64,000 bases of DNA from Curvibacter sp. GWA2_64_110 (GTDB lineage Bacteria > Pseudomonadota > Gammaproteobacteria > Burkholderiales > Burkholderiaceae_C): positions 1 to 64,000 of the forward strand of contig MGPC01000038.1 of the NCBI GenBank assembly GCA_001797315.1, read 5' to 3'. This document shows, one piece after another, positions 1 to 64,000 of the stretch. Position 1 is the stretch's first letter. Every line of letters starts with the position of its first letter. The notes beneath the pieces were generated by a model. It was not told where the DNA came from and did no database searches. It worked only from the letters and a program-made list of their open reading frames with translations. A program made the translations under genes and the position numbers.

Positions 1-89
1 CGATCGCCATGGAAGAAGGCCTGCGCTTCGCTATCCGCGAAGGCGGCAAGACCGTGGGTGCTGGTGTGGTTGCCAAGATCATTGCGTAA
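1..89 (+). CDS. tuf: Elongation factor Tu, C-terminal end (partial)
   Basis: Only the last 28 codons are in the window; the reading frame enters at base 3 and stops with TAA at 87-89. The tail, ending [15 protein letters not shown], matches the conserved C-terminus of EF-Tu, the GTPase that delivers aminoacyl-tRNA to the ribosome. Position just before rpsJ is the usual tuf place in the str/S10 region of betaproteobacteria. Nothing can be said about the GTPase domain, which lies outside. Confidence 0.93.
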
Positions 90-112
90 TTCGCAATCAA
101 CAAGGAATAGCC

Positions 113-427
113 ATGGCTACCAAGCAAAAAATCCGCATTCGCCTGAAGGCGTTCGACTACAAGCTCATCGACCAGTCGGCCGCCGAGATTGTGGATACCG
201 CCAAGCGCACCGGCGCCATCGTCAAGGGCCCGGTGCCCCTGCCGACGCGCATGAAGCGTTTCGACATCCTGCGTTCGCCGCACGTCAACAAGACCAGCCG
301 CGACCAGTTGGAAATCCGCACCCACCAGCGTCTGATGGACATCGTTGACCCGACCGACAAGACGGTCGACGCGTTGATGAAGCTCGATCTGCCCGCCGGC
401 GTGGACGTGGAAATCAAGCTGCAGTAA
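113..427 (+). CDS. rpsJ: 30S ribosomal protein S10
   Basis: A 104-residue protein beginning [20 protein letters not shown], a clear S10 (NusE), which is part of the 30S head and also pairs with NusB in antitermination. Length matches the family (about 103). An AAGGAA ribosome-binding site at 102-107 decides the ATG. It follows tuf by 23 bases and is probably cotranscribed with it. About 200 bases holding a separate promoter part it from rplC, so here S10 is not tightly joined to the rest of the S10 operon. Confidence 0.97.
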
Positions 428-488
428 GCAAAAAACGGGGTCGTCGGCCTTGGCGGGCGCCCCGAAAAAGCATGGGTATGGCGCGGAC

Positions 489-517
489 TTGCCTGAAAAG
501 GCGGTTCGCGTTATACT
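489..517 (+). promoter_or_regulatory. Promoter candidate for the rplC-rpsQ operon
   Basis: TTGCCT at 489-494 and TATACT at 512-517 are separated by 17 bases, a near-consensus sigma-70 pair. It lies in the gap between rpsJ and rplC and would start a transcript near base 524 with a leader of about 105 bases. No convincing terminator with a T-run was seen between rpsJ and this promoter, so read-through from tuf-rpsJ is also possible. Confidence 0.7.
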
Positions 518-568
518 TCTTGGCTCTGCCGGATTCTGTATGGGGTCTGGCCGAGTTTTATTAACCCT

Positions 569-615
569 CTTTCACGCCAAAACGCTGTAGCCAATTGAAG
601 TTGCAGCGGTGAAAG
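569..615 (+). promoter_or_regulatory. Structured leader in front of rplC
   Basis: Nested complementary arms sit just before the rplC ribosome-binding site: CTTTCAC (569-575) with GTGAAAG (609-615), CGCTG (583-587) with CAGCG (604-608), and CAA (592-594) with TTG (601-603), loop TTGAAG. The 3' arms are contiguous, so a stacked hairpin with a 7-base bulge is possible. By analogy with the E. coli S10 leader bound by L4 (rplD, second gene here) it may be an autoregulatory element; that role is inference. Confidence 0.4.
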
Positions 616-629
616 CAAAGGAGAAAAAC

Positions 630-1310
630 ATGAGTCTGAGCAACTCCCTCGGGTTGCTGGGCCGCAAGGTGGGCATGATGCGTCTGTTCACCGATGACGG
701 GGACGCAGTGCCCGTCACGGTGGTGGATGTGTCCAACAACCGTGTGACCCAGGTGAAAACCCAAGAGAACGACGGCTACGTTGCCTTGCAGGTGACGTTC
801 GGTTCGCGCAAAGCTTCGCGCGTGACCAAGCCGGAAGCTGGCCACCTTGCCAAGGCAGGTGTTGAAGCCGGTGAAATCATTCAAGAATTCCGCGTCACGT
901 CCGATGCTGCTGCGCAGTACAAGGCGGGTGCGGTTGTGCCCGTGACGGCCGTGTTCGCGGTCGGCCAGAAGGTGGACGTGCAGGGCACTTCCATCGGTAA
1001 AGGCTTTGCCGGCACGATCAAGCGCCACAACTTCAGTTCGCAGCGTGCCTCCCACGGTAACAGCCGTTCGCACAATGTCCCGGGCTCCATCTCCATGGCG
1101 CAGGATCCGGGCCGCGTGTTCCCGGGCAAGAAGATGACCGGCCACATGGGCGACCAGACCAAGACCACCCAGAACCTGGACGTGATCCGCATTGATGAAG
1201 CACGCCAGCTGCTGTTGATCAAGGGTGCCATCCCCGGTTCCGCCGGCGGCTTCGTGACCGTGCGTCCCGCCGTCAAGGTTAAAGCCAAGAGCGCGAAAGG
1301 AGCGAACTGA
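630..1310 (+). CDS. rplC: 50S ribosomal protein L3
   Basis: Protein of 226 residues starting [21 protein letters not shown]3 is an early assembly protein of the 50S subunit next to the peptidyl transferase centre; the tract [20 protein letters not shown] is the conserved loop containing the glutamine methylated by PrmB in relatives. A GTG at 609 would add 7 residues, but AAAGGAG at 617-623 places the start at the ATG at 630. The stop overlaps the rplD start (TGATG), which points to translational coupling. Confidence 0.96.
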
Positions 1311-1930
1311 TGCAGCTCGAACTCCTGAATGACCAGGGCCAGGCCGCTTCCAAGCTGGAAGCCCCTGACACCGTGTTTGGTCGTGAATACAACGAAGATC
1401 TGGTTCACCAGATCGTGGTGGCTTTCCAGGCCAACGCGCGTCAGGGCACTCGTGCCCAGAAGGACCGCGAACAGGTCAAGCACTCCACCAAGAAGCCTTT
1501 CAAGCAAAAGGGAACGGGCCGTGCCCGTGCCGGTATGACGTCCTCGCCGCTGTGGCGCGGAGGCGGTCGTATTTTCCCGAACAGCCCGGAAGAAAACTTC
1601 GCCCAGAAGATCAACAAGAAGATGTACCGCGCCGGCATGGCGTCCATCCTCTCGCAACTGGCTCGCGAAGGCCGTCTGGCCGTGGTCGACTCCCTCAAGG
1701 TCGAGTCGCCCAAGACCAAGCCGCTGGCTGCCAAGTTCAAGGCGATGAACCTGGACTCCGTGATGGTGATCGCCGACGAGATCGACGAAAACCTGTACCT
1801 GGCTTCCCGCAATCTGGTGAATGTGCTCGTGGTTGAGCCGCGCTACGCCGATCCGGTGTCGCTGGTTCATTACCGCAAGGTGCTGGTCACCAAGGCTGCC
1901 GTGGACAAACTCAAGGAGATGTTCGCATGA
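1310..1930 (+). CDS. rplD: 50S ribosomal protein L4
   Basis: Protein of 206 residues with the L4 signature [22 protein letters not shown] near residues 65-85, the extended loop that lines the exit tunnel. In E. coli L4 also represses its own operon by binding the S10 leader, so it is the likely partner of the hairpin before rplC. It overlaps rplC by one base and rplW by four (ATGA), typical for a tightly coupled ribosomal operon. Length is normal for the family. Confidence 0.97.
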
Positions 1931-2241
1931 GCGCCGTCAAGTTTGAAGAAGGTCGTCTGATGCAGGTGCTCGTCGCTCCCATCGTGTCCGAGAAGGCCAC
2001 CATGGTTGCCGAAAAGAGCAATGCAGTGACGTTCAAGGTGCTGCAGGATGCCACCAAACCCGAAATCAAGGCCGCTGTGGAATTGATGTTCAAGGTTGAG
2101 GTCAAGGCTGTTTCTGTGGTCAACACCAAAGGCAAGACCAAGCGTTTTGGCAAGTCCGTCGGCCGTCGCGACAATGTTCGCAAAGCCTATGTGATGCTGA
2201 AGCCGGGTCAAGAGCTGAACCTCTCTGGGGAGGCCGCGTAA
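1927..2241 (+). CDS. rplW: 50S ribosomal protein L23
   Basis: Protein of 104 residues; the core [16 protein letters not shown] and the C-terminal [17 protein letters not shown] are typical of L23, which sits at the tunnel exit and forms the docking site for trigger factor and SRP. The start overlaps the end of rplD by four bases. The N-terminal [13 protein letters not shown] is slightly longer than in E. coli; a second ATG at codon 13 is possible but the overlap favours the first. Confidence 0.96.
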
Positions 2242-2243
2242 TC

Positions 2244-3068
2244 ATGGCTGTTATCAAGATGAAACCGACTTCGCCGGGCCGTCGTGGCGTGGTGAAGATT
2301 TCGCGTGATCACCTGTACAAGGGTGAGGCTTACGCTCCCCTGCTCGAACCCCAGTTCCAGCAGGCCGGCCGTAACAACAACGGTCACATCACCACCCGTC
2401 ACAAGGGCGGCGGTCACAAGCACCACTACCGTGTGGTCGACTTCAAGCGCAACAAGGACGCGATCCCTGCCAAGGTCGAGCGCATCGAGTACGACCCGAA
2501 CCGTTCGGCCCACATCGCTCTGGTGTGTTATGCCGACGGCGAGCGTCGCTACATCATTGCGCCGCGTGGCCTGGAAGTGGGCGCGACCATCATGAGCGGT
2601 GCTGAAGCGCCGATCCGCGTGGGCAACACCCTGCCGATCCGCAACATTCCCGTGGGTTCGATCATTCACTGCATCGAACTGCAGGTTGGCAAGGGTGCCC
2701 AGGTGGTTCGTTCCGCCGGTGCTTCCGCAACTCTGCTGGCACGTGAAGGCACGTACGCCCAGGTTCGCATGCGCTCGGGTGAGGTTCGCAAGATCCACAT
2801 CGAATGCCGCGCCACCATTGGCCAGGTTGCCAATGAAGAACACAGCCTGCGCCAGCTCGGCAAGGCCGGTGTGAAGCGCTGGATGGGTATTCGCCCGACC
2901 GTTCGCGGTGTGGTGATGAACCCGGTGGATCACCCCCATGGCGGTGGTGAAGGTAAGACCGGCGAGGGCCGTCATCCTGTCGATCCTTGGGGTAATCTGA
3001 CCAAGGGTTACCGTACCCGCAACAACAAGCGCACACAAGTGATGATTGTGTCGCGTCGTAAGAAGTAA
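2244..3068 (+). CDS. rplB: 50S ribosomal protein L2
   Basis: Protein of 274 residues, full length for L2, which is needed for subunit joining and peptidyl transfer. Conserved blocks are visible: [18 protein letters not shown] near residue 52, and [18 protein letters not shown] near 222, which carries the His considered important for activity. It starts two bases after rplW. No unusual features. Confidence 0.98.
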
Positions 3069-3079
3069 GGGGAACGCAA

Positions 3080-3358
3080 ATGACTCGCTCTCTCAAAAAG
3101 GGTCCATTTGTGGACCATCACTTGGTGGCCAAGGTCGACAAGGCCGTGACCTCCAAGGACAAAAAGCCGATCAAGACCTGGTCGCGTCGCTCCATGATCC
3201 TGCCCGAGTTCATCGGCTTGACCATTGCCGTGCACAACGGCAAGCAGCACGTGCCGGTCTATATCACCGACCAAATGGTGGGCCACAAGCTGGGCGAGTT
3301 CGCACTCACCCGGACTTTCAAGGGTCACCCTGCGGACAAAAAAGTCCAGAAGAAATAA
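3080..3358 (+). CDS. rpsS: 30S ribosomal protein S19
   Basis: Protein of 92 residues beginning [19 protein letters not shown], a textbook S19, which binds 16S rRNA in the 30S head with S13. The C-terminal [18 protein letters not shown] is also conserved. AGGGGAACGC upstream serves as ribosome-binding site. It is in the standard place between rplB and rplV. Confidence 0.97.
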
Positions 3359-3368
3359 GGAGGTGACC

Positions 3369-3698
3369 ATGGAAACACGTGCAACCCTTCGTGGCGTTCG
3401 CCTCTCGGTCGACAAGGGCCGTCTGGTCGCCGACCTGATCCGCGGCAAGAAAGTGGACCAAGCCCTGAACATCCTGCAGTTCACGCAGAAAAAAGCTGCC
3501 GTGATCATCAAGAAGGTTCTGGAGTCCGCCATTGCCAATGCCGAGCACAACGACGGTGCCGATATCGACGAGCTGAAGGTCAAGACCATCTACGTCGAGC
3601 AGGGCACTACGCTCAAGCGCTTTACCGCGCGCGCCAAAGGCCGCGGCAACCGTATCAGCAAGCCCACGTGCCATGTGTACGTGACGGTGGGCAACTGA
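3369..3698 (+). CDS. rplV: 50S ribosomal protein L22
   Basis: Protein of 109 residues, [20 protein letters not shown] onward, matching L22 (about 110), whose beta-hairpin lines the exit tunnel and is a site of macrolide resistance mutations in other species. The loop [19 protein letters not shown] near the C-terminus is that hairpin and end. A strong AAGGAGGTG directly after the rpsS stop decides the ATG at 3369; the frame stays open upstream inside rpsS but that is only overlap. Confidence 0.97.
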
Positions 3699-3714
3699 AA
3701 GAGGTCTGGAAGAT

Positions 3715-4602
3715 ATGGGACAAAAAATCAACCCCACCGGCTTTCGCCTCGCGGTCAGCCGCAACTGGGCTTCGCGCTGGTATGCCAACAACCGTGACTT
3801 CGCCGGCATGCTGGCCGAAGACATCAAGGTGCGCGAGTACCTCAAGGCCAAGCTGAAAAACGCTTCGGTGTCGCGCGTTCTGATCGAGCGCCCGGCCAAG
3901 AACGCCCGCATCACGATTTTCTCGGCTCGTCCGGGCGTTGTGATCGGCAAGAAAGGCGAGGACATCGAAAACCTCAAGCGCGAACTCGGCAAACAGCTGG
4001 GCGTGCCGGTCGCAGTCAACATCGAAGAAGTGCGCAAGCCCGAAATCGATGCCAAGCTGATTGCCGACAGCATCACCCAGCAGCTCGAGAAGCGCATCAT
4101 GTTCCGCCGCGCCATGAAGCGCGCCATGCAAAACGCCATGCGTCTGGGTGCCCTGGGCATCAAGATCATGTCGGCAGGTCGTCTGAACGGCATCGAGATC
4201 GCCCGTACCGAGTGGTATCGCGAAGGCCGTGTGCCGCTGCACACCCTGCGCGCCGACATCGACTACGGCACCTCCGAAGCCAAGACCACCTATGGTGTGA
4301 TCGGCGTGAAGGTCTGGGTCTACAAGGGCGACACGCTGGGTCGTAACGACCTGCCGGCCGCTGTCGAGCCCCGTGCTGAAGAAGAGCGTCGCCCCCGTGG
4401 CCCGCGTCGCGATGCCCGTCCTGGTTCTGACCGTCCCGCTCCCCGCGGTGCGCGTCGCCCGGCCGGTGGCAACGCCGCGCCTGCCGATGGCAGCGACAAA
4501 CCCGCAGAGGCCACTGGTGCCGATGCCCCGAAAACCGCCGTTAAGCGCGTCCGCAAAGTCGCCGCGCCAGCTGCAGCAGCTGACGGCGCCAAAGGAGAAT
4601 AA
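3715..4602 (+). CDS. rpsC: 30S ribosomal protein S3 with long C-terminal tail
   Basis: The first 210 or so residues are standard S3: [12 protein letters not shown] start, the KH domain with [17 protein letters not shown] near 78-95, and the C-terminal fold ending at [13 protein letters not shown]. Total length is 295 against about 233 in E. coli. The extra tail of roughly 80 residues is rich in Arg, Pro, Ala, Gly and Asp and has no recognisable domain; such tails are common in Comamonadaceae S3. S3 forms part of the mRNA entry site and helicase. Confidence 0.97.
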
Positions 4603-4604
4603 AC

Positions 4605-5021
4605 ATGCTGCAACCTGCACGTAGAAAATACCGCAAGGAGCAAAAAGGCCGCAACACAGGTATTGCTACCCGTGGCAGCACCGTGGCTTTTGGCGACTTC
4701 GGTCTGAAATGTACCGATCGCGGCCGTCTGACGGCACGCCAGATCGAGTCGGCCCGTCGCGCGATTTCGCGTCACGTCAAGCGCGGTGGCCGTATCTGGA
4801 TCCGTGTGTTCCCCGACAAGCCGATTTCCCAGAAGCCCGCTGAAGTGCGTATGGGTAACGGTAAAGGTAACCCGGAGTACTACGTGGCTGAAATCCAGCC
4901 CGGCAAGATCGTGTTCGAAATCGTCGGCGTGCCCGAAGAACTCGCTCGCGAAGCTTTCCGCCTGGCTGCTGCCAAGCTGCCGCTGCGCACCACCTTTGTC
5001 AGCCGCATGATCGGCCAGTAA
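4605..5021 (+). CDS. rplP: 50S ribosomal protein L16
   Basis: Protein of 138 residues starting [17 protein letters not shown]; the motifs [36 protein letters not shown] identify L16, which contacts the A-site tRNA elbow on the 50S subunit. The AAAGGAG before the ATG lies within the rpsC 3' end. Length is normal. Confidence 0.97.
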
Positions 5022-5037
5022 TCAGGAGAATGAAGAA

Positions 5038-5232
5038 ATGAAAGCTGCTGAACTGCGCCAGAAAGACGTTGCCGGCCTGCAGGCGGAAGTCAAAGAGCTG
5101 CAAAAAGCCCACTTTGGCCTGCGTATGCAAAAAGCCACGCAACAGCTGAACAACACGTCCACGCTGCGCACGACCCGTCGTGCCATCGCTCGTGCCAAGA
5201 CCATTCTTGCTGAAAAGCAAGCCGCCAAATAA
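5038..5232 (+). CDS. rpmC: 50S ribosomal protein L29
   Basis: Small, mostly helical protein of 64 residues, [20 protein letters not shown] start, with the [19 protein letters not shown] block typical of L29 near the tunnel exit. AGGAGAATG lies just upstream of the ATG. It fits between rplP and rpsQ in the canonical order. Confidence 0.95.
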
Positions 5233-5242
5233 GGAGCACTGA

Positions 5243-5512
5243 ATGACGGAAGCTAAAAAATCCCTCAAGCGCACCTTGATTGGCAAGGTGGTCAGCGACA
5301 AACGCGCCAAGACGGTGACCGTGCTGGTCGAGCGTCGTGTCAAGCACGAGCTCTACGGCAAGATCGTGGCCAAATCCAGCAAGTACCACGCCCATGACGA
5401 AAAGGGCGAGTACCAGCTGGGTGACGTTATCGAGATCACCGAAAGCAAGCCGATTTCCAAGACCAAGAACTGGGTGGCAACCCGTCTGGTGGAAAAGGCC
5501 GCTACGGTCTAA
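5243..5512 (+). CDS. rpsQ: 30S ribosomal protein S17
   Basis: Protein of 89 residues with [19 protein letters not shown] and the [18 protein letters not shown] block, an OB-fold S17 that binds 16S rRNA early in assembly. It is the last gene of this operon: a strong hairpin terminator follows 32 bases downstream. rplN-rplX-rplE, which normally come next, are not here, so the S10 and spc operons are separated in this genome. Confidence 0.96.
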
Positions 5513-5543
5513 GCCCTTTGCAGCAAGCGCTGCATGACTGGCG

Positions 5544-5576
5544 AAAACGGCTCACAATTTGTGAGCCGTTTTTTTT
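5544..5576 (+). terminator. Rho-independent terminator after rpsQ
   Basis: AAAACGGCTCAC (5544-5555) pairs perfectly with GTGAGCCGTTTT (5561-5572) around the loop AATTT, followed by further T residues to 5576. It closes the ribosomal protein operon. Confidence 0.93.
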
Positions 5577-5607
5577 GGCGATCCATTTTCAATACGAGGA
5601 GCACAAC

Positions 5608-6123
5608 ATGATCAAAGTCGGCGACAAGCTTCCTGCTGCCACCCTGATGGAGTATTCGGAGGTCGAGGGTGAGGGTTGCAGCATCGGACCGAATCCGGTG
5701 GATGTGAGCAAGGCGACCGCCGACAAGACCATCGCCATCTTCGGCCTGCCGGGTGCTTACACCCCGACCTGCTCGGCCAAGCATGTGCCCGGTTACGTCG
5801 AGAAATTCAAGGAACTCAAGGCGGCCGGCGTGGACGAGATCTGGTGCGTCAGCGTCAACGACGCTTTTGTCATGGGTGCCTGGGCACGCGACCAGAAGAC
5901 CGGCGGCAAGGTGCGTATGCTGGCCGATGGAAGCGCTGACTTCGCCAAGGCGACTGGCTTGACACTGGACCTGACGGCACGTGGCATGGGGTTGCGCAGC
6001 AACCGTTATTCCATGCTGGTGAAAGATGGCAAGGTGGCCACGCTCAATATTGAAGGGCCGGGCAAGTTCGAGGTGAGCGACGCCGAGACCCTGCTGAACC
6101 AGGCGGTCAACAACGAGCTCTGA
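5608..6123 (+). CDS. Peroxiredoxin, Prx5/AhpE-like type (glutaredoxin/thioredoxin-dependent)
   Basis: Protein of 171 residues. The active-site block PGAYTPTCSAKHVPGY carries the peroxidatic Cys55, with the supporting Thr and an Arg (RSNRYSMLV) further on. This is the Prx5 subfamily, which reduces H2O2 and organic peroxides in the cytoplasm using glutathione/glutaredoxin or thioredoxin. The start chosen is the ATG at 5608 preceded by GAGGAG; upstream codons belong to the terminator region. It has its own unit between two hairpins, downstream of the S10 operon. Confidence 0.9.
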   Translation: MIKVGDKLPAATLMEYSEVEGEGCSIGPNPVDVSKATADKTIAIFGLPGAYTPTCSAKHVPGYVEKFKELKAAGVDEIWCVSVNDAFVMGAWARDQKTGGKVRMLADGSADFAKATGLTLDLTARGMGLRSNRYSMLVKDGKVATLNIEGPGKFEVSDAETLLNQAVNNEL

Positions 6124-6135
6124 CCGTTCGCGAGA

Positions 6136-6161
6136 AAAGGCTGCCAAATCGGCAGTCCTTT
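6136..6161 (+). terminator. Terminator-like hairpin after peroxiredoxin gene
   Basis: AAAGGCTGCC (6136-6145) pairs with GGCAG-T-CCTTT (6151-6161) with one bulged T; the T-run is short. It lies in the gap between the peroxiredoxin gene and the convergent acetyltransferase gene and may serve both. Confidence 0.55.
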
Positions 6162-6178
6162 CAGGAGCACATGATGCT

Positions 6179-6679
6179 TCAAAGCTCGGCTTTGAGGTAG
6201 TGGGCGCCAGCTATCGGGTTATGGTAGTACGGCGGAATCTCTTCAAAGCCCAGGTCTTCGTACAACGTACGGGCGGCCTCCATGTCATCCAGGGTGTCGA
6301 GCAATACATAGCTATAGCCGCCGATCCGTGCCGCATCCATGATGGCGTCAGCCAGCTGGCGGCCGAGGCCGAGACCGCGAAATTCCGGACGTATATAGAG
6401 ACGTTTCATCTCGCAGGCATTCGGGTAGTCCACGCTGTCCAGGGGGCGCAAGGCGCAACAGCCCGCAATCAAGCCGTCCACGCGGGCCATGCGCAGGGCG
6501 CCGCGCGGTTCGGCATAGTCGCCGGGCAAGGCGAGCAGTTCCTGGTCAAAACCCTGAAAGCACAGGTCAACCTTCAGACTCGCGGCATACTCGCGGAAAA
6601 TATCGCGCAATGCGTCGAGTTCAGCCGCAGTGCTGGGGGTGATGATATCGACGGATTTGGTGTTCACAACAGAGCGCAA
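6179..6679 (-). CDS. GNAT-family N-acetyltransferase
   Basis: Protein of about 166 residues with the GNAT fold: MKRLYIRPEFRGLGLGRQLADAIM near residues 90-113 holds the acetyl-CoA pyrophosphate loop (R-x-x-G-x-G), followed by LLDTLDDMEAARTLYEDLGFEEI, the usual C-terminal motif. The substrate cannot be told. No ATG is available near the expected N-terminus; the TTG at 6679 has GAAG upstream, and GTG at 6670 or 6667 are alternatives. The gene is head-to-head with the M48 protease gene with essentially no space between start codons. Confidence 0.8.
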   Translation of the reverse strand: MRSVVNTKSVDIITPSTAAELDALRDIFREYAASLKVDLCFQGFDQELLALPGDYAEPRGALRMARVDGLIAGCCALRPLDSVDYPNACEMKRLYIRPEFRGLGLGRQLADAIMDAARIGGYSYVLLDTLDDMEAARTLYEDLGFEEIPPYYHNPIAGAHYLKAEL

Positions 6680-6682
6680 GGC

Positions 6683-7558
6683 ATGACTTCAAAGTTTAGC
6701 GTCAAAACAGGGGGGGGGCCGAAGGTCGGCCGTTGCCGCCGTTTCAGACTGAGTCTGGCGCTGGCTACGGGCCTGCTGGTCAGTGCCTGCCAGACTGTGC
6801 AGACCACGCAACCAGGTACCGTGGGCATCACGCGGCCGCAAAGCATGGCGGTCAGTTCGCAGGAGGTCGATGCGGCGTCAGCCCAGGCCTACAGCAAGAT
6901 GGTGCAGGAGGCGGCACGCAAGCAGCAGCTCAACCGCGATCTGGCCATGGTGACGCGGGTGCAGGGAATCGCGCGCAAGCTGATTGCGCAGACCCCGGTG
7001 TTTCGCGAAGACGCACGGCGCTGGCGTTGGGAAATCAACGTATTTCAAAGCGAAGAGATCAACGCCTTTTGCATGGCCGGCGGCAAGATCGGCGTCTATG
7101 CCGGGCTCATCAACCGCCTGCAGCTGAGCGACAACGAGCTGGCGGCGGTGATGGGGCATGAAATCGCGCATGCCTTGCGCGAACATGTGCGCGAACAAGT
7201 GTCGTTGCAATACGCGACCCAGTTGCCGGGCATTCTGCTGGCCATCACCACGGGCAGTCGTGCCTTGGCGCAATTGGGCGATATGGTCAGCGAGGTGACG
7301 CTGGGCCTGCCGCACAGCCGTGAGGCTGAAGTCGAGGCTGACCAGATGGGTGTGGAACTGGCCGCGCGTGCAGGCTACGATCCGCGCGCAGCCATCACGC
7401 TGTGGCAGAAGATGATCCGCAACGGCGGTGGCCGACCGCCCGAATTCCTCAGCACCCACCCCGACCCGGAGGCACGGGTGCAGGATCTGGCCCGGATCAC
7501 GGAGGTGGTCATGCCGCTTTACCGGCAGAGCTTGCTGCGCCAGCCGTCGGCTCAGTAG
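6683..7558 (+). CDS. M48-family metalloprotease, lipoprotein (LoiP/YggG-like)
   Basis: Protein of 291 residues. A signal peptide ends in the lipobox LLVSAC, so it is probably a lipid-anchored periplasmic protein. The zinc motif HEIAH is in VMGHEIAHALREHV, and the third ligand region is SREAEVEADQMGVELAARAGYDP, as in M48B proteases such as LoiP, which take part in outer-membrane quality control. The ATG at 6683 leads through a run of nine G (6710-6718) encoding Gly-Gly-Gly before the signal peptide; a change in run length would shift the frame. Its 3' end overlaps the convergent cytochrome b gene by 7 bases. Confidence 0.88.
   Translation: MTSKFSVKTGGGPKVGRCRRFRLSLALATGLLVSACQTVQTTQPGTVGITRPQSMAVSSQEVDAASAQAYSKMVQEAARKQQLNRDLAMVTRVQGIARKLIAQTPVFREDARRWRWEINVFQSEEINAFCMAGGKIGVYAGLINRLQLSDNELAAVMGHEIAHALREHVREQVSLQYATQLPGILLAITTGSRALAQLGDMVSEVTLGLPHSREAEVEADQMGVELAARAGYDPRAAITLWQKMIRNGGGRPPEFLSTHPDPEARVQDLARITEVVMPLYRQSLLRQPSAQ
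6710..6718 (+). repeat. Run of nine G in the 5' coding region of the M48 lipoprotein gene
   Basis: Nine consecutive G residues lie 27 bases after the start codon, before the hydrophobic part of the signal peptide. The frame is intact at nine. It is either a possible slipped-strand switch or a position prone to assembly error. Confidence 0.9.
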
Positions 7559-8226
7559 CCGCCCGGTGCCAGCTTGAGCAGCAGGGCGACGAGGCCTGCG
7601 CAGATGGCGAGCAGCACAAGTGCCAACAGACGCGTGCGCGCATCGTCGCGCGAAGATGGCTGCAATTGCTCGACTTCCTTGTCGCCCAGCAGCATGGGGC
7701 GCACCAGGTTCTCGCGTTTGCGCCACAGGTAAAAAACAATCGCGGCCAGGTGCAACGCCACCAACCCGATGAGTACCAGCTTGCCGATGCTGCTGTGGTA
7801 CCAGGTGGCCTGGCTGACCCAGGTGCCAGGGACCAGGCTGGTCAAGGGGCCGCTGGAGGCGATTTCATCATCGCTGATCAGACCCGTGGCAACCTGGGCC
7901 AGCAGGAAAAACAGCAGGGCGAACACCGAGCCGGCCCCCAGCGGGTTGTGGCCAACGCTTAACTCCGGGCCACCTTGGCCGCGCAGATAGCGCAGCAGGG
8001 TTGACGGTGAATAGAGAAAGGAAGAGAAGCGCGACCAGTGACCACCCACCAGACCCCAGCCCAGGCGAAACAGCAGCAGCGCCAGCACGGCATAACCGAT
8101 GCGAAAGTGCCAGTCCATGGCCGCACCGCCAACTTGGCCGGTGACCACCGATGCAACGACGCAGGCGGCAAGCGCCCAATGAAAAATGCGGGTGGGTAGA
8201 TCCCAGACTCTGACTTGATGTGTCAT
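7552..8226 (-). CDS. Cytochrome b561-type membrane cytochrome
   Basis: Protein of 224 residues beginning MTHQVRVWDLPTRIFHWALA, with His residues in RIFHW, in HFRIGYAVLAL and in the later helices (TWYHSSIGKLVLIGLVALHLAA), consistent with a di-haem b-type cytochrome with about five membrane segments. It is divergent from a cytochrome c-prime gene 140 bases away, the recurrent cytochrome b/c-prime pairing in proteobacteria, so electron transfer between them is a reasonable inference. A fifth segment (LLALVLLAICAGLVALLLKL) ends the protein. Confidence 0.87.
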   Translation of the reverse strand: MTHQVRVWDLPTRIFHWALAACVVASVVTGQVGGAAMDWHFRIGYAVLALLLFRLGWGLVGGHWSRFSSFLYSPSTLLRYLRGQGGPELSVGHNPLGAGSVFALLFFLLAQVATGLISDDEIASSGPLTSLVPGTWVSQATWYHSSIGKLVLIGLVALHLAAIVFYLWRKRENLVRPMLLGDKEVEQLQPSSRDDARTRLLALVLLAICAGLVALLLKLAPGGY

Positions 8227-8365
8227 GTGGAGGCCTTGTAGGTGAAGAAAGGGGCTGACATGCGGATTGGTATTTTCCCTGAGATGATGAAAAAAGCAGA
8301 ACTTTCGATGTGGCACTAGACTCCCTAGCGGGTCTGTCTTCTTCCTCAACCAACCAAGGAACAAC

Positions 8366-8818
8366 ATGAAAATAATCAGTACCCTTGTCCTCGCCAGCGC
8401 TGCGCTTGGGTTTGCCGGGGCGGCCTCGGCCCAGTTCGCCAAGCCGGACGATGCCATCAAGTACCGCAAGAACGCCTTGTTCGTGATGCAGCAGCATTAC
8501 GCCCGCATTGGTGCCATGGTCAGTGGCAAAGTTCCGTTCAATGCCAAAGCGGCGGCTGACAATGCCGCGATTGCCGAGAGCATGTCCAAGCTGCCCTGGT
8601 CTGCTTTTGGCGAAGATACGGACCTGGGTGACACCAAGGCCAAGCCGGAAATCTGGAAGGAGCAGGCCAAGTTCAAGCAAGCCGCCGACAAGATGCAGGG
8701 CGAAATGTCCAAGCTGGCCGCGGCAGCCAAGACCGGCAACCTGGACAGCATCAAGACCGCTTTTAATGCCACGTCGGGCACTTGCAAGGCCTGTCACGAC
8801 GACTTCCGCGCCAAATAA
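8366..8818 (+). CDS. Cytochrome c-prime (class II cytochrome c)
   Basis: Protein of 150 residues with an Sec signal peptide (cleavage likely after ASA, before QFAKPDD) and the haem site CKACH at residues 140-144 near the C-terminus, as in cytochromes c-prime, four-helix periplasmic proteins that bind NO and CO at a five-coordinate haem. Arg/Lys-rich DDFRAK closes the protein. It is divergent from the b561-type gene and followed by a strong terminator, so it is monocistronic. Confidence 0.92.
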   Translation: MKIISTLVLASAALGFAGAASAQFAKPDDAIKYRKNALFVMQQHYARIGAMVSGKVPFNAKAAADNAAIAESMSKLPWSAFGEDTDLGDTKAKPEIWKEQAKFKQAADKMQGEMSKLAAAAKTGNLDSIKTAFNATSGTCKACHDDFRAK

Positions 8819-8832
8819 GGCGGCGGGGCACG

Positions 8833-8863
8833 AAAAAGGGCGGTTCGATGAACCGCCCTTTTT
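8833..8863. terminator. Bidirectional terminator between cytochrome c-prime and TlpA-like genes
   Basis: AAAAAGGGCGGTTC (8833-8846) pairs perfectly with GAACCGCCCTTTTT (8850-8863) around loop GAT. The A-run and T-run allow use from both convergent genes. Confidence 0.93.
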
Positions 8864-8878
8864 GCATGGGAAAGACGT

Positions 8879-9376
8879 TCAGGCCTGCGCCAGCAGTTCC
8901 TCGATCAAGCGGTGCAGCTCGGCGAAATCCGGCTCGCCGATGTAGCGCTTCACGATTTCGCCACGCTTGTTCACGATGTAGGTGGTGGGGGTCAGGCGTA
9001 CATCTCCCCAGGCCTTGGCGACCGAACCGGTGTTGTCGATCGCCACCTGGAACGGCAGCTTGCGTGTTTCGGCAAAGTTCACCACATAGCTGGGCGGGTC
9101 GTAGCTCATGGCCACCGCCAGCGTGTCGAAGCCGCGCGCATGGTATTTGTCATGGGTGGCGATGATCTTGGGCATTTCGGCCACGCAGGTGGTGCAGCTG
9201 GTGGCCCAGAAGTTCACGAGCGTGACCCGGCCTTTGAGGTCGGCTGTGCTCTTTTTCGAACCGTCGAGCAGCACGAAGGTGGATTCGGGTGCGGCACTGG
9301 GACCGGAGGTCTGGAACATCATCCAGGCCGAGGCCACGATCACCAGGAATGCGGCAATATACAGGGCTCGTTTCAT
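8879..9376 (-). CDS. TlpA-like periplasmic thioredoxin
   Basis: Protein of 165 residues with an N-terminal membrane anchor or signal (LYIAAFLVIVASAWMMF) and the thioredoxin-like active site WATSCTTCVAEMP, Cys61 and Cys64, plus the cis-Pro region TPTTYIV. This is the TlpA/ResA redoxin family, which reduces periplasmic disulfides, often for cytochrome c or copper-site assembly. It is divergent from the DUF4197 gene and converges on the cytochrome c-prime gene. Confidence 0.88.
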   Translation of the reverse strand: MKRALYIAAFLVIVASAWMMFQTSGPSAAPESTFVLLDGSKKSTADLKGRVTLVNFWATSCTTCVAEMPKIIATHDKYHARGFDTLAVAMSYDPPSYVVNFAETRKLPFQVAIDNTGSVAKAWGDVRLTPTTYIVNKRGEIVKRYIGEPDFAELHRLIEELLAQA

Positions 9377-9391
9377 CTGCAGGGGACTTTC

Positions 9392-10096
9392 ATGGATCGT
9401 CGCGAGTTTAATTCCGTTTGGCTACCGGTGCTGGGCGTGTGCCTGGGTCTGTCGGCGACCGCGGCACGGGCCTTGTCCCTGGCCGACCTCAGCCAGGGAC
9501 AAGCCTCGCAGGGGCTGAAGGCGGCGCTGGAGCAGGGCGCCAAAGCGGCGGTGGCCCAACTGGGTCAAACAGATGGATTCCTCGGCAACGAAAAAGTTCG
9601 CATTCCTTTGCCCGGCTATCTCAACGATGCCGCATCGCTGCTGCGTACCTTTGGCCAGGGGGCGCGCCTGGATGAACTGGTGACTGCCATGAACCGGGCG
9701 GCCGAAGCGGCGGTGCCGCTGGCGCGCGATCTGCTGCTGGCGGCGGTGCGTGGCATGGGTATCGACGACGCCAAGAAGATCCTGGCTGGCGGCGAAACCT
9801 CCGTCACTGCCTTCTTTGCCGAGAAGACGCGTACCCCATTGAGCCAGAAATTCCTGCCGCTGGTGACGCGCAGTACGGAGAAGGTGGGACTGGCGGACAA
9901 ATACAACCAGGTGGCGGGCCGGGCTGCCGAGCTCGGCCTGATGCGGCGGGAAGATGCCAGCATCCAGCAGTACGTCACAGGCAAAGCGCTGGACGGCCTC
10001 TACCTGGTGATCGGCGAGGAGGAGCGCAAGATTCGGCGTGACCCGGTGGGCACCGACAGCGCCGTGCTGAGCAAGGTGTTCGGCGCACTGAAATAA
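9392..10096 (+). CDS. DUF4197 family protein, exported
   Basis: Protein of 234 residues; the signal region MDRREFNSVWLPVLGVCLGLSATAARA has an RRxF start resembling a Tat signal but without a full consensus. The rest (LSQGQASQGLKAALEQGAK, FFAEKTRTPLSQKFLPLV, YVTGKALDGLYLVIGEEERKIRRDP) matches the uncharacterised DUF4197 family. ATG at 9392 is preceded by AGGGGA. Function unknown; the divergent TlpA-like gene gives no clear hint. Confidence 0.82.
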   Translation: MDRREFNSVWLPVLGVCLGLSATAARALSLADLSQGQASQGLKAALEQGAKAAVAQLGQTDGFLGNEKVRIPLPGYLNDAASLLRTFGQGARLDELVTAMNRAAEAAVPLARDLLLAAVRGMGIDDAKKILAGGETSVTAFFAEKTRTPLSQKFLPLVTRSTEKVGLADKYNQVAGRAAELGLMRREDASIQQYVTGKALDGLYLVIGEEERKIRRDPVGTDSAVLSKVFGALK

Positions 10097-10156
10097 AGAC
10101 AAAGGGCTATTGCCGCAGTGATGCAGGCACCATGCTGGTGCCACGATAATCGGCCA

Positions 10157-10675
10157 ATGTCCCGTTTCTTCTGGATTCTCCTGGCCTGTGGCGCCTTGCT
10201 GGCCGGTTGCAGCCCCACGCTCAACTGGCGCGAAGTCCGCGTTGGCAGCGCCGGGCTCAAGGCTTTGCTGCCTTGCAAGCCGGATCAGGGCAGCCGCCGG
10301 ATGACATTGGCCGGTCTGGAGGTCGAGATGCAGATGGCTGGTTGTGAGGCCGGGGGCGCCCTGTTTGCCGTGGCCCACGTCGATCTCGGGGACGCCGGCA
10401 AGGCGGTGGCAGCGCAGGCGCAATGGCAAGCGGCCATGCTGGCCAATATGCAGGCTGGGACTCCCCAGTTGGCACCTTACAGCGTCAAGGGCGCAGCGGT
10501 TCAGCCGCCGCCGTTGCGCCTGAGCGCGCAGGGCCGGCGTGCCGACGGCAGTGCCGTGATGGCGCAGGCGGTGTGGTTTGTGCAGGAAAAACACCTTTAC
10601 CACGCGGTCATTTATGCCGATAAGGTGGGGTCTGATGCGGCCGAGCCGTTCTTTTCGGGATTCGAATTTCAATGA
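10157..10675 (+). CDS. Putative lipoprotein of unknown function
   Basis: Protein of 172 residues with a short signal peptide ending in lipobox LLAGC, so a lipoprotein is expected. I do not recognise a family. The mature part has three further Cys (in LLPCKPD and MAGCEAGG) and ends VGSDAAEPFFSGFEFQ. An upstream ATG at 10118 would break the signal peptide and was rejected. Its stop overlaps the MFS start by four bases, so the two are probably cotranslated. Confidence 0.75.
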   Translation: MSRFFWILLACGALLAGCSPTLNWREVRVGSAGLKALLPCKPDQGSRRMTLAGLEVEMQMAGCEAGGALFAVAHVDLGDAGKAVAAQAQWQAAMLANMQAGTPQLAPYSVKGAAVQPPPLRLSAQGRRADGSAVMAQAVWFVQEKHLYHAVIYADKVGSDAAEPFFSGFEFQ

Positions 10676-11913
10676 CGATGTTGTCGCGGCGCACCGCCGT
10701 GGTGGTCTTTTTGGCCTTTGCCTTTGCCTACTTCTTTTCGGCCCTGATCCGTGCCATCACGGCCACGCTGTCGCCGACGCTGACGCAGGAGTTCGCGCTC
10801 AACGCGCGCGATCTGGGCCTGCTCGCCGGCGGCTACTTCCTTGGCTTTGCCGCCATGCAATTGCCCTTGGGCAACTGGCTGGACCGTCATGGTCCGAAGA
10901 AGGTGATCCTGAGTTTTCTGGCGGTGGCCGTGGCCGGGTGTGTGGCATTTTCATGGGCCACCAGCTTCGCTGGCCTGCTGCTGGCGCGCATCTTGTGCGG
11001 TGTCGGCCTGGGCGCCTGCCTGATGGCGCCGCTCACCGGCTACCGCCGCTGGTTTGGCGCGACCACGCAGCTGCGCACCAATTCCTGGATGCTGATGACC
11101 GGCTCCATGGGCATGGTGGCTTCCACGCTGCCGGTGCAGTGGCTCATGCCGCTGCTGGGCTGGCGTCCGCTGTTTTGGGGGCTGGCCGGCACGATGGCGC
11201 TGTCCATGGCGGTGATCGCCTGGCAGGTTCCGTCCTGGCAGGTGCCGCCATCAGCGGTGGGACAGGCGCAGCCTCAACGCAGCTACGCTGAAGTCTGGCG
11301 CCATCCCTACTTTCGCAAGATGACGCCGATCGGCTTCGTCAACTACGGCGGCATGGTGGCGATCCAGACGCTGTGGGCCATGCCCTGGATGATCCGGGTG
11401 GCCGGCTACACGCCAGAACAGGCCGCCACCGGCCTGTTCTGGCTCAACGTGGCCATGCTGCTCACCTTCTGGTCCTGGGGTTTGCTCAACCCCTGGCTGG
11501 CACGGCGTGGCTTCTCTGCCGATCGCCTGATCACCCTGGGAACACCGCTCAGCCTGTTGCTGCTTGCTATTCTTTGTATAGCTGGTGACGCCCATTCATC
11601 CTGGTCTGGAGCACTATTGGTCTTGTTTTGTGTGAGCAGTACCTTTATTTCGCTGGCGCAGCCGGCGGTGGGCATGGCCTTTCCGCCCGACCTGGCTGGC
11701 CGGGCGCTGTCAGCCTACAACCTGGTCATTTTCTCCGGCATTTTCGTCGTGCAGTGGGGCATCGGCTTGCTGATTGACGGTTTGCAGGCGCTGGGCTGGG
11801 CGCAAGCGCGGGCGTTTCAGGGCGCGCTGGCCGTCTTCCTGACACTGTGTGCCATCTCTTACATGTATTTCCTGGCGGCAAAAAGCCATAATCAGGCATC
11901 CACCGCGTCATGA
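10672..11913 (+). CDS. Major facilitator superfamily transporter
   Basis: Protein of 413 residues with about 12 hydrophobic segments; LGNWLDRHGPKKVIL after the second helix is the MFS loop 2-3 motif. Family resemblance is to nitrate/sugar-type or cyanate-type MFS carriers, substrate unknown. The start overlaps the lipoprotein gene and the stop overlaps the EIIA gene (ATGA), putting a secondary transporter in one operon with a PTS. Bases 11566-11613, encoding about residues 299-314, are a copy of the dispersed palindromic repeat inserted in frame. Confidence 0.87.
   Translation: MTMLSRRTAVVVFLAFAFAYFFSALIRAITATLSPTLTQEFALNARDLGLLAGGYFLGFAAMQLPLGNWLDRHGPKKVILSFLAVAVAGCVAFSWATSFAGLLLARILCGVGLGACLMAPLTGYRRWFGATTQLRTNSWMLMTGSMGMVASTLPVQWLMPLLGWRPLFWGLAGTMALSMAVIAWQVPSWQVPPSAVGQAQPQRSYAEVWRHPYFRKMTPIGFVNYGGMVAIQTLWAMPWMIRVAGYTPEQAATGLFWLNVAMLLTFWSWGLLNPWLARRGFSADRLITLGTPLSLLLLAILCIAGDAHSSWSGALLVLFCVSSTFISLAQPAVGMAFPPDLAGRALSAYNLVIFSGIFVVQWGIGLLIDGLQALGWAQARAFQGALAVFLTLCAISYMYFLAAKSHNQASTAS
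11566..11613 (+). repeat. Dispersed palindromic element, copy within MFS gene
   Basis: Core GCTATTCTTTGTATAGC (11566-11582) followed by TGGTGACGCCCATTCATCC, matching the tail seen in the other copies. Translated in frame as LAILCIAGDAHSSWSGA within a hydrophobic stretch. Confidence 0.75.
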
Positions 11914-12305
11914 ACAACGGCATCTTCATCATCGCCCATGCCCCGCTGGCCAGTGCTTTGCGCCAGTGCGTGGCCCATGTCTTTCCCGAGCGGGTGGGCG
12001 ATGTGCTGGCCTTTGATGTGTCGCCCGACGCGACGGCACAGGAGAGCCTGGCCGAGGCGCGACGGGCGGTGGCGGCGCAGTTCGGCGGCGCGCCGGTGCT
12101 GTTGCTGACCGATGTCATGGGGGCCACACCCTGCAATGTGGCGCGACAGCTGCTGGGCAGCGTACCGGCCCGGCTGGTGGCGGGCGTGAACCTGCCCATG
12201 CTGCTGCGTGCGCTGACTTATCAGGACGAGCCGATCGATGAGCTGACGGCGCGCGCCGTCAGCGGCGGCAGCCAGGGCGTGATGCAGGTGGCTGCCAGTG
12301 CGTAA
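11910..12305 (+). CDS. PTS EIIA component, mannose/fructose (EIIA-Man) family
   Basis: Protein of 131 residues, MNNGIFIIAHAPLASAL, with the phosphorylated His10 typical of the EIIA-Man fold, and LLLTDVMGATPCNVAR as the second conserved block. It would take phosphate from HPr, encoded next. No EIIB, EIIC or EIID gene is nearby, so the role is probably regulatory, not sugar uptake. Starts within the end of the MFS gene (four-base overlap). Confidence 0.92.
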   Translation: MNNGIFIIAHAPLASALRQCVAHVFPERVGDVLAFDVSPDATAQESLAEARRAVAAQFGGAPVLLLTDVMGATPCNVARQLLGSVPARLVAGVNLPMLLRALTYQDEPIDELTARAVSGGSQGVMQVAASA

Positions 12306-12344
12306 GCGTGCAGGACGAAGAAAAGAACAACGAGGACAGAAAGA

Positions 12345-12614
12345 ATGACCAAGGCCAGTGCGACTATTAGCAACAAGCTCGGGCTGCATGCCCGTGCTTC
12401 AGCCAAACTCACCAAGCTGGCAGGCAGCTTTCCCTGTGAGATCTGGATCGCGCGCGGTGAGCGCCGCGTCAATGCCAAGAGCATCATGGGCGTGATGATG
12501 CTGGCGGCCGGCATCGGCACCACGGTCGAACTCGATGCCGAGGGGGACCGCGCACAGGAAGCCATCGATGCCATGCTGGCCCTGATCAACGACAAGTTCG
12601 GGGAAGGGGAGTGA
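12345..12614 (+). CDS. ptsH: Phosphocarrier protein HPr
   Basis: Protein of 89 residues with the active site KLGLHARASAKL, His15, and NAKSIMGVMMLA, where Ser46 is the site used by HPr kinase in organisms that have it. HPr passes phosphate from EI to EIIA. GAGGACAG lies upstream of the ATG at 12345. Flanked by the EIIA-Man and EI genes. Confidence 0.96.
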   Translation: MTKASATISNKLGLHARASAKLTKLAGSFPCEIWIARGERRVNAKSIMGVMMLAAGIGTTVELDAEGDRAQEAIDAMLALINDKFGEGE

Positions 12615-12630
12615 ACGTGGAGCGCATGCC

Positions 12631-14403
12631 ATGACTTTTTCCATCCACGGCCTGGCGGTCGCGCGCGGTATTGCCATCGGGCGAGCCGTGCTGGTGGCTT
12701 CCAGCCGCGTGGATGTGGCGCACTACTTCATCGAGCCCTCCCAGGTCGAGAGCGAGATCGACCGTGTGCGTTGCGGCCGCAATGCCGTGGTGGATGAAAT
12801 CCACCGCTTGCAGCAGACCATTTCCCAGCTCGGGCCGAAGGACGCGCCGCACGAGTTGCGGGCCCTGCTTGATGTGCACCTGATGATGCTGCAGGACGAG
12901 GAGCTGATCGGCGGCGTCAAGCACTGGATTCAGGCCCGCCTCTACAACGCCGAGTGGGCGCTGACCACCCAGCTGGAGATGGTGGCGCGCCAGTTCGACG
13001 AGATGGAGGACGAGTACCTGCGCGAGCGCAAGGCCGACCTGGAGCAGATCACCGAGAAAGTGTTGCGCGCCATGCAGGGCGCACCCTCGCCGGTCATTCC
13101 CCTGCCGGTGCGCAGTGGGCGCAAGGCGTCGCAGCAGGATTGGCAGCTTGATGACACCGACGTGCCGCTGGTGCTGATCGCGCACGAGTTGTCACCCTCC
13201 GACATGCTGCAGTTCAAGCAAGGCGTGTTTGCCGGCTTCGTCACCGATGTGGGTGGCAAGACCTCGCACACGGCCATCGTGGCGCGCAGCATGGACATTC
13301 CGGCCGTGGTGGGCGCGCGCACGGCCAGCCAGCTGGTGCGGCAGGACGACTGGGTCATCATCGATGGCGATGCCGGTGTGGTCATCGTCGACCCCTCGCC
13401 CATCATCCTGGCCGAGTACGGCTACAAGCAGCGCCAAGTGGAACTGGAACGCAGCCGTCTGGGGCGGCTGCTCAACACGCCGGCCATCACGCTGGACGGC
13501 GAAAAGGTTGAACTGCTGGCCAATATCGAGATGCCGGAAGATGCACCGGTGGCCGTGCGGGCGGGCGCGGTCGGCGTCGGTTTGTTCCGCAGCGAATTTC
13601 TGTTCATGGGACGTCAGCAGAACCAGCTGCCTGACGAAGAGGAGCAGTACCAGGCCTATCGGCGTGCAGTCGAAGGCATGAACGGTTTGCCGGTGACCAT
13701 CCGCACCGTGGACGTCGGCGCCGACAAGCCCATGGACGGCAACCTCCCCGAGACGGCCTACCTCAATCCGGCACTCGGCTTGCGCGCCATCCGCTGGAGC
13801 CTGGCTGATCCGGACATGTTCGTCACCCAGCTACGCGCCATCCTGCGCGCGGCGATCCATGGCCGGGTAAAGATGCTGATCCCGATGCTGGCGCACCTGG
13901 GCGAAATCCGCCAGACCCTGGCGCTCATCGAGCAGGCGCGCACCGAACTCATGCGCGAAGACGTGCCCTTTGGGGTTGTGGAACTGGGCGCCATGATCGA
14001 AATTCCGGCTGCGGCGCTGACGCTCAAGACCTTTCTCAAGCATTTTGATTTTCTGTCCATCGGCACCAATGACCTGATCCAGTACACCCTGGCGATCGAT
14101 CGCGCCGACGAGTCGGTGGCCCATCTCTACGACCCGCTGCACCCGGCCGTGCTTCGCCTGGTGGCCGACACCATCGCCGAATGCCGCACCCAGGGCAAGG
14201 AAGTCAGCGTCTGCGGCGAAATGGCCGGCGATGTGGCCATGACGCGCCTGCTGCTCGGCCTGGGCCTGCGCAGCTTCTCCATGCACCCGGCGCAGATCCT
14301 GGCGGTCAAGCAGGAGGTGCTGCGTGCCGACACGGCCAAGCTCACGCCCTGGGCGCAGGCCGTTCTGGCGCATGACGAGCCGGCCTCGCTGCTGGCGGGC
14401 TGA
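12631..14403 (+). CDS. ptsI: PTS enzyme I (phosphoenolpyruvate-protein phosphotransferase)
   Basis: Protein of 590 residues. The phospho-His domain shows TDVGGKTSHTAIVARSMDIPAVVG with His213; the PEP-binding barrel shows GVGLFRSEFLFM, NPALGLRAIRWSL, and FLSIGTNDLIQYTLAIDR, then VSVCGEMAGD with the active Cys. EI starts the PTS phosphorelay from PEP to HPr. It closes the EIIA-HPr-EI operon; spacing to ptsH is 16 bases. Confidence 0.97.
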   Translation: MTFSIHGLAVARGIAIGRAVLVASSRVDVAHYFIEPSQVESEIDRVRCGRNAVVDEIHRLQQTISQLGPKDAPHELRALLDVHLMMLQDEELIGGVKHWIQARLYNAEWALTTQLEMVARQFDEMEDEYLRERKADLEQITEKVLRAMQGAPSPVIPLPVRSGRKASQQDWQLDDTDVPLVLIAHELSPSDMLQFKQGVFAGFVTDVGGKTSHTAIVARSMDIPAVVGARTASQLVRQDDWVIIDGDAGVVIVDPSPIILAEYGYKQRQVELERSRLGRLLNTPAITLDGEKVELLANIEMPEDAPVAVRAGAVGVGLFRSEFLFMGRQQNQLPDEEEQYQAYRRAVEGMNGLPVTIRTVDVGADKPMDGNLPETAYLNPALGLRAIRWSLADPDMFVTQLRAILRAAIHGRVKMLIPMLAHLGEIRQTLALIEQARTELMREDVPFGVVELGAMIEIPAAALTLKTFLKHFDFLSIGTNDLIQYTLAIDRADESVAHLYDPLHPAVLRLVADTIAECRTQGKEVSVCGEMAGDVAMTRLLLGLGLRSFSMHPAQILAVKQEVLRADTAKLTPWAQAVLAHDEPASLLAG

Positions 14404-14483
14404 CGTGCTGGATTGAGCTGCATCAAGGCCGCCGCCGAGGTGCAGTTGCAGACTCCGTGGGGTATCAACTTCCGGATTTTTTC

Positions 14484-14831
14484 ATGAGCACCTTCGATCA
14501 TGCGGGCCTGATCCAGGACATCAACGAATGCCTGGCACCCTTTCGCAAGGCGCAGCCCGACGCCATGGCGGGCTTTGGCCAGCTGGCGCGCGCGTCCATG
14601 GCTGAGGGGGCCGTCAGCACCAAGCACAAGGAGCTGATGGCGCTGGCCATCGGCGTCACGCAGCGCTGCTCCGGCTGCATCGGCTTTCACGTCAAGGCAC
14701 TGCACAAGCTGGGCTGTACGCGCGCCGAGCTGGAGGAGACGCTGGCGGTGTGCGTCTACATGGGCGGTGGCCCGGCGCTGATGTACGCGGCCGAGGCGAT
14801 CAAGGCCTGGGATGCCATGGCGCCGGCCTGA
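14484..14831 (+). CDS. Carboxymuconolactone decarboxylase / AhpD-like protein
   Basis: Protein of 115 residues with the AhpD-type redox motif KELMALAIGVTQRCSGCIGFHVKALHKLG: Glu, CxxC and His in the usual spacing. Such proteins act as small thiol oxidoreductases or peroxidases; the sequence does not tell which. ATG at 14484 was chosen; a GTG at 14457 is possible but has no better ribosome-binding site. It stands alone after ptsI and is followed by an intergenic repeat copy. Confidence 0.87.
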   Translation: MSTFDHAGLIQDINECLAPFRKAQPDAMAGFGQLARASMAEGAVSTKHKELMALAIGVTQRCSGCIGFHVKALHKLGCTRAELEETLAVCVYMGGGPALMYAAEAIKAWDAMAPA

Positions 14832-14849
14832 TTCGGCATGAAATTGGCG

Positions 14850-14894
14850 CCTGGCCCTTGCTGATTAAGCGCGGGCAGCTATCCATTTTGTAGC
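14850..14894 (-). repeat. Dispersed palindromic element, intergenic copy
   Basis: On the minus strand the core GCTACAAAATGGATAGC (14894-14878) is followed by TGCCCGCGCTTAATCAGCA, close to the consensus tail. It lies between the convergent AhpD-like and methyltransferase genes. Confidence 0.85.
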
Positions 14895-14911
14895 AAATAG
14901 AGGTATGACGC

Positions 14912-15601
14912 TTAACGCCTGCGCAGCAGATTGACGCGCATCGGGCGCACAAAGTGGGCGCCGTCAGGCGTCATGTGCGGCTCGAAGCGCGCGCGTACGG
15001 CGGCCAGCGTGGCGGCATCGAGCCGGTGGGTGACGAAGGTGACGCCGATCATGCGCTGCTCGAACTCGGCGAAGTCGCGGTAGTGCACCGGGGTCTCGAA
15101 GAAGACTTCCTCCACCTGTTCCCAGGCGCCGGAGGCCACGGCCTGGTGCACGGCGCGCAAGGCGGCGGCACGCACGATCTCTTCGTCGTGGAACAGGCGC
15201 ATCACCTCGTTGAGTGCGCCGGCAAACACCGGCTCCGACACATAGAGCAGCCCCTGCGGCTGCAGCACGCGGTGCACTTCGGCCAAGGCCTGGTCGAGCA
15301 GATCCAGCGGCACGTGGTGCAGCGACTTCAGCATCAGCGCCAGGTCGAAACTGCCGTCGGCAAAGGGAATGGCTTGCGCACCGGCCTGCACGAAATGCAG
15401 GCGCTCCTGCGGTTTGAGCCGGTTCTTCGCCATCTGGCGCTCGTCCACCTCCAGCCCGGTGACTTCGCAGGACGGATAACGCTCGAGCAGTTGGCGCGAC
15501 AGGTGCGCCGCGCCGCAGCCGAGTTCGATGATGCGCGAATGCTGCGGCAAGTCGACCAGCGACTGCAGCAGCTCGAGCTCGTCGGTCACCAGACGTGTCA
15601 T
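14912..15601 (-). CDS. Class I SAM-dependent methyltransferase
   Basis: Protein of 229 residues with motif [17 protein letters not shown] near residue 22, acidic loop [11 protein letters not shown], and motif [16 protein letters not shown], a Rossmann-type methyltransferase of the UbiE/type-11 kind. Target unknown. Its start overlaps the lipA stop by four bases (ATGA), so it is translationally coupled to lipoyl synthase, which itself uses SAM as a radical source; a functional link is only suggested by this overlap. Confidence 0.85.
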
Positions 15602-16602
15602 CGGGCCAGGCTGGCGGCATGCGCCTGCTGGTCGGCGTGGTAGCTCGAGCGCACCATGGCGCCCACCGCGGCGTGGGTGAAGCCCATCTTGTAGGCTTCC
15701 TGCTCGAACATCTTGAAGGTGTCCGGATGCACATAACGCCTGACCGGCAGGTGCGAATTGGAGGGCGCGAGGTACTGGCCGATGGTCAGCATCTCGATGT
15801 CGTGCGCACGCATGTCGCGCATCGTCGCCAGAATCTCTTCGTCGGTCTCACCCAGGCCGACCATCAGGCCGCTCTTGGTCGGCACGTTCGGGAACAGGGC
15901 CTTGAACTTTTTCAGCAGGTTGAGCGAGAACTGGTAGTCGCTGCCCGGGCGCGCTTGTTTGTACAGGCGCGGCACGGTTTCCAGGTTGTGGTTCATCACG
16001 TCCGGCGGTGCGGCCTTCAGGATCTCCAGTGCACGGTCGTCGCGGCCGCGGAAGTCGGGTACCAGCACCTCGATCTGCGTCTGCGGCGATAGCTCGCGCG
16101 TCTTGCGGATGCAGTCGACGAAGTGGCCGGCGCCACCGTCGCGCAGGTCGTCGCGGTCGACGCTGGTGATCACCACGTACTTGAGCTTGAGCGCGGCAAT
16201 GGTCTTGGCCAGGTTCTCGGGCTCATTGACGTCCAACGGGTCCGGGCGGCCGTGGCCAACGTCGCAGAAGGGGCAACGGCGCGTGCACTTGTCGCCCATG
16301 ATCATGAAGGTGGCCGTGCCCTTGCCGAAGCATTCGCCGATGTTGGGACAGCTGGCTTCCTCGCACACCGTGACCAGCTTGTTCGAGCGCAGGATGTCCT
16401 TGATCTCGTAGAAGCGCGTGCTGGGCGAACCGGCCTTGACGCGGATCCACTCGGGCTTCTTCAGCACTTCGCCGGCTTCCACCTTGACCGGGATGCGCGA
16501 GAGCTTGGCGGCAGCCTTCTGCTTGGCCGATGGGTCGTAGTTGTCGACGGATTGCTCTTCACGGACAGTGGGGCGGACCGTGCTGGATTCAGGGGTGCTC
16601 AT
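15598..16602 (-). CDS. lipA: Lipoyl synthase
   Basis: Protein of 334 residues with the two 4Fe-4S sites of Lip[13 protein letters not shown] for the auxiliary cluster and [13 protein letters not shown], the radical-SAM CxxxCxxC motif. LipA inserts two sulfurs into octanoyl groups on carrier domains of pyruvate and 2-oxoglutarate dehydrogenases and the glycine cleavage H protein. LipB is encoded immediately upstream in the same direction, as usual. N-terminal 50 residues are variable and start MSTPESSTV. Confidence 0.97.
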
Positions 16603-16618
16603 GGTGTGATGTCGGCGC

Positions 16619-17311
16619 TCAAGGCGCCAAATAGGTAACGAGCTTTTGGCTCAAAACATTGGCAGCGTCCGTCCAGTCGACGGATACCCCGATTGTAGAA
16701 AGGTCCACGGTTTGCAGCCCGGCGTAGCCGCAGGGGTTGATGCGCGAGTAGGGTTCCAGGTCCATGGCGACGTTGAGCGCCACGCCGTGGTAGGTGCAGT
16801 TGCGGCTGACCTTGATCCCCAAGGCGGCGATCTTGCCCAGGCCGGTGAAATCGGGCGCGGTGGCGCCGGCGGCCGATTTTTGCGGTCGCTGCGGCAGCAG
16901 GGCGTGCGCGGTCGGGTCGTCCAGCCGCACATAGATGCCGGGCGCGCCGGCCACACGGTGGCCGGTGACGCCGAAATGCGCCAGTGTCTTGATGACGGCC
17001 TCTTCCACGCGGTAGACATACTCCTTGACGAAGTAGCCGGCGCGTTTGAGGTCGAGCAGCGGGTAGGCCACCACCTGACCCGGGCCGTGGTAGGTGACCT
17101 GGCCGCCGCGGTTGGTGGCTACCACGGGAATGTCACCCGGCACCAGCACGTGGTCGGCCTGGCCCGCCAGGCCTTGCGTGAACACCGGCGGGTGCTCGCA
17201 GATCCAGAGCTCGTCCGGCGTGTCGGCCGTGCGCGCGGCGGTGAAGGTCTGCATGGCGGCATAGGTGGGCACGTAGTCGACCCGGCCGAGCTGACGAATT
17301 TCGATGGTCAT
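16619..17311 (-). CDS. lipB: Octanoyl-ACP:protein N-octanoyltransferase
   Basis: Protein of 230 residues with the LipB blocks [44 protein letters not shown], and the active Cys in [10 protein letters not shown], with the conserved Lys in [13 protein letters not shown]. It moves octanoate from acyl carrier protein to apo-enzymes, the step before LipA. Gap to lipA is 16 bases, an operon arrangement. Confidence 0.96.
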
Positions 17312-17401
17312 GTCAGCTTGCCCGGCTCCGCTCTTGGCTTGTGGAATCTTTCATAAGGCCGCTCTTGCGTTGGTTGTGTGAAAGAAAAGTGCCAAAAATT
17401 T

Positions 17402-17704
17402 TTACAAGACCACTTTCACCATCGGGTGAGTGGACAGCGTGCGGTACAGCTCGTCGAGCTGCTCGCGGCTGGTGGCCGTGATGGTGATGGTGATGCCGAG
17501 GTAGTTGCCGCCCTTGCTCTCGCGCAGTTCGATGGTGCTGGCGTCGAATACCGGGTCGAAGACATGCGCGATCGTGGTCACGGCATGGACGAAACCGTCC
17601 ACGCGCGCGCCCATGATCTTGATCGGGAACTGGCAGGGGTACTCGATCAGCGTGTCGGTGCGCGGGTTGCTGCCGGGGGCGGCAGACGAGGGGGGCTGGC
17701 TCAT
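17402..17704 (-). CDS. DUF493/YbeD family protein
   Basis: Protein of 100 residues; YPCQFPIKIMGARVDGFVHAV and the C-terminal YRTLSTHPMVKVVL match the YbeD (DUF493, ACT-like fold) family, which occurs next to lipB in many proteobacteria and has an unknown, perhaps allosteric, role in lipoate metabolism. Its start overlaps the stop of the aminotransferase gene upstream (ATGA). The first 18 residues are low complexity. Confidence 0.9.
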   Translation of the reverse strand: MSQPPSSAAPGSNPRTDTLIEYPCQFPIKIMGARVDGFVHAVTTIAHVFDPVFDASTIELRESKGGNYLGITITITATSREQLDELYRTLSTHPMVKVVL

Positions 17705-18630
17705 GGCGATGGATTCTCCGTGCGATCTGTCTGCTGTGCTTGGCGCGAGCGGGCCTTGGCGGCCTGGTAGCCGGCATAGAGCTGGGCATAAACGGGGCCG
17801 GGCTGGCCATTGCCGACCAGCTGGCCATCGATGCGGGTGACCGGCAGCACCTCCTTGGTGGCCGAGCTCAGCAGCACCTCGTCGGCGGCCAGCACTTCGG
17901 CGCGGCTGATGCGGCGCAGCGCCAGCGGGATGCCGTGCGTGCGGCAGATGTCTTCCAGCACGGCGTAGCGGATGCCTTCGAGCACCAGGTTGTCTTTGGG
18001 CGGGCCCATGAGCACGCCGCCTTTCACCACCCAGACGTTGCTGGCAGCCGCTTCACTCAGGAAGCCGTCGCGGAACATGATGGTCTCGGTGGCGCCGGCA
18101 TCGATGCTGATCTGGCGCGCCAGCACGGCGCCCAGCAGGCTCACGCTCTTGATGTGGGCCTTCTGCCAGCGGAAGTCGTCCGCCGTGACGCAGGCCACGC
18201 CCTCGCGCCGCTGCGTTTCGCTCGGCATCTTCATGGCATTGCTCAGCACGAACACCGTGGGCGTCAGGCCTTCGATCATGGCGTGGTCGCGCAGCGCCAC
18301 GCCGCGCGTCACCTGGATGTACACCATTTGATCGATTTTTTCGACGGTAGCGCCCGTGGATGTTGCGTAATCAGCTATTAATTTGGTAGCAATTTCTTGC
18401 CACTGTGCTCGGGTGTTCGGGTTCGGGATGCGCAGCTCGGCCAGGTTGCGCTCCAGCCGTGCCATGTGCTGTTCGAAGCGAAACGGGCAGCCGCCGTAGA
18501 CCGGCAGCACTTCATAGACGCCGTCGCCGAAGATGAAGCCGCGGTCCATGACGCTGATCTTGGCGTCCGGCAGCAGCGTGTACTCGCCGTTGAGGTAGCA
18601 GGGCAGCGGGGGAAGGGCGGGAGCGTCCAT
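17701..18630 (-). CDS. dat: D-amino acid aminotransferase (class IV, PLP)
   Basis: Protein of 309 residues. MDRGFIFGDGVYEVLPVYGG near residue 28 and the PLP lysine Lys161 in KAHIKSVSLLGAVLA mark a fold-type IV aminotransferase; FLSEAAASNVWVVKGG is the cofactor phosphate region. Placement as D-alanine aminotransferase, not branched-chain, follows from the start motif and is fairly likely. ATG at 18630 was chosen; the frame is open further upstream only by overlap. Residues about 79-95 (EIATKLIADYATSTGAT) are encoded by a copy of the dispersed palindromic repeat. Confidence 0.87.
   Translation of the reverse strand: MDAPALPPLPCYLNGEYTLLPDAKISVMDRGFIFGDGVYEVLPVYGGCPFRFEQHMARLERNLAELRIPNPNTRAQWQEIATKLIADYATSTGATVEKIDQMVYIQVTRGVALRDHAMIEGLTPTVFVLSNAMKMPSETQRREGVACVTADDFRWQKAHIKSVSLLGAVLARQISIDAGATETIMFRDGFLSEAAASNVWVVKGGVLMGPPKDNLVLEGIRYAVLEDICRTHGIPLALRRISRAEVLAADEVLLSSATKEVLPVTRIDGQLVGNGQPGPVYAQLYAGYQAAKARSRQAQQTDRTENPSP
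18348..18390 (-). repeat. Dispersed palindromic element, copy within dat
   Basis: On the minus strand the core GCTACCAAATTAATAGC (18390-18374) is followed by TGATTACGCAACATCC. It is translated in frame within dat and is visibly AT-richer than the flanking gene. Confidence 0.8.
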
Positions 18631-18641
18631 GGGCCGGAGGC

Positions 18642-19088
18642 TCAGGCGAGGAAGGTGATGGCGGCAATGGCCAGCCAGCCGAGCCAGAAATTCACCATCG
18701 CCAGCTGGGCGATCTGGTTGGCGCGCCGGCCGCCTTCGGGCCAGTCCGCGGCAGCCACGGCGGCCTGCAGGCGACGGTAGGGTGCGAAGTAGAGGTGGCC
18801 GAAGATCAGGCACATCAGCACGCCGATGCCGGCCATCAGGTGCCAGCCCAGCGGGGTGGCTTGCGCGCCCACATGGCCCATCATGAAGCCGCCGCTCGCC
18901 AGAAGCAGCACGATGGCGCTCCACACCAGCAGGAAGAAGCGGCGCAGCACCTTGGCCAACAGGGGCAACCGCTGCGGCGGGGTCAATTGCTCCCCCAGCG
19001 CCGGGCGCAGGGCGAACAGCATGAAGGTGATGCCGCCAAGCCAGATGATGGCCGAGACCAGATGCAGGAATTTGATGAAGGTGTACAT
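18642..19088 (-). CDS. CopD-like integral membrane protein
   Basis: Protein of 148 residues, MYTFIKFLHLVSAIIWLGGITFMLFALRPAL, four predicted membrane segments, with His in FLHLVSA and GWHLMAGIG, resembling the CopD/predicted membrane family (possible haem or copper ligand His). Function unknown. ATG at 19088 precedes the first helix. It lies 11 bases upstream of dat on the same strand and may lead that operon. Confidence 0.75.
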   Translation of the reverse strand: MYTFIKFLHLVSAIIWLGGITFMLFALRPALGEQLTPPQRLPLLAKVLRRFFLLVWSAIVLLLASGGFMMGHVGAQATPLGWHLMAGIGVLMCLIFGHLYFAPYRRLQAAVAAADWPEGGRRANQIAQLAMVNFWLGWLAIAAITFLA

Positions 19089-19215
19089 GGCGGCGCGTGG
19101 GTTGATGTGAGGGGCTAGGGGCTGGAGCCGGTTCCGCCAAGCTTGCAAAAAGTTCGCCAGCGGGTTTGTCCTGCGTCTTCAGTCGGGAATGATCTGAGAT
19201 AGGGATATTACTTAG

Positions 19216-19221
19216 TATAAT
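19216..19221 (+). promoter_or_regulatory. -10 element of the atp operon promoter
   Basis: A perfect TATAAT lies 49 bases before the atpI start. The -35 region 17 bases upstream (TCTGAG) is poor, so activity may depend on an activator or an UP element; the surrounding 30 bases are AT-rich compared with the window. Confidence 0.5.
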
Positions 19222-19269
19222 CAGCGGCTTTGCAAAGGTTCACGGTTGTAACTTGGGGTGTCGTTGAAG

Positions 19270-19770
19270 ATGTCTGAAACCACACCGCAGCCAGGAAAAC
19301 CGGCTTTTGCAGATGAGACAGATGCGGCGCTTGAGTCCGATTTCAAGCCGCTGACCGCCGAGCAGGCGCGCCAGTGGCGTGAAAGCAATCCTTCACTTTC
19401 GCTGTGGCGGATCGTGGGGTGGCAAGTGGTGGCGGGTGCCCTGGCGGCCTTGTTGGCCTGGGGCATCAGCGGGCGGCCCGAGGTGGCGTGGTCCACGGCT
19501 TACGGTGCGCTGGCAGTTTGCCTGCCGGCGGCGCTGATGGCCAGAGGGCTGTCGCGGCGGGCGGGTGTGGCGGGTGCCGCGCTCGCAGGTTTTTTTGTGT
19601 GGGAGCTGGTCAAGATTGCGCTCACGGTGGCATTGCTGCTGTTGGCGCCCAGGCTGGTTCCGCACTTGAGCTGGCTGGCCTTGCTGGTCGGCTTTGTGGT
19701 GGCGATGAAGGTGTACTGGGTGGCCATGTGGCTGCATCCGGCGCGCCGCAAGTCGGTCGTAAAGATTTGA
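19270..19770 (+). CDS. atpI: ATP synthase subunit I
   Basis: Protein of 166 residues with a charged N-terminal stretch and four hydrophobic segments (IVGWQVVAGALAALLAWGI onward), in the standard place ahead of atpB. AtpI is thought to help assemble the c-ring and is not part of the final enzyme. ATG at 19270 was chosen over a GTG at 19258. It ends 19 bases before atpB. Confidence 0.88.
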   Translation: MSETTPQPGKPAFADETDAALESDFKPLTAEQARQWRESNPSLSLWRIVGWQVVAGALAALLAWGISGRPEVAWSTAYGALAVCLPAALMARGLSRRAGVAGAALAGFFVWELVKIALTVALLLLAPRLVPHLSWLALLVGFVVAMKVYWVAMWLHPARRKSVVKI

Positions 19771-19789
19771 ATTGACGAACTGGTGATTT

Positions 19790-20668
19790 ATGTCTGCTGA
19801 ACACGCTGGTGCACACGCCCCGTCGGCTGGAGAATACATCCAGCACCATTTGCATCATCTGCAAAAGAATTTCAATTTTGAAAACGTCGAGCAGCACAGC
19901 ATCGTCGATTTCAGCCTGTTCAATTTCGACTCGCTGGTGTACTCGATCTTGCTGGGCGTGATCGCCTGCCTGGTGTTGTGGAATGCGGCGCGCAAAGCCA
20001 CCTCGGGCGTGCCCGGTCGCTTCCAGGCGGCAGTCGAGTTGCTGTCTGAAATGGTCGAAAACCAGGCCAAGGGCGTGATCCACAACGCCAAGAGCCGCAA
20101 ACTCATTTCCCCGCTGGCCTTGACCGTGTTTGTCTGGATTTTCCTGATGAACGCGATGGACATGCTGCCGGTCGATCTGATTCCCTACTTCTGGCACAGC
20201 GCCGGCCCGGCGCTGGGCTTCAAGGACTACATGCGCGTGGTGCCGACGGCCGACCTGTCGACCACCTTGGGCCTGTCCTGCAGCGTGCTGCTGGTTTGCC
20301 TGGTCTACAACATCAAGATCAAGGGCTTGGGCGGCTGGGCACATGAGCTGATTGCTGCGCCCTTTGGTGACCACTGGGCCCTGTATCCGGTGAACTTCCT
20401 GATGCAGATGATTGAGTACCTTGCCAAGACCGTGTCGCACGGCATGCGGTTGTTTGGCAACATGTTTGCAGGTGAATTGGTGTTCATGCTGATCGCCCTG
20501 ATGGGTGGCGGCTGGGCGCTGTCGGCAACAGGTGTCGGCCTGGCCATCGGTCACGTCATCGCCGGAACCGTGTGGACGCTGTTCCACATCCTGGTGATCA
20601 CTTTGCAAGCCTTCATCTTTATGATGTTGACGCTGATCTACACCGGTCAAGCGCACGACGCACATTGA
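19790..20668 (+). CDS. atpB: ATP synthase F0 subunit a
   Basis: Protein of 292 residues. The conserved helix FLMQMIEYLAKTVSHGMRLFGNMFAGELVFMLI carries the essential Arg (in GMRLFGN) that faces the c-ring, and the C-terminal FIFMMLTLIYTGQAHDAH is typical. It forms the proton half-channels in the membrane. First structural gene of the F0 sector. Confidence 0.97.
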   Translation: MSAEHAGAHAPSAGEYIQHHLHHLQKNFNFENVEQHSIVDFSLFNFDSLVYSILLGVIACLVLWNAARKATSGVPGRFQAAVELLSEMVENQAKGVIHNAKSRKLISPLALTVFVWIFLMNAMDMLPVDLIPYFWHSAGPALGFKDYMRVVPTADLSTTLGLSCSVLLVCLVYNIKIKGLGGWAHELIAAPFGDHWALYPVNFLMQMIEYLAKTVSHGMRLFGNMFAGELVFMLIALMGGGWALSATGVGLAIGHVIAGTVWTLFHILVITLQAFIFMMLTLIYTGQAHDAH

Positions 20669-20718
20669 TGTAACTCTCTCTCCCTTTCGTTTTTCTTTTC
20701 TTTTCCGCAAACTTTTAG

Positions 20719-20976
<258 letters not shown>

Positions 20977-21013
20977 TCAACGGACCCCTTCACGCAGAAG
21001 AAGGAATCAAGCC

Positions 21014-21484
21014 GTGAACATTAATGCAACCCTGTTCCTGCAGGCGGTTGTCTTTGCGATCCTGGTGTGGTTCACGATGAAATTCGTGTGGCCCCCGATC
21101 ACCAAGGCACTCGACGAGCGGGCCCAGAAAATCGCCGACGGCCTTGCTGCCGCCGACAAGGCCAAGTCCGAACTCGCCAGCGCCAACAAGCGCGTCGAGG
21201 CTGAGCTGGCCACGTCGCGCAACGAGACGGCCGTGCGTCTGGCTGACGCGGAGCGTCGCGCCCAAGGCATCATCGAAGAAGCCAAGGCCCGCGCCACCGA
21301 AGAAGGCAACAAGATCATCGTCGCTGCCAAGGCCGAGGCCGAGCAGCAGGCCGCCAAGGCGCGTGAAGCCCTGCGTGAGCAGGTCGCCGTGCTGGCCGTC
21401 AAGGGCGCCGAGCAGATTCTCCGCAAGGAAGTCAATGCCGGTGTCCATGCTGATCTGCTCAATCGCCTGAAGACCGAGCTGTAA
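21014..21484 (+). CDS. atpF: ATP synthase F0 subunit b
   Basis: Protein of 156 residues: one N-terminal membrane helix ([25 protein letters not shown]) then a long Ala/Glu/Lys-rich coiled coil to the end, as in the peripheral stalk. Start is the GTG at 21014, with AAGGAA 8 bases upstream. Length equals that of E. coli b. Confidence 0.96.
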
Positions 21485-21492
21485 GGTGAACC

Positions 21493-22023
21493 ATGGCTGA
21501 ACTTGCCACCATTGCCCGCCCTTACGCTGAAGCGCTGTTCAAGGCCGCCCGCGCGGACTTGAACGGTGCCGCCGCCTGGGTGGAAGAACTGGCTGTCATC
21601 GCCGGCGATGCCGGTCTGCAGCAGTTTGCCGGCAATCCGAAGGTCACGACGAACCAGGTGTTCGATCTGATCAACGGCATTGCCAAGACCGCACTGCCGG
21701 AGCAGGCCAAGAACTTCCTGCGCACCGTGATCGACAACGGCCGCCTGAGTGTCTTGCCCGAAATCGCCGCGCAGTTCCGCGCTCTCAAGAACGCTCAAGG
21801 CGGTTCTTCAGATGCGGTGGTGTACAGCGCGTTTCCGGTCGATGGCGCAGCCCTGGCGGATGTGTCCGCTTCGCTGGAAAAGCGCTTCGGCCGCAAGCTC
21901 AACGTCAAGGTCGAACTCGATGCCGACCTGATCGGTGGCATTCGCGTGGTGGTGGGTGACGAGGTGCTCGACACTTCGGTCAAAGCCCGTCTGGAACAAA
22001 TGAAAGTGGCTCTCACGGCCTAA
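21493..22023 (+). CDS. atpH: ATP synthase F1 subunit delta
   Basis: Protein of 176 residues, [20 protein letters not shown], with the C-terminal block [26 protein letters not shown], the OSCP/delta family that joins the peripheral stalk to F1. Eight bases after atpF. Confidence 0.96.
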
Positions 22024-22071
22024 AGGCGCAAGCCCGGCTGTCAGCCCAAATAAGGAAAGAAGGAAAGAGTC

Positions 22072-23625
<1,554 letters not shown>

Positions 23626-23653
23626 TCCCGACCTGAACGCTTAAGGAGCCAGC

Positions 23654-24532
23654 ATGGCAGCAGGTAAGGAAATACGCGGCAAGATCAAATCGGTGGAAAA
23701 CACCAAGAAGATCACCAAGGCCATGGAAATGGTGGCCGCATCCAAGATGCGCAAGGCGCAGCAGCGGATGCATGCCGCCCGTCCGTACAGCGAGAAGGTG
23801 CGCAACATCGCCGCCAACCTCGGCAAGGCCAACCCGGAGTATGTGCACCCGTTCATGCAAACGAACGATGCCAAGAGCGCCGGTGTGATTGTCGTGACGA
23901 CGGACAAGGGTCTGTGTGGTGGCCTCAACACCAACGTGCTGCGCGGTGTCACCACCAAGCTGCGCGAACTGCAGGCGGCCGGCGTCTCCACGCAGGCGGT
24001 GGCCATCGGCAACAAGGGGTTGGGTTTCCTCAACCGCATCGGCGCCCAGGTGGTGTCGCATGTCACCCAGCTGGGCGACACGCCGCACCTGGACAAGCTG
24101 ATCGGCCCGGTCAAGGTGCTGCTGGATGCCTACACCCGTGGTGAGGTGAACGCCGTGTACCTGAGCTACACCCGCTTCATCAACACCATGAAGCAGGAGC
24201 CGGTGGTGGAGCAGCTGCTGCCGCTGTCCGCAGCCAAGATGCAGGAAGAGGCGCAAGCCAGCGGCCCGCAGCACGACTGGGATTACATCTACGAACCGGA
24301 TGCGCAGAGCGTCATCGACGAACTGCTGGTCCGTTATGTCGAAGCGCTGGTGTACCAGGCTGTGGCAGAGAACATGGCGTCGGAACAGTCCGCCCGCATG
24401 GTGGCCATGAAGGCCGCTACCGACAACGCTGGCAGCGTGATCGGCGAACTCAAGCTGGTCTACAACAAGACGCGCCAGGCCGCCATCACGAAAGAGCTGT
24501 CGGAAATTGTGGCGGGTGCGGCTGCTGTGTAA
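23654..24532 (+). CDS. atpG: ATP synthase F1 subunit gamma
   Basis: Protein of 292 residues; N-terminal [31 protein letters not shown] and C-terminal [36 protein letters not shown] are the two coiled-coil strands of the rotor shaft. Placement between atpA and atpD is canonical. Confidence 0.97.
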
Positions 24533-24565
24533 GCGGCATCTCCAGTCTGACCTTTGTTACGTTAA

Positions 24566-26005
<1,440 letters not shown>

Positions 26006-26029
26006 CGAACGGCCCAACGGAGCTTCATC

Positions 26030-26446
26030 ATGAACACCATCCACGTCGATGTGGTCAGTGCCGAAGAGTCCATCTTCTCCGGCGAGGCGCGCTTTGTCGC
26101 CTTGCCGGGCGAAGCGGGCGAGCTCGGCATCTACCCGCGCCACACACCGCTGATCACGCGCATCAAGCCCGGCTCGGTGCGCATTGAGAAGGCCGACGGC
26201 AGCGAAGAGTTTGTTTTCGTGGCAGGTGGCATTCTCGAAGTGCAGCCCGACTGCGTGACCGTGCTGTCCGACACCGCCGTGCGCGGCAAGGACCTGGACG
26301 AAGAGAAGGCCAACGAGGCCAAGCTCGCCGCTGAAGAAGCCCTCAAGAACGCCAAAAGCGAACTCGATCTGGCCAAGGCCCAGTCCGAGCTGGCCATCAT
26401 GGCGGCACAGATTGCGGCACTGCGCAAGTACCGCCAGAAGAAGTAA
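26030..26446 (+). CDS. atpC: ATP synthase F1 subunit epsilon
   Basis: Protein of 138 residues: N-terminal beta-sandwich ([43 protein letters not shown]) and a helical C-terminal hairpin, the part that inhibits ATP hydrolysis. Last gene of the operon, followed by a terminator. Confidence 0.96.
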
Positions 26447-26486
26447 GCAGCTACTGCGATCCAGCCTTTCTGGTCTGGCGCATGAC

Positions 26487-26520
26487 AAAAGCCCTGCCGG
26501 CAACGTGCGGGGCTTTTGTT
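26487..26520 (+). terminator. Terminator of the atp operon
   Basis: AAAAGCCCTGC (26487-26497) pairs with GCGGGGCTTTT (26507-26517), one T-G wobble, followed by GTTTTTC. It closes atpIBEFHAGDC and may also serve the convergent TPM gene. Confidence 0.88.
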
Positions 26521-26536
26521 TTTCAGGCCGGCGGCT

Positions 26537-27073
26537 TCAATCCGTCAGCTTGCCCAGCACCAGCGCGTCAGGCAGTTCGTTGGGGTTGGGGCTGCCAGGC
26601 GCAAGGGGAAAGTGCTGCTCCAGTACGGCAGAGATTTCGGCCAGTGCCTGCGTCAGCCCGTCCTCGAAACGGCCCTGGCGGAAGGCCTCGCGCATGCGCG
26701 CGATCAGGGCCTGCCATTGCTGTGGGTTCAGGTGGCGGTTCACGCCGCGGTCGGCCACGATCTCGATGGCACGCTCGGCCAGCAGCAGGTAGATCAAGAC
26801 GCCGTTGTTGTGCTCGGTGTCCCAGACCCGCAGCTTGCCGAACAGGGTGAGCGCTCGCTGCCGGGTAAGAGCCGGCAGCGTGGCATGGCGCAAGAGATAG
26901 CTGGTCGGCAGGCCGGCTTCAATGAAAATGCGGATCTCGCCGCTGTGGCGCTGCTCGCTGGCTCGCACGCGCTCAAGCAAGCGCTCACGTACGTCGGCCG
27001 GAAGGGTGCGGCGGACCGTGCTTTCATCGAACCAGCGGTGGCGCAGCAGGCGCAGGAATCGCTTCATCATCAC
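26537..27073 (-). CDS. TPM-domain protein without membrane anchor
   Basis: Protein of 178 residues. ERVRASEQRHSGEIRIFIEAGLP, TEHNNGVLIYLLLAERAIEIVADRGVNRHL and MREAFRQGRFEDGLTQALAEISAVLEQHFP follow the TPM (YgcG) domain pattern seen also in the next protein, but there is no signal peptide and no Gly-rich tail. Its start overlaps the preceding TPM gene by four bases. The biochemical role of TPM domains in bacteria is unclear; photosystem repair (TLP18.3) is the best known case in plants. Confidence 0.82.
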   Translation of the reverse strand: MMMKRFLRLLRHRWFDESTVRRTLPADVRERLLERVRASEQRHSGEIRIFIEAGLPTSYLLRHATLPALTRQRALTLFGKLRVWDTEHNNGVLIYLLLAERAIEIVADRGVNRHLNPQQWQALIARMREAFRQGRFEDGLTQALAEISAVLEQHFPLAPGSPNPNELPDALVLGKLTD

Positions 27074-27990
27074 CAGTCTCCCGAGGCACCGCCGCCCGCA
27101 CCGTCACCACCGCCGCCGGAGCTGAAGCCGCCGCCACCGGAACCAAAACCACCACCGTCGAAGCCGCCGCCGCCCCAGGGACCGCCATGGTGCTGCCGCT
27201 GCTGGCTGGCCGCCAGCAAGGCGCTGCCCAGCGGCGTGCCGGCCATGAAGGTCAGCAGCATGGCCAGCAGCGCAGCCACGGCGGCAATCACCAGGCTGGC
27301 GGTGAAGGCAAAGGTGAGCGCGGCGATGGCGCCGCCGGTGGCCAGCGTGCCGAGCTTGTGGCCGAGGATGCGGCGCGTCAAGGAGCCGAGCACCGGCAGC
27401 ACAATGAACAGCAACACCCCCAGGTCCATCCATTGCACGCCGCCATCACCCTGGCGGGGCGCGGGGGTGGTGGCTGGGGTGGGCAGGCCTTCGCCGCGGA
27501 TGAGAGCTATCAAGCGGTCGGTGGCCTGGTCCAAGCCGCCGGCAAAGTCGCCTTGGCGGAAATGCGGCGTCAGCACGTCGTCGATCACCTGTTTGGCGGC
27601 TAGGTCGGGGATGGCCCCCTCCAGTGCGCGCGCCACTTCGATGCGGATCTTGCGGTCCTGCTTGGCCACGACGATCAGCAGACCATCGCCCAGGCCGGCG
27701 CGGCCGGGCTTCCAGGTGTTGAAGACGCGGTTGGCATAGGCAGCAATGTCTTCGGGCTGCGTGCTCGGCACCAGCAGGATGACGATTTGCGACCCCTGGG
27801 CCTGCTCGAAAGCCGCCAGCTTGTCTTCCAGCTGGCCCAGCTGTGCGGTACTGAGCGTGCCGGTGTGGTCCATCACCCGGGCAGTCAATGCCGGCACCGG
27901 CAGCAAGGACTGTGCGAACGCCGCCCCCGCAAGGCAGACAAACAGCAGGAGGGACAAGCCGCAGCGGCGGATCTGGCGCAGCAACAGCAT
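27070..27990 (-). CDS. TPM-domain membrane protein (YgcG-like) with Gly-rich tail
   Basis: Protein of 306 residues: signal peptide (LSLLLFVCLAGAAFAQS), TPM domain from about residue 30 to 165 (VMDHTGTLSTAQLGQLEDKLAAFEQAQGSQIVIL, NRVFNTWKPGRAGLGDGLLIVVAKQDRKIRIEV), hydrophobic segments near 190-250, and a tail made almost only of Gly, Phe, Ser and Asp. This layout is that of YgcG, usually encoded with LemA, as here. Possibly a cell-envelope partner of LemA; function not established. Confidence 0.88.
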   Translation of the reverse strand: MLLLRQIRRCGLSLLLFVCLAGAAFAQSLLPVPALTARVMDHTGTLSTAQLGQLEDKLAAFEQAQGSQIVILLVPSTQPEDIAAYANRVFNTWKPGRAGLGDGLLIVVAKQDRKIRIEVARALEGAIPDLAAKQVIDDVLTPHFRQGDFAGGLDQATDRLIALIRGEGLPTPATTPAPRQGDGGVQWMDLGVLLFIVLPVLGSLTRRILGHKLGTLATGGAIAALTFAFTASLVIAAVAALLAMLLTFMAGTPLGSALLAASQQRQHHGGPWGGGGFDGGGFGSGGGGFSSGGGGDGAGGGASGDW

Positions 27991-28016
27991 GGTGCTTGAG
28001 ACGACGAAGCCGGGAC

Positions 28017-28601
28017 TTACTTCTTGCCGAAATCGACTGTCGGCGGCGCAGAGATGGCGGCCTCGTTCTGTGGTGCGAAATTGGGCTTGGTCTGATAGCC
28101 GAACAGCATGGCGGTTAGGTTGCTGGGGAAACTGCGTGCCAGCACGTTGTAGGCCTGCACGGCCTGGATGTAGCGGTTGCGGGCAATCGTGATGCGGTTT
28201 TCCGTGCCTTCGAGCTGCACCCGCAGGTCGCGAAAGCCCTGGTTGGCCTGCAAGGTCGGGTAACGCTCCGAGACCACCATCAGCCGGCTCAAGGCGCTGC
28301 CCAGCTCACCCTGGGCGGCCTGGAATTTCTGCAGTGACTGCGGGTTGTTCAAGGTGTCGGGCGTGACCTGGATGGCGGTCGCCTTGGCGCGCGCTTCGAT
28401 CACGCGCGTGAGCGTCTCCTGCTCGAAGGCCGCTTCGCCCTTGACCGTGGCCACGATGTTGGGCACCAGATCGGCGCGCCGCTGATACTGGTTGAGCACC
28501 TCGCTCCAGGCCGATTGGGTCTGTTCGTCGAGCCGTTGAAAATCGTTGTAGCCGCAGCCGCTCAAGGCGAGGGCGGCGAACAGGGTGAAAAACCAGCGCA
28601 T
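28017..28601 (-). CDS. lemA: LemA family lipoprotein
   Basis: Protein of 194 residues with signal peptide ending in lipobox LSGC and the LemA core LDEQTQSAWSEVLNQYQRRADLVPNIVATVKGEAAFEQETL, VQLEGTENRITIARNRYIQAVQAYN. LemA proteins are helical envelope proteins of unknown biochemical role. First gene of a lemA-TPM-TPM operon on the minus strand. Confidence 0.92.
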   Translation of the reverse strand: MRWFFTLFAALALSGCGYNDFQRLDEQTQSAWSEVLNQYQRRADLVPNIVATVKGEAAFEQETLTRVIEARAKATAIQVTPDTLNNPQSLQKFQAAQGELGSALSRLMVVSERYPTLQANQGFRDLRVQLEGTENRITIARNRYIQAVQAYNVLARSFPSNLTAMLFGYQTKPNFAPQNEAAISAPPTVDFGKK

Positions 28602-28703
28602 GATGGGAACTCCTGTATCACGAAGCGGGCTTTAGCATACACCTGCGGCCTTGCTGCAGCGGTGGAATGGCGGAAAATCGCTGCTGCTCATCCGAATGCC
28701 GAA

Positions 28704-29690
28704 ATGAATTACACCGCCCCCCCGTGGCTGCCCGGCGGCAACCTGCAAACCATCTGGCCAGCGCTCTACGCGCGCCGGGTGCTGGGGCCGCGTCCGCAGT
28801 TCCGGCGTGAACGCTGGGCCACGCCCGATGGCGATTTCATCGACGTCGACTGGCTGCAGCCGGCGCAGGGGCAGACCCTGCTGGTGCTGTTCCACGGGCT
28901 GGAAGGCTCCTCGCAAAGCCACTACGCGCAGGCGTTTGCCGACTTCGCGCGCGAGCAGGGGCTGGCATATGCGGTACCGCATTTCCGCGGCTGCAGCGGT
29001 GAAATCAATCTGGCACCGCGCGCCTACCACTCGGGCGACTTCGAAGAGGTAGGCTGGATCCTGGCGCGCTTTCGCGCCCGGCACCGCGGCCCCATCGTGG
29101 CGGTAGGCGTCTCGCTCGGCGGCAACGCGCTGATGCGCTGGGCCGGCGAGATGGGTGCGACGGCGGCGCCGGTGGTGTCGGCCGTGGCTTCGGTCTGCGC
29201 ACCGCTCGACCTGACGGCCGGCGGCCATGCCATCGGCCGCGGCTTCAACCGCCAGGTCTACACGCGCATGTTTCTGAACACCATGAAACCCAAAGCCATG
29301 CAGAAGTTGGCCCAGCATCCGGGCCTGTTCGATGGCCGGGCCTTGCAGGCGGCACGCGACCTGTACGAATTCGACAATCTGTTCACCGCGCCGCTGCATG
29401 GCTTTCGCGACGTGGACGACTACTGGCAGCGTGCCTCGGCCAAGCCGCATCTGACACGCATCCGCATCCCGGCGCTGGCCGTCAATGCGCAGAACGACCC
29501 GTTCGTGCCGGCCTCCAGCCTGCCGCGCGCACAGGGGGTCGGGCCGCACGTCACGTTGTGGCAGCCGGCCCATGGCGGCCATGTCGGCTTTGCCGGTGGG
29601 CGCTGGCCCGGGCATGTGCGGCCCATGCCGGATGCGGTGGGCCAGTGGTTGTTGCGGGCGGCAGGGCAGACGGGAGTCACGCATGGATGA
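28704..29690 (+). CDS. YheT-type alpha/beta hydrolase
   Basis: Protein of 328 residues: NLQTIWPALYARR near the start, HGLEGSSQSHYAQAFAD for the oxyanion region, the nucleophile elbow GVSLGGN, and AHGGHVGF with the catalytic His, all typical of the COG0429/YheT family. Substrate unknown. ATG at 28704 was chosen; upstream in-frame codons overlap the divergent lemA gene. The stop overlaps the next gene by eight bases. Confidence 0.88.
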   Translation: MNYTAPPWLPGGNLQTIWPALYARRVLGPRPQFRRERWATPDGDFIDVDWLQPAQGQTLLVLFHGLEGSSQSHYAQAFADFAREQGLAYAVPHFRGCSGEINLAPRAYHSGDFEEVGWILARFRARHRGPIVAVGVSLGGNALMRWAGEMGATAAPVVSAVASVCAPLDLTAGGHAIGRGFNRQVYTRMFLNTMKPKAMQKLAQHPGLFDGRALQAARDLYEFDNLFTAPLHGFRDVDDYWQRASAKPHLTRIRIPALAVNAQNDPFVPASSLPRAQGVGPHVTLWQPAHGGHVGFAGGRWPGHVRPMPDAVGQWLLRAAGQTGVTHG

Positions 29691-30219
29691 CATCGTCAAG
29701 CAGGCCATGGCCAAATGGCCGAATGTGCCGGACTGCTACGGCTGGCTCGGCCTGGACGCACGCGGCAACTGGTACATGCGCGATGACCGGGCGCAGGCGG
29801 TGGGCCCGTTTGCCGGCGGCAATGCGGCCGCCAAGGGTTCGCTGCTGCGGCACGACAAGCTGATCGACTTTATCCAGCGCAACTATGCGGCCGACGCGCA
29901 GGGGCGCTGGTTTTTCCAGAACGGGCCGCAGCGCGTCTTCGTCGAACTGGAAGCCACGCCCTGGATCTGGCGCATCCAGCCGGATTTGTCCGTGCAGGCG
30001 CACACCGGTCAGCCGGCGCAGGTGCAGCAGTGTGTGCTGGACGAACAGGGCCGGGTCTATCTGCTCACCGATCTCGGCTTCGGCCTGGTGCACACGCAGG
30101 ACGTGGCGCTGGCGGCGGATGCCGTGCAGGCCGGCTTGTGGTCCGTGGAGGAGATGGCCGCGCAGCAGATGCCGGTGCGTTTCAGCTATGTGATGAGCCC
30201 GCAGGCGCTATCAAAATAA
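29683..30219 (+). CDS. Conserved hypothetical protein coupled to YheT-type hydrolase
   Basis: Protein of 178 residues with no signal peptide or membrane segment; Trp/Tyr-rich: YGWLGLDARGNWYMRDD, FFQNGPQRVFVELEATPWIWRI. From memory it resembles a DUF of the 29xx series (perhaps DUF2944), but I cannot confirm. The ATG sits in ATGGATGA, overlapping the hydrolase stop, so translation is coupled. Its last codons (LSK, stop) come from a copy of the dispersed palindromic repeat, so the natural C-terminus may have been replaced. Confidence 0.7.
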   Translation: MDDIVKQAMAKWPNVPDCYGWLGLDARGNWYMRDDRAQAVGPFAGGNAAAKGSLLRHDKLIDFIQRNYAADAQGRWFFQNGPQRVFVELEATPWIWRIQPDLSVQAHTGQPAQVQQCVLDEQGRVYLLTDLGFGLVHTQDVALAADAVQAGLWSVEEMAAQQMPVRFSYVMSPQALSK

Positions 30220-30248
30220 TAGCTGTTAGCGCATATTCAGCAAGGCAA
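30207..30248 (+). repeat. Dispersed palindromic element at the 3' end of a gene
   Basis: Core GCTATCAAAATAATAGC (30207-30223) followed by TGTTAGCGCATATTCAGCA. The TAA inside the core (30217-30219) is the stop codon of the preceding gene. A terminator follows directly. Confidence 0.88.
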
Positions 30249-30267
30249 CAAGGCCAATTTGGCATAA

Positions 30268-30293
30268 AAAAACCGGTCGATGACCGGTTTTTT
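30268..30293. terminator. Bidirectional terminator
   Basis: AAAAACCGGTC (30268-30278) pairs perfectly with GACCGGTTTTT (30282-30292), loop GAT, with A- and T-runs on the two sides. It separates the hypothetical gene from the convergent cytochrome gene. Confidence 0.93.
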
Positions 30294-30316
30294 CAGGGGT
30301 GGCGGAAAGCGCTTGC

Positions 30317-30832
30317 TTACTTGGCGTCCGCGGCTGCGGGGGCCTTGGGTTCGTCGAACTTGGCGCCACCAGCGTTGGCCATGAAGGCCACGGCGCGGGC
30401 AACTTCGACATCGGAGTGGTCGCCGCCGCCTTGCGGTGCCATGGCGCCCTTGCCCTTGAGGGCGGAGTTCACGAGCGCATCAAAGCCGGTCTTGATACGC
30501 GGCCCCCAGGCAGCCGCATCCTGGAACTTGGGTGAACCCGCAGCGCCGGTGGCGTGGCAGGCCGCGCACTGGGCCTTGTAGACATCTTCGCCGCTCTTGA
30601 GCGGACGGTTGGCATCACGGATCTCGACGGCGCCCACTTTCTGGAGGCGCTCGGCCACGGCTTTTTCCGTATTCACGGCACCGGCAGCCGGCTTGTTGCC
30701 CGAGGTGACGTAATGCACCAGGCCGATGATGATGAACACCGGGACCACGAAGGCAAAGATGGATGCCCACAACAATTGCTTGGGGTTCTTGATCGGGCCG
30801 GTGTGGGCTTCTTCGTGGCTGTTGTCGCTCAT
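30317..30832 (-). CDS. Membrane-anchored cytochrome c5-type protein
   Basis: Protein of 171 residues: an N-terminal membrane segment (LLWASIFAFVVPVFIIIGLVHYV) and one haem site CAACHATG, with the Met ligand probably in KGAMAPQGGG. This is the c5/CytC552 family, small electron carriers that feed terminal oxidases. The C-terminal PKAPAAADAK is low complexity. It is monocistronic, divergent from tRNA-Arg. Confidence 0.9.
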   Translation of the reverse strand: MSDNSHEEAHTGPIKNPKQLLWASIFAFVVPVFIIIGLVHYVTSGNKPAAGAVNTEKAVAERLQKVGAVEIRDANRPLKSGEDVYKAQCAACHATGAAGSPKFQDAAAWGPRIKTGFDALVNSALKGKGAMAPQGGGDHSDVEVARAVAFMANAGGAKFDEPKAPAAADAK

Positions 30833-30856
30833 GGTGTCCTCAAAAATTATGGGGGC

Positions 30857-30884
30857 TTGATATAAATCAGCGGATGATTATAGC
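30857..30884 (+). promoter_or_regulatory. Promoter candidate for tRNA-Arg
   Basis: TTGATA (30857-30862) and TATAGC (30879-30884) are 16 bases apart, which would start transcription near 30891, about 40 bases before the tRNA. A second -10-like TACAAT lies at 30907-30912 but has no matching -35. Confidence 0.4.
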
Positions 30885-30929
30885 GGTCGCCCTGGCCGAA
30901 ACCCCCTACAATGCGGGGTACTCAGCATC

Positions 30930-31005
30930 GCGGCTGTAGCTCAGTGGATAGAGTATTGGCCTCCGAAGCCAAGGGTCGTGGGTTCGATCCCCGCCAGCCG
31001 CACCA
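30930..31005 (+). tRNA. tRNA-Arg (anticodon CCG)
   Basis: A 76-base tRNA with acceptor arms GCGGCTG (30930-30936) and CAGCCGC (30995-31001), anticodon stem TTGGC/GCCAA with loop CTCCGAA, anticodon CCG at 30963-30965, T-arm GGTTCGATCC, discriminator A and encoded CCA (31003-31005). It reads CGG codons. No integrase or attachment repeat was seen next to it. Confidence 0.96.
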
Positions 31006-31088
31006 GATCAAGCTTTGCCGGATGAAAACGCTTTCATCCCTGCGTCTTTCCGTTCACTTTGTCTTCCTCCCCGTTACCAGCGCCATCG

Positions 31089-31184
31089 ATGGACACCGTG
31101 ATCTACACGATTTACAGGCTGGCAAGCTACATCGCGCTGAACCTGGGCGAGGATGCGGCCGTGCTGGCCTTCATGTTTTGTTGA
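31089..31184 (+). CDS. Possible 31-residue ORF or gene remnant
   Basis: MDTVIYTIYRLASYIALNLG and a further 11 residues up to TGA at 31182-31184, in the 180-base gap between tRNA-Arg and rsmI. The composition is amphipathic and protein-like, but there is no good ribosome-binding site and I recognise no family. It could be a chance frame or a decayed gene. Confidence 0.2.
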   Translation: MDTVIYTIYRLASYIALNLGEDAAVLAFMFC

Positions 31185-31185
31185 G

Positions 31186-32094
31186 CTATTGTTTCAGTGC
31201 CAGCGCGGCGTCGTAGAGCGCGTTGCGCGAGCCGCCGCTGATGTCAGCAGCCAGCTTGACAGCCGTCTTGAGCGGCAACTCGGCCAGCAGCAACTCAAGA
31301 ATGCGCAGCCCTTGCGCGTCACCGGTCCGGGCCACCACAGGGGCCGGGTGCAGCACCAGCACGAATTCGCCGCGGGTGCGATTGGGCTGTGCCGCCAGCC
31401 AGGCGCTGAATCCGGCGGCCTCGACGGTGGCGATCTCCTCGAACTGCTTGGTCAGCTCGCGCCCGATCGTGAGCTTGCGTTCGCCCAGCACCGCCAAAGC
31501 CGCTGCGAGCGGCTCGATGCGGTGCGGCGCTTCCAGCAGCACCACGGCACGTTCTTCGCTGACCAGCGCCTGTACCGCGGTGCTGCGTTCGCTCGTCTTG
31601 GCCGGCAGGAAGCCGGCAAACACAAAACCAGCCGCGTCATCGCTGACGATGCCGGCCACGCTCAGCGCCGTGGTGACGCTGCTGGCGCCCGGCAGCGGCA
31701 CCACCGGCAGCCCTTCGGCCCGCACCGCGGCCACCAGGCGCGCCCCGGGGTCGCTGATGGCGGGCGTGCCGGCATCGCTGACGTAAGCGATGCGCTGGCC
31801 GGCCCGCAGCCGCGCAATCGCGCTCTGCGCGGCCTCGGCTTCGTTGTGCTGGTGCAGGGCGAGGAGCTGCTGCGGGCTGCGCTCGATGCCGTAGGCGCGC
31901 AGCAGGGTCTGGGTGTGGCGCGTGTCCTCGCAGGCGACGGCGTCAACCAGCTGCAGCACATGCAGCGCGCGCAGCGTGATGTCGGCCAGATTGCCGATGG
32001 GCGTGGCCACCACATACAGCGCCCCTTGGGGATAATGCTGCGAGGCCGCCGCCTCATGCGAGGCGGTCAGGGCGGAAGCGAAAGAAGCGTTCAA
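31186..32094 (-). CDS. rsmI: 16S rRNA (cytidine-1402-2'-O)-methyltransferase
   Basis: Protein of 302 residues with the tetrapyrrole-methylase-like fold: [74 protein letters not shown], all typical of RsmI, which methylates C1402 in the P-site of 16S rRNA. No ATG is available; the TTG at 32094 has GGGGAA 7 bases upstream on its strand. It is head-to-head with yraN, start codons sharing one base. Confidence 0.95.
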
Positions 32095-32483
32095 TGGTGT
32101 TCCCCAAATGGCGGGCGGCGGGCGATGGCACGACGACCAAACAGGCCGGCGACGCGGCCGAAGCGCAGGCGCTGCATCATCTGCAGCGCGCCGGTCTGCG
32201 CCTGCTGGAACGCAATTATCGGACGCCTGGGCGCGGCGGCGGCGAAATCGACCTCATCATGGGCGCGCCGGACGGCACGCTGGTGTTTGTCGAGGTGCGC
32301 CGGCGCAGCGGCTCGCACCATGGCGGCGCAGCCGCCAGCGTGAGCGTGCAGAAGCAGCGGCGCATCATCTTCGCGGCGCGGCATTACCTGTTGCGCTGGC
32401 GCGAGCCGCCACCCTGCCGCTTCGACGTGGTGGCACTGGAGGGGAGCAGCGTGCAGTGGCTGCAGGCGGCCTTTACAGACTGA
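32094..32483 (+). CDS. yraN: UPF0102/YraN family endonuclease-like protein
   Basis: Protein of 129 residues with [48 protein letters not shown], the restriction-endonuclease-like core (E...GEIDLI...FVEVR) of YraN, a family next to rsmI in most proteobacteria and perhaps linked to recombination. Start codon ATG at 32094 overlaps the complement of the rsmI start. Confidence 0.92.
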
Positions 32484-32533
32484 AACAAGCGCCTGCCACG
32501 GCGCGGGCATGGCTTCACAGTTATCATTACCCC

Positions 32534-33133
32534 ATGCTTGAGCAACGCATTCAACAACATTTCATCGACAGCGCCGACCTGAAATACCAGTCGGCCCAGT
32601 CCTTGAGCAAACCGATCGCCGACGCGGTGCAGGCCGTGCTGGCCTGCGTCACCAGCGGCGGCAAGGTGCTGGCCTGCGGCAACGGCGGTTCCGCCGCCGA
32701 CGCGCAGCACTTTGCCGCCGAGTTCGTCGGCCGTTTCGAGCGCGAGCGTCCCGAACTGGGCGCCATTGCGCTCACCACCGACAGTTCCATCCTGACGGCG
32801 ATCGCCAACGACTACAACTTCAACGCCGTGTTCTCGCGCCAGGTGCGTGCGCTGGGCCAGCCGGGTGATGTGCTGCTGGCGATTTCCACCAGCGGCAACT
32901 CGGCCAACGTGCTGGCCGCCATCGAAGCGGCGCACGAGCGCGAGATGGTGGTGATCGGCCTGACCGGCCGCGGCGGCGGCAAGATGAACCAGGCGCTGCG
33001 CGACACCGATGTGCACATCTGCGTGCCGCACGAGCGCACGGCGCGCATCCAGGAAGTTCACATCCTGGCGCTGCACTGCATCTGCGATGCGGTCGATGCC
33101 CAATTGCTTGGAGAACAGGAAACACCGACATGA
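32534..33133 (+). CDS. SIS-domain protein, DiaA / phosphoheptose isomerase family
   Basis: Protein of 199 residues with the SIS blocks [24 protein letters not shown] and [20 protein letters not shown] and the C-terminal [19 protein letters not shown]. Context yraN-this gene-BON lipoprotein equals E. coli yraN-diaA-yraP, so DiaA (which stimulates DnaA assembly at oriC) is more likely than GmhA, but the two are close homologues and a GmhA role cannot be excluded. ATG at 32534. Confidence 0.88.
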
Positions 33134-33768
33134 AATTTGCTCGCAAACTCTGCCTGAACGTCATGCTGGCGGCCGGTCTGGCCGCTACCCTGAGCGCCTG
33201 TGCCCCGGTCGTGGTCGGCGGTGCCGCTGTGGTTGGCAGCCTGGTGGCGGTGGATCGCCGCACCTCGGGCGCGCAGCTGGAAGATGAAGGCATCGAACTG
33301 CGCGCTGCCGCCCGCATCCGCGAAAACCTGGGTGACCGCGTCCACATCAACATCACCAGTTACAACCGCCAGGTGCTGCTCACCGGCGAAGTGCCCAGCG
33401 CACAGGACAAGCAGTTGGCTGAACAGGTGGTGGCGCGGGTCGAGAACGTGCGCGCCATCGTCAACGAGCTGGGCGTGATGGGCAGCTCCTCGTTCACGCA
33501 GCGTTCCAACGACGCGCTGATCACGGGCAAGGTCAAGGCGGCACTGGTCGATGCGCGCGACCTGTATGCCAGCGCCTACAAGGTCGTCACCGAGCGCGGC
33601 GTCACCTACCTGATGGGGCGCGTGACGCAACGCGAAGCCGATCGCGGCACCGACGTGGCCCGCAGCACCAGCGGCGTGCAGAAGGTGGTGCGCATGTTCG
33701 AGATCATCAGCGAGGAAGAACTGCAGGCCCTGCTGCCCAAGCCGGCCGAGAACGAAAAGAAGAAGTAG
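33130..33768 (+). CDS. Dual BON-domain lipoprotein (DolP/YraP-like)
   Basis: Protein of 212 residues: signal peptide with lipobox LSAC, a Gly/Val-rich turn ([18 protein letters not shown]), then two BON domains of about 65 residues each ([29 protein letters not shown], and [27 protein letters not shown]). DolP supports outer-membrane integrity and BAM function in E. coli. Start overlaps the SIS gene stop by four bases. Terminator follows. Confidence 0.92.
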
Positions 33769-33788
33769 ACCTTCGCCATCCAGACCAA

Positions 33789-33810
33789 CAAGGCGCCCGC
33801 GGGCGCCTTG
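33789..33810. terminator. Bidirectional hairpin after dolP-like gene
   Basis: A perfect 22-base palindrome, CAAGGCGCCCG then CGGGCGCCTTG, between convergent genes. The T-run is short (TTGTTC), so its efficiency is uncertain. Confidence 0.7.
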
Positions 33811-33811
33811 T

Positions 33812-34714
33812 TCATTTCAGGCGTCGGATCAGGCTGGAGGTGTCCCAGCGCCGGCCGCCCATGTGCTGGATATCGGCGTAGAACTGATCGACCAGTGCCG
33901 TGACCGGCAGGCGCGAGCCGTTGCGCTTGGCCTCTTCCAGCACCAGGCCGAGGTCCTTGCGCATCCAGTCCACCGCGAAGCCGAAGTCGAACTGGTCGGC
34001 CACCATGGTCTTGCCGCGGTTGTCGAGCTGCCAGCTTTGCGCCGCGCCCTTGCCGATGACGTCGAGCACCAGGTTCATGTCAAGCCCGGCGTTCTGGCCG
34101 AAGGCGATGGCCTCGCTCAGGCCTTGCACCAGTCCGGCGATGCAGATCTGGTTCACCATCTTGGCCAGTTGCCCGGCGCCGCTGGCGCCCAACAGGGTGA
34201 CGGCGCGCGAGAAGGCCATGGCCACCGGCCGGGCGGCGTCAAAAGCTTTCGGGTCGCCGCCGCACATCACGGTCAGTGCGCCGTTCTGGGCGCCGGCCTG
34301 GCCGCCCGACACCGGCGCGTCGATGAACTGCAGCCCGATCTGGGGTGCCGCCGTCGACAGCTCGCGCGCCACCTCGGCCGAGGCGGTGGTGTGGTCGACG
34401 AAGATGGCGCCGGGCGCCATGCCGGCAAAGGCGCCATCGGCGCCCAGCGTGATGCTGCGCAGGTCGTCGTCATTGCCGACGCAGGCGAAGACGAGGTCGG
34501 CCCCCGCTGCGGCCGCGCGTGGTGTGGCGGCATGGTTGCCGCCGAATGCCTGGACCCAGGCCTGCGCCTTGGCCGGTGTGCGGTTGTAGACCGTGACCGC
34601 ATGGCCGGCCCGCGCCAGATGCCCGGCCATCGGGTAGCCCATGACGCCCAGGCCGAGAAAGGCGACCTTGCGCGACGGGGTGGATTCGTAGGTTTTCGCG
34701 TTGATGTTTGTCAT
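33812..34714 (-). CDS. Beta-hydroxyacid dehydrogenase (GarR / 3-hydroxyisobutyrate dehydrogenase family)
   Basis: Protein of 300 residues. The NAD(P) loop is VAFLGLGVMGYPMAGHLARAG near residue 17, the substrate motif FIDAPVSGGQAGAQNG, and the catalytic Lys region GAGQLAKMVNQICIAG, with DFGFAVDWMRKDLGL. Substrate could be tartronate semialdehyde, 3-hydroxyisobutyrate or a succinic semialdehyde type; sequence alone does not settle it. Encoded 9 bases after pilU on the same strand, though a functional link is unlikely. Confidence 0.9.
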   Translation of the reverse strand: MTNINAKTYESTPSRKVAFLGLGVMGYPMAGHLARAGHAVTVYNRTPAKAQAWVQAFGGNHAATPRAAAAGADLVFACVGNDDDLRSITLGADGAFAGMAPGAIFVDHTTASAEVARELSTAAPQIGLQFIDAPVSGGQAGAQNGALTVMCGGDPKAFDAARPVAMAFSRAVTLLGASGAGQLAKMVNQICIAGLVQGLSEAIAFGQNAGLDMNLVLDVIGKGAAQSWQLDNRGKTMVADQFDFGFAVDWMRKDLGLVLEEAKRNGSRLPVTALVDQFYADIQHMGGRRWDTSSLIRRLK

Positions 34715-34723
34715 AAGAGAGGA

Positions 34724-35860
34724 TTAGACGATAGCCAGGTTTTCTGTCCCCGCACTCAGATCCTGCGACTTGCCGCGCTCGCTGCTCAGCTTGATCTGCA
34801 GGCGCAGGTCGTTGAGCGAATCGGCGTTGCGCAAGGCGTCTTCGTAGCTGATGACGTTGGTCTCGTACAGGTCGAACAAGGCTTGGTCGAAGGTCTGCAT
34901 GCCGAGCTGGCGGCTCTTCTTCATGATCTCCTTGATCTCGGCAACTTCGCCCTTGAAGATCAGGTCGGAGATCAGCGGCGTGTTGATCATCACCTCCACC
35001 GCCGCGGCCCGGCCCTTGCCGTCCTGCTTCGGCACCAGGCGCTGCGAGATCAGTGCGCGCAGGTTGAGCGAGAGGTCCATCAGCAGCTGCGGCCGGCGTT
35101 CTTCGGGGAAGAAGTTGATGATGCGGTCCAGCGCCTGGTTGGCGCTGTTGGCGTGCAGCGTGGCCAGGCACAGGTGGCCGGTTTCGGCAAAGGCCACCGC
35201 ATGCTCCATGGTCTCGCGGTCGCGGATCTCGCCCATCAGGATCACATCGGGCGCCTGGCGCAGCGTGTTCTTGAGTGCGATCTCCCAGCTGTCGGTATCC
35301 AGCCCCACCTCGCGTTGCGTCACCACGCAGTTCTTGTGCGGATGAACGAACTCCACCGGGTCCTCGATGGTGATGATGTGGCCGTAGGATTTTTCATTGC
35401 GCCAGTCCACCATGGCCGCCAAGGTGGTGGATTTGCCGGAGCCGGTGGCGCCGACCAGGATGCACAGGCCGCGCTTGGCCAGCGCCACTTCCTTGAGCAC
35501 CTGCGGCACACCCAGCGTGTCGATGGTCGGCAGCAGCGAGGGGATGACGCGCAGCACCATGCCGACCTTGCCCTGCTGCACGAAGGCGTTGGCGCGAAAG
35601 CGCCCGATGCCCGGCGGCGAGATGGCGAAGTTGCACTCCTTGGTGCGCTCGAACTCGGCCACCTGCTTGTCGTTCATGATCGAGCGCGCCAGCGCCAGGG
35701 TGTGCGCGCCGCTCAGCGGCTGCGGCGACACCTTGGTCACCTTGCCATCGACCTTGATGGCCGGCGGGAAGTCGGCCGTGATGAACAGGTCGCTGCCATT
35801 GCGGCTGACCATCAGCTTGAGCAGGTCGTTGATGAATTTCGTGGCTTGATCGCGCTCCAT
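34724..35860 (-). CDS. pilU: Type IV pilus retraction ATPase PilU
   Basis: Protein of 378 residues, a PilT-like secretion ATPase: Walker A GATGSGKS at 137-144, Asp box and Walker B in LMGEIRDRETMEHAVAFAETGHLCLATLHAN. Longer C-terminal tail than PilT (KLSSERGKSQDL), as in PilU, the auxiliary retraction motor. ATG at 35860 is preceded by AAGGAGGTG, an excellent ribosome-binding site; open frame continues upstream only through the intergenic repeat. Confidence 0.94.
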   Translation of the reverse strand: MERDQATKFINDLLKLMVSRNGSDLFITADFPPAIKVDGKVTKVSPQPLSGAHTLALARSIMNDKQVAEFERTKECNFAISPPGIGRFRANAFVQQGKVGMVLRVIPSLLPTIDTLGVPQVLKEVALAKRGLCILVGATGSGKSTTLAAMVDWRNEKSYGHIITIEDPVEFVHPHKNCVVTQREVGLDTDSWEIALKNTLRQAPDVILMGEIRDRETMEHAVAFAETGHLCLATLHANSANQALDRIINFFPEERRPQLLMDLSLNLRALISQRLVPKQDGKGRAAAVEVMINTPLISDLIFKGEVAEIKEIMKKSRQLGMQTFDQALFDLYETNVISYEDALRNADSLNDLRLQIKLSSERGKSQDLSAGTENLAIV

Positions 35861-35897
35861 GAGAGCACCTCCTTCTTCAGCGTATGGTTTCGCAAGG

Positions 35898-35999
35898 CGG
35901 GGAACACCGCGGAACCGGCTTCGCCGGGCCGCAGGTGTTGCCCCCTGCAAGGGGGGTGGCGAAGCGGCACGCAGTGCGCGCAGCCTGGGGGTGTTTCAT
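35898..35999 (-). repeat. ~100-bp intergenic repeat, copy downstream of pilT
   Basis: Between pilT and pilU. Read on the minus strand it starts AACACCCCCAGGCTGCGCGC just after the pilT stop and ends in CCGCGGTGTTCCCCG. It contains the hairpin CCGGC-GAA-GCCGG and a CTTGCAGGGGG segment. Same family as 43859-43955 and 62524-62621. Confidence 0.92.
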
Positions 36000-36001
36000 C
36001 G

Positions 36002-37045
36002 TCACCCGGGGAAGTTTTCCGGAATCTTGGCCTTGCCGCGCGCCTCGGCCGGGCTGATGAGGTTGCGCTTGACCAGCTCGGTCAGGTTCTGGTCCAGCGT
36101 CTGCATGCCCACGTTGTTGCCGGTCTGGATGCTGGAGTACATCTGCGCCACCTTGGCTTCGCGGATCAGGTTGCGGATGGCCGGCGTGCCGATCATGATC
36201 TCGTGCGCCGCGACGCGGCCGTTGCCGTCCTTGGTCTTGATCAGCGTCTGCGAGATCACCGCCTGCAGCGATTCCGACAGCATGGCGCGCACCATCTCCT
36301 TCTCCTCGGCCGGGAAGACGTCGATGATGCGGTCGATGGTCTTGGCGGCGCTCGAGGTGTGCAGCGTGCCGAACACCAGGTGGCCGGTCTCGGCCGCCGT
36401 CATGGCCAGGCGGATGGTTTCCAGGTCGCGCATCTCGCCCACCAGGATGGCGTCCGGGTCCTCGCGCAGCGCCGACTTCAATGCGTTGGCAAAGCTCAAG
36501 GTGTGCGGCCCGACCTCGCGCTGGTTGATCAGGCACTTCTTCGATTCGTGCACGAATTCGATCGGGTCTTCCACCGTCAGGATGTGGCCGAATTCGGTTT
36601 CGTTCAGGTGGTTGACCATGGCCGCCAGCGTGGTGGACTTGCCGGAGCCGGTGGGGCCGGTCACCAGCACCAGACCGCGCGGCTTGAGCGCTAGGTCGGC
36701 AAAGATCTTCGGGGCGTTGAGCTGTTCCAGCGACAGGATCTTGCTCGGGATGGTGCGGAACACGGCACCCGAGCCGCGCTGGTGGTTGAAGGCGTTGACG
36801 CGAAAGCGCGCCAGGCCGTCGATCTCGAAGGAAAAGTCGACTTCCAGGAACTCCTCGTAGTTCTTGCGCTGGGTGTCGTTCATGATGTCGTACACCATGG
36901 CGTGCACCTGCTTGTGGTCCAGCGGCTCCACGTTGATGCGGCGCACGTCGCCATTCACGCGGATCATGGGCGGCAGGCCGGCCGAGAGGTGCAGGTCGGA
37001 GGCCTTGTTCTTGACGCTGAACGCCAGCAGTTGGGTGATGTCCAC
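36002..37045 (-). CDS. pilT: Type IV pilus retraction ATPase PilT
   Basis: Protein of 347 residues starting (M)DITQLLAFSVKNKASDLHLSAG. Walker A is GPTGSGKS (130-137), Walker B region ILVGEMRDLETIRLAMTAAETGHLVFGTLHTSSA, and the PilT-specific AIRNLIREAKVAQ near the C-terminus. Start is the GTG at 37045 with AGAGGGA upstream, giving the standard PilT length. PilT disassembles pilin at the inner membrane to drive twitching. Confidence 0.96.
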   Translation of the reverse strand: MDITQLLAFSVKNKASDLHLSAGLPPMIRVNGDVRRINVEPLDHKQVHAMVYDIMNDTQRKNYEEFLEVDFSFEIDGLARFRVNAFNHQRGSGAVFRTIPSKILSLEQLNAPKIFADLALKPRGLVLVTGPTGSGKSTTLAAMVNHLNETEFGHILTVEDPIEFVHESKKCLINQREVGPHTLSFANALKSALREDPDAILVGEMRDLETIRLAMTAAETGHLVFGTLHTSSAAKTIDRIIDVFPAEEKEMVRAMLSESLQAVISQTLIKTKDGNGRVAAHEIMIGTPAIRNLIREAKVAQMYSSIQTGNNVGMQTLDQNLTELVKRNLISPAEARGKAKIPENFPG

Positions 37046-37091
37046 GAGTCCCTCTCTCTTTGAAGACGTCTTTTGATACGCTTGGGCGATT

Positions 37092-37787
37092 ATGACCACG
37101 ATTGCCACCCAGCTCCAGACCGTTCATGCCCGCATCACCGCCGCGTGTCTTGCAGCCGGGCGCGACCCGCGCGACGTGCGACTGCTGGCGGTGTCCAAGA
37201 CCTTCGGCCCCGAGGCTGTAGCCGAAGCGTACGCGGCGGGCCAGACGGCCTTCGGCGAGAACTACATCCAGGAGGCGGTCGAGAAGATGGCAGCCTTGAG
37301 CCATCTGCCGCTGGAGTGGCACTGCATCGGTCCGATCCAGAGCAACAAGACGCGGCTGGTGGCGCAGCATTTCGCCTGGGTCCACACGGTGGACCGGCTG
37401 AAGATCGCACAGCGACTCCATGAACAGAGAGCGTCGGATCTCCCGCCGCTGCAGGTCTGCATCCAGGTCAATGTCGACGGCGGCCCGACCAAGTCCGGCG
37501 TGGTGCCGCACGAGGCCTTGGCGCTGGCGCGCGAAGTTGCCGCATTGCCGCGCCTGGCGCTGCGTGGCCTCATGTGCATTCCCGAGCCTGCTCCTGATTT
37601 CGAAGCGTCTCGCGCAGTATTCATGCGGGCCAGGGCCTTGTTTGATCAAATAAGGTCAGAAGGCTTGGCGCTCGACACCCTGTCCATGGGCATGACGGCC
37701 GATCTGGAGGCCGCCATCCATGCCGGCAGCACGATGGTGCGTGTGGGCACCGCCATCTTCGGCGGCCGCAGCTACGCCGCGGCTTGA
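37092..37787 (+). CDS. yggS: PLP homeostasis protein (YggS/PROSC family)
   Basis: Protein of 231 residues, a fold-type III PLP barrel: LLAVSKTFGPEAVAEAYAAGQTAFGENYIQEA with the PLP lysine Lys36, WHCIGPIQSNKTRLVAQHFAWVHTVD, and the phosphate site SMGMTADLEAAIHAGSTMVRVGTAIFG. It binds PLP without catalysing a reaction and keeps vitamin B6 balance. Divergent from pilT, as is common. Confidence 0.95.
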   Translation: MTTIATQLQTVHARITAACLAAGRDPRDVRLLAVSKTFGPEAVAEAYAAGQTAFGENYIQEAVEKMAALSHLPLEWHCIGPIQSNKTRLVAQHFAWVHTVDRLKIAQRLHEQRASDLPPLQVCIQVNVDGGPTKSGVVPHEALALAREVAALPRLALRGLMCIPEPAPDFEASRAVFMRARALFDQIRSEGLALDTLSMGMTADLEAAIHAGSTMVRVGTAIFGGRSYAAA

Positions 37788-37803
37788 CGGAGAAGCGATC
37801 GCC

Positions 37804-38706
37804 ATGTCCCTGCTTGCCGTGCTGCGCGACACCGCGCGCCTGCCCTTCCTGGCGCTGACGCTGGCCTGCCTGCTGCTGGGCCTAGCCACGGTGTGGCGCA
37901 TCGGCATGCCGCTGGACGGTGTGCTGCTGGCCAAGGTGGTGGCTGGTGCGCTGTGCGCCCACATCAGCGTCAACATGCTCAACGAATACGCCGACTTTCG
38001 CAGCGGCCTGGATGCCACCACGCGGCGCACGCCGTTTTCCGGCGGCAGCGGCGCCTTGCCGGCACAGCCGCAGTGGGCCGGCGCCGTGCTGGTGGCCGGC
38101 CTGCTGGCGCTGGGGGTGACGCTGGCCGTCGGCTGGGAGGTGCTGCGCTTGCGCGGCTGGACCATCCTGCCCATCGGCCTGGCCGGCGTGCTGCTGGTGC
38201 TGTTGTACACGCCCTGGATCACGCGCCAGCCGCTGCTGTGCCTGCTGGCGCCCGGCTTGGGTGTGGGGCCGCTGATGGTGGCGGGTACGCATGTGGCTTT
38301 GGGCGGGCACAACCTGCCTGCCGCCCTGGCGGCCTCCTGGGTGCCGGGCTGCCTGGCCAGTGCCTTGTTGCTGCTCAACCAGTTCCCCGACCGCGAGGCC
38401 GACCGCGTGGTGGGCCGGCGCAACCTGGTCATCGTGTACGGTCGACCCTGGGCGGCGCGGCTGGTGCTGGTGCTGCACGGCCTGGCGGCCGCTGGTTTGG
38501 TGCTTTTCGTTTTGCTGCGTTGGTTGCCGGCACCCACGCTGTGGGGGCTGGCGCCGATGGCGCTGGCCGTGCCCATGGGTCGCTGGCTGCTGCGTTATGG
38601 CGACGAGCCCGAGCGCCTGCTGCCGGCCATGACGCTCAATGTGGTGGTGGTCCTGGCGGCGCCGCTGTTCATGGCCGTGGCCGCCATGTCCTGGCGGCTG
38701 GCCTGA
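37804..38706 (+). CDS. UbiA-family prenyltransferase
   Basis: Protein of 300 residues, about eight membrane helices. First polyprenyl-diphosphate motif NMLNEYADFRSGLD (about 58-71), second NQFPDREADRVVGRRNLV. The pattern resembles MenA-like 1,4-dihydroxy-2-naphthoate or related prenyltransferases, but no quinone genes are nearby and ubiquinone is the usual quinone here, so the acceptor is uncertain. ATG at 37804; it follows yggS by 16 bases. Confidence 0.85.
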   Translation: MSLLAVLRDTARLPFLALTLACLLLGLATVWRIGMPLDGVLLAKVVAGALCAHISVNMLNEYADFRSGLDATTRRTPFSGGSGALPAQPQWAGAVLVAGLLALGVTLAVGWEVLRLRGWTILPIGLAGVLLVLLYTPWITRQPLLCLLAPGLGVGPLMVAGTHVALGGHNLPAALAASWVPGCLASALLLLNQFPDREADRVVGRRNLVIVYGRPWAARLVLVLHGLAAAGLVLFVLLRWLPAPTLWGLAPMALAVPMGRWLLRYGDEPERLLPAMTLNVVVVLAAPLFMAVAAMSWRLA

Positions 38707-38712
38707 TGTGCG

Positions 38713-39189
38713 TCACGGCAAGGCGAGCTGCGTGGTGTTCTTGACCTCTTCCATCACCGCATAGGTGCGCGTCTCGCGCACGCCGGGCAGCTGCCACAAC
38801 ACGGTGCCGGCGAAGTCGCGGTAGGCCGCCATGTCGGCCATGCGCGTCTTGAGCAGGTAGTCGAAGCCACCGGCCACCATGTGGCACTCCATGATCTCCG
38901 GCCGCACCTGCACCGCCGCCTTGAACTGCTCGAACACATTGGGTGTGGTGCGGTCGAGCTGCACCTCGACGAAGACCAGCATGCCGCGCCCGAGCCGCAG
39001 CGGGTTCAGCCGCGCCTCGTAACCCAGGATGTAGCCCTCGCGCGTGAGCCGCTGCACGCGCGCCAGCACCGCGGTGGGCGACAGGCTCACCGCCTCGGCC
39101 AGCTTGAGGTTGGCCAGTCGCCCGTCCTGCTGCAAGAGCTTCAGGAGCTTCAGGTCGATGCGGTCGAGTTCCGGCGCGATATCGTGCAT
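38713..39189 (-). CDS. Lrp/AsnC-family transcriptional regulator (likely putA regulator)
   Basis: Protein of 158 residues: helix-turn-helix in LDRIDLKLLKLLQQDGRLANLKLAEAVSLSPTAVLARVQRL and the ligand-binding RAM domain with MECHMVAGGFDYLLKTRMAD. It is divergent from putA with a gap of 95 bases. Because this PutA lacks the N-terminal DNA-binding domain that lets E. coli PutA repress itself, an Lrp-type activator next door (as PutR in Rhodobacter and Agrobacterium) is the expected alternative. Confidence 0.92.
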   Translation of the reverse strand: MHDIAPELDRIDLKLLKLLQQDGRLANLKLAEAVSLSPTAVLARVQRLTREGYILGYEARLNPLRLGRGMLVFVEVQLDRTTPNVFEQFKAAVQVRPEIMECHMVAGGFDYLLKTRMADMAAYRDFAGTVLWQLPGVRETRTYAVMEEVKNTTQLALP

Positions 39190-39284
39190 GACTGGATTAA
39201 GTTTTGCAGAACATGAAAATTTCAGTCAGAAATTCATCTTTATTCTAGACACCATGGCGAGATTCACCAAACGGAGAGCTTGCC

Positions 39285-42272
39285 ATGTCGACCACCGCCC
39301 GTCTGCCCAGCCCTTACCGGCCCGAGGCCGAGATCGTCGCCCAGTGCCTGGCGGCCCTGGACCCACCGCTGGACTGGCCGGCCGTTGTCCGCACCGCCCA
39401 GCCCTGGGTGCAGGCGGTGCGCGACCGGCCGCCGCCGTTCTGGGCCATGGAGCGCCTGCTGCAGGAATACCCGATCTCCAGCGCCGAGGGGTTGGCGCTG
39501 ATGCGGCTGGCCGAGGCCCTGCTGCGCGTGCCTGACCGGGAGACCGCGCTGGCGCTGACCGCCGACCAGCTGGGCCGGGCCGATTTCGCCAACTCAGCCG
39601 ACCCCGCGGGCGGCCTGGCGGCCCGTCTGTCTTCGACCGTCATCCGGCGCGCCAAGCACCTGCTGCCGAGCGGCGAGGCGAGCGGCCTGCTGGCCCGCCT
39701 GGGGGGGCACACCGTGGTGGCGGCCACGCTGCGCGCGGTGCAGTTGCTGGGGCGCCAGTTTGTGCTCGGGCAGGACATGGCGCAGGCCCTGCAACGTGCC
39801 GATGCCCTGCGCGCCACGGGGTGCCAACTGCGCTTCAGCTACGACATGCTGGGCGAGGGCGCGCGCACCGAGGCCGATGCCAAGCGTTATCTGGCGAGCT
39901 ACGCTGCGGCGATCGACGTCATCGCCGCGCATCGCGGCGGCGCCACCGCCAGCTGCGCCGAGCGCGACGGCATCTCGGTCAAGCTCAGTGCGCTGCACCC
40001 GCGCTACGAGGACGCACAACATGAGCGCGTCATGGCCGAGCTGGTGCCGCGCGTCTGGTCGCTGTGCGAGCGCGCCGCTGCTGCCCATCTCAACCTGACG
40101 CTGGATGCCGAGGAGGTCGAGCGGCTGGAGCTCTCGCTCGACGTGTTCGAGGCGCTGGCCGCGCGGGTGGCGCAGCACTGCCCGCAATGGCCGGGCCTGG
40201 GGCTGGCGCTGCAGGCCTACCAGACGCGCGCGCTGGCACTGGTGCAGCAGGTGGTGGCCATCGCGCGCCACCACCAGGTGCGCCTCATGTGCCGCCTGGT
40301 CAAGGGCGCCTACTGGGACGCCGAGATCAAGCGCGCCCAGGAGCTCGGCCTGCCGCACTATCCGGTGTTCACCCACAAGGCGCACACCGATGCTTCGTAC
40401 CTGGCCTGCGCGCAGGCCTTGCTGCAGGCCGGCGATGGGGTCTACCCGCAGTTCGCCAGCCACAATGCCAGCACCCTCGCCGCCGTGCTGCAACTCGCAG
40501 CGCGCCATGGGGCAGCGTTCGAGCTGCAAAGGCTGCACGGCATGGGCGAAGGCGTGTACCGCGAGGTGTTGCAAGACCCGCGCATCGCCTGTCGCGTTTA
40601 TGCGCCGGTCGGCACGCACCGCGACCTGCTGGCCTACCTGGTGCGTCGCCTGCTGGAAAACGGTGCGAATTCGTCATTTGTGCATCAGCTCGCCGATGCC
40701 GCGGTGAGCCCGCAGGCGCTGCTGGCCTCGCCCTTGCACTTGCATGCCACGCCGGCCCTGCCACTGCCGCCCGACCTCTTTGGCGCGGCACGTGCCAACA
40801 GCCTGGGCGTGGACCTGACGGTGGCCGCCATGCGCGCGCCGCTGCTGGCCGCGCATGCTGCGCTGGTGTTGCTGCAGGTGCCGACGTTCGATGCCAAATT
40901 AGCCTATAAGGCTTATGAAATAAGCGCCGACAGCTATCAAAAATGGAGCATTCTGCCGGTTGCCGAGCGCGCCGCCGTGCTGCGCCGCGCCGCCGATATG
41001 CTGCAGGCCCGGCTGCCGCAGTTCTGCGCACTGCTGGTGCAGGAGGCGTTCAAGACCTGGGGCGATGCGGTGGCCGAGGTGCGCGAGGCGGTGGACTTTC
41101 TGCGCTACTACGCGGGCGAGGCCGAGCGCATCATGCAGCCGGTGTTGTTGCCCGGCCCGACGGGCGAACAGAACGAACTGCGCCTGAAGGGCCGCGGCGT
41201 CTGGGTCTGCATCAGCCCGTGGAATTTCCCGCTCGCCATCTTCAGCGGCCAGGTGGCGGCCGCACTCGTCACCGGCAACACCGTGCTGGCCAAGCCGGCC
41301 GAGCAGACGCCGGCAGTGGCGCAGGCCATGGTCGATGTGCTGTACGCCGCCGGCGTGCCGGCCGCTGCCTTGCAACTGCTGCCCGGCCCGGGCGAGCGCG
41401 TGGGTGCCGCGCTGGTGGCGCTGCCCGGCATTGCCGGCGTGGTGTTCACCGGCTCGACGCCGGTGGCCAAGACCATCCAGCGCGCCCTGGCCGCCAAGGA
41501 GGGTGCCATCGTGCCGCTGATTGCCGAGACCGGCGGCATCAACGCCATGCTGGTCGACTCCTCCGCGCTGCCGGAGCAGGTGGTAGATGCGGTGGTGCAG
41601 AGCGCCTTCCGTTCCGCCGGCCAGCGCTGCTCGGCGCTGCGCCTGCTGTGTTTGCACGAGGCGATTGCCGATGGCGTGATCGAGATGCTCTGCGGCGCGG
41701 CGCAGGCCTTGGTGGTGGGCGACCCGTCCGATCTGGCCACCGATGTCGGGCCGGTGATCGACCGCGAGGCCTACGACACCCTGCAGCGCCAGTTGCAGCG
41801 TCTCGATGCAGAAGCAAAAGTGCTGCTTCGCCTTGATGATCAGGCGCGAGCAGCTATTAATTCAGTAGCAAACCGGGTGCCGCCGGCGATCTACGAGGTC
41901 GATGCAATCGAGCGGGTGCAGACCGAAATCTTCGGCCCGGTGCTGCAGGTGGTGCGCTGGCGCGGCGATTCGGCAGCGGTGATCGGGCAGATCAACGCGC
42001 TCGGCTACGGGCTCACGCTCGGCTTGCAGACCCGCATCGACACGCGGGCGCAAAGCCTGGCCGCGGCAGCGCACATCGGCAACGTCTACGTCAACCGCAA
42101 CATGATCGGCGCCGTGGTCGGCGTGCAGCCTTTCGGCGGTGAGGGGTTGAGCGGCACCGGGCCGAAGGCCGGCGGGCCGAACTACCTGGTGCGCTTTTGT
42201 GCCGAGCAGACCGTGACGGTCAACACCGCGGCCGCCGGCGGCAATGCGGCGCTGCTGGTCGCCATCTCATGA
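39285..42272 (+). CDS. putA: Bifunctional proline dehydrogenase / P5C dehydrogenase, short form
   Basis: Protein of 995 residues. The FAD proline dehydrogenase barrel runs to about residue 480 (FSYDMLGEGARTEADAKRYL, MCRLVKGAYWDAEIKRAQ, RRLLENGANSSFVHQ). The P5C dehydrogenase follows (ISPWNFPLAIFSGQVAAAL, Glu in AETGGINAMLVD, Cys782 in SAGQRCSALRL, EIFGPVLQVVRW). There is no ribbon-helix-helix domain, so this is the minimal, non-regulatory PutA. It oxidises proline to glutamate at the membrane. Two copies of the dispersed repeat are translated inside it, at about residues 539-555 and 848-862. Its 3' end overlaps the convergent arginase gene by 6 bases. Confidence 0.97.
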   Translation: MSTTARLPSPYRPEAEIVAQCLAALDPPLDWPAVVRTAQPWVQAVRDRPPPFWAMERLLQEYPISSAEGLALMRLAEALLRVPDRETALALTADQLGRADFANSADPAGGLAARLSSTVIRRAKHLLPSGEASGLLARLGGHTVVAATLRAVQLLGRQFVLGQDMAQALQRADALRATGCQLRFSYDMLGEGARTEADAKRYLASYAAAIDVIAAHRGGATASCAERDGISVKLSALHPRYEDAQHERVMAELVPRVWSLCERAAAAHLNLTLDAEEVERLELSLDVFEALAARVAQHCPQWPGLGLALQAYQTRALALVQQVVAIARHHQVRLMCRLVKGAYWDAEIKRAQELGLPHYPVFTHKAHTDASYLACAQALLQAGDGVYPQFASHNASTLAAVLQLAARHGAAFELQRLHGMGEGVYREVLQDPRIACRVYAPVGTHRDLLAYLVRRLLENGANSSFVHQLADAAVSPQALLASPLHLHATPALPLPPDLFGAARANSLGVDLTVAAMRAPLLAAHAALVLLQVPTFDAKLAYKAYEISADSYQKWSILPVAERAAVLRRAADMLQARLPQFCALLVQEAFKTWGDAVAEVREAVDFLRYYAGEAERIMQPVLLPGPTGEQNELRLKGRGVWVCISPWNFPLAIFSGQVAAALVTGNTVLAKPAEQTPAVAQAMVDVLYAAGVPAAALQLLPGPGERVGAALVALPGIAGVVFTGSTPVAKTIQRALAAKEGAIVPLIAETGGINAMLVDSSALPEQVVDAVVQSAFRSAGQRCSALRLLCLHEAIADGVIEMLCGAAQALVVGDPSDLATDVGPVIDREAYDTLQRQLQRLDAEAKVLLRLDDQARAAINSVANRVPPAIYEVDAIERVQTEIFGPVLQVVRWRGDSAAVIGQINALGYGLTLGLQTRIDTRAQSLAAAAHIGNVYVNRNMIGAVVGVQPFGGEGLSGTGPKAGGPNYLVRFCAEQTVTVNTAAAGGNAALLVAIS
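40900..40949 (-). repeat. Dispersed palindromic element, first copy in putA
   Basis: On the minus strand the core GCTCCATTTTTGATAGC (40949-40933) is followed by TGTCGGCGCTTATTTCATAA. In putA it encodes LAYKAYEISADSYQKWSI on the other strand, at the junction between the two enzyme domains. Confidence 0.8.
41828..41869 (-). repeat. Dispersed palindromic element, second copy in putA
   Basis: On the minus strand the core GCTACTGAATTAATAGC (41869-41853) is followed by TGCTCGCGCCTGATCATCAA. In putA it encodes LDDQARAAINSVANR in a loop of the P5C dehydrogenase domain. Confidence 0.85.
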
Positions 42273-43178
42273 AGCGCCGAACAGCGTGGCGACCAGATCC
42301 ACCGCCAGTGCTGCCGTGCGCTGGTGCTCGTCCAACAGCGGGTTGAGTTCCACCACATCGAGCGAACCGAGGCGGCCGCTGGCGGCGATGGCCTGCATGC
42401 ACAGGCGTGCCTCGGCCAGCGTGGGGCCGTCGCGCACTGTGGTCGCCACGCCGGGCGCCAGGCCGGGGTCGAGGAAGTCGACATCGAAGCTCAGGTGCAG
42501 GTGGGTTTGCGCGTCTACCCCGGCCAGCGCGCGCGCCATGACCTCGCGCATGCCCAGCGTGTGCAGCGCCGTCATGTCGAACACCGTCAGGCCGAGTTCG
42601 TGCACCAGCGCCACTTCACCAGCGTCCACGCTGCGCACGCCGATCTGCCGCACGGCATCGGCCGCCAGGGCCGGCACGGCGCCGCTCAAGCCCGTGAGCG
42701 CCGCCGGCCCGACGCCGCGCAGGCAGGCCAGTGGCATGCCATGCAGGTTGGCGCTGGGGCTGGTGCGCCGGCTGTTGCAGTCGGCATGGGCGTCGAGCCA
42801 GAGCACGCGCAGTGTCTTGCCGGCGGCACGGCAGTGACGCGCCACCGCGCTGAGGGAACCGATCGCCAGGCTGTGGTCGCCGCCCAGCAGCAGCGGCAGG
42901 CGGCCCTGCGCGAGTTCGGTCAGCACAGCATCGTGCACGATCTGGTTCCAGGCGATCACTTCGTCCAGGTGGCGGTAGCCGTCTTGCGGCGGGCGCTGCG
43001 GGTTGGGCGGGCCCTTGAGGTCGCCGTTGTCATGCACTTGCCAGCCGAGTTTCTGCAAGGCGGCAGACAGTCCGGCCGCGCGCAGCGCCTGCGGCCCCTG
43101 GCCGGCACCGGGCCGGCCGCCGCCCGCATCGGTCGGGGCGCCGATGAGGGTGATATCGTGCTGCAATGCGGACGGCAT
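42267..43178 (-). CDS. rocF: Arginase (ureohydrolase family)
   Basis: Protein of 303 residues with all manganese-binding blocks of ureohydrolases: GGDHSLAIGS, WLDAHADCN, SFDVDFLDP and the C-terminal DVVELNPLLDE. GxxTDAGGGRPGAGQGP near the start and the overall pattern favour arginase over agmatinase. It gives ornithine and urea; with PutA next to it, arginine and proline degradation both lead to glutamate. Convergent with putA, divergent from the phosphoribosyltransferase gene 26 bases away. Confidence 0.92.
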   Translation of the reverse strand: MPSALQHDITLIGAPTDAGGGRPGAGQGPQALRAAGLSAALQKLGWQVHDNGDLKGPPNPQRPPQDGYRHLDEVIAWNQIVHDAVLTELAQGRLPLLLGGDHSLAIGSLSAVARHCRAAGKTLRVLWLDAHADCNSRRTSPSANLHGMPLACLRGVGPAALTGLSGAVPALAADAVRQIGVRSVDAGEVALVHELGLTVFDMTALHTLGMREVMARALAGVDAQTHLHLSFDVDFLDPGLAPGVATTVRDGPTLAEARLCMQAIAASGRLGSLDVVELNPLLDEHQRTAALAVDLVATLFGAS

Positions 43179-43204
43179 GTCCGTTATTGTGCGGGAGAGT
43201 CACC

Positions 43205-43825
43205 ATGTTCCGTGATCGATTGGAAGCGGCCGACCAACTGGCGGACCAGTTGGCGGCCTACCAGGGCAAGAAGCCGCTGGTGCTGGCCATTCCGCGCGGC
43301 GCGGTGCCGATGGCCAAGCTGATTGCCGAGCGGCTCGGCGGCGACTTTGACGTGGTGCTGGTGCGCAAGCTGCGCGCACCCTGGCAGCCCGAGCTGGCTG
43401 TCGGCTCGGTCGATGAAAGCGGCTGGACCTACATCGCGCCTTTTGCCGCTTCCATGGGCGCCGACGACAAGCACCTGACCGAGGAAAAACGCAAGCAGCT
43501 GGAGACCATCCGCCAGCGGCGCGCCCAGTACACGCCGCTGCGGCCGCACATCGACCCGGTCGGGCGCACGGTGATCGTCATCGACGACGGCCTGGCCACC
43601 GGCGCCACCATGATTGCGGCCTTGCACGGCCTGCGCCAGCAACAACCGGCCAAGCTGGTGTGCGCCGTGCCGGTGGCGCCGCCCGACACGCTGGTGAACG
43701 TGCGCGAGCTGGCCGACGAGGTGGTGTGCCTGCAAGCGCCGGAATTCTTCCAGGCCGTCGGCCAGTTCTACCGCGACTTCCCGCAAGTGGAGGACGAGGA
43801 AGTCATCGCCCTGCTCAAGGCCTAG
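43205..43825 (+). CDS. Phosphoribosyltransferase-family protein
   Basis: Protein of 206 residues with the PRPP-binding loop VIVIDDGLATGATM (123-136) and the N-terminal LAIPRGAVPMAKLIAERLG. This is the family that in other bacteria is found fused to a dienelactone-hydrolase or erythromycin-esterase-like domain; here the hydrolase is a separate gene next door. Natural base substrate unknown. ATG at 43205, preceded by GGGAG, is preferred to an earlier in-frame ATG at 43166. Confidence 0.88.
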   Translation: MFRDRLEAADQLADQLAAYQGKKPLVLAIPRGAVPMAKLIAERLGGDFDVVLVRKLRAPWQPELAVGSVDESGWTYIAPFAASMGADDKHLTEEKRKQLETIRQRRAQYTPLRPHIDPVGRTVIVIDDGLATGATMIAALHGLRQQQPAKLVCAVPVAPPDTLVNVRELADEVVCLQAPEFFQAVGQFYRDFPQVEDEEVIALLKA

Positions 43826-43858
43826 CGCTAAGCACCCGTGGCATACCAGTGCATTAAC

Positions 43859-43955
43859 CGGGGAACGCCGTGGAACCGGCTCCGCCGGGCCACTGGCGTT
43901 GCCCCTTGCAAGGGGGGTAGCGAAGCGACACGCAGTGCGCGCAGCTTGGGGGTGT
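43859..43955 (-). repeat. ~100-bp intergenic repeat, copy downstream of the hydrolase gene
   Basis: Read on the minus strand it starts CACACCCCCAAGCTGCGCGC within four bases of the hydrolase stop codon and ends CCACGGCGTTCCCCG, with hairpin CCGGC-GGA-GCCGG. Clearly the same family as 35898-35999. Confidence 0.92.
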
Positions 43956-43958
43956 GCC

Positions 43959-44612
43959 CTACAAGCCGCGCAGGTGGCGACTGAACCAGGCGGCCGCCTG
44001 GCGCGCGACTTCCTCCAGCGTGCCGGACTCCTCGAACAGGTGGGTGGCGCCGGGGATGACGGACAGTTCCTTTTCGCAGTGCAGCCGGGCATGGGCCTCG
44101 CGGTTGAGCTCCAGCACCTCCGGGTCATGCCCGCCGACCAGCAGCAGGGTGGGCGCGGCCACGCGGGCCAGGTCGTGGTGGCCGGCCAGGTCGGGGCGGC
44201 CGCCGCGCGAGACCACGGCCTTGATGGTGTCGTTGACCGCGGCGGCCGCCTGCAGCGCGGCCGCGGCGCCGGTGCTGGCACCGAAGTAGCCGATCGGCAG
44301 GCGCTGCGTTGCCGGATGTTGCAAGACCCAGCGCGTGGCCACCAGCAGACGGTGCGTCAGCAGCGGAATGTCGAAGCGGGTCTGGTAGTCCAGGTCTTCG
44401 CCGACGGTCAGCAGATCCAGCAGCAGGGTGCCCAGGTGCTGGGCATGCAGTTCCTGGGCGACGAAGCTGTTGCGCGGGCTGTGGCGGCTGCTGCCGCTAC
44501 CGTGCGCGAACAGCACGATGCCCTGGGCGTTGGCAGGCAGCTCCAGCATGCCTTCGATCTGCACGCCGTCCACCGGGATGTGGACGAGCTGTTCGAGAGC
44601 CGGCTTCATCAT
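43959..44612 (-). CDS. Dienelactone-hydrolase-like alpha/beta hydrolase
   Basis: Protein of about 217 residues. GIVLFAHGSGSSRHSPRNSFVAQELH is the oxyanion/HGSG region, LPIGYFGASTGAAAAL the nucleophile elbow (Ser in GASTGA), LLLVGGHDPEVLELN the acid and GATHLFEESG the catalytic His. The family occurs fused to or beside phosphoribosyltransferases (for example in mycobacteria). ATG at 44612 with AGGAGG six bases upstream; 44609 is equally possible. It ends the minus-strand row amrB-amrA-amrS-hydrolase, gap 28 bases. Confidence 0.88.
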   Translation of the reverse strand: MMKPALEQLVHIPVDGVQIEGMLELPANAQGIVLFAHGSGSSRHSPRNSFVAQELHAQHLGTLLLDLLTVGEDLDYQTRFDIPLLTHRLLVATRWVLQHPATQRLPIGYFGASTGAAAALQAAAAVNDTIKAVVSRGGRPDLAGHHDLARVAAPTLLLVGGHDPEVLELNREAHARLHCEKELSVIPGATHLFEESGTLEEVARQAAAWFSRHLRGL

Positions 44613-44640
44613 GGTCTGGCCTCCTGCGTTGCTCTGAGTG

Positions 44641-45729
44641 TCAGGCACCCATCACGATCGGAATGCGGCGGCGGCCGAAATTGCCGGCCTGTTCGGCAAA
44701 ACGGCCCGCCACTGCCGTGCCGCAGTCAGGGCAGTGGCCCGCGGGCGTGAGGCGGTACTGCACGATCTGGTGCCAGTCGCGTTCGATCAGCGCGGCCTGG
44801 CAGTGCGGGCAGTACGTGGTGTCGCCCTCGCGGTGGCGCACGTTGCCAGTGTAGACGTAGTGCAGGCCGTGCTGCAAGGCAATCTGGCGCGCGCGCACCA
44901 GCGTGGCGGCCGGCGTGGCCGGCACGTCGGGCATCTTGTGGTCGGGGTGGAAGGCCGAGAAATGCAGCGGCACGCCGGGGCCGAGTTCGCGCATGATCCA
45001 GCGGCACATGGCCGTGATTTCCTCGTCCGAGTCGTTGTGGCCCGGGATCAGCAGCGTGGTGATCTCGAACCAGACCTGGGTCTCGTGTTTCAGGTAGACC
45101 AAGGTGTCGAGCACCGGCTGCAGGTGCGAGCCGGTGAGCTTGAAGTAGAAGTCGTCGCTGAAGGCCTTCAGGTCCACGTTGGCGGCATCCATCTTGGCGT
45201 AGAACTCGCGCCGCGCCTGGTCGTGCATGTAGCCGGCGGTGACGGCCACCGTCTGCACGCCGCGCGCATGGCAGGCATCGGCCACGTCCATGGCGTACTC
45301 GGCAAAGATCACCGGGTCGTTGTAGGTGAAGGCCACGCTGCGGCAGCCCGACTCGGCGGCCGCCTGCGCGATGGCCTCCGGCGAGGCCTGGTCCATCAGG
45401 CGGTCCATGTCGCGCGACTTGCTGATGTCCCAGTTCTGGCAGAACTTGCAGGCCAGGTTGCAGCCGGCGGTGCCGAAGGACAGCACGCTGCTGCCGGGAT
45501 AGAAATGGTTGAGCGGCTTCTTTTCGATCGGGTCGATGCAGAAGCCGGACGAGCGCCCGTAGGTGGTCAGGATCATCTGCGCGCCTTCGCGCATGCGCAC
45601 GAAGCAGGCGCCGCGCTGGCCGTCATGCAGCTTGCAGTCGCGCGGGCACAGGTCGCACTGCAGGCGGCCGTCGTCGATGGCGTGCCACCAGCGCGCCGGG
45701 TAGCGGTCGATGTCCAGAGTGGTCGTCAT
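44641..45729 (-). CDS. amrS: AmmeMemoRadiSam system radical SAM enzyme
   Basis: Protein of 362 residues. Radical SAM cluster motif CNLACKFC with Cys90, Cys94 and Cys97 in SFGTAGCNLACKFCQNWDISK; upstream an extra Cys set CDLCPRDC; C-terminal zinc-ribbon-like CPHC and CPDC. This order is that of the AmmeMemoRadiSam radical SAM family, related to pyruvate-formate-lyase activases, whose substrate is unknown. Start overlaps the amrA stop by four bases. All three members of the system are present and in one operon. Confidence 0.94.
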   Translation of the reverse strand: MTTTLDIDRYPARWWHAIDDGRLQCDLCPRDCKLHDGQRGACFVRMREGAQMILTTYGRSSGFCIDPIEKKPLNHFYPGSSVLSFGTAGCNLACKFCQNWDISKSRDMDRLMDQASPEAIAQAAAESGCRSVAFTYNDPVIFAEYAMDVADACHARGVQTVAVTAGYMHDQARREFYAKMDAANVDLKAFSDDFYFKLTGSHLQPVLDTLVYLKHETQVWFEITTLLIPGHNDSDEEITAMCRWIMRELGPGVPLHFSAFHPDHKMPDVPATPAATLVRARQIALQHGLHYVYTGNVRHREGDTTYCPHCQAALIERDWHQIVQYRLTPAGHCPDCGTAVAGRFAEQAGNFGRRRIPIVMGA

Positions 45730-46310
45730 GCGGCATCGGCGAGCCGCAGCTCGCTTTCCTTCCATTTGGCGACCGTGTAGCGCTGCAGGCGCACCTCGCC
45801 GTGCCAGAAGCTCGCCGGCAGGCCGGCCTTGCGCTTGAGCTGGGCCATGAAGTCCTGCGCCTCGGGCAGCTGTTCCCATACCTGCGGCAAAAAGGTGCTG
45901 CGCCGCGCGCCGAACTCGAACACCAGGCCGTCGATGCCGGGGCGCAGTTGCGCCAGCGCCTCGGTTTCGCTGCCGAAGCGCAGTGCCTGCATGGGCGACA
46001 GCAGCGAGATCTCGACCTCGGTGCGCTCGAGTTCGTGCGCGGCCAGCGGCGCAAAACGCGGATCGCGAAAGGCGGCGGCCAGCGCATTGGCCTTGACGTC
46101 GGCCAGCAGGGTGCGGTGCGCCTCCAGCGAGCCGATGCAGCCGCGCAGTTCGCCCTGCTGCGTCAGCGTGACGAAGCAGGCGCCGGGGGCTTGCAGCCAG
46201 GGCGCCGATTCATCTGCGTCCAATGGGCGTCCCAGCTCACGCGTTATCGTGGCGCGGGCCAGCGGCAGCAAGGTGGTGCCGGTCTCGGGGTGCGGCTCAG
46301 TGGGTGCCAT
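45726..46310 (-). CDS. amrA: AmmeMemoRadiSam system protein A (AMMECR1 domain)
   Basis: Protein of 194 residues with the AMMECR1 signature GACFVTLTQQGELRGCIGSLEAHRTLLADVKANALAAAFRDPRF, including the near-invariant LRGCIG. The human homologue is AMMECR1; the biochemical activity is not known. ATG at 46310 was chosen. It overlaps amrB by 14 bases and amrS by 4, so the three are translationally coupled. Confidence 0.95.
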   Translation of the reverse strand: MAPTEPHPETGTTLLPLARATITRELGRPLDADESAPWLQAPGACFVTLTQQGELRGCIGSLEAHRTLLADVKANALAAAFRDPRFAPLAAHELERTEVEISLLSPMQALRFGSETEALAQLRPGIDGLVFEFGARRSTFLPQVWEQLPEAQDFMAQLKRKAGLPASFWHGEVRLQRYTVAKWKESELRLADAA

Positions 46311-47118
46311 GCGACGCCTCCGTGAAGGCGATGGCGGCATAACCCACCACGCGCTGCTGGTCGCCGGCGGTGTCGCCGGAATTGCACAGGCCCAGCAGCT
46401 GAGGCTGCAGGTGGTGCTGGCGTGCGGCCAGCAGCAGGCCGTTGATGGGCGTGCCGCCGCAGGCCTGCTCGTGCGTGAGCGGGCCTTGCAGCGCCAGGAT
46501 GTGCTCGACCGTGTCCTGATCGATGTTCTGGGCTGCGCGGTAGGGCAGGTAGTGCGACAGGTCGGAGCTGATCACGATCAGCGTTTCCGGCCCGCCCCAC
46601 AGGGTTTCGAGCACCTGTGCCACTTCGGCCGGCGTGGCGTCGCCCACGGCCAACGGCAACAGCTTGAAATCGTCCAGCACGGTCTGCAAAAAAGGCAGTT
46701 GCACTTCCAGCGAGTGCTCCAGTGCATGCGCAGCCGGGCTCACCACGACCTGACGCAGTCCGGCCAAGGCGGCGACGGCGTCCTGATCGATGTCGATTTC
46801 GCCCAGCGGCGTGGCAAAGGTGGTTGCGCCCGGCAGCGCCAGACCACGCACCGGCACGCGGTGCACCGGCCCGAGCAGCACGACGCGCCGGACGGTGGCG
46901 CGCACGCCGGCGAGCCGGGCATAGGCCCGCGCTGCCATGGGGCCGGAGTAGATGTAACCCGCGTGCGGCACGATCAGCACCTTCGGCGCTGCGCCGGCGG
47001 CATCGGCCGGCGTCTCGGCGTGGGCTGCAGCCAGCAGGCTGGCCACGGTACCGGCCAAGGCCTGTTCCTCCCCGGGGTAAAAGGCACCCGCGACAGCGGG
47101 TTGGCGAACAGCAGACAT
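46297..47118 (-). CDS. amrB: AmmeMemoRadiSam system protein B (Memo family)
   Basis: Protein of 273 residues. VAGAFYPG, VPHAGYIYSGP (His52), LLGPVHRV (His86), SSDLSHYLP (Asp186, His189) and LCNSGDT (Cys245) correspond to the metal or substrate site residues of human MEMO1, a relative of class III extradiol dioxygenases. Start ATG at 47118. First gene of the amrB-amrA-amrS-hydrolase row. Confidence 0.95.
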   Translation of the reverse strand: MSAVRQPAVAGAFYPGEEQALAGTVASLLAAAHAETPADAAGAAPKVLIVPHAGYIYSGPMAARAYARLAGVRATVRRVVLLGPVHRVPVRGLALPGATTFATPLGEIDIDQDAVAALAGLRQVVVSPAAHALEHSLEVQLPFLQTVLDDFKLLPLAVGDATPAEVAQVLETLWGGPETLIVISSDLSHYLPYRAAQNIDQDTVEHILALQGPLTHEQACGGTPINGLLLAARQHHLQPQLLGLCNSGDTAGDQQRVVGYAAIAFTEASHGTH

Positions 47119-47324
47119 GCAGGACTCCCTCGAAAAACTTCCTCGTTTGGAAGTGAGGCTGGCCGGTCCGTAATCAAGCGCCTGGCGCCCGGCGCGCGAT
47201 GAACGGTAGGGGCTGCCCCGTCGGGTCTGACGGCACTCGGCGGCTGGCAACTGCTACGATCAGGCGCCGACGGGTCGGCACACCGATTCTGGACTCGACG
47301 ACGCGTGCGCGCAAGGAGTGACCG

Positions 47325-47888
47325 ATGACATCACCCGCAGGACTGCAGACGACGATCTACGACACGGCCGCGCTGGAGCGCGTGCTCGACGCCATGGCCG
47401 TGGCGCTGATGCCCAAGCTGCACGGCGCGGCCGGCGTCACGCTGGTGGGGGTGCGCCGCCGTGGGGCACCGCTGTCGGACTGGTTGCTGGCACGGTTGCA
47501 GACATTGCTGCCCGGCGCCGACATCGCGCGGCTCGACCTGCTGATCAAGCGCTACGCCGACGACCTGACGTTGCTGCACCCCGAGACCCGGCTCACCGAG
47601 CAGCCCGAACATGCCGACATCGACCTCGCCGGCCGCACCATCGTGGTGGTGGACGATGTGCTGTACAAGGGCTTTTCCCTGAACAAGGCGGTGCAGTACC
47701 TGCTGGCCAAGGGCGGCAGCCAGATCCTGACCGCCGTGCTGGTGGACCGTGCCTGCGCCACGCTGCCCATCCATGCCGATGTCGCCGGCCTCACGCTGCA
47801 GGTCGCGCCGGCGCACATCGTCGAATGCCATGTGCCGCCGTTCGAGCTGACTTTCCAGATCGTGCTGGTGCAGCCCGCAGCAGTCTGA
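47325..47888 (+). CDS. Phosphoribosyltransferase-like protein (PyrR-related fold)
   Basis: Protein of 187 residues with LVGVRRRGAPLSDWLLARL and the PRPP-loop position IVVVDDVLYKGFSL (105-118). The usual TGxT of the loop is replaced by KGFS, so PRPP binding may be altered. It looks like the PyrR/xanthine-type branch but there is no pyrimidine operon nearby, so PyrR is not claimed. ATG at 47325 has AAGGAG upstream. Divergent from amrB with a 206-base gap in which no convincing promoter was found; followed by a terminator. Confidence 0.78.
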   Translation: MTSPAGLQTTIYDTAALERVLDAMAVALMPKLHGAAGVTLVGVRRRGAPLSDWLLARLQTLLPGADIARLDLLIKRYADDLTLLHPETRLTEQPEHADIDLAGRTIVVVDDVLYKGFSLNKAVQYLLAKGGSQILTAVLVDRACATLPIHADVAGLTLQVAPAHIVECHVPPFELTFQIVLVQPAAV

Positions 47889-47891
47889 AAC

Positions 47892-47920
47892 AAAAAGCCG
47901 GGCATGCGCCCGGCTTTTTT
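47892..47920. terminator. Bidirectional terminator
   Basis: AAAAAGCCGGGC (47892-47903) pairs with GCCCGGCTTTTT (47908-47919), loop ATGC. It separates the phosphoribosyltransferase-like gene from the convergent Bug receptor gene. Confidence 0.93.
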
Positions 47921-47939
47921 GATCCCAAGAAAACGCGTT

Positions 47940-48911
47940 TTACTGCGCCTGGAAGCCGCTGTCCTTGATGATGCGGGCCCAGGTCTTGGCATAGGCGCGT
48001 TCGCGGGTGGCCAACTGCTGCGAGGTCATGTGGCCGACGGTCAGGCCCATGGTGGTCAGGCGTTCGCGCACGTCCGGCAGGGCGATGACCTTGGCTAGCG
48101 CGTCGGAGTAGCGGTCCAGTGTTGCTTTCGGCGTGCCCTGCGGCGCGAAGATGCCGTAGTAGGGCAGGTCGTCGAAACCCTTCAGGCCGAGTTCGTCGAA
48201 GGTCGGCACATCGGGCAGGATGGCCTGGCGCTTGGCGCCGATCACGGCCACCATGCGGATCTTGCCGGCCTTGTGGTTCTCGATGAAGTCCGGCACCGAG
48301 CCGACGCCGGCGGCGATCTGGTTGCCCAGCATATCGGCCATCATCGGCGCGCTGCCGCGGTAAGGGGCGGCCTGCAGGTCGAGCTTGTATTTCTCGCCGA
48401 TCACCTTGACGAAGAACTCCGGTGTGGAAGCCGGTGCCGGCACGCCTACCGTGCTCTTGCCCTTGCCTTGCTCGCGCACCCAGGCCACGTACTCGTTGAG
48501 CGACTTGGCCGGTGTGCCGCCCGACAGGGCCAGGCCGTTGACGAAGGTGGCGAAGCCGGCCACCGGCACGAAGTCGTGCGCCGGGTCGAAGCCCGGGTTC
48601 TTCATCACCAGCGGCAGGATGGAGATGGTGTGGTCGTGCGACAGGAACAGCACCGAACCGTCGGCCGGGGCCGCCTTGAGCGCCTGCGCGGCGATCTGGC
48701 CGCCGGCACCGGCCTTGTTCTCCACGATGACGTTGGCGCCCAATTGATCCTTGAGCTTGTCGGCCAGCACACGGGCGATGGCATCGGTGCCGCCGCCGGG
48801 CGGGAAACCGACCATCAGCTTGATGGTGGCGGTCTGGGCGGCGGCCAGCGAGCCAAACAGCAGGCCGGCGGCAGCCAGGCCCAGGGTGCGGCGCTTGAGA
48901 GCAAGAATCAT
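47940..48911 (-). CDS. Bug-family (TctC-like) periplasmic solute-binding protein
   Basis: Protein of 323 residues with signal peptide (LGLAAAGLLFGSLAAAQT) and the Bug motifs IKLMVGFPPGGGTDAIARVLADKL, VENKAGAGGQIAAQALKAAPADG, YRGSAPMMADMLGNQIAAGVGS, FDDLPYYGIFAPQGTP. Bug proteins bind carboxylates such as glutamate, nicotinate or dicarboxylates; the ligand cannot be read here. No tctA/tctB transport genes are next to it; it is an orphan, as most Bug genes are in Burkholderiales. Confidence 0.93.
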   Translation of the reverse strand: MILALKRRTLGLAAAGLLFGSLAAAQTATIKLMVGFPPGGGTDAIARVLADKLKDQLGANVIVENKAGAGGQIAAQALKAAPADGSVLFLSHDHTISILPLVMKNPGFDPAHDFVPVAGFATFVNGLALSGGTPAKSLNEYVAWVREQGKGKSTVGVPAPASTPEFFVKVIGEKYKLDLQAAPYRGSAPMMADMLGNQIAAGVGSVPDFIENHKAGKIRMVAVIGAKRQAILPDVPTFDELGLKGFDDLPYYGIFAPQGTPKATLDRYSDALAKVIALPDVRERLTTMGLTVGHMTSQQLATRERAYAKTWARIIKDSGFQAQ

Positions 48912-48982
48912 GGTGAAACTCCAGATGGAAAAAGAGGGCGTATGGCGCCGGAATGTACCACCGGTGCCTGACGCAACCTTGC

Positions 48983-49708
48983 TCAAAGCCAACGAAACAG
49001 CAGCGGGATCAGCAGCGAGGCCAGCACCACCTGCAGCCCCAGCGCCAGGCCGGCGTAGGCGCCGGCATCGGCATTGACCTGCAGCGCGCGCGCCGCTCCC
49101 AGGCCGTGCGAGGTGGTGCCCAGGGCGAAGCCGCGCGCCATCCAGCCGGCCGGCGTGGTGGAGATGCGCAGCAGGTCGAACAGGTATTTGCCGCTCAGGG
49201 CACCGACGATGCCGGTCAGCACCGCGAACACGGCGGCCAGCGCCGGAATGCCGCCGATCTTCTCGGCAATGCCCATGGCCACCGGCGCAGTGACCGATTT
49301 CGAGGCCAGCGACAGCAGCACGTCAGCCGGCAAACCGAAGGCCCAGCCCAGCGCCAGTGCCGAGCCGGCCGAGGCCGCGCCGCCGGCCAGTGCCGCCAAC
49401 AGCAGCGGCGCCCAGCGCCGGCGCAACTCCTCACGCCGCTGCCACAGCGGCCAGGCCAGCGCCACCACCGCGGGCCCGAGCAGGAAGTGGATGAACTGCG
49501 CGCCGGAAAAATAGGTGGGATAAGGGATGCCGGTGGCGAGCAGTCCGCCGGCAATGGCGATCACGGTCCACAGCACTGGGTTGGCCCAGGGCGCCTGCTG
49601 CAGCCGTACATAAAGCGCATGCGCCAGTACGTACACCACCAAGGTGGCGGTGAGACCGAACAGCGGCGTGGTGGAGAGGTAGACCCACAATTCGACGAAC
49701 TTGGGCAT
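48983..49708 (-). CDS. lrgB: LrgB/CidB-family membrane protein
   Basis: Protein of 241 residues with six or more membrane segments and the conserved PTYFSGAQFIHFLLGPAVVALAWPLW and LASKSVTAPVAMGIAEKIGGIPALAAVFAVLTGIVGA blocks of LrgB. Long annotated as antiholin, this family includes half of the chloroplast glycolate/glycerate carrier PLGG1 and of bacterial pyruvate carriers. Here it is the third gene of glcD-lrgA-lrgB, 4 bases after lrgA. Confidence 0.93.
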   Translation of the reverse strand: MPKFVELWVYLSTTPLFGLTATLVVYVLAHALYVRLQQAPWANPVLWTVIAIAGGLLATGIPYPTYFSGAQFIHFLLGPAVVALAWPLWQRREELRRRWAPLLLAALAGGAASAGSALALGWAFGLPADVLLSLASKSVTAPVAMGIAEKIGGIPALAAVFAVLTGIVGALSGKYLFDLLRISTTPAGWMARGFALGTTSHGLGAARALQVNADAGAYAGLALGLQVVLASLLIPLLFRWL

Positions 49709-49712
49709 CGCT

Positions 49713-50072
49713 TTAGTCCCTCGCCTGTTCTGGTGCGTGCCGGGTCAGCGCGCGCAGCACCAGCGCCGTGACGGCCAGCCCGATCCAGGTGGACAGCACG
49801 ATGGCCAGCAGCATGCGCAGGCCGTACTCGCTGATCAAGCTCAGGTGCGTCATGACGCCCACGCCCACCGGCACGAACAGCAGCGACAGGTGCGACAGCA
49901 GGTAGTCGGCGCAGGCGGCCACCGGTTCGCGCACGGCCTTGAAGCCCAGCGCGAACAGCAGCAGCACCATGCCCACCACCGGGCCGGGAAAGGGCAGGTG
50001 CAGGCCGTGCGCCAGCAGTTCGCCGGCCGACTGCAGCAGCAGCAACCAGGCGAAGCCGCGCAGGCCCGTCAT
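49713..50072 (-). CDS. lrgA: LrgA/CidA-family membrane protein
   Basis: Protein of 119 residues, four membrane segments, with LPFPGPVVGMVLLLFAL and LLFVPVGVGVMTHLSLI, the LrgA signature. Together with LrgB it makes a two-part membrane carrier. It starts 3 bases after the glcD stop, so the three are one operon, and a role in moving the substrate or product of GlcD is a fair inference. Confidence 0.93.
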   Translation of the reverse strand: MTGLRGFAWLLLLQSAGELLAHGLHLPFPGPVVGMVLLLFALGFKAVREPVAACADYLLSHLSLLFVPVGVGVMTHLSLISEYGLRMLLAIVLSTWIGLAVTALVLRALTRHAPEQARD

Positions 50073-50075
50073 GCT

Positions 50076-51578
50076 TCAGAACCTGGGCAGGTCCGGGTGG
50101 CTGATCTGACCGCCGCGCACCAGCATCTTGCCGTACTCGGCGCAGCGGTTGTGTGTCGGGATCACCTTGCCCGGGTTGAGCAGGCCCTGCGGGTCGAAGG
50201 CGCGCTTGAGGCCGAGCATCTGCGCGTTTTCCTCCGGGCTGAACTGCACGCACATGGAGTTGAGTTTTTCCACACCCACGCCGTGCTCGCCGGTGACGGT
50301 GCCGCCCATGGCGACGCTGGTCTCCAGGATGTCGGCGCCGAACAGCTCGCAGCGGTGCAGCTGGTCCGCATCGTTGGCATCGAACAGGATCAGCGGGTGC
50401 AGGTTGCCGTCACCGGCATGGAACACGTTGAGGCACTTGAGGTTGTATTTGGTTTCCATCTCGCTGATGGCCTGCAGGATGTCGGCCAGCCGCTTGCGCG
50501 GAATGGTCGAGTCCATGCACATGTAGTCGGGCGCCAAGCGGCCGCTGGCCGGGAAGGCATTCTTGCGCCCGCTCCAGTACTTCAGGCGCTCGGCTTCGTC
50601 GCGGCTGACCGCGATGGCGGTGGCGCCGGCGGCGCGCAGCACTTCGCTCATGCGGCCGATTTCCTCTTCCACCTCTTCCGGTGTGCCGTCGCTCTCGCAC
50701 AGCAGGATGGCTGCGGCGTCGAGGTCGTAGCCGGCATGCACGAAGTCCTCCACCGCCGCCGTCATGGGCTTGTCCATCATCTCCAGACCGGCCGGGATGA
50801 TGCCGGCGGCAATCACCGCCGCCACCGCATCGCCGGCTTTGCGCATGTCGCCGAAGCTGGCCATGATGCAGCGCGCCAGTTGCGGCTTGGGGATCAGGCG
50901 CACCGTCACCTCCAGGGTAACCGCCAGCATGCCTTCGCTGCCGATGAAGACGCTCAACAGGTCGTAGCCGGCGGCGTCCAGGGCGTCGCTGCCGAACTCG
51001 ATCGGTTCGCCTTCGATGGTGTAGCCGCGCACCTTGAGCACGTTGTGCACGGTCAGGCCGTATTTGAGGCAGTGCACGCCGCCGGAGTTCTCGGCCACGT
51101 TGCCGCCGATGGTGCAGGCAATCTGGCTCGACGGGTCGGGGGCGTAATACATGCCGTAGGGGGCGGCGGCCTCGCTGATGGCCAGGTTGCGCACACCGGC
51201 CTGGACCACGGCCGTGCGGCTGGCCGGGTCGATCTTCAGGATCTGGTTGAACTTGGCCAGGCTCAGCGTCACGCCCAGCGGGTTGGGCATGGCGCCGCCG
51301 GACAGGCCGGTGCCGGCGCCGCGCGCCACCACCGGCACGCCCAGGGCGTGGCAGGCCTTGAGCACGGCCTGCACCTGGTGCTCGGTTTCGGGCAGGGCCA
51401 CGACCAGCGGGCGCTGGCGGTAGGCGGTCAGGCCGTCGCACTCGTAGGGCGTGATGTCTTCGCTGTGCCAGAGCAGGGCGTGGCCGGGCAGCACGGTCTG
51501 CAGCGCCTGGACGACCTGGGCTTGCCGTTCGGCGCGCTGCAGGGCCGTAACCTGGGGGCTGGAAGTGGGAGCGTTCAT
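50076..51578 (-). CDS. glcD: FAD-linked glycolate/D-lactate-type oxidase, GlcD family
   Basis: Protein of 500 residues with the PCMH-type FAD domain (PLVVALPETEHQVQAVLKACHALGVPVVARGAGTGLSGGA, SQIACTIGGNVAENSGGVHCLKYG) and the C-terminal domain with NVFHAGDGNLHPLILFD and GTVTGEHGVGVEKL. It would oxidise glycolate, D-lactate or a related 2-hydroxy acid. glcE and glcF are not beside it, so either they are elsewhere or the enzyme uses another acceptor. Leads the glcD-lrgA-lrgB operon. Confidence 0.93.
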   Translation of the reverse strand: MNAPTSSPQVTALQRAERQAQVVQALQTVLPGHALLWHSEDITPYECDGLTAYRQRPLVVALPETEHQVQAVLKACHALGVPVVARGAGTGLSGGAMPNPLGVTLSLAKFNQILKIDPASRTAVVQAGVRNLAISEAAAPYGMYYAPDPSSQIACTIGGNVAENSGGVHCLKYGLTVHNVLKVRGYTIEGEPIEFGSDALDAAGYDLLSVFIGSEGMLAVTLEVTVRLIPKPQLARCIMASFGDMRKAGDAVAAVIAAGIIPAGLEMMDKPMTAAVEDFVHAGYDLDAAAILLCESDGTPEEVEEEIGRMSEVLRAAGATAIAVSRDEAERLKYWSGRKNAFPASGRLAPDYMCMDSTIPRKRLADILQAISEMETKYNLKCLNVFHAGDGNLHPLILFDANDADQLHRCELFGADILETSVAMGGTVTGEHGVGVEKLNSMCVQFSPEENAQMLGLKRAFDPQGLLNPGKVIPTHNRCAEYGKMLVRGGQISHPDLPRF

Positions 51579-51603
51579 GCGGAAGATTCTAGGGCCTGCT
51601 CAC

Positions 51604-51609
51604 TATAAT
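51604..51609 (+). promoter_or_regulatory. -10 element before psd
   Basis: A perfect TATAAT, 38 bases before the psd start, in the gap divergent from glcD. The matching -35 is poor. Transcription would begin near 51616. Confidence 0.4.
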
Positions 51610-51646
51610 TTGCGGTTCTTTCACTTTCACCCTGGCGGTAGCTACC

Positions 51647-52498
51647 GTGTCCGATCGTCTTGCCGTGCTGCCGCAGTATCTGTTGCCCCAAAAGGCCCTG
51701 ACGGCGTTCGCCGGCCAGGTCGCCGGGGCGCCCATGGGGGCGCTGACCACCGCCATCATCCGCCGCTTCATCCGCCGCTACGGGGTGAACATGGCCGAGG
51801 CGGCCAACCCCGATCCGGCCAGCTACCCGACCTTCAACGAGTTCTTCACCCGCGCCCTGAAAGACGGTGCCCGCCCGCTGGCGGCAGCCGACTGGGTCTG
51901 CCCGGTGGACGGCGCCATCAGCCAGTTCGGTGCGATCGAGCGCGACCAGATCTTCCAGGCCAAGGGCCACCGCTATTCCACCACTGCGCTGGTGGGTGGC
52001 GACGCTGCGCTGGCGGCACCCTTCGAGGGCGGCAGTTTTGCCACGCTCTACCTCAGCCCGCGCGACTACCACCGCATCCACATGCCCTGCGACGGCGTGC
52101 TGACCCGCATGATCTACGTGCCGGGCGAGCTGTTTTCCGTCAACCCGACCACGGCGCGCGGCGTGCCGGGCCTGTTCGCGCGCAACGAGCGCGTGGTCTG
52201 CTGCTTTGACACCGCCCATGGCCCGCTGGTGCTGACCCTGGTTGGCGCCACCATCGTGGGCAGCATGGCCACGGTCTGGCACGGCGTGGTCAACCCGCCG
52301 CGCCGTCCCGCCGTGCACGAATGGCGCTACGAGGCGGGTGCCGTGCGTTTGAAGCAGGGCGAGGAAATGGGCCGTTTCCTGCTCGGCTCCACCGTCGTCT
52401 TGCTGTGGCCGCGCGGGCAGATCGGCTTCAACCCGGCCTGGGCGCCGGGCCGGTCGATCCGCCTGGGCGAGCAGATGGGCGAACGCCCGGTTGCGTAA
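51647..52498 (+). CDS. psd: Phosphatidylserine decarboxylase
   Basis: Protein of 283 residues. The self-cleavage motif LGST lies at 246-249; cleavage between Gly247 and Ser248 gives the pyruvoyl group of the small subunit. [24 protein letters not shown] and [13 protein letters not shown] are the other conserved blocks of proteobacterial Psd. It makes phosphatidylethanolamine in the inner membrane. Start is the GTG at 51647. Confidence 0.96.
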
Positions 52499-52575
52499 TA
52501 CCCCCGATGCCGGGGTCTTACCCAGCGTGCTAAGCTCCCCGCAACCTCAAGAAGAGCCCTTTTCCGGAGTTATTT

Positions 52576-53730
52576 ATGCCAGGCCTTTTGCCCAATGTGG
52601 ACCCTGACGGTCTGCTCGAGTTTTCCGTCGTCTACACCGACCGCGCCCTCAACCACATGTCCAAACGCTTCCAGGGCGTGATGAAGGACATCTCCGGTAT
52701 TTTGAAAGAGGTTTATCACGCCAAGTCTTCCGTGCTGGTGCCTGGCAGCGGCACCTTCGGCATGGAAGCCGTGGCACGCCAGTTCGCCACCGGCAAGAAG
52801 ACCCTGGTGATCCGCAACGGCTGGTTCAGCTACCGCTGGACCCAGATCTTCGACATGGGCGGCATTCCGGCCGAATCCACCGTGCTCAAGGCGCGCCGCG
52901 TCGGCACCGGTTCCCAGGCGTCCTGGATTCCTTGCCCGGTGGAAGAAGTGGTCGCCACCATCAAGGCTAAGCGCCCCGATGTGGTGTTCGCCCCGCACGT
53001 GGAAACCGCCGCCGGCATGATGCTGCCCGACGATTACATCCGCCAGGTGACCGATGCCGTGCACGAAGTCGGCGGCCTGTTCGTGCTGGACTGCATTGCC
53101 TCCGGTTGCATGTGGGTCGACATGGAAGCCACCGGCGTGGACATCCTGGTCAGCGCGCCGCAAAAGGGCTGGAGCGGTTCGCCCGCCTGCGCCATGGTCA
53201 TGCTCAGCGAGCGCGCCCGTGCCGCCATCGACGCCACCACCAGCACCAGCTTCGCGGCCGACCTCAAGAAGTGGCTGCAGGTCATGGAAGCCTATGAAAA
53301 CGGCGGTCACACCTACCACACCACCATGCCGACCGACGCGCTGGCGCGGCTCGACGAGGTGATGCGCGAGACCAAGGCCTACGGCTTCGAGAAGGTGCGC
53401 CAGGAACAGATCGCACTCGGCGCCAAGGTGCGCGCCCTGCTGGAGGCCCGCGGTTTTGTCAGCGTGGCGGCCGAAGGTTTCATGGCGCCGGGCGTGGTGG
53501 TCAGCTACACCACCGATCCGGAGGTGCAGAACAGCAAGAAGTTTCTGGGCCTGGGCCTGCAGACCGCTGCTGGCGTGCCGCTGCAGTGCGACGAACCGGC
53601 CGATTTCAGCAGCTTCCGCATCGGCCTGTTCGGCCTGGACAAGTTGCACCAGCCGGATCGCAGCGTGAAGCAGCTGTCGGACGCGCTGGACAAGCTGGGT
53701 TTCAAGGAGAGCGTGGCCAAGGCGGCCTGA
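52576..53730 (+). CDS. Class V aminotransferase (alanine/serine-glyoxylate type)
   Basis: Protein of 384 residues with HVETAAGMMLPDDYIRQV, GGLFVLDCIASGCMWVDMEATGVDIL and the PLP lysine Lys197 in SAPQKGWSGSPACA. Closest in pattern to alanine-glyoxylate or serine-pyruvate aminotransferases. The glcD operon 1 kb away would produce glyoxylate, so a role in turning glyoxylate into glycine is plausible. ATG at 52576; a terminator follows. Confidence 0.88.
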   Translation: MPGLLPNVDPDGLLEFSVVYTDRALNHMSKRFQGVMKDISGILKEVYHAKSSVLVPGSGTFGMEAVARQFATGKKTLVIRNGWFSYRWTQIFDMGGIPAESTVLKARRVGTGSQASWIPCPVEEVVATIKAKRPDVVFAPHVETAAGMMLPDDYIRQVTDAVHEVGGLFVLDCIASGCMWVDMEATGVDILVSAPQKGWSGSPACAMVMLSERARAAIDATTSTSFAADLKKWLQVMEAYENGGHTYHTTMPTDALARLDEVMRETKAYGFEKVRQEQIALGAKVRALLEARGFVSVAAEGFMAPGVVVSYTTDPEVQNSKKFLGLGLQTAAGVPLQCDEPADFSSFRIGLFGLDKLHQPDRSVKQLSDALDKLGFKESVAKAA

Positions 53731-53761
53731 TCGGGTAGCGCGGTTGCCGCGGCTATCGCCG

Positions 53762-53796
53762 ACGCCCCGGGCCGAAAGGCTGCGGGGCGTTTTTTT
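53762..53796 (+). terminator. Terminator after the class V aminotransferase gene
   Basis: ACGCCCCG (53762-53769) pairs with CGGGGCGT (53783-53790) and is followed by TTTTTT; an inner GCC/GGC pair strengthens the stem. Confidence 0.85.
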
Positions 53797-53883
53797 GGAT
53801 TCGCGATGTGAAATGGGCGTGCCCACGGCGCAGGTATTCGCCCGTGTCCACAATGGCGGGAACCACCATGAAAGGGGTTCCGC

Positions 53884-54369
53884 ATGTATGCCAGTGAGAT
53901 CGTTGCCATCGCCACGGATGGCCAAACGCCGGTCAACCGGCTCGTCCAGAAAATCTTCGCAAGGTTCTTCGCAATCATCTTCCTGCTGCTGTCCGCCTTC
54001 ATCATGCTGTCGACCTTTTCCTCGGCATTGGACGGGTTTCTCACAGGCAGCGAAGGCGCGTCGCAGATCATCATCAAGGTGGTGAATGACTGCATCATCG
54101 CGATCGCCGTGTTCGAACTGGCCATGGTCATCAACAAGGAGTACGGGCACGAAAGCCAGCACGATGTGGCCATGATGCTGCGCCGTACGCTGCCGCGCTT
54201 CATCGGCACGGTCTGCGTGGCGTTGTCGCTGGAGGGGCTGATCATGGTCATCAAGTACAGCCAGTTCGACCGGGCCGGCAATCTGTACTACGCCATCGGC
54301 ACCGTCGTCAGCTCGGCCCTGCTGCTGACGGCGCTGGGTCTGTTCCTGAAGTTCGCGCCGACCGAGTGA
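53884..54369 (+). CDS. Membrane protein of unknown family
   Basis: Protein of 161 residues with four hydrophobic segments: IFARFFAIIFLLLSAFIMLSTF, IIIKVVNDCIIAIAVFELAMVI, FIGTVCVALSLEGLIMVI and YAIGTVVSSALLLTALGLFL. I do not recognise it with confidence; the size and four-helix layout are somewhat like PsiE, but key residues cannot be compared here. It stands alone between a terminator and the convergent purU. Confidence 0.65.
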   Translation: MYASEIVAIATDGQTPVNRLVQKIFARFFAIIFLLLSAFIMLSTFSSALDGFLTGSEGASQIIIKVVNDCIIAIAVFELAMVINKEYGHESQHDVAMMLRRTLPRFIGTVCVALSLEGLIMVIKYSQFDRAGNLYYAIGTVVSSALLLTALGLFLKFAPTE

Positions 54370-54405
54370 CGCGCCGCCGCCCAGGTGCGGGGCGGCGCTC
54401 CGTGC

Positions 54406-55254
54406 CTACTTGAAGATCACGGTCTTGTGGCCGTTGAGGATGACGCGGTGCTCGCTGTGCCATTTGACGGCGCGTGCCAGCACCTGGCTTTCGGTGTCGC
54501 GGCCGATGGCGGTCAGGTCTTCCACCGTCTTGCTGTGGTCGACGCGGGCCACGTCCTGCTCGATGATCGGGCCTTCGTCGAGGTCGGCCGTCACGTAGTG
54601 GGCGGTGGCGCCGATCAGCTTCACGCCGCGGTCGTGCGCCTGGTAGTAGGGCTTGGCGCCCTTGAAGCTGGGCAGGAAGCTGTGGTGGATGTTGATGGCC
54701 TTGCCGGAAAGCTTGCGGCACATGTCGTCGGAGAGCACCTGCATGTAACGCGCCAGCACCACCAGTTCGGCACCCTCAGCCTGGATCACCTCGAACTGCT
54801 TGGCCTCGGCCTGCGCCTTGGTGGCGGCCGTCACCGGGATGTGGTGGAAGGGCACGTTGTAGCTGGCGGCGAGCTGGTAGAACTCGCGGTGGTTGGAGAC
54901 GATGGCGCGGATGTCGATCGGCAGCAGGCCGATCTTCCAGCGGAACAGCAGGTCGTTCAGGCAATGACCTTCCTTGCTGACCATGATGACGGTGCGCATC
55001 GACTGCGCTGCCGCATGCAGGCTCCACTGCATCTGGAACGGCTCGGCGAACAGCTTGAGCTGGGCTTGCAGGTCCTCGTAGCTCACCTGGCCGCAGGCGA
55101 ACTGCACGCGCATGAAGAACAGGCCGGTGGCGGGGTCGTTGTACTGTGCCGCCTCGTCGATGTTGCCGCCGCGTTCGAGCAGGAAGCCGGAGACGGCATG
55201 CACCAGGCCCAGGCGGTCCGGGCAGGAAAGGGTCAGGATATAAACGTTGCTCAT
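54406..55254 (-). CDS. purU: Formyltetrahydrofolate deformylase
   Basis: Protein of 282 residues: an N-terminal ACT domain (VYILTLSCPDRLGLVHAVSGFLLERGGNIDEAAQY) and a formyltransferase-type catalytic domain (LVVLARYMQVLSDDMCRKLSGKAINIHHSFLPSFKGAKPYYQAHDRGVKLIGATAHYVTADLDEGPII), the PurU layout. It splits 10-formyl-THF to formate and THF, balancing one-carbon pools; the ACT part senses Met/Gly in E. coli. ATG at 55254 (another at 55263). Confidence 0.95.
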   Translation of the reverse strand: MSNVYILTLSCPDRLGLVHAVSGFLLERGGNIDEAAQYNDPATGLFFMRVQFACGQVSYEDLQAQLKLFAEPFQMQWSLHAAAQSMRTVIMVSKEGHCLNDLLFRWKIGLLPIDIRAIVSNHREFYQLAASYNVPFHHIPVTAATKAQAEAKQFEVIQAEGAELVVLARYMQVLSDDMCRKLSGKAINIHHSFLPSFKGAKPYYQAHDRGVKLIGATAHYVTADLDEGPIIEQDVARVDHSKTVEDLTAIGRDTESQVLARAVKWHSEHRVILNGHKTVIFK

Positions 55255-55390
55255 AGGGTCCATTGTCGCAGGATGGGTAGGTCGACGCAGACGGTCGGCT
55301 TTTGGCGTCGGTCCAGCGACATTGTCGCCATTTTCCGGACGAACGCTGCCATTGGTGCAGCCACGCGGCGGCGCGCTCCAAGGGGCAGGC

Positions 55391-56206
55391 TCAGCGCCGC
55401 TGCGCCTGGAATTGTGCGCAGTGGTCGATGTCGGGTCCGGGGGCGGCCGGCCAGGCCAGGTCAAACGACGCTGTCAAATCAGGAGCTGATAGCGCTTTGT
55501 CTGCGCCGAGTCCAATCGATTTCGTTTGAAATTCCCGGGGCAGGTGCTGCGGCACCCCCAGCAGGCGGTCCACATGGCCGCGGCCGGCCAGCAGCAGCAC
55601 GGTCCGGCCCGGCTGCGCCGCCGCGCGCAGGGTTTGCGCCATGGCCAGGTCGCGCGCGATCTGCACCCGCGTCATCGGCGTGATCTGGCTCTCCGGCAGC
55701 ATCCCGCAGTGGCCCAGGCGGATGGCCTGCTGCTGCGCCTTGAGCGCCGGGCCGGGCAGCAGGGTGTCGAATTGCGGGTCGGCCATGCGGCTGCGCAGCT
55801 GGGCGCGCGGCAGGTTGGCGCCGAGCACCGGCACGCCGGCGCGCACCGCCGCCATCACGGCCGGGCCATAGGCGCGCCAGGGCCAGGCGGCCTCGTTCCA
55901 TTGCAAAGCGGCTTGCACCTGCGCCTCGCTGACGTCGGCCGGCAGGCCGCGCGTGTCGTGTCCCTGTTCGGCCATCTCCAGCGCCAGTGCCGCCAGTTGA
56001 CCGCGTGCCGCCAGCGCCTGCACCACGTCACGCTGCACGCGCTGGTGGTCCGGTGCGTCGTGCTGTTCACCGAGCAGGATCGCGTCGGCCGGCAGCAGGG
56101 CCGCCAGGCGCTGGCCGGTGTCCGGTCCGGCCCGGCTGGCGCAGCCGGTGGCCAGCACGGCACAGCTCAGCAGAGCGGCAAGCCGGAACGTGAAAGGGCG
56201 GAACAT
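55391..56206 (-). CDS. ChaN-like (haem-binding uptake, Tiki/ChaN fold) lipoprotein
   Basis: Protein of 271 residues: signal peptide with lipobox LATGC, then AILLGEQHDAPDHQRVQRDVVQALA and LAGRGHVDRLLGVPQHL, the His/Glu motifs of the ChaN/DUF399 family, which binds haem in Campylobacter and is related to TIKI peptidases. The C-terminal end (about residues 232-246, GLGADKALSAPDLTA) is encoded by a copy of the dispersed repeat. Divergent from the AbrB-family gene. Confidence 0.85.
   Translation of the reverse strand: MFRPFTFRLAALLSCAVLATGCASRAGPDTGQRLAALLPADAILLGEQHDAPDHQRVQRDVVQALAARGQLAALALEMAEQGHDTRGLPADVSEAQVQAALQWNEAAWPWRAYGPAVMAAVRAGVPVLGANLPRAQLRSRMADPQFDTLLPGPALKAQQQAIRLGHCGMLPESQITPMTRVQIARDLAMAQTLRAAAQPGRTVLLLAGRGHVDRLLGVPQHLPREFQTKSIGLGADKALSAPDLTASFDLAWPAAPGPDIDHCAQFQAQRR
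55470..55513 (+). repeat. Dispersed palindromic element, copy in the ChaN-like gene
   Basis: Core GCTGTCAAATCAGGAGC (55470-55486), a weaker match with GCT/AGC ends, followed by TGATAGCGCTTTGTCTGC. The gene runs on the opposite strand and stays in frame across it. Confidence 0.65.
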
Positions 56207-56239
56207 CGGGCGATACTACGCGCTCTCCAGAACCATTTC

Positions 56240-57295
56240 ATGCAACTCCATTTTTTCCTGCGGGTGGCGCTCACCCTGTTGCTGGCCCTGTGCGCCGCTT
56301 CACTCTGTGTCTGGCTGGCTATTCCCCTGCCGTGGATGCTCGGCCCCTTGCTGTCCACCGCCCTGGCCTCCATCCTGCGCGCGCCGACGGCCAGCTGGAC
56401 GCCGCTGCGCAATGCCGGGCAGGCCACCATCGGTGTGGCGCTCGGCCTGTATTTCACGCCGCAGGTCACGGCGCTGGTGCTCAGCCTGTGGTGGGCCATC
56501 GGCTTGGGCATCGTCTGGGCGCTGGGGCTGGGCGCGCTGTTCAGCGCCTGGCTGCAGCGGCTGCATGCGCACCGCCTGCCCGGCCTGAACCGCGCCACCA
56601 CCTGGTTTGCCGGCGCCATCGGTGCGGCCTCCGAAATGAGCCTGCTGGCCGAACGCGCGGGCGGCCGCACCGACCTAGTGGCGGCAGCGCACAGCATGCG
56701 GCTGCTGATCGTGACGGTGCTGATTCCCTTCGGCATGCAGTTCAGCGGCCTGCACGGGCTGGATCTGCTGACGATGGGGGCGGCGCGCGAGGTGCATTGG
56801 GAGCGTCTGCTGTGGCTCGGGCTGGCGGCGGCGGCCGGCGCCTGGGGGATGCAGCGGCTGGACCGCGCCAACCCCTTGTTCATGGGCGCGCTGCTGGTGG
56901 CCATGGGCTTGACCATGGCCGGCATCGAGTTGTCGGCGCTGCCCAGGTGGCTGTCGAATGCGGCACAGCTGGTGATCGGCATCAGCCTGGGGGTGCGCTT
57001 CACGCCAGATTTTGTGCACACGGCGCCGCGCTGGCTGGCCTCGGTGGCCGCAGGCACGCTGGTGATGGTGGTGCTGTGCGCGTTGTTTGCCTGGGGCCTG
57101 GCGCAGCTCACGGGCCTGCACCCGGCCACCCTGGTGCTGGCCACGTCACCCGGCGGCATTGCCGAGATGTCGATCACGGCCAAGGTGCTGCAGCTGGGGG
57201 CACCGGTGGTGACGGCATTCCAGGTCTGCCGCCTGATGGCGGTCCTGCTGCTGCTGGAGCCGCTGTACCGCTGGCGCTACCGGCGCAGGGGATGA
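56240..57295 (+). CDS. AbrB-family (ammonia monooxygenase regulator-like) membrane protein
   Basis: Protein of 351 residues with about ten membrane segments in two internal halves: IPLPWMLGPLLSTALASILRAP in the first and ANPLFMGALLVAMGLTMAGIELSALPRWLSNAAQLVIGISLGVRF in the second, with TWFAGAIGAASEMSLLAERAGG and ATSPGGIAEMSITAKVLQLGAPVVTAFQVCR as the paired motifs of PF05145. Despite the name it is probably a transporter; function not established. ATG at 56240. Confidence 0.88.
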   Translation: MQLHFFLRVALTLLLALCAASLCVWLAIPLPWMLGPLLSTALASILRAPTASWTPLRNAGQATIGVALGLYFTPQVTALVLSLWWAIGLGIVWALGLGALFSAWLQRLHAHRLPGLNRATTWFAGAIGAASEMSLLAERAGGRTDLVAAAHSMRLLIVTVLIPFGMQFSGLHGLDLLTMGAAREVHWERLLWLGLAAAAGAWGMQRLDRANPLFMGALLVAMGLTMAGIELSALPRWLSNAAQLVIGISLGVRFTPDFVHTAPRWLASVAAGTLVMVVLCALFAWGLAQLTGLHPATLVLATSPGGIAEMSITAKVLQLGAPVVTAFQVCRLMAVLLLLEPLYRWRYRRRG

Positions 57296-57317
57296 GTCGC
57301 CACCGGATCGACGCGGT

Positions 57318-57626
57318 TCAGTGGAGGGTCAGTGGCGTCTGCGCCAGTTCGGCGTATTGCGCCAGCGTGTCTTCCACTTCTTCCTCGGTCGGGGTATTGA
57401 GCTGCCAGGCGGCAATGCGCTGCTGGAACAGCTCGGCCCAGGAGCCGTCGAGGTAGAGCTCCTTGCCCGAGCGTTTGTCCACGATCTCGAAACCGTGGCG
57501 CAACAGTACCGGCCGCTCAGCCGGCGTGTCGGTGGCAGCCAAGTCCAGGCCGGTCAACGCCGCATCGGGCTCGACGGCCGCCAGGTGCGTGACCGAGAAG
57601 GATTCCGAGTCGTAAAGCATGTGCAT
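57318..57626 (-). CDS. DUF3567 family protein
   Basis: Small acidic protein of 102 residues, MHMLYDSESFSVTHLA start and LLRHGFEIVDKRSGKELYLDGSWAELFQQRIAAWQLNTPTEEEVEDTLAQY. This matches DUF3567, a cytoplasmic family restricted to betaproteobacteria as far as I know; function unknown. ATG at 57626 chosen (second at 57620). Convergent with the AbrB-family gene. Confidence 0.85.
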   Translation of the reverse strand: MHMLYDSESFSVTHLAAVEPDAALTGLDLAATDTPAERPVLLRHGFEIVDKRSGKELYLDGSWAELFQQRIAAWQLNTPTEEEVEDTLAQYAELAQTPLTLH

Positions 57627-57724
57627 GATGTCCGGTTCTCCCAACGTCCTGGATCGCAGATGGATGCCGGTCTGGCGATTTCAAGTGTGCAAGCAGCGTA
57701 CCACGATTGCCCGCAGGGTGTGCC

Positions 57725-58789
57725 TCAGGGCGGGCCGCTGCTGCGCCATTGCTGGTCGATGAAGTCGCCGTTGTCCTGCGTCAGCTTGATGCGCACCGGC
57801 AGGTAGCCCAGTGCCGGTGCCAGCCAGAGTTCGACCATCAGGTCGTAGGGTTGTCGCCGCGGGCGGGTGATCTTGAGGGTGTCCTGTTCGCCGCCGGGCA
57901 GATTCAGATGTTCGGTGCCGTCGACGACAAAACGCCAGACGTCGGATTCGCGTGGGCCCACGGCTTGCATTTCGATGGCGGTGCCGCGCGGGTAGCGCTG
58001 CGGCTCGGCCGCAATCAGGCTGGCGATCTGCACGAAGATGCTGAGCTGGTCCTGCGCGCCGGGTTGCAGTGCGGCCTCGGGTGTGTTGGCGCTGAAGATC
58101 ACCTTGCCCTTGTCGTACTCGAAATGCGCGGCCACCTCGCTGCGCACCTTGTCGCCGAAGCGCTTGGGCCGCAGTCCCTCGGGCGTGAGCTGGCCGCGGC
58201 TGGTCTGTCGCCGTGAGCCCAGGAACAAGGCGCTGATCTCCAGCTGTGCCTCGTAGGCTTGCCCGTCATGCGCCCACAGCAGTTCGGCATCGGCGGTGTA
58301 GGGCAGCGTGCGCACTTCGCCATAAAGCTGGTACTGGATGCGCAACGAACCGGGCACGGCGGTGGCCGGTGCGTGGGCCTCGGCGGCCGGTGCTGCCGCG
58401 GGGGGCTCGGCTGCGGGCGGGGCGGCCGGTGTGTTGTCAGGCGCTGCGGCGGCTGATTCATTTGCTATTGAATTAATAGCAGTCGGCGCATATTCTGCAA
58501 GGGCTGGTGCCGGATTTTGTTCCTGAGTTGGCGGTGGTGCCGGCCGAGGCCGGGCCGGCTTGGGCCGGGGCGCGACCGCTGGCGGTGAGGGTGCGGGCGG
58601 GACGGGCGGGGCCAGCACGGTGCGCGTGATCAGGGGCCGGCTGAGGGACGGTGTGACCGGCAGGCTGTCCAGGTGCAGGCCGCTCAGCAGCGCCAGATGG
58701 GCCGCCAGCAGGGCGCCGCCCAGCAGCAGCAGCGGCCGCCAGGGGGCGGCGGGTGCGCCGCCGGGGGTATCGAGGACCGGTCTGCTCAA
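57725..58789 (-). CDS. DUF3108 domain protein with Pro/Ala-rich linker
   Basis: Protein of about 354 residues: membrane segment (LLLLGGALLAAHLALLSGL), a long Pro/Ala-rich linker (about 50-150) and a C-terminal DUF3108 beta-rich domain (YGEVRTLPYTADAELLWAHDGQAYEAQLEISALFLGSRRQTSRGQLTPEGLRP). The layout is TonB-like at the N-terminus and suggests a periplasmic protein. Start is the TTG at 58789, overlapping the IclR stop (TTGA). The dispersed repeat encodes AEYAPTAINSIANES in the linker. Confidence 0.8.
   Translation of the reverse strand: MSRPVLDTPGGAPAAPWRPLLLLGGALLAAHLALLSGLHLDSLPVTPSLSRPLITRTVLAPPVPPAPSPPAVAPRPKPARPRPAPPPTQEQNPAPALAEYAPTAINSIANESAAAAPDNTPAAPPAAEPPAAAPAAEAHAPATAVPGSLRIQYQLYGEVRTLPYTADAELLWAHDGQAYEAQLEISALFLGSRRQTSRGQLTPEGLRPKRFGDKVRSEVAAHFEYDKGKVIFSANTPEAALQPGAQDQLSIFVQIASLIAAEPQRYPRGTAIEMQAVGPRESDVWRFVVDGTEHLNLPGGEQDTLKITRPRRQPYDLMVELWLAPALGYLPVRIKLTQDNGDFIDQQWRSSGPP
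58464..58507 (+). repeat. Dispersed palindromic element, copy in the DUF3108 gene
   Basis: Core GCTATTGAATTAATAGC (58464-58480), a 6-bp perfect inverted repeat, followed by AGTCGGCGCATATTCTGCAA. In the gene (opposite strand) it falls in the Pro/Ala-rich linker. Confidence 0.88.
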
Positions 58790-59562
58790 GGCCGGTGCCC
58801 CAGTTCGGTCGACAGCTGCTGCGCCGCCGCTTTCAGCGACGTGGCCACCGGACCATCCCAGGCGGTGTCGAAACTGGCCACCGAGCCCATGGCCACCATG
58901 CCCAGCACCAGATGGCCGTCGAAGTCGAACACCGGCGCGCAAAAGCCGGCAATGCCCGGCAGCAGCGCGTCCACCACGCGTGCCAGGCCATGCTCGCGCA
59001 CCTGGCGCAGCATGAAGTTCAGATCGGTCTGGTTGCGCGGCAGGTCGGTGCGGCCGAGCTGGCGGGCGCGCGCCAGTTCCTCACGCAGCAGCGGTGCAAT
59101 GGCATCGCGCGAAACCCAGGCGGCAAAGCAGCGCCCGGTGGCGGACGACAGCAGCGGCATGACGTCGCCCAGGCGCAGGTTGACGGTGACCGATTGCGGC
59201 GACTCTTCCCAGTGCACGATGGTCGGCCCGAAGTTGCCCCAGACCGCCAGCGCCAGCGTGTGGCCGATGCGCTCCATCAGCGCCGGCATGCGTTCGCGCG
59301 CCAGCTTGATGGCATCCAGCCGCGTGATGGCAGCCAGGCCCAGCTTGAGCGCGGCCGGCCCGAGGTCGTAGCGCGTGCTGCCGTCCTGGCTGACCAGCCC
59401 CAGGCGCTGGAAGCTCACCAGGTAACGGTGCGCCTTGGCGGCACTCATGCCGGCGGCGGCGGCCAGGTCGCGCAGCATCAGCGGGCCGGGGGCACGTGCC
59501 AGTGCGTCGAGCAGGGTAAAACCGACTTCGACGGACTGGATGCCTGCGCGTGTCTTCTCCAT
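58786..59562 (-). CDS. IclR-family transcriptional regulator
   Basis: Protein of 258 residues: winged helix near the start (VGFTLLDALARAPGPLMLRDLAAAAGMSAAKAHRYLVSFQRLGLV) and IclR effector domain (LLSSATGRCFAAWVSRD, FCAPVFDFDGHLVLGMVAMG). It is divergent from the FAH-family gene with a 73-base gap holding a dyad, so it probably controls that gene and itself. The stop overlaps the start of the DUF3108 gene. Confidence 0.93.
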   Translation of the reverse strand: MEKTRAGIQSVEVGFTLLDALARAPGPLMLRDLAAAAGMSAAKAHRYLVSFQRLGLVSQDGSTRYDLGPAALKLGLAAITRLDAIKLARERMPALMERIGHTLALAVWGNFGPTIVHWEESPQSVTVNLRLGDVMPLLSSATGRCFAAWVSRDAIAPLLREELARARQLGRTDLPRNQTDLNFMLRQVREHGLARVVDALLPGIAGFCAPVFDFDGHLVLGMVAMGSVASFDTAWDGPVATSLKAAAQQLSTELGHRP

Positions 59563-59579
59563 GATCTAATCAAGCGTGG

Positions 59580-59602
59580 CTCGTTCCGTTTTGGTCAACG
59601 AG
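59580..59602. promoter_or_regulatory. Candidate IclR operator
   Basis: CTCGTT (59580-59585) and AACGAG (59597-59602) form an inverted repeat with an 11-base spacer, in the middle of the 73-base gap between the divergent IclR and FAH genes. Position and symmetry suit a regulator site; not otherwise supported. Confidence 0.4.
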
Positions 59603-59635
59603 TTTAGCAATACGCAATCAGAGATTTTTCTTCCC

Positions 59636-60646
59636 ATGAAGCTTGCCACCTACAAAGACGGCTCCCGTGACGGACAGTTGGTGGTCGTTTCGCGCGATCT
59701 GAGCACCGCGCATTATGCGACCGGCATTGCCAACCATCTGCAGCAGGTGCTGGACGACTGGAACTTCCTCTCGCCGCAGTTGCAGGACCTGTATGACGCG
59801 CTCAACCAGGGCAAGGCGCGCCACGCCTTCCCCTTCGACCCGCAGATGTGCATGGCGCCGCTGCCGCGCGCCTACCAGTGGGCCGACGGCTCGGCCTACA
59901 TCAACCACGTGGAGCTGGTGCGGCTGGCGCGCAACTCGGAAGTGCCGGCCAACTACTACACCGAGCCGCTGATGTACCAGGGTGGCAGCGACGACTTCCT
60001 GGGGCCGCGCGACGACGTGGTGTGCGTCAGCGAGGCGCACGGCATCGACTTCGAGGCCGAGATCGCCGTCGTCACCGGCGACGTGCCGATGGGCAGTGCG
60101 CCGGAGCAGGCGCTGGACGGCATCCGCCTGGTGATGCTGGCCAACGACGTCAGCCTGCGCCATCTGATTCCCGACGAGCTGGCCAAGGGCTTCGGCTTCT
60201 TCCAGAGCAAGCCGGCCACCGCCTTCAGCCCGGTGGCGGTCACACTGGATGAATTCGGCGATGCCTGGGACCAGGGCCGCCTGGGCCTGACCATCCAGAG
60301 CGTCTGGAACGGCCGCACGGTGGGCATGTGCGACGCCGGCGAGGAGATGACCTTCCACTTCGGCCAGCTCATCGCCCACATCTGCAAGACGCGCAATGTG
60401 CGTGCCGGCAGCATTGTCGGCTCGGGCACGGTGAGCAACCGCGCCACCGAGGTCAAGGGCAAGAAGGAGTGGACCAAGGGTTACAGCTGCATCGCCGAGA
60501 AGCGTGCCATCGAAACCATCCAGGACGGCAAGCCCGCGACCGACTACATGAAGTTCGGTGACACCATCCGCATCGAGATGAAAGGCCGCGACGGCCAGTC
60601 GATGTTTGGCGCCATCGAGCAGCAGATCGTGCCGCTGGCGAAGTAA
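59636..60646 (+). CDS. Fumarylacetoacetate hydrolase family protein
   Basis: Protein of 336 residues: N-terminal FAA-type domain (MKLATYKDGSRDGQLVVVSRD) and C-terminal FAH domain with FEAEIAVVTGDVP, VMLANDVSLR, FFQSKPATAFSPVAVT and GSGTVSNR, giving the metal-binding acidic residues. Two-domain members occur in aromatic acid degradation and cleave C-C bonds of beta-diketones. Substrate not known. ATG at 59636; probably under the IclR regulator. Terminator follows. Confidence 0.9.
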   Translation: MKLATYKDGSRDGQLVVVSRDLSTAHYATGIANHLQQVLDDWNFLSPQLQDLYDALNQGKARHAFPFDPQMCMAPLPRAYQWADGSAYINHVELVRLARNSEVPANYYTEPLMYQGGSDDFLGPRDDVVCVSEAHGIDFEAEIAVVTGDVPMGSAPEQALDGIRLVMLANDVSLRHLIPDELAKGFGFFQSKPATAFSPVAVTLDEFGDAWDQGRLGLTIQSVWNGRTVGMCDAGEEMTFHFGQLIAHICKTRNVRAGSIVGSGTVSNRATEVKGKKEWTKGYSCIAEKRAIETIQDGKPATDYMKFGDTIRIEMKGRDGQSMFGAIEQQIVPLAK

Positions 60647-60661
60647 GGCATCAGTCTCATG

Positions 60662-60690
60662 AAAAAGGGCGGCCCATGGCCGCCCTTTTT
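60662..60690. terminator. Bidirectional terminator
   Basis: AAAAAGGGCGGCC (60662-60674) pairs perfectly with GGCCGCCCTTTTT (60678-60690), loop CAT. It separates the FAH gene from the convergent eRF1-like gene. Confidence 0.93.
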
Positions 60691-60706
60691 TCGTCAAGCC
60701 AGCAGC

Positions 60707-61147
60707 TCAGGCCTGGCCGTTCATCTTGTCGTGTTTGAGGAAATACTGTTTCGCCATCGCCACCAGTTGCGCGTCGCTCGGGTGGTCGCTGCTGATGACG
60801 TCGACGATGGCCTTGTCGACGGCCTTGTCGTGGCGCTGGCAATGGGCGCGGAACTCGTCCTTGGCCTGGGCCGGGCCGGTCACCAGGATCTCGTGCACGC
60901 CCTTGAGCGCCTCGGCCACCGAGTGGTAGTAGGTTTCGTCGCTGCTGTTGTGGCCGCCCTGCGCCGAATGGTGGCCGCTGGCACTGTCGCCACGGCCGTG
61001 CATGCCCTGGTGCGAGCCGACGTGGCCGCCGGTGGCCTTGTGATGACTGCGCGACTTGATGCGCTCGGCTTCGACGTGTTCGCGGTCGAACAGGATGACG
61101 TGGGCTTCGGAACGGTCGAGCCAGACGATGGCGTGGTAAGTGGACAT
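60707..61147 (-). CDS. eRF1-like bacterial protein (baeRF / 'translational machinery protein' family)
   Basis: Protein of 146 residues: YHAIVWLDRSEAHVILFDREHVEAERI at the start, a His/Gly/Ser-rich loop (about 32-66), then ETYYHSVAEALKGVHEILVTGPAQAKDEFRAHCQRHDKAV. This follows the pattern of the bacterial eRF1-domain family usually named translational machinery protein; action at the ribosome has been proposed from the fold only. ATG at 61147. Upstream on the same strand lies a DksA/TraR-type gene, gap 46 bases. Confidence 0.68.
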   Translation of the reverse strand: MSTYHAIVWLDRSEAHVILFDREHVEAERIKSRSHHKATGGHVGSHQGMHGRGDSASGHHSAQGGHNSSDETYYHSVAEALKGVHEILVTGPAQAKDEFRAHCQRHDKAVDKAIVDVISSDHPSDAQLVAMAKQYFLKHDKMNGQA

Positions 61148-61193
61148 GGGGGTCTCCTGATCAATGAATGGGTAATGGGTGAACGGTGACGCT

Positions 61194-61577
61194 TCAGGCG
61201 CCGCTGGCCCTGCCGTGCGGGTGCTCGAACTTGTCCTGGCAGTCGATGCAGCGCGCTGTCTCGGGCGCGGCATGCAGTCGGGCGGCCGGGATGTCCACGC
61301 CGCAGTCGGTACATACGCCATAGGTGCCGGCTTCAATGCGCTTGAGCGCGGCATCGATGGCGTCAAGCTCGGCGCTCTCGCGCGCATCGAGCGCGAATTC
61401 GAGTTCGCGCTCGGTATCCATCTGGGCGCGGGGGTCTTCGGGCTGGCCGCCGAAATGATCGGCCGAGGCCTCGGCGCGCCCGATCGTGCCGCCACGCAGG
61501 CTGGTGATCTGGGCCAGCAGGCTGGTGCGCTGCTCCTGCAGCTGCTTCTTGAAGGGGGCGGTCAGTTGTGTACTCAT
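61194..61577 (-). CDS. DksA/TraR-family zinc-finger protein
   Basis: Protein of 127 residues: coiled-coil N-terminal half (FKKQLQEQRTSLLAQITSLRGG ... ERELEFALDARESAELDAIDAALKRIEAGTYG) and a C4 zinc finger CTDC...CIDC. It lacks the two acidic tip residues in DxxDxA form typical of DksA, so binding to RNA polymerase is possible but unproven. ATG at 61577 with GGAG upstream. Likely cotranscribed with the eRF1-like gene. Confidence 0.88.
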   Translation of the reverse strand: MSTQLTAPFKKQLQEQRTSLLAQITSLRGGTIGRAEASADHFGGQPEDPRAQMDTERELEFALDARESAELDAIDAALKRIEAGTYGVCTDCGVDIPAARLHAAPETARCIDCQDKFEHPHGRASGA

Positions 61578-61730
61578 GAAAATCTCCGTGGCGAATAGGC
61601 CCATCATGCGCGTCCACTGCGCGGTCGTCTTTGACACAAGTCAAGACTGGTGCGGGGCGAACGGATGTGAAAAGCCGTCAGAATCAGGCTCAGGTATTTC
61701 ATTACACAGTAGAACACAGGAGACACCGGC

Positions 61731-62525
61731 ATGGACTACAGCCGCTACCAGACCTTGAACATCACGCGCCGCGGCGACAACGGCGCCGTGCTCGACATCC
61801 AGATGAAGGCGCTCAACGGCAAGCTGCCGACCGCCGACCATCAGGGCCACCGCGAGCTGACCGAGATCTGGCGCGATGTCAGCGCCGACGACAGCGTGCG
61901 CTGCGCCGTGTTGCGCGGCGAGGGGCAGGGCTTTTCCGGCGGCGGCGACCTGGGCCTGGTGCAGGACATGGCGCAGGACTTCGCCGTGCGCAGCCGCGTC
62001 TGGAAGGAAGCGCGCGACCTGGTCTACAACGTCATCAACTGCGACAAGCCGATCGTCAGCGCCATGCACGGCCCGGCGGTCGGCGCCGGCCTGGTGGCCG
62101 GCCTGCTGGCCGACATCTCGATCGCCAGCCGCGGTGCCAAGATCGTCGACGGCCACACCCGCCTGGGCGTGGCCGCCGGCGACCACGCGGCCATCATCTG
62201 GCCGCTGCTGTGCGGCATGGCCAAGGCCAAGTACTACCTGATGCTGTGCGAACCCGTCAGCGGCGAAGAGGCCGAGCGCATCGGTCTGGTGTCGCTGGCG
62301 GTGGAGGAGGCGGAGCTGCTGCCCAAGGCCTATGAGGTCGCCGACCGGCTGGCCAGTGGCAGCCAGAGCGCGATCCGTTGGACCAAGTACGCGCTCAACA
62401 ACTGGTTGCGCCAGGCCGGTCCGTCCTTCGACACCTCGCTGGCGCTCGAGTTCATGGGCTTTGGCGGCCCCGATGTGCGCGAGGGCCTGGCCTCGCTGCG
62501 TGACAAGCGCGCGCCGAGGTTTTGA
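61731..62525 (+). CDS. Enoyl-CoA hydratase/isomerase family protein
   Basis: Protein of 264 residues of the crotonase fold: oxyanion residues in [16 protein letters not shown] and [60 protein letters not shown]. One expected Glu of true hydratases appears replaced (the loop reads VAAGDHAA), so the exact reaction (hydratase, isomerase or hydrolase) is open. Stop codon overlaps the start of a repeat element. Confidence 0.88.
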
Positions 62526-62621
62526 ACACCCCCAGGCTCCGCGCACTGCGTGTCGCTTCTCCACCCCCCTTGCAGGAGGCAACGCCAGTGGACCGGCAGA
62601 GCCGGTTCCACGGCGTTTCTG
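62524..62621 (+). repeat. ~100-bp intergenic repeat, copy downstream of enoyl-CoA hydratase gene
   Basis: Begins GAACACCCCCAGGCTCCGCG, overlapping the TGA stop of the hydratase gene, and ends CCACGGCGTTTCTGG, with hairpin CCGGC-AGA-GCCGG. Same family and same orientation relative to the upstream gene as the copies at 35898 and 43859. Confidence 0.92.
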
Positions 62622-62691
62622 GCATGGGGCATTTCATGCGCAATGCGCCCGTGGAACTCAACGGCGGTATCGGGCTGTCATAATCGAACCT

Positions 62692-63045
62692 ATGCAGACC
62701 CTGCGCCGCGCCCATTTCCTTGCCCGCTTCGTGCTGGTGTGGTTCGCGCTGTCCATCGGGGTGGCGATCGCTTCGCCCATCGTCAAGCCGCAGGCCATGG
62801 CGCTGATCTGCTCCGGCGCCGGCGTCGTCAAGCTGGTGCAGACCGACGATGGCGTACCCGCCCCTTCCGGCCACACGCTGGACTGCCCGCTGTGCATGAT
62901 CAGCAGCGCACCGCCGCCGGTGGTGCGCCTGCAGGTCGAGCCGCAACAGCCGCTGGCACACGCCCTGCAGCCCATTGCGGCGGCGCACATCGCCGGCCGC
63001 ACCGCCGCGCCGCTGCCGGCCCGCGGGCCGCCCTCTCTCTCCTGA
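62692..63045 (+). CDS. DUF2946-like exported protein with CPLC motif
   Basis: Protein of 117 residues: a signal peptide or membrane helix (FLARFVLVWFALSIGVAIASP) and the motif TLDCPLCMISSAPPP, typical of DUF2946. Proteins of this family are often encoded beside TonB-dependent copper receptors; a TonB receptor gene follows 79 bases later, so a metal (perhaps copper) role is an inference. ATG at 62692. Confidence 0.75.
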   Translation: MQTLRRAHFLARFVLVWFALSIGVAIASPIVKPQAMALICSGAGVVKLVQTDDGVPAPSGHTLDCPLCMISSAPPPVVRLQVEPQQPLAHALQPIAAAHIAGRTAAPLPARGPPSLS

Positions 63046-63090
63046 GCTATCAAAACCATAGCGCCTGACGCCCGTTTCTCAGGGGCTGAC
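63046..63090 (+). repeat. Dispersed palindromic element, intergenic copy before the TonB receptor
   Basis: Core GCTATCAAAACCATAGC (63046-63062), beginning right at the stop of the DUF2946 gene, followed by GCCTGACGCCCGTTTCTCA, a somewhat diverged tail. Confidence 0.8.
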
Positions 63091-63124
63091 GGCTTGTTTT
63101 GTTCGTTCTCCGGAGAGTTTTTCC

Positions 63125-64000
63125 ATGCGGAATTCCCGCTGGCCCATGGTCTGCGCCATGGCCTTGCCCGTTGCTTTTCAGGCAGGAGCACAAACCGAAT
63201 CGTCCAACGGCAGCCCGACGGCGGCCGAGGTGCTCGTCAAGTCGCTGGGCATCGTCACCATCAACAGCGGCCAGCCGACCTCGTTGCCGACGCAGATCCC
63301 CACCACCATTGAGGGCGTGGCGCGCGAGCAGATCGAGGAGACCGTCAACGCGACCGACAGCGAAGATGCGATCAAGTATTTCCCCAGCCTGCTGGTGCGC
63401 AAGCGCTACATCGGCGACTACAACCATGCCGTGTTGTCCAGCCGCGCCTCGGGCACCGGCAATAGCGCGCGTTCGGCGGTCTACGCCGACGGCATCCTGC
63501 TGTCGAACTACCTCGGCAACGGTGCCACCTACGCGCCGCGCTGGGGGCTGGTGACGCCGGAGGAGATCGAGCGTGTCGACGTGATGTACGGCCCGTTCTC
63601 GGCCGCCTACCCGGGCAACTCGGTCGGCGCCGTGGTGGACTACGTGACGCGCATGCCGACCCGGTTTGAAGGCCACGCCAAGGCCAACGCCTTCACGCAG
63701 AACTTCAGCCTGTACAACACCAACGAGACCTACAGCGGCAACCAGGCCAGCGCCTCGCTGGGTAGCCGACACGGCGACTGGTCGTGGTGGGTAAACCTCA
63801 ACCATACCGACAGCGCCGGCCAGCCGCTGGTGTTCGCCACCAAGCTGGTGACGGCCACCGGCGGTGCGGGCACCACGCCCGTCACAGGTGCCGTGCTGAC
63901 GCCTAACAATTACGGCGTCAACAACTACATTCTGGGCACCAACACCCAGTACCACACGGTCCAGGATCATGCCAAGATCAAGGTCGCCTACGACCTGTCG
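63125..64000 (+). CDS. TonB-dependent receptor, N-terminal part (partial)
   Basis: 292 codons to the window edge, open. Signal peptide (WPMVCAMALPVAFQAGAQ), then a plug domain with TDSEDAIKYFPSLLVRKRYIGDYNHAVLSSRASGTGNSARSAVYADGILLSNYLGN and EEIERVDVMYGPFSAAYPGNSVGAVVDYVTRMP, followed by the first barrel strands. Such outer-membrane receptors import siderophores, haem, cobalamin or metals. The N-terminal TonB box is not obvious. The DUF2946 neighbour hints at a metal substrate. Confidence 0.92.
   Translation, partial: MRNSRWPMVCAMALPVAFQAGAQTESSNGSPTAAEVLVKSLGIVTINSGQPTSLPTQIPTTIEGVAREQIEETVNATDSEDAIKYFPSLLVRKRYIGDYNHAVLSSRASGTGNSARSAVYADGILLSNYLGNGATYAPRWGLVTPEEIERVDVMYGPFSAAYPGNSVGAVVDYVTRMPTRFEGHAKANAFTQNFSLYNTNETYSGNQASASLGSRHGDWSWWVNLNHTDSAGQPLVFATKLVTATGGAGTTPVTGAVLTPNNYGVNNYILGTNTQYHTVQDHAKIKVAYDLS

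Follow-up and report, generated by a model that had tools for sequence, protein, structure and literature searches.

A repeat unit of about 66 bp is dispersed through genomes of the Comamonadaceae, and comparison of orthologous sites indicates that purifying selection acts now, copy by copy, on its GCTA...TAGC arms. The A/T centre, the GCGC block downstream and the distal TTT are under the same selection, though less strictly. Orthologous copies are not fossils. The copies are probably sequence-specific DNA sites that make up a dispersed family borne on this unit, candidates for protein binding that have been lost wholesale in some species.

The consensus of the unit reads TTT-GCTAY-N7-RTAGC-TGCTNGCGC-N11-GSGC-TAGAGGCC-N-ATTT-GGCTTSAAA, with an AT-rich core and with ends, TTT and AAA, seen in the consensus alone. 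In the window, that is the whole stretch of 64,000 nucleotides analysed, the exact 17-bp core GCTA-N9-TAGC followed by CGC at constant spacing occurs in seven copies (11566+, 14894-, 18390-, 30207+, 41869-, 58464+ and 63046+). Allowing for one mismatch in the core adds 40949-, giving eight copies; 100 dinucleotide shuffles contained 0.70 on average and never as many as eight. A profile was made from 157 copies found in 120 stretches, all of other genomes; it recovered the same eight copies with E-values from 1.4e-12 to 3.2e-4. These copies, and one site claimed earlier, are as follows.

11564..11622, plus strand: element copy, core 11566-11582; 25.4 bits, E 5.9e-7; within an ORF on the same strand, frame 0
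14832..14898, minus strand: element copy, strict core 14878-14894; 43.3 bits, E 1.4e-12; not entirely within an ORF by simple gene calls
18345..18392, minus strand: element copy in the D-amino acid aminotransferase gene, strict core 18374-18390; 31.7 bits; same strand, frame 0
30207..30268, plus strand: element copy, strict core 30207-30223; 30.3 bits; orthologous copy in genome G002 with intact arms
40887..40949, minus strand: element copy, putA site 1, antisense; one-mismatch core, GCTC for GCTA; 19.3 bits, E 4.8e-5
41810..41872, minus strand: element copy, putA site 2, antisense; strict core 41853-41869; 39.4 bits
58460..58524, plus strand: element copy, antisense within an ORF; strict core 58464-58480; 43.2 bits
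63045..63104, plus strand: element copy, strict core 63046-63062; 16.7 bits, E 3.2e-4; not entirely within an ORF by simple gene calls
55470..55530, plus strand: claimed ninth copy, unsupported; no strict or one-mismatch core, profile silent up to E 10

The sequence-only reading had counted nine copies, all with a 17-bp core and six of them inside genes. Eight are upheld by core search and profile, and 55470 is matched by neither; the core is exact in seven and carries one mismatch at 40949; and the in-gene count becomes five of eight, comprising four profile copies placed within ORFs by simple gene calls (11564, 18392, 41872 and 58460) and 40949 in the putA frame. That the ends of the core are kept while its inside varies was correct, but does not speak for a hairpin under selection, since the inside does not covary. 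A weak tail-only profile match at 37609-37650 (E 0.0056) was left out of the copy count. The window also carries a separate GC-rich repeat, which may be the beta-proteobacterial repeat element BRE. The genome that holds the window yielded 155 strict-pattern matches (about 160 copies, approximately one site per 20 kb) versus 13 for the pattern read backwards; the repeat family is genuine. Since this reversed control yields 13 matches per genome, weak copies such as the one in TrpF (23.8 bits) may be chance matches.

Conservation was counted with each site taken once, for intact-arm copies with a spanning orthologue; contigs of G002 were hand-picked from match lists, and in-gene and intergenic sites are pooled in all counts. 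From G000 to G002, a spanning orthologue was available for 20 of 28 intact-arm copies, and the arm bases (GCTA, TAGC) were unchanged in 159 of 160 cases, the centre in 58/60, GCGC in 77/80 and TTT in 58/60. The remaining parts of the unit gave 56/80 (positions 5, 6, 10 and 11), 70/100 (positions 17-21) and 162/220 (positions 26-36), and the flanks, which are mixed coding and non-coding DNA rather than a clean neutral rate, were identical at 7083 of 7955 bases (0.89). In the reverse direction 23 of 35 copies were comparable and 182 of 184 arm bases were kept. In a second genus, where the result comprises seven to eight sites, 8 of 35 copies were comparable from G255 to G385 (arms 63/64, positions 5, 6, 10 and 11 20/32, flanks 0.843) and 7 of 13 from G385 to G255 (arms 55/56). 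When an eight-base comb was slid over 710 flank offsets, the share of fully identical sites had a mean of 0.44 and a maximum of 0.76, compared with 20/21 and 23/24 for the real arms, some palindromic cores being counted twice. Between G255 and the element-free G324 two sites could be aligned, one with intact arms. The site-by-site conservation in two genera lends support to the protein-binding site that had been suggested for the core.

Several sites are common to different genera, with the arms kept and the inside altered; between genera, certain shared copies have an altered arm and others are missing. The first putA site was found at the same place and with the same altered arm in six other loci, and the second at the same place in G002, G238, L176 and L178. 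The sequence-only reading had named identical nucleotides at these positions in distant families as counting against it; within the family, both putA copies recur at matching positions in further genera. As orthologous copies occur in different genera, the unit must be old. It is also able to come or go: at locus L136 a stretch of 66 bp is present or absent, and at L087/L187 one of 71-72 bp; the alignment of these two presence/absence loci shows no clear target-site duplication.

Among 399 sampled genomes of the family, the pattern was matched in 108, belonging to 46 of 141 genera, and every match record that names a genus falls within Comamonadaceae, which bears out the earlier association of a dispersed family with this group; one carrier is the environmental strain Rhodoferax sp. 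OV413. Strict copies in this sample range from 0 to 300 even within a single genus, and the distribution is patchy, all-or-none inside genera. Tail matches track core matches in the same 399 genomes; by table count, 30 genomes reach 10 or more tail matches and each of them has 15 or more core matches, and a scan of the 399 with the tail pattern alone gave no sign of switched arms in genomes that lack the element. A search with the 67-nt consensus matched two plasmid records and no phage records, and 38 viral-contig loci found with a loose pattern had a profile match at 1e-4 among the at least 120 loci listed.

ORFs hold 52 of 264 copies (20%), with one phase preferred both on the same strand (14/21) and antisense (24/31), and the suggestion that copies lie partly in genes, in preferred open frames, is borne out by these counts. 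At six in-gene sites the protein length changed by 0, +5, +3, +6, about +2 and 0 residues, not by +22; the copy in the D-amino acid aminotransferase gene (18345..18392) corresponds to +3/+4 residues relative to 4m0j/4pbc. For dat and putA, no clean insertion of the kind envisaged was observed; element-free homologues have near-identical protein length at both places.

A non-autonomous mobile element of MITE or REP type, dispersed by a transposase and tolerated where it inserted into genes, would suit a repeated unit of defined length, the patchy copy number, the presence or absence of 66 bp and 71-72 bp at the loci described above, and a Y1/RAYT gene somewhat commoner in carriers. However, fixed copies should drift evenly and the arms do not drift like the rest of the unit, so that this account fails for present conservation, although it may apply to the origin of the unit. 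Moreover, the comparable G000/G002 sites (30 and 33) show neither gain nor loss of a copy, and in-gene copies do not add 22 residues. As to the RAYT transposase that the sequence-only reading advised looking for, Y1/RAYT genes were matched in 19 of 20 element-rich and also in 13 of 18 element-poor genomes (over the cut-off 19/20 versus 11/18, p 0.016, uncorrected for kinship), a weak association, and G396 has 104 copies without a Y1 match. The genome's own RAYT locus (L038) lacks the element and is flanked by a different inverted repeat; of the five RAYT loci that were scanned, L036 (G184) alone has element matches nearby. The RAYT/REP reading was rejected on these grounds, and we consider the mobile-element explanation as a whole unlikely.

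The two inverted blocks, GCTA/TAGC and GCGC/GSGC, each with a spacer, could be taken for an RNA or DNA hairpin acting as a terminator, in mRNA processing or as a structural RNA, and a hairpin had been one of the two initial suggestions for the core. Yet the inside of the dyad shows no covariation in 157 copies (z 1.0, 0.5, -1.7 and -2.2), nor does the second block, and RNAalifold with 34 copies predicted four fixed arm pairs and nothing more. Against Rfam, neither the window (gathering thresholds) nor ten loci with copies (E 1) gave a match, and orientation relative to neighbouring genes shows no preference (67/69 downstream, 56/58 upstream). The hairpin reading was therefore rejected and is, in our estimate, very improbable; because the inside does not covary, a sequence-reading protein fits better than a selected hairpin. 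Repressor operators are dyads with an AT-rich spacer, and the present dyad resembles them, which may suggest one transcription factor controlling a very large regulon through these sites as operators. This possibility deserves hardly any weight: divergent gaps contain 20 copies versus 29.6 expected by bases, promoters are not preferred, and 52 of the 264 copies lie in genes. Operator or terminator placement was not supported by the orientation and gap counts. No clear strand preference was found among the copies, and replication polarity, as in sites of KOPS, Chi or matS type, was not found in two chromosomes (runs 42 and 18, expected 39.8 and 19.7). Sites of one stricter pattern (80 and 42) are spread over all eighths of two chromosomes, with no ter or position bias; even spacing was not found, the spacing being random in one chromosome. 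Individually conserved sites without polarity, in and between genes, and their wholesale presence or absence in related species would also be compatible with a DNA uptake or exchange signal like those in Neisseria and Pasteurellaceae, maintained because DNA carrying it is preferentially taken up and recombined and not because of a function within the cell. Known uptake sequences, however, are shorter and far denser than a 66-bp unit at about one site per 20 kb, and we regard this explanation as quite improbable.

Regarding a family of protein-binding sites, we envisage that a homodimeric DNA-binding protein would read the GCTAY-N7-RTAGC dyad across its AT-rich spacer, might make secondary contacts to GCGC and TTT, and might act chromosome-wide (in architecture, identity or uptake) and not as a promoter regulator. 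If the protein were lost in a lineage, selection on the sites would be lost and these would decay in place, which would explain why copy number is all or none inside a genus and why there are decayed same-place remnants, the latter seen in two element-poor genomes at one gene. Tentatively, this could amount to a new chromosome-wide system of Comamonadaceae, in which a putative dimeric factor maintains 100-300 spaced-dyad sites in each genome, a 66-bp cassette overlays coding DNA almost without length change and is reused as protein, including apparent signal peptides (N-termini derived from the element occur at L133, L177, L171 and L122), and loss of the factor lets the whole set decay, leaving remnants in place.

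Our literature search on the topic found BRE and RPE and no account of the present element; exact core or tail strings were not found, the single match being an enzyme paper, and nothing relevant was found on short-patch illegitimate recombination. In a review, the Rickettsia palindromic elements (RPE) are units of approximately 150 bp in Rickettsia described as translational fusions (PMC10969869), and BRE are 75-91 bp long in Bordetella, have a mean of 69% GC, are sometimes in tandem and reach at most 29 listed copies, in Polaromonas JS666 (PMC3110155). The likeness to RPE is a small repeated unit in open frames and between genes, whereas the present unit is about 66 bp long, belongs to Comamonadaceae, has constrained dyad arms and is near length-neutral in the genes checked, with no 22-residue peptide insert at six sites. 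Similarly, BRE are dispersed in some of the same genera and occasionally in coding sequence, and the AT-rich core and 66-bp length set our unit apart from the GC-rich BRE of about 90 bp, by description only. REP/RAYT systems likewise have short palindromic repeats, present by the hundreds, and differ in the RAYT features given above and in that 20% of the present copies are in genes. The sites matS, KOPS, those of SlmA and DUS/USS are short, numerous and kept copy by copy along the chromosome, in and between genes. The present element may be comparable in this respect, but has another sequence, a 66-bp unit, and no polarity or ter bias in two chromosomes.

Small bacterial repeats are usually regarded as decaying mobile debris. 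Single copies of this unit, in and between genes and partly common to genera, keep identical dyad arms, which makes the question of which protein reads them directly testable. Because the distribution inside genera is all or none, related genomes can be paired so that a comparison of their genes may reveal the factor; such pairings are G255/G385/G164 with G324, G000/G002/G004 with 22 low-copy congeners, G110/G292/G413 with G215/G356, and G396 with four g36 species. If this is confirmed, a family common in the environment would have a signal system spanning the chromosome, and there would be an unusual route from a DNA signal to protein sequence.

We found seven copies of the core GCTA-N9-TAGC, each followed by CGC at a fixed distance, plus an eighth that departs by a single base, in the window (64 kb, 65% GC), a count that none of 100 dinucleotide shuffles reached (shuffle mean 0.70). 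A nucleotide profile built from 157 copies in 120 stretches fetched from other genomes recovered the same eight; of the nine copies claimed by the sequence-only reading these eight stand, and the one at 55470 gave no match in the profile search of the window. The genome-wide count which that reading proposed yielded 155 matches to the strict pattern versus 13 to the reversed one. The window also holds three copies (35898-35995, 43859-43955, 62525-62617; 87-91% alike) of a separate GC-rich repeat of ~95 bp, which may, judging by description, be the published BRE; BRE (PMC3110155) is GC-rich and longer than the element studied here. Two further stretches, 35106-35474 and 36312-36680, lie 1206 bp apart, are 72-76% alike and are perhaps a tandem gene duplication.

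One unit of ~66 bp is common to all three copy sets compared (copies that look fresh, from 15 loci in each of two high-copy genomes; 37 own copies; 157 copies from named genomes): TTT, the dyad GCTAY-N7-RTAGC, TGCTNGCGC, 11 variable bases, GSGC, TAGAGGCC, N, ATTT and GGCTTSAAA. Because the collecting patterns fix the arms (GCTA and TAGC) and GCGC, leaving the tail free, the apparent invariance of arms and GCGC in collected copies partly reflects how they were gathered. Between the arms the sequence varies strongly and is rich in A and T, in agreement with the earlier description of a core with kept ends. The suggested hairpin found no support: the four inner dyad pairs showed no covariation in 157 copies (z 1.0, 0.5, -1.7, -2.2), a second spaced pair no clear covariation in the 108 copies with 11-base spacing (largest z 2.1), and RNAalifold on 34 copies predicted the four fixed arm pairs only.

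In dead mobile DNA the arms would be expected to drift like the remaining bases. We therefore compared the source genome (G000) with genome G002, counting each site once; since nearly whole contigs of both were fetched, the copy state of the target was not preselected. A spanning orthologue was found in G002 for 20 of 28 intact-arm copies, and the arms were intact in 19 of these. Identity was 159/160 in the arms, 77/80 in GCGC, 58/60 in the central three bases and 58/60 in the distal TTT, as against 56/80 at positions 5, 6, 10 and 11, 70/100 at 17-21 and 162/220 at 26-36; flanks were 0.890 identical, which is not a clean neutral rate. All these counts pool in-gene and intergenic copies. The reverse comparison (23/35 copies) gave 182/184 for the arms. 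In a second genus, G255 against G385 (8/35 copies, because 140 kb of G385 was compared) gave 63/64 for the arms, 20/32 for the four inner positions and 0.843 for the flanks, and the reverse (7/13 copies) 55/56 for the arms. A comb of the eight arm bases slid over 710 flank offsets was fully identical at a mean of 44% and a maximum of 76% of sites, against 20/21 and 23/24 sites at its true place (duplicates still included). Comparable G000/G002 sites showed no gain or loss of the unit, with differences of at most 6 bp at 27/30 and 30/33 sites; the three larger differences from G000 to G002 each left a recognisable copy. Arms conserved copy by copy in two genera while inner positions vary support the proposed protein-binding site.

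Some sites are shared more widely. The putA gene carries two copies, which we followed through 19 loci. Site 1 can be made out in G000, G002, G238, G245, G255, G280 and L178, with GCTC replacing GCTA in one arm at all seven loci (a tryptophan codon in that frame), and site 2 in G000, G002, G238, L176 and L178. Element-poor G324 has decayed forms of both, G430 at most a trace of site 1, and own-genus G003, G007 and G008 neither. The cross-genus comparison revealed further shared sites with arms kept and inside changed, as well as changed-arm copies and sites without the unit. Presence/absence differences of 66 bp (locus L136) and of 72 and 71 bp (L087/L187) show that the unit can come or go whole.

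Clean insertions into dat and putA, as earlier envisaged, were not seen: inside genes the unit barely alters protein length, and no difference came near +22 residues. The PutA stretch at site 1 has 56 residues in 17/17 genomes with the window-type protein, element present or absent (61-97 in a more distant type). Site 2 has 57 in carriers versus 52 in seven genomes without the element, but the figure is 53 in G280, 60-78 in element-poor relatives and 76 in G255, which has the element at other places. D-amino acid aminotransferase is longer by 3 or 4 residues than 4m0j and 4pbc, glucose-6-phosphate isomerase by 6 than 4em6 and propionyl-CoA carboxylase alpha by ~2 within the element; TrpF, whose weak copy may be chance, does not differ. 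Insertion may have been offset by a later deletion, or the host DNA there may have been replaced as a patch. The in-frame RPE fusions of Rickettsia (PMC10969869) are ~150 bp, in contrast to ~66 bp here; a description of this element was not found in the literature searched, which covered few subscription journals. Five same-strand copies near protein starts, and a further one in L024, were read by eye as signal peptides (example: FAMKIVAACAILAGATAA).

Signal-peptide-like copies, all on the strand of the protein, by eye
L133, 5166-5101, one copy
L177, 3899-3845 and 2275-2326, two copies
L171, 1259-1197, one copy
L122, 2494-2436, one copy
L024, near 1501, one copy

The profile gave 264 hits in 181 sequences, in which a simple gene caller marked 90% of bases as coding. 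Of these hits 135 were intergenic, 77 crossed a gene end and 52 lay inside genes, where they prefer open frames (one phase in 14/21 same-strand and 24/31 antisense copies). Intergenic copies had no preferred orientation relative to neighbouring genes and somewhat avoided divergent gaps (20 versus 29.6 expected). On two complete chromosomes strands alternated as at random, with copies in every eighth, and spacing was random on the one examined. In contrast to these random strands, contig C1 of G255 has clusters of one orientation, with five copies at 3368140-3396582 and three at 3649534-3659231.

The association with Comamonadaceae was borne out: in the named-genome scan every genus-bearing title, among the at least 120 stretches listed, belonged to what we take to be a Comamonadaceae genus (three of these genera were looked up), and 16 genomes from 16 other families of the order showed no excess over control. 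With a stricter pattern, 108/399 genomes and 46/141 genera of the family sample had matches, up to 300 copies (G413). Counts jump within genera (156, 0, 217, 0, 300 in g87; 122, 159, 0, 81 in g141; 0, 0, 0, 0, 104 in g36), and in the own genus, represented by 25 genomes, three had 155, 163 and 159 matches and the remaining 22 had 0 to 13. The tail tracks the core (all 30 genomes in which the tail matched 10 times or more also gave 15 or more core matches), thus no lineage with other arms was seen. Among the 120 viral-contig loci listed (L189-L308), 38 contain one or more profile hits, and ten of these 38 contain two or three; the element is thus present in phages or prophages of these hosts.

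The suspected RAYT link fared unevenly. Y1/RAYT matches were commoner in element-rich genomes (19/20 versus 13/18 poor ones, Fisher p 0.08; 11/18 poor ones over the curated cut-off, p 0.016; kinship ignored in both), but G396, with 104 copies, had none. Among five RAYT loci scanned, element matches lay nearby only at that of G184, and the single own RAYT-type gene (L038, contig C36) lies between the copies of a 27-bp inverted repeat (1406-1432 and 2251-2277, 93% complementary) unrelated to the element. A Y1/RAYT-type enzyme may have had a historical role. Among roles for the site itself, reading as RNA is disfavoured by the lack of covariation and strand preference, an operator by the lack of promoter preference, and KOPS-like or matS-like functions by the lack of polarity.

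What remains would be an architectural, identity or uptake factor, the sequence favouring none of the three. Inverted blocks of 4-5 bp on either side of a variable AT-rich spacer, together with GCGC about one turn away and a distal TTT, are the pattern expected of a dyad read by a dimeric protein. In the direct comparison of carrier G255 with element-free G324 two sites only were aligned. If lineages lost the factor and their sites then decayed, as judged from few loci, the all-or-none copy counts would be explained.
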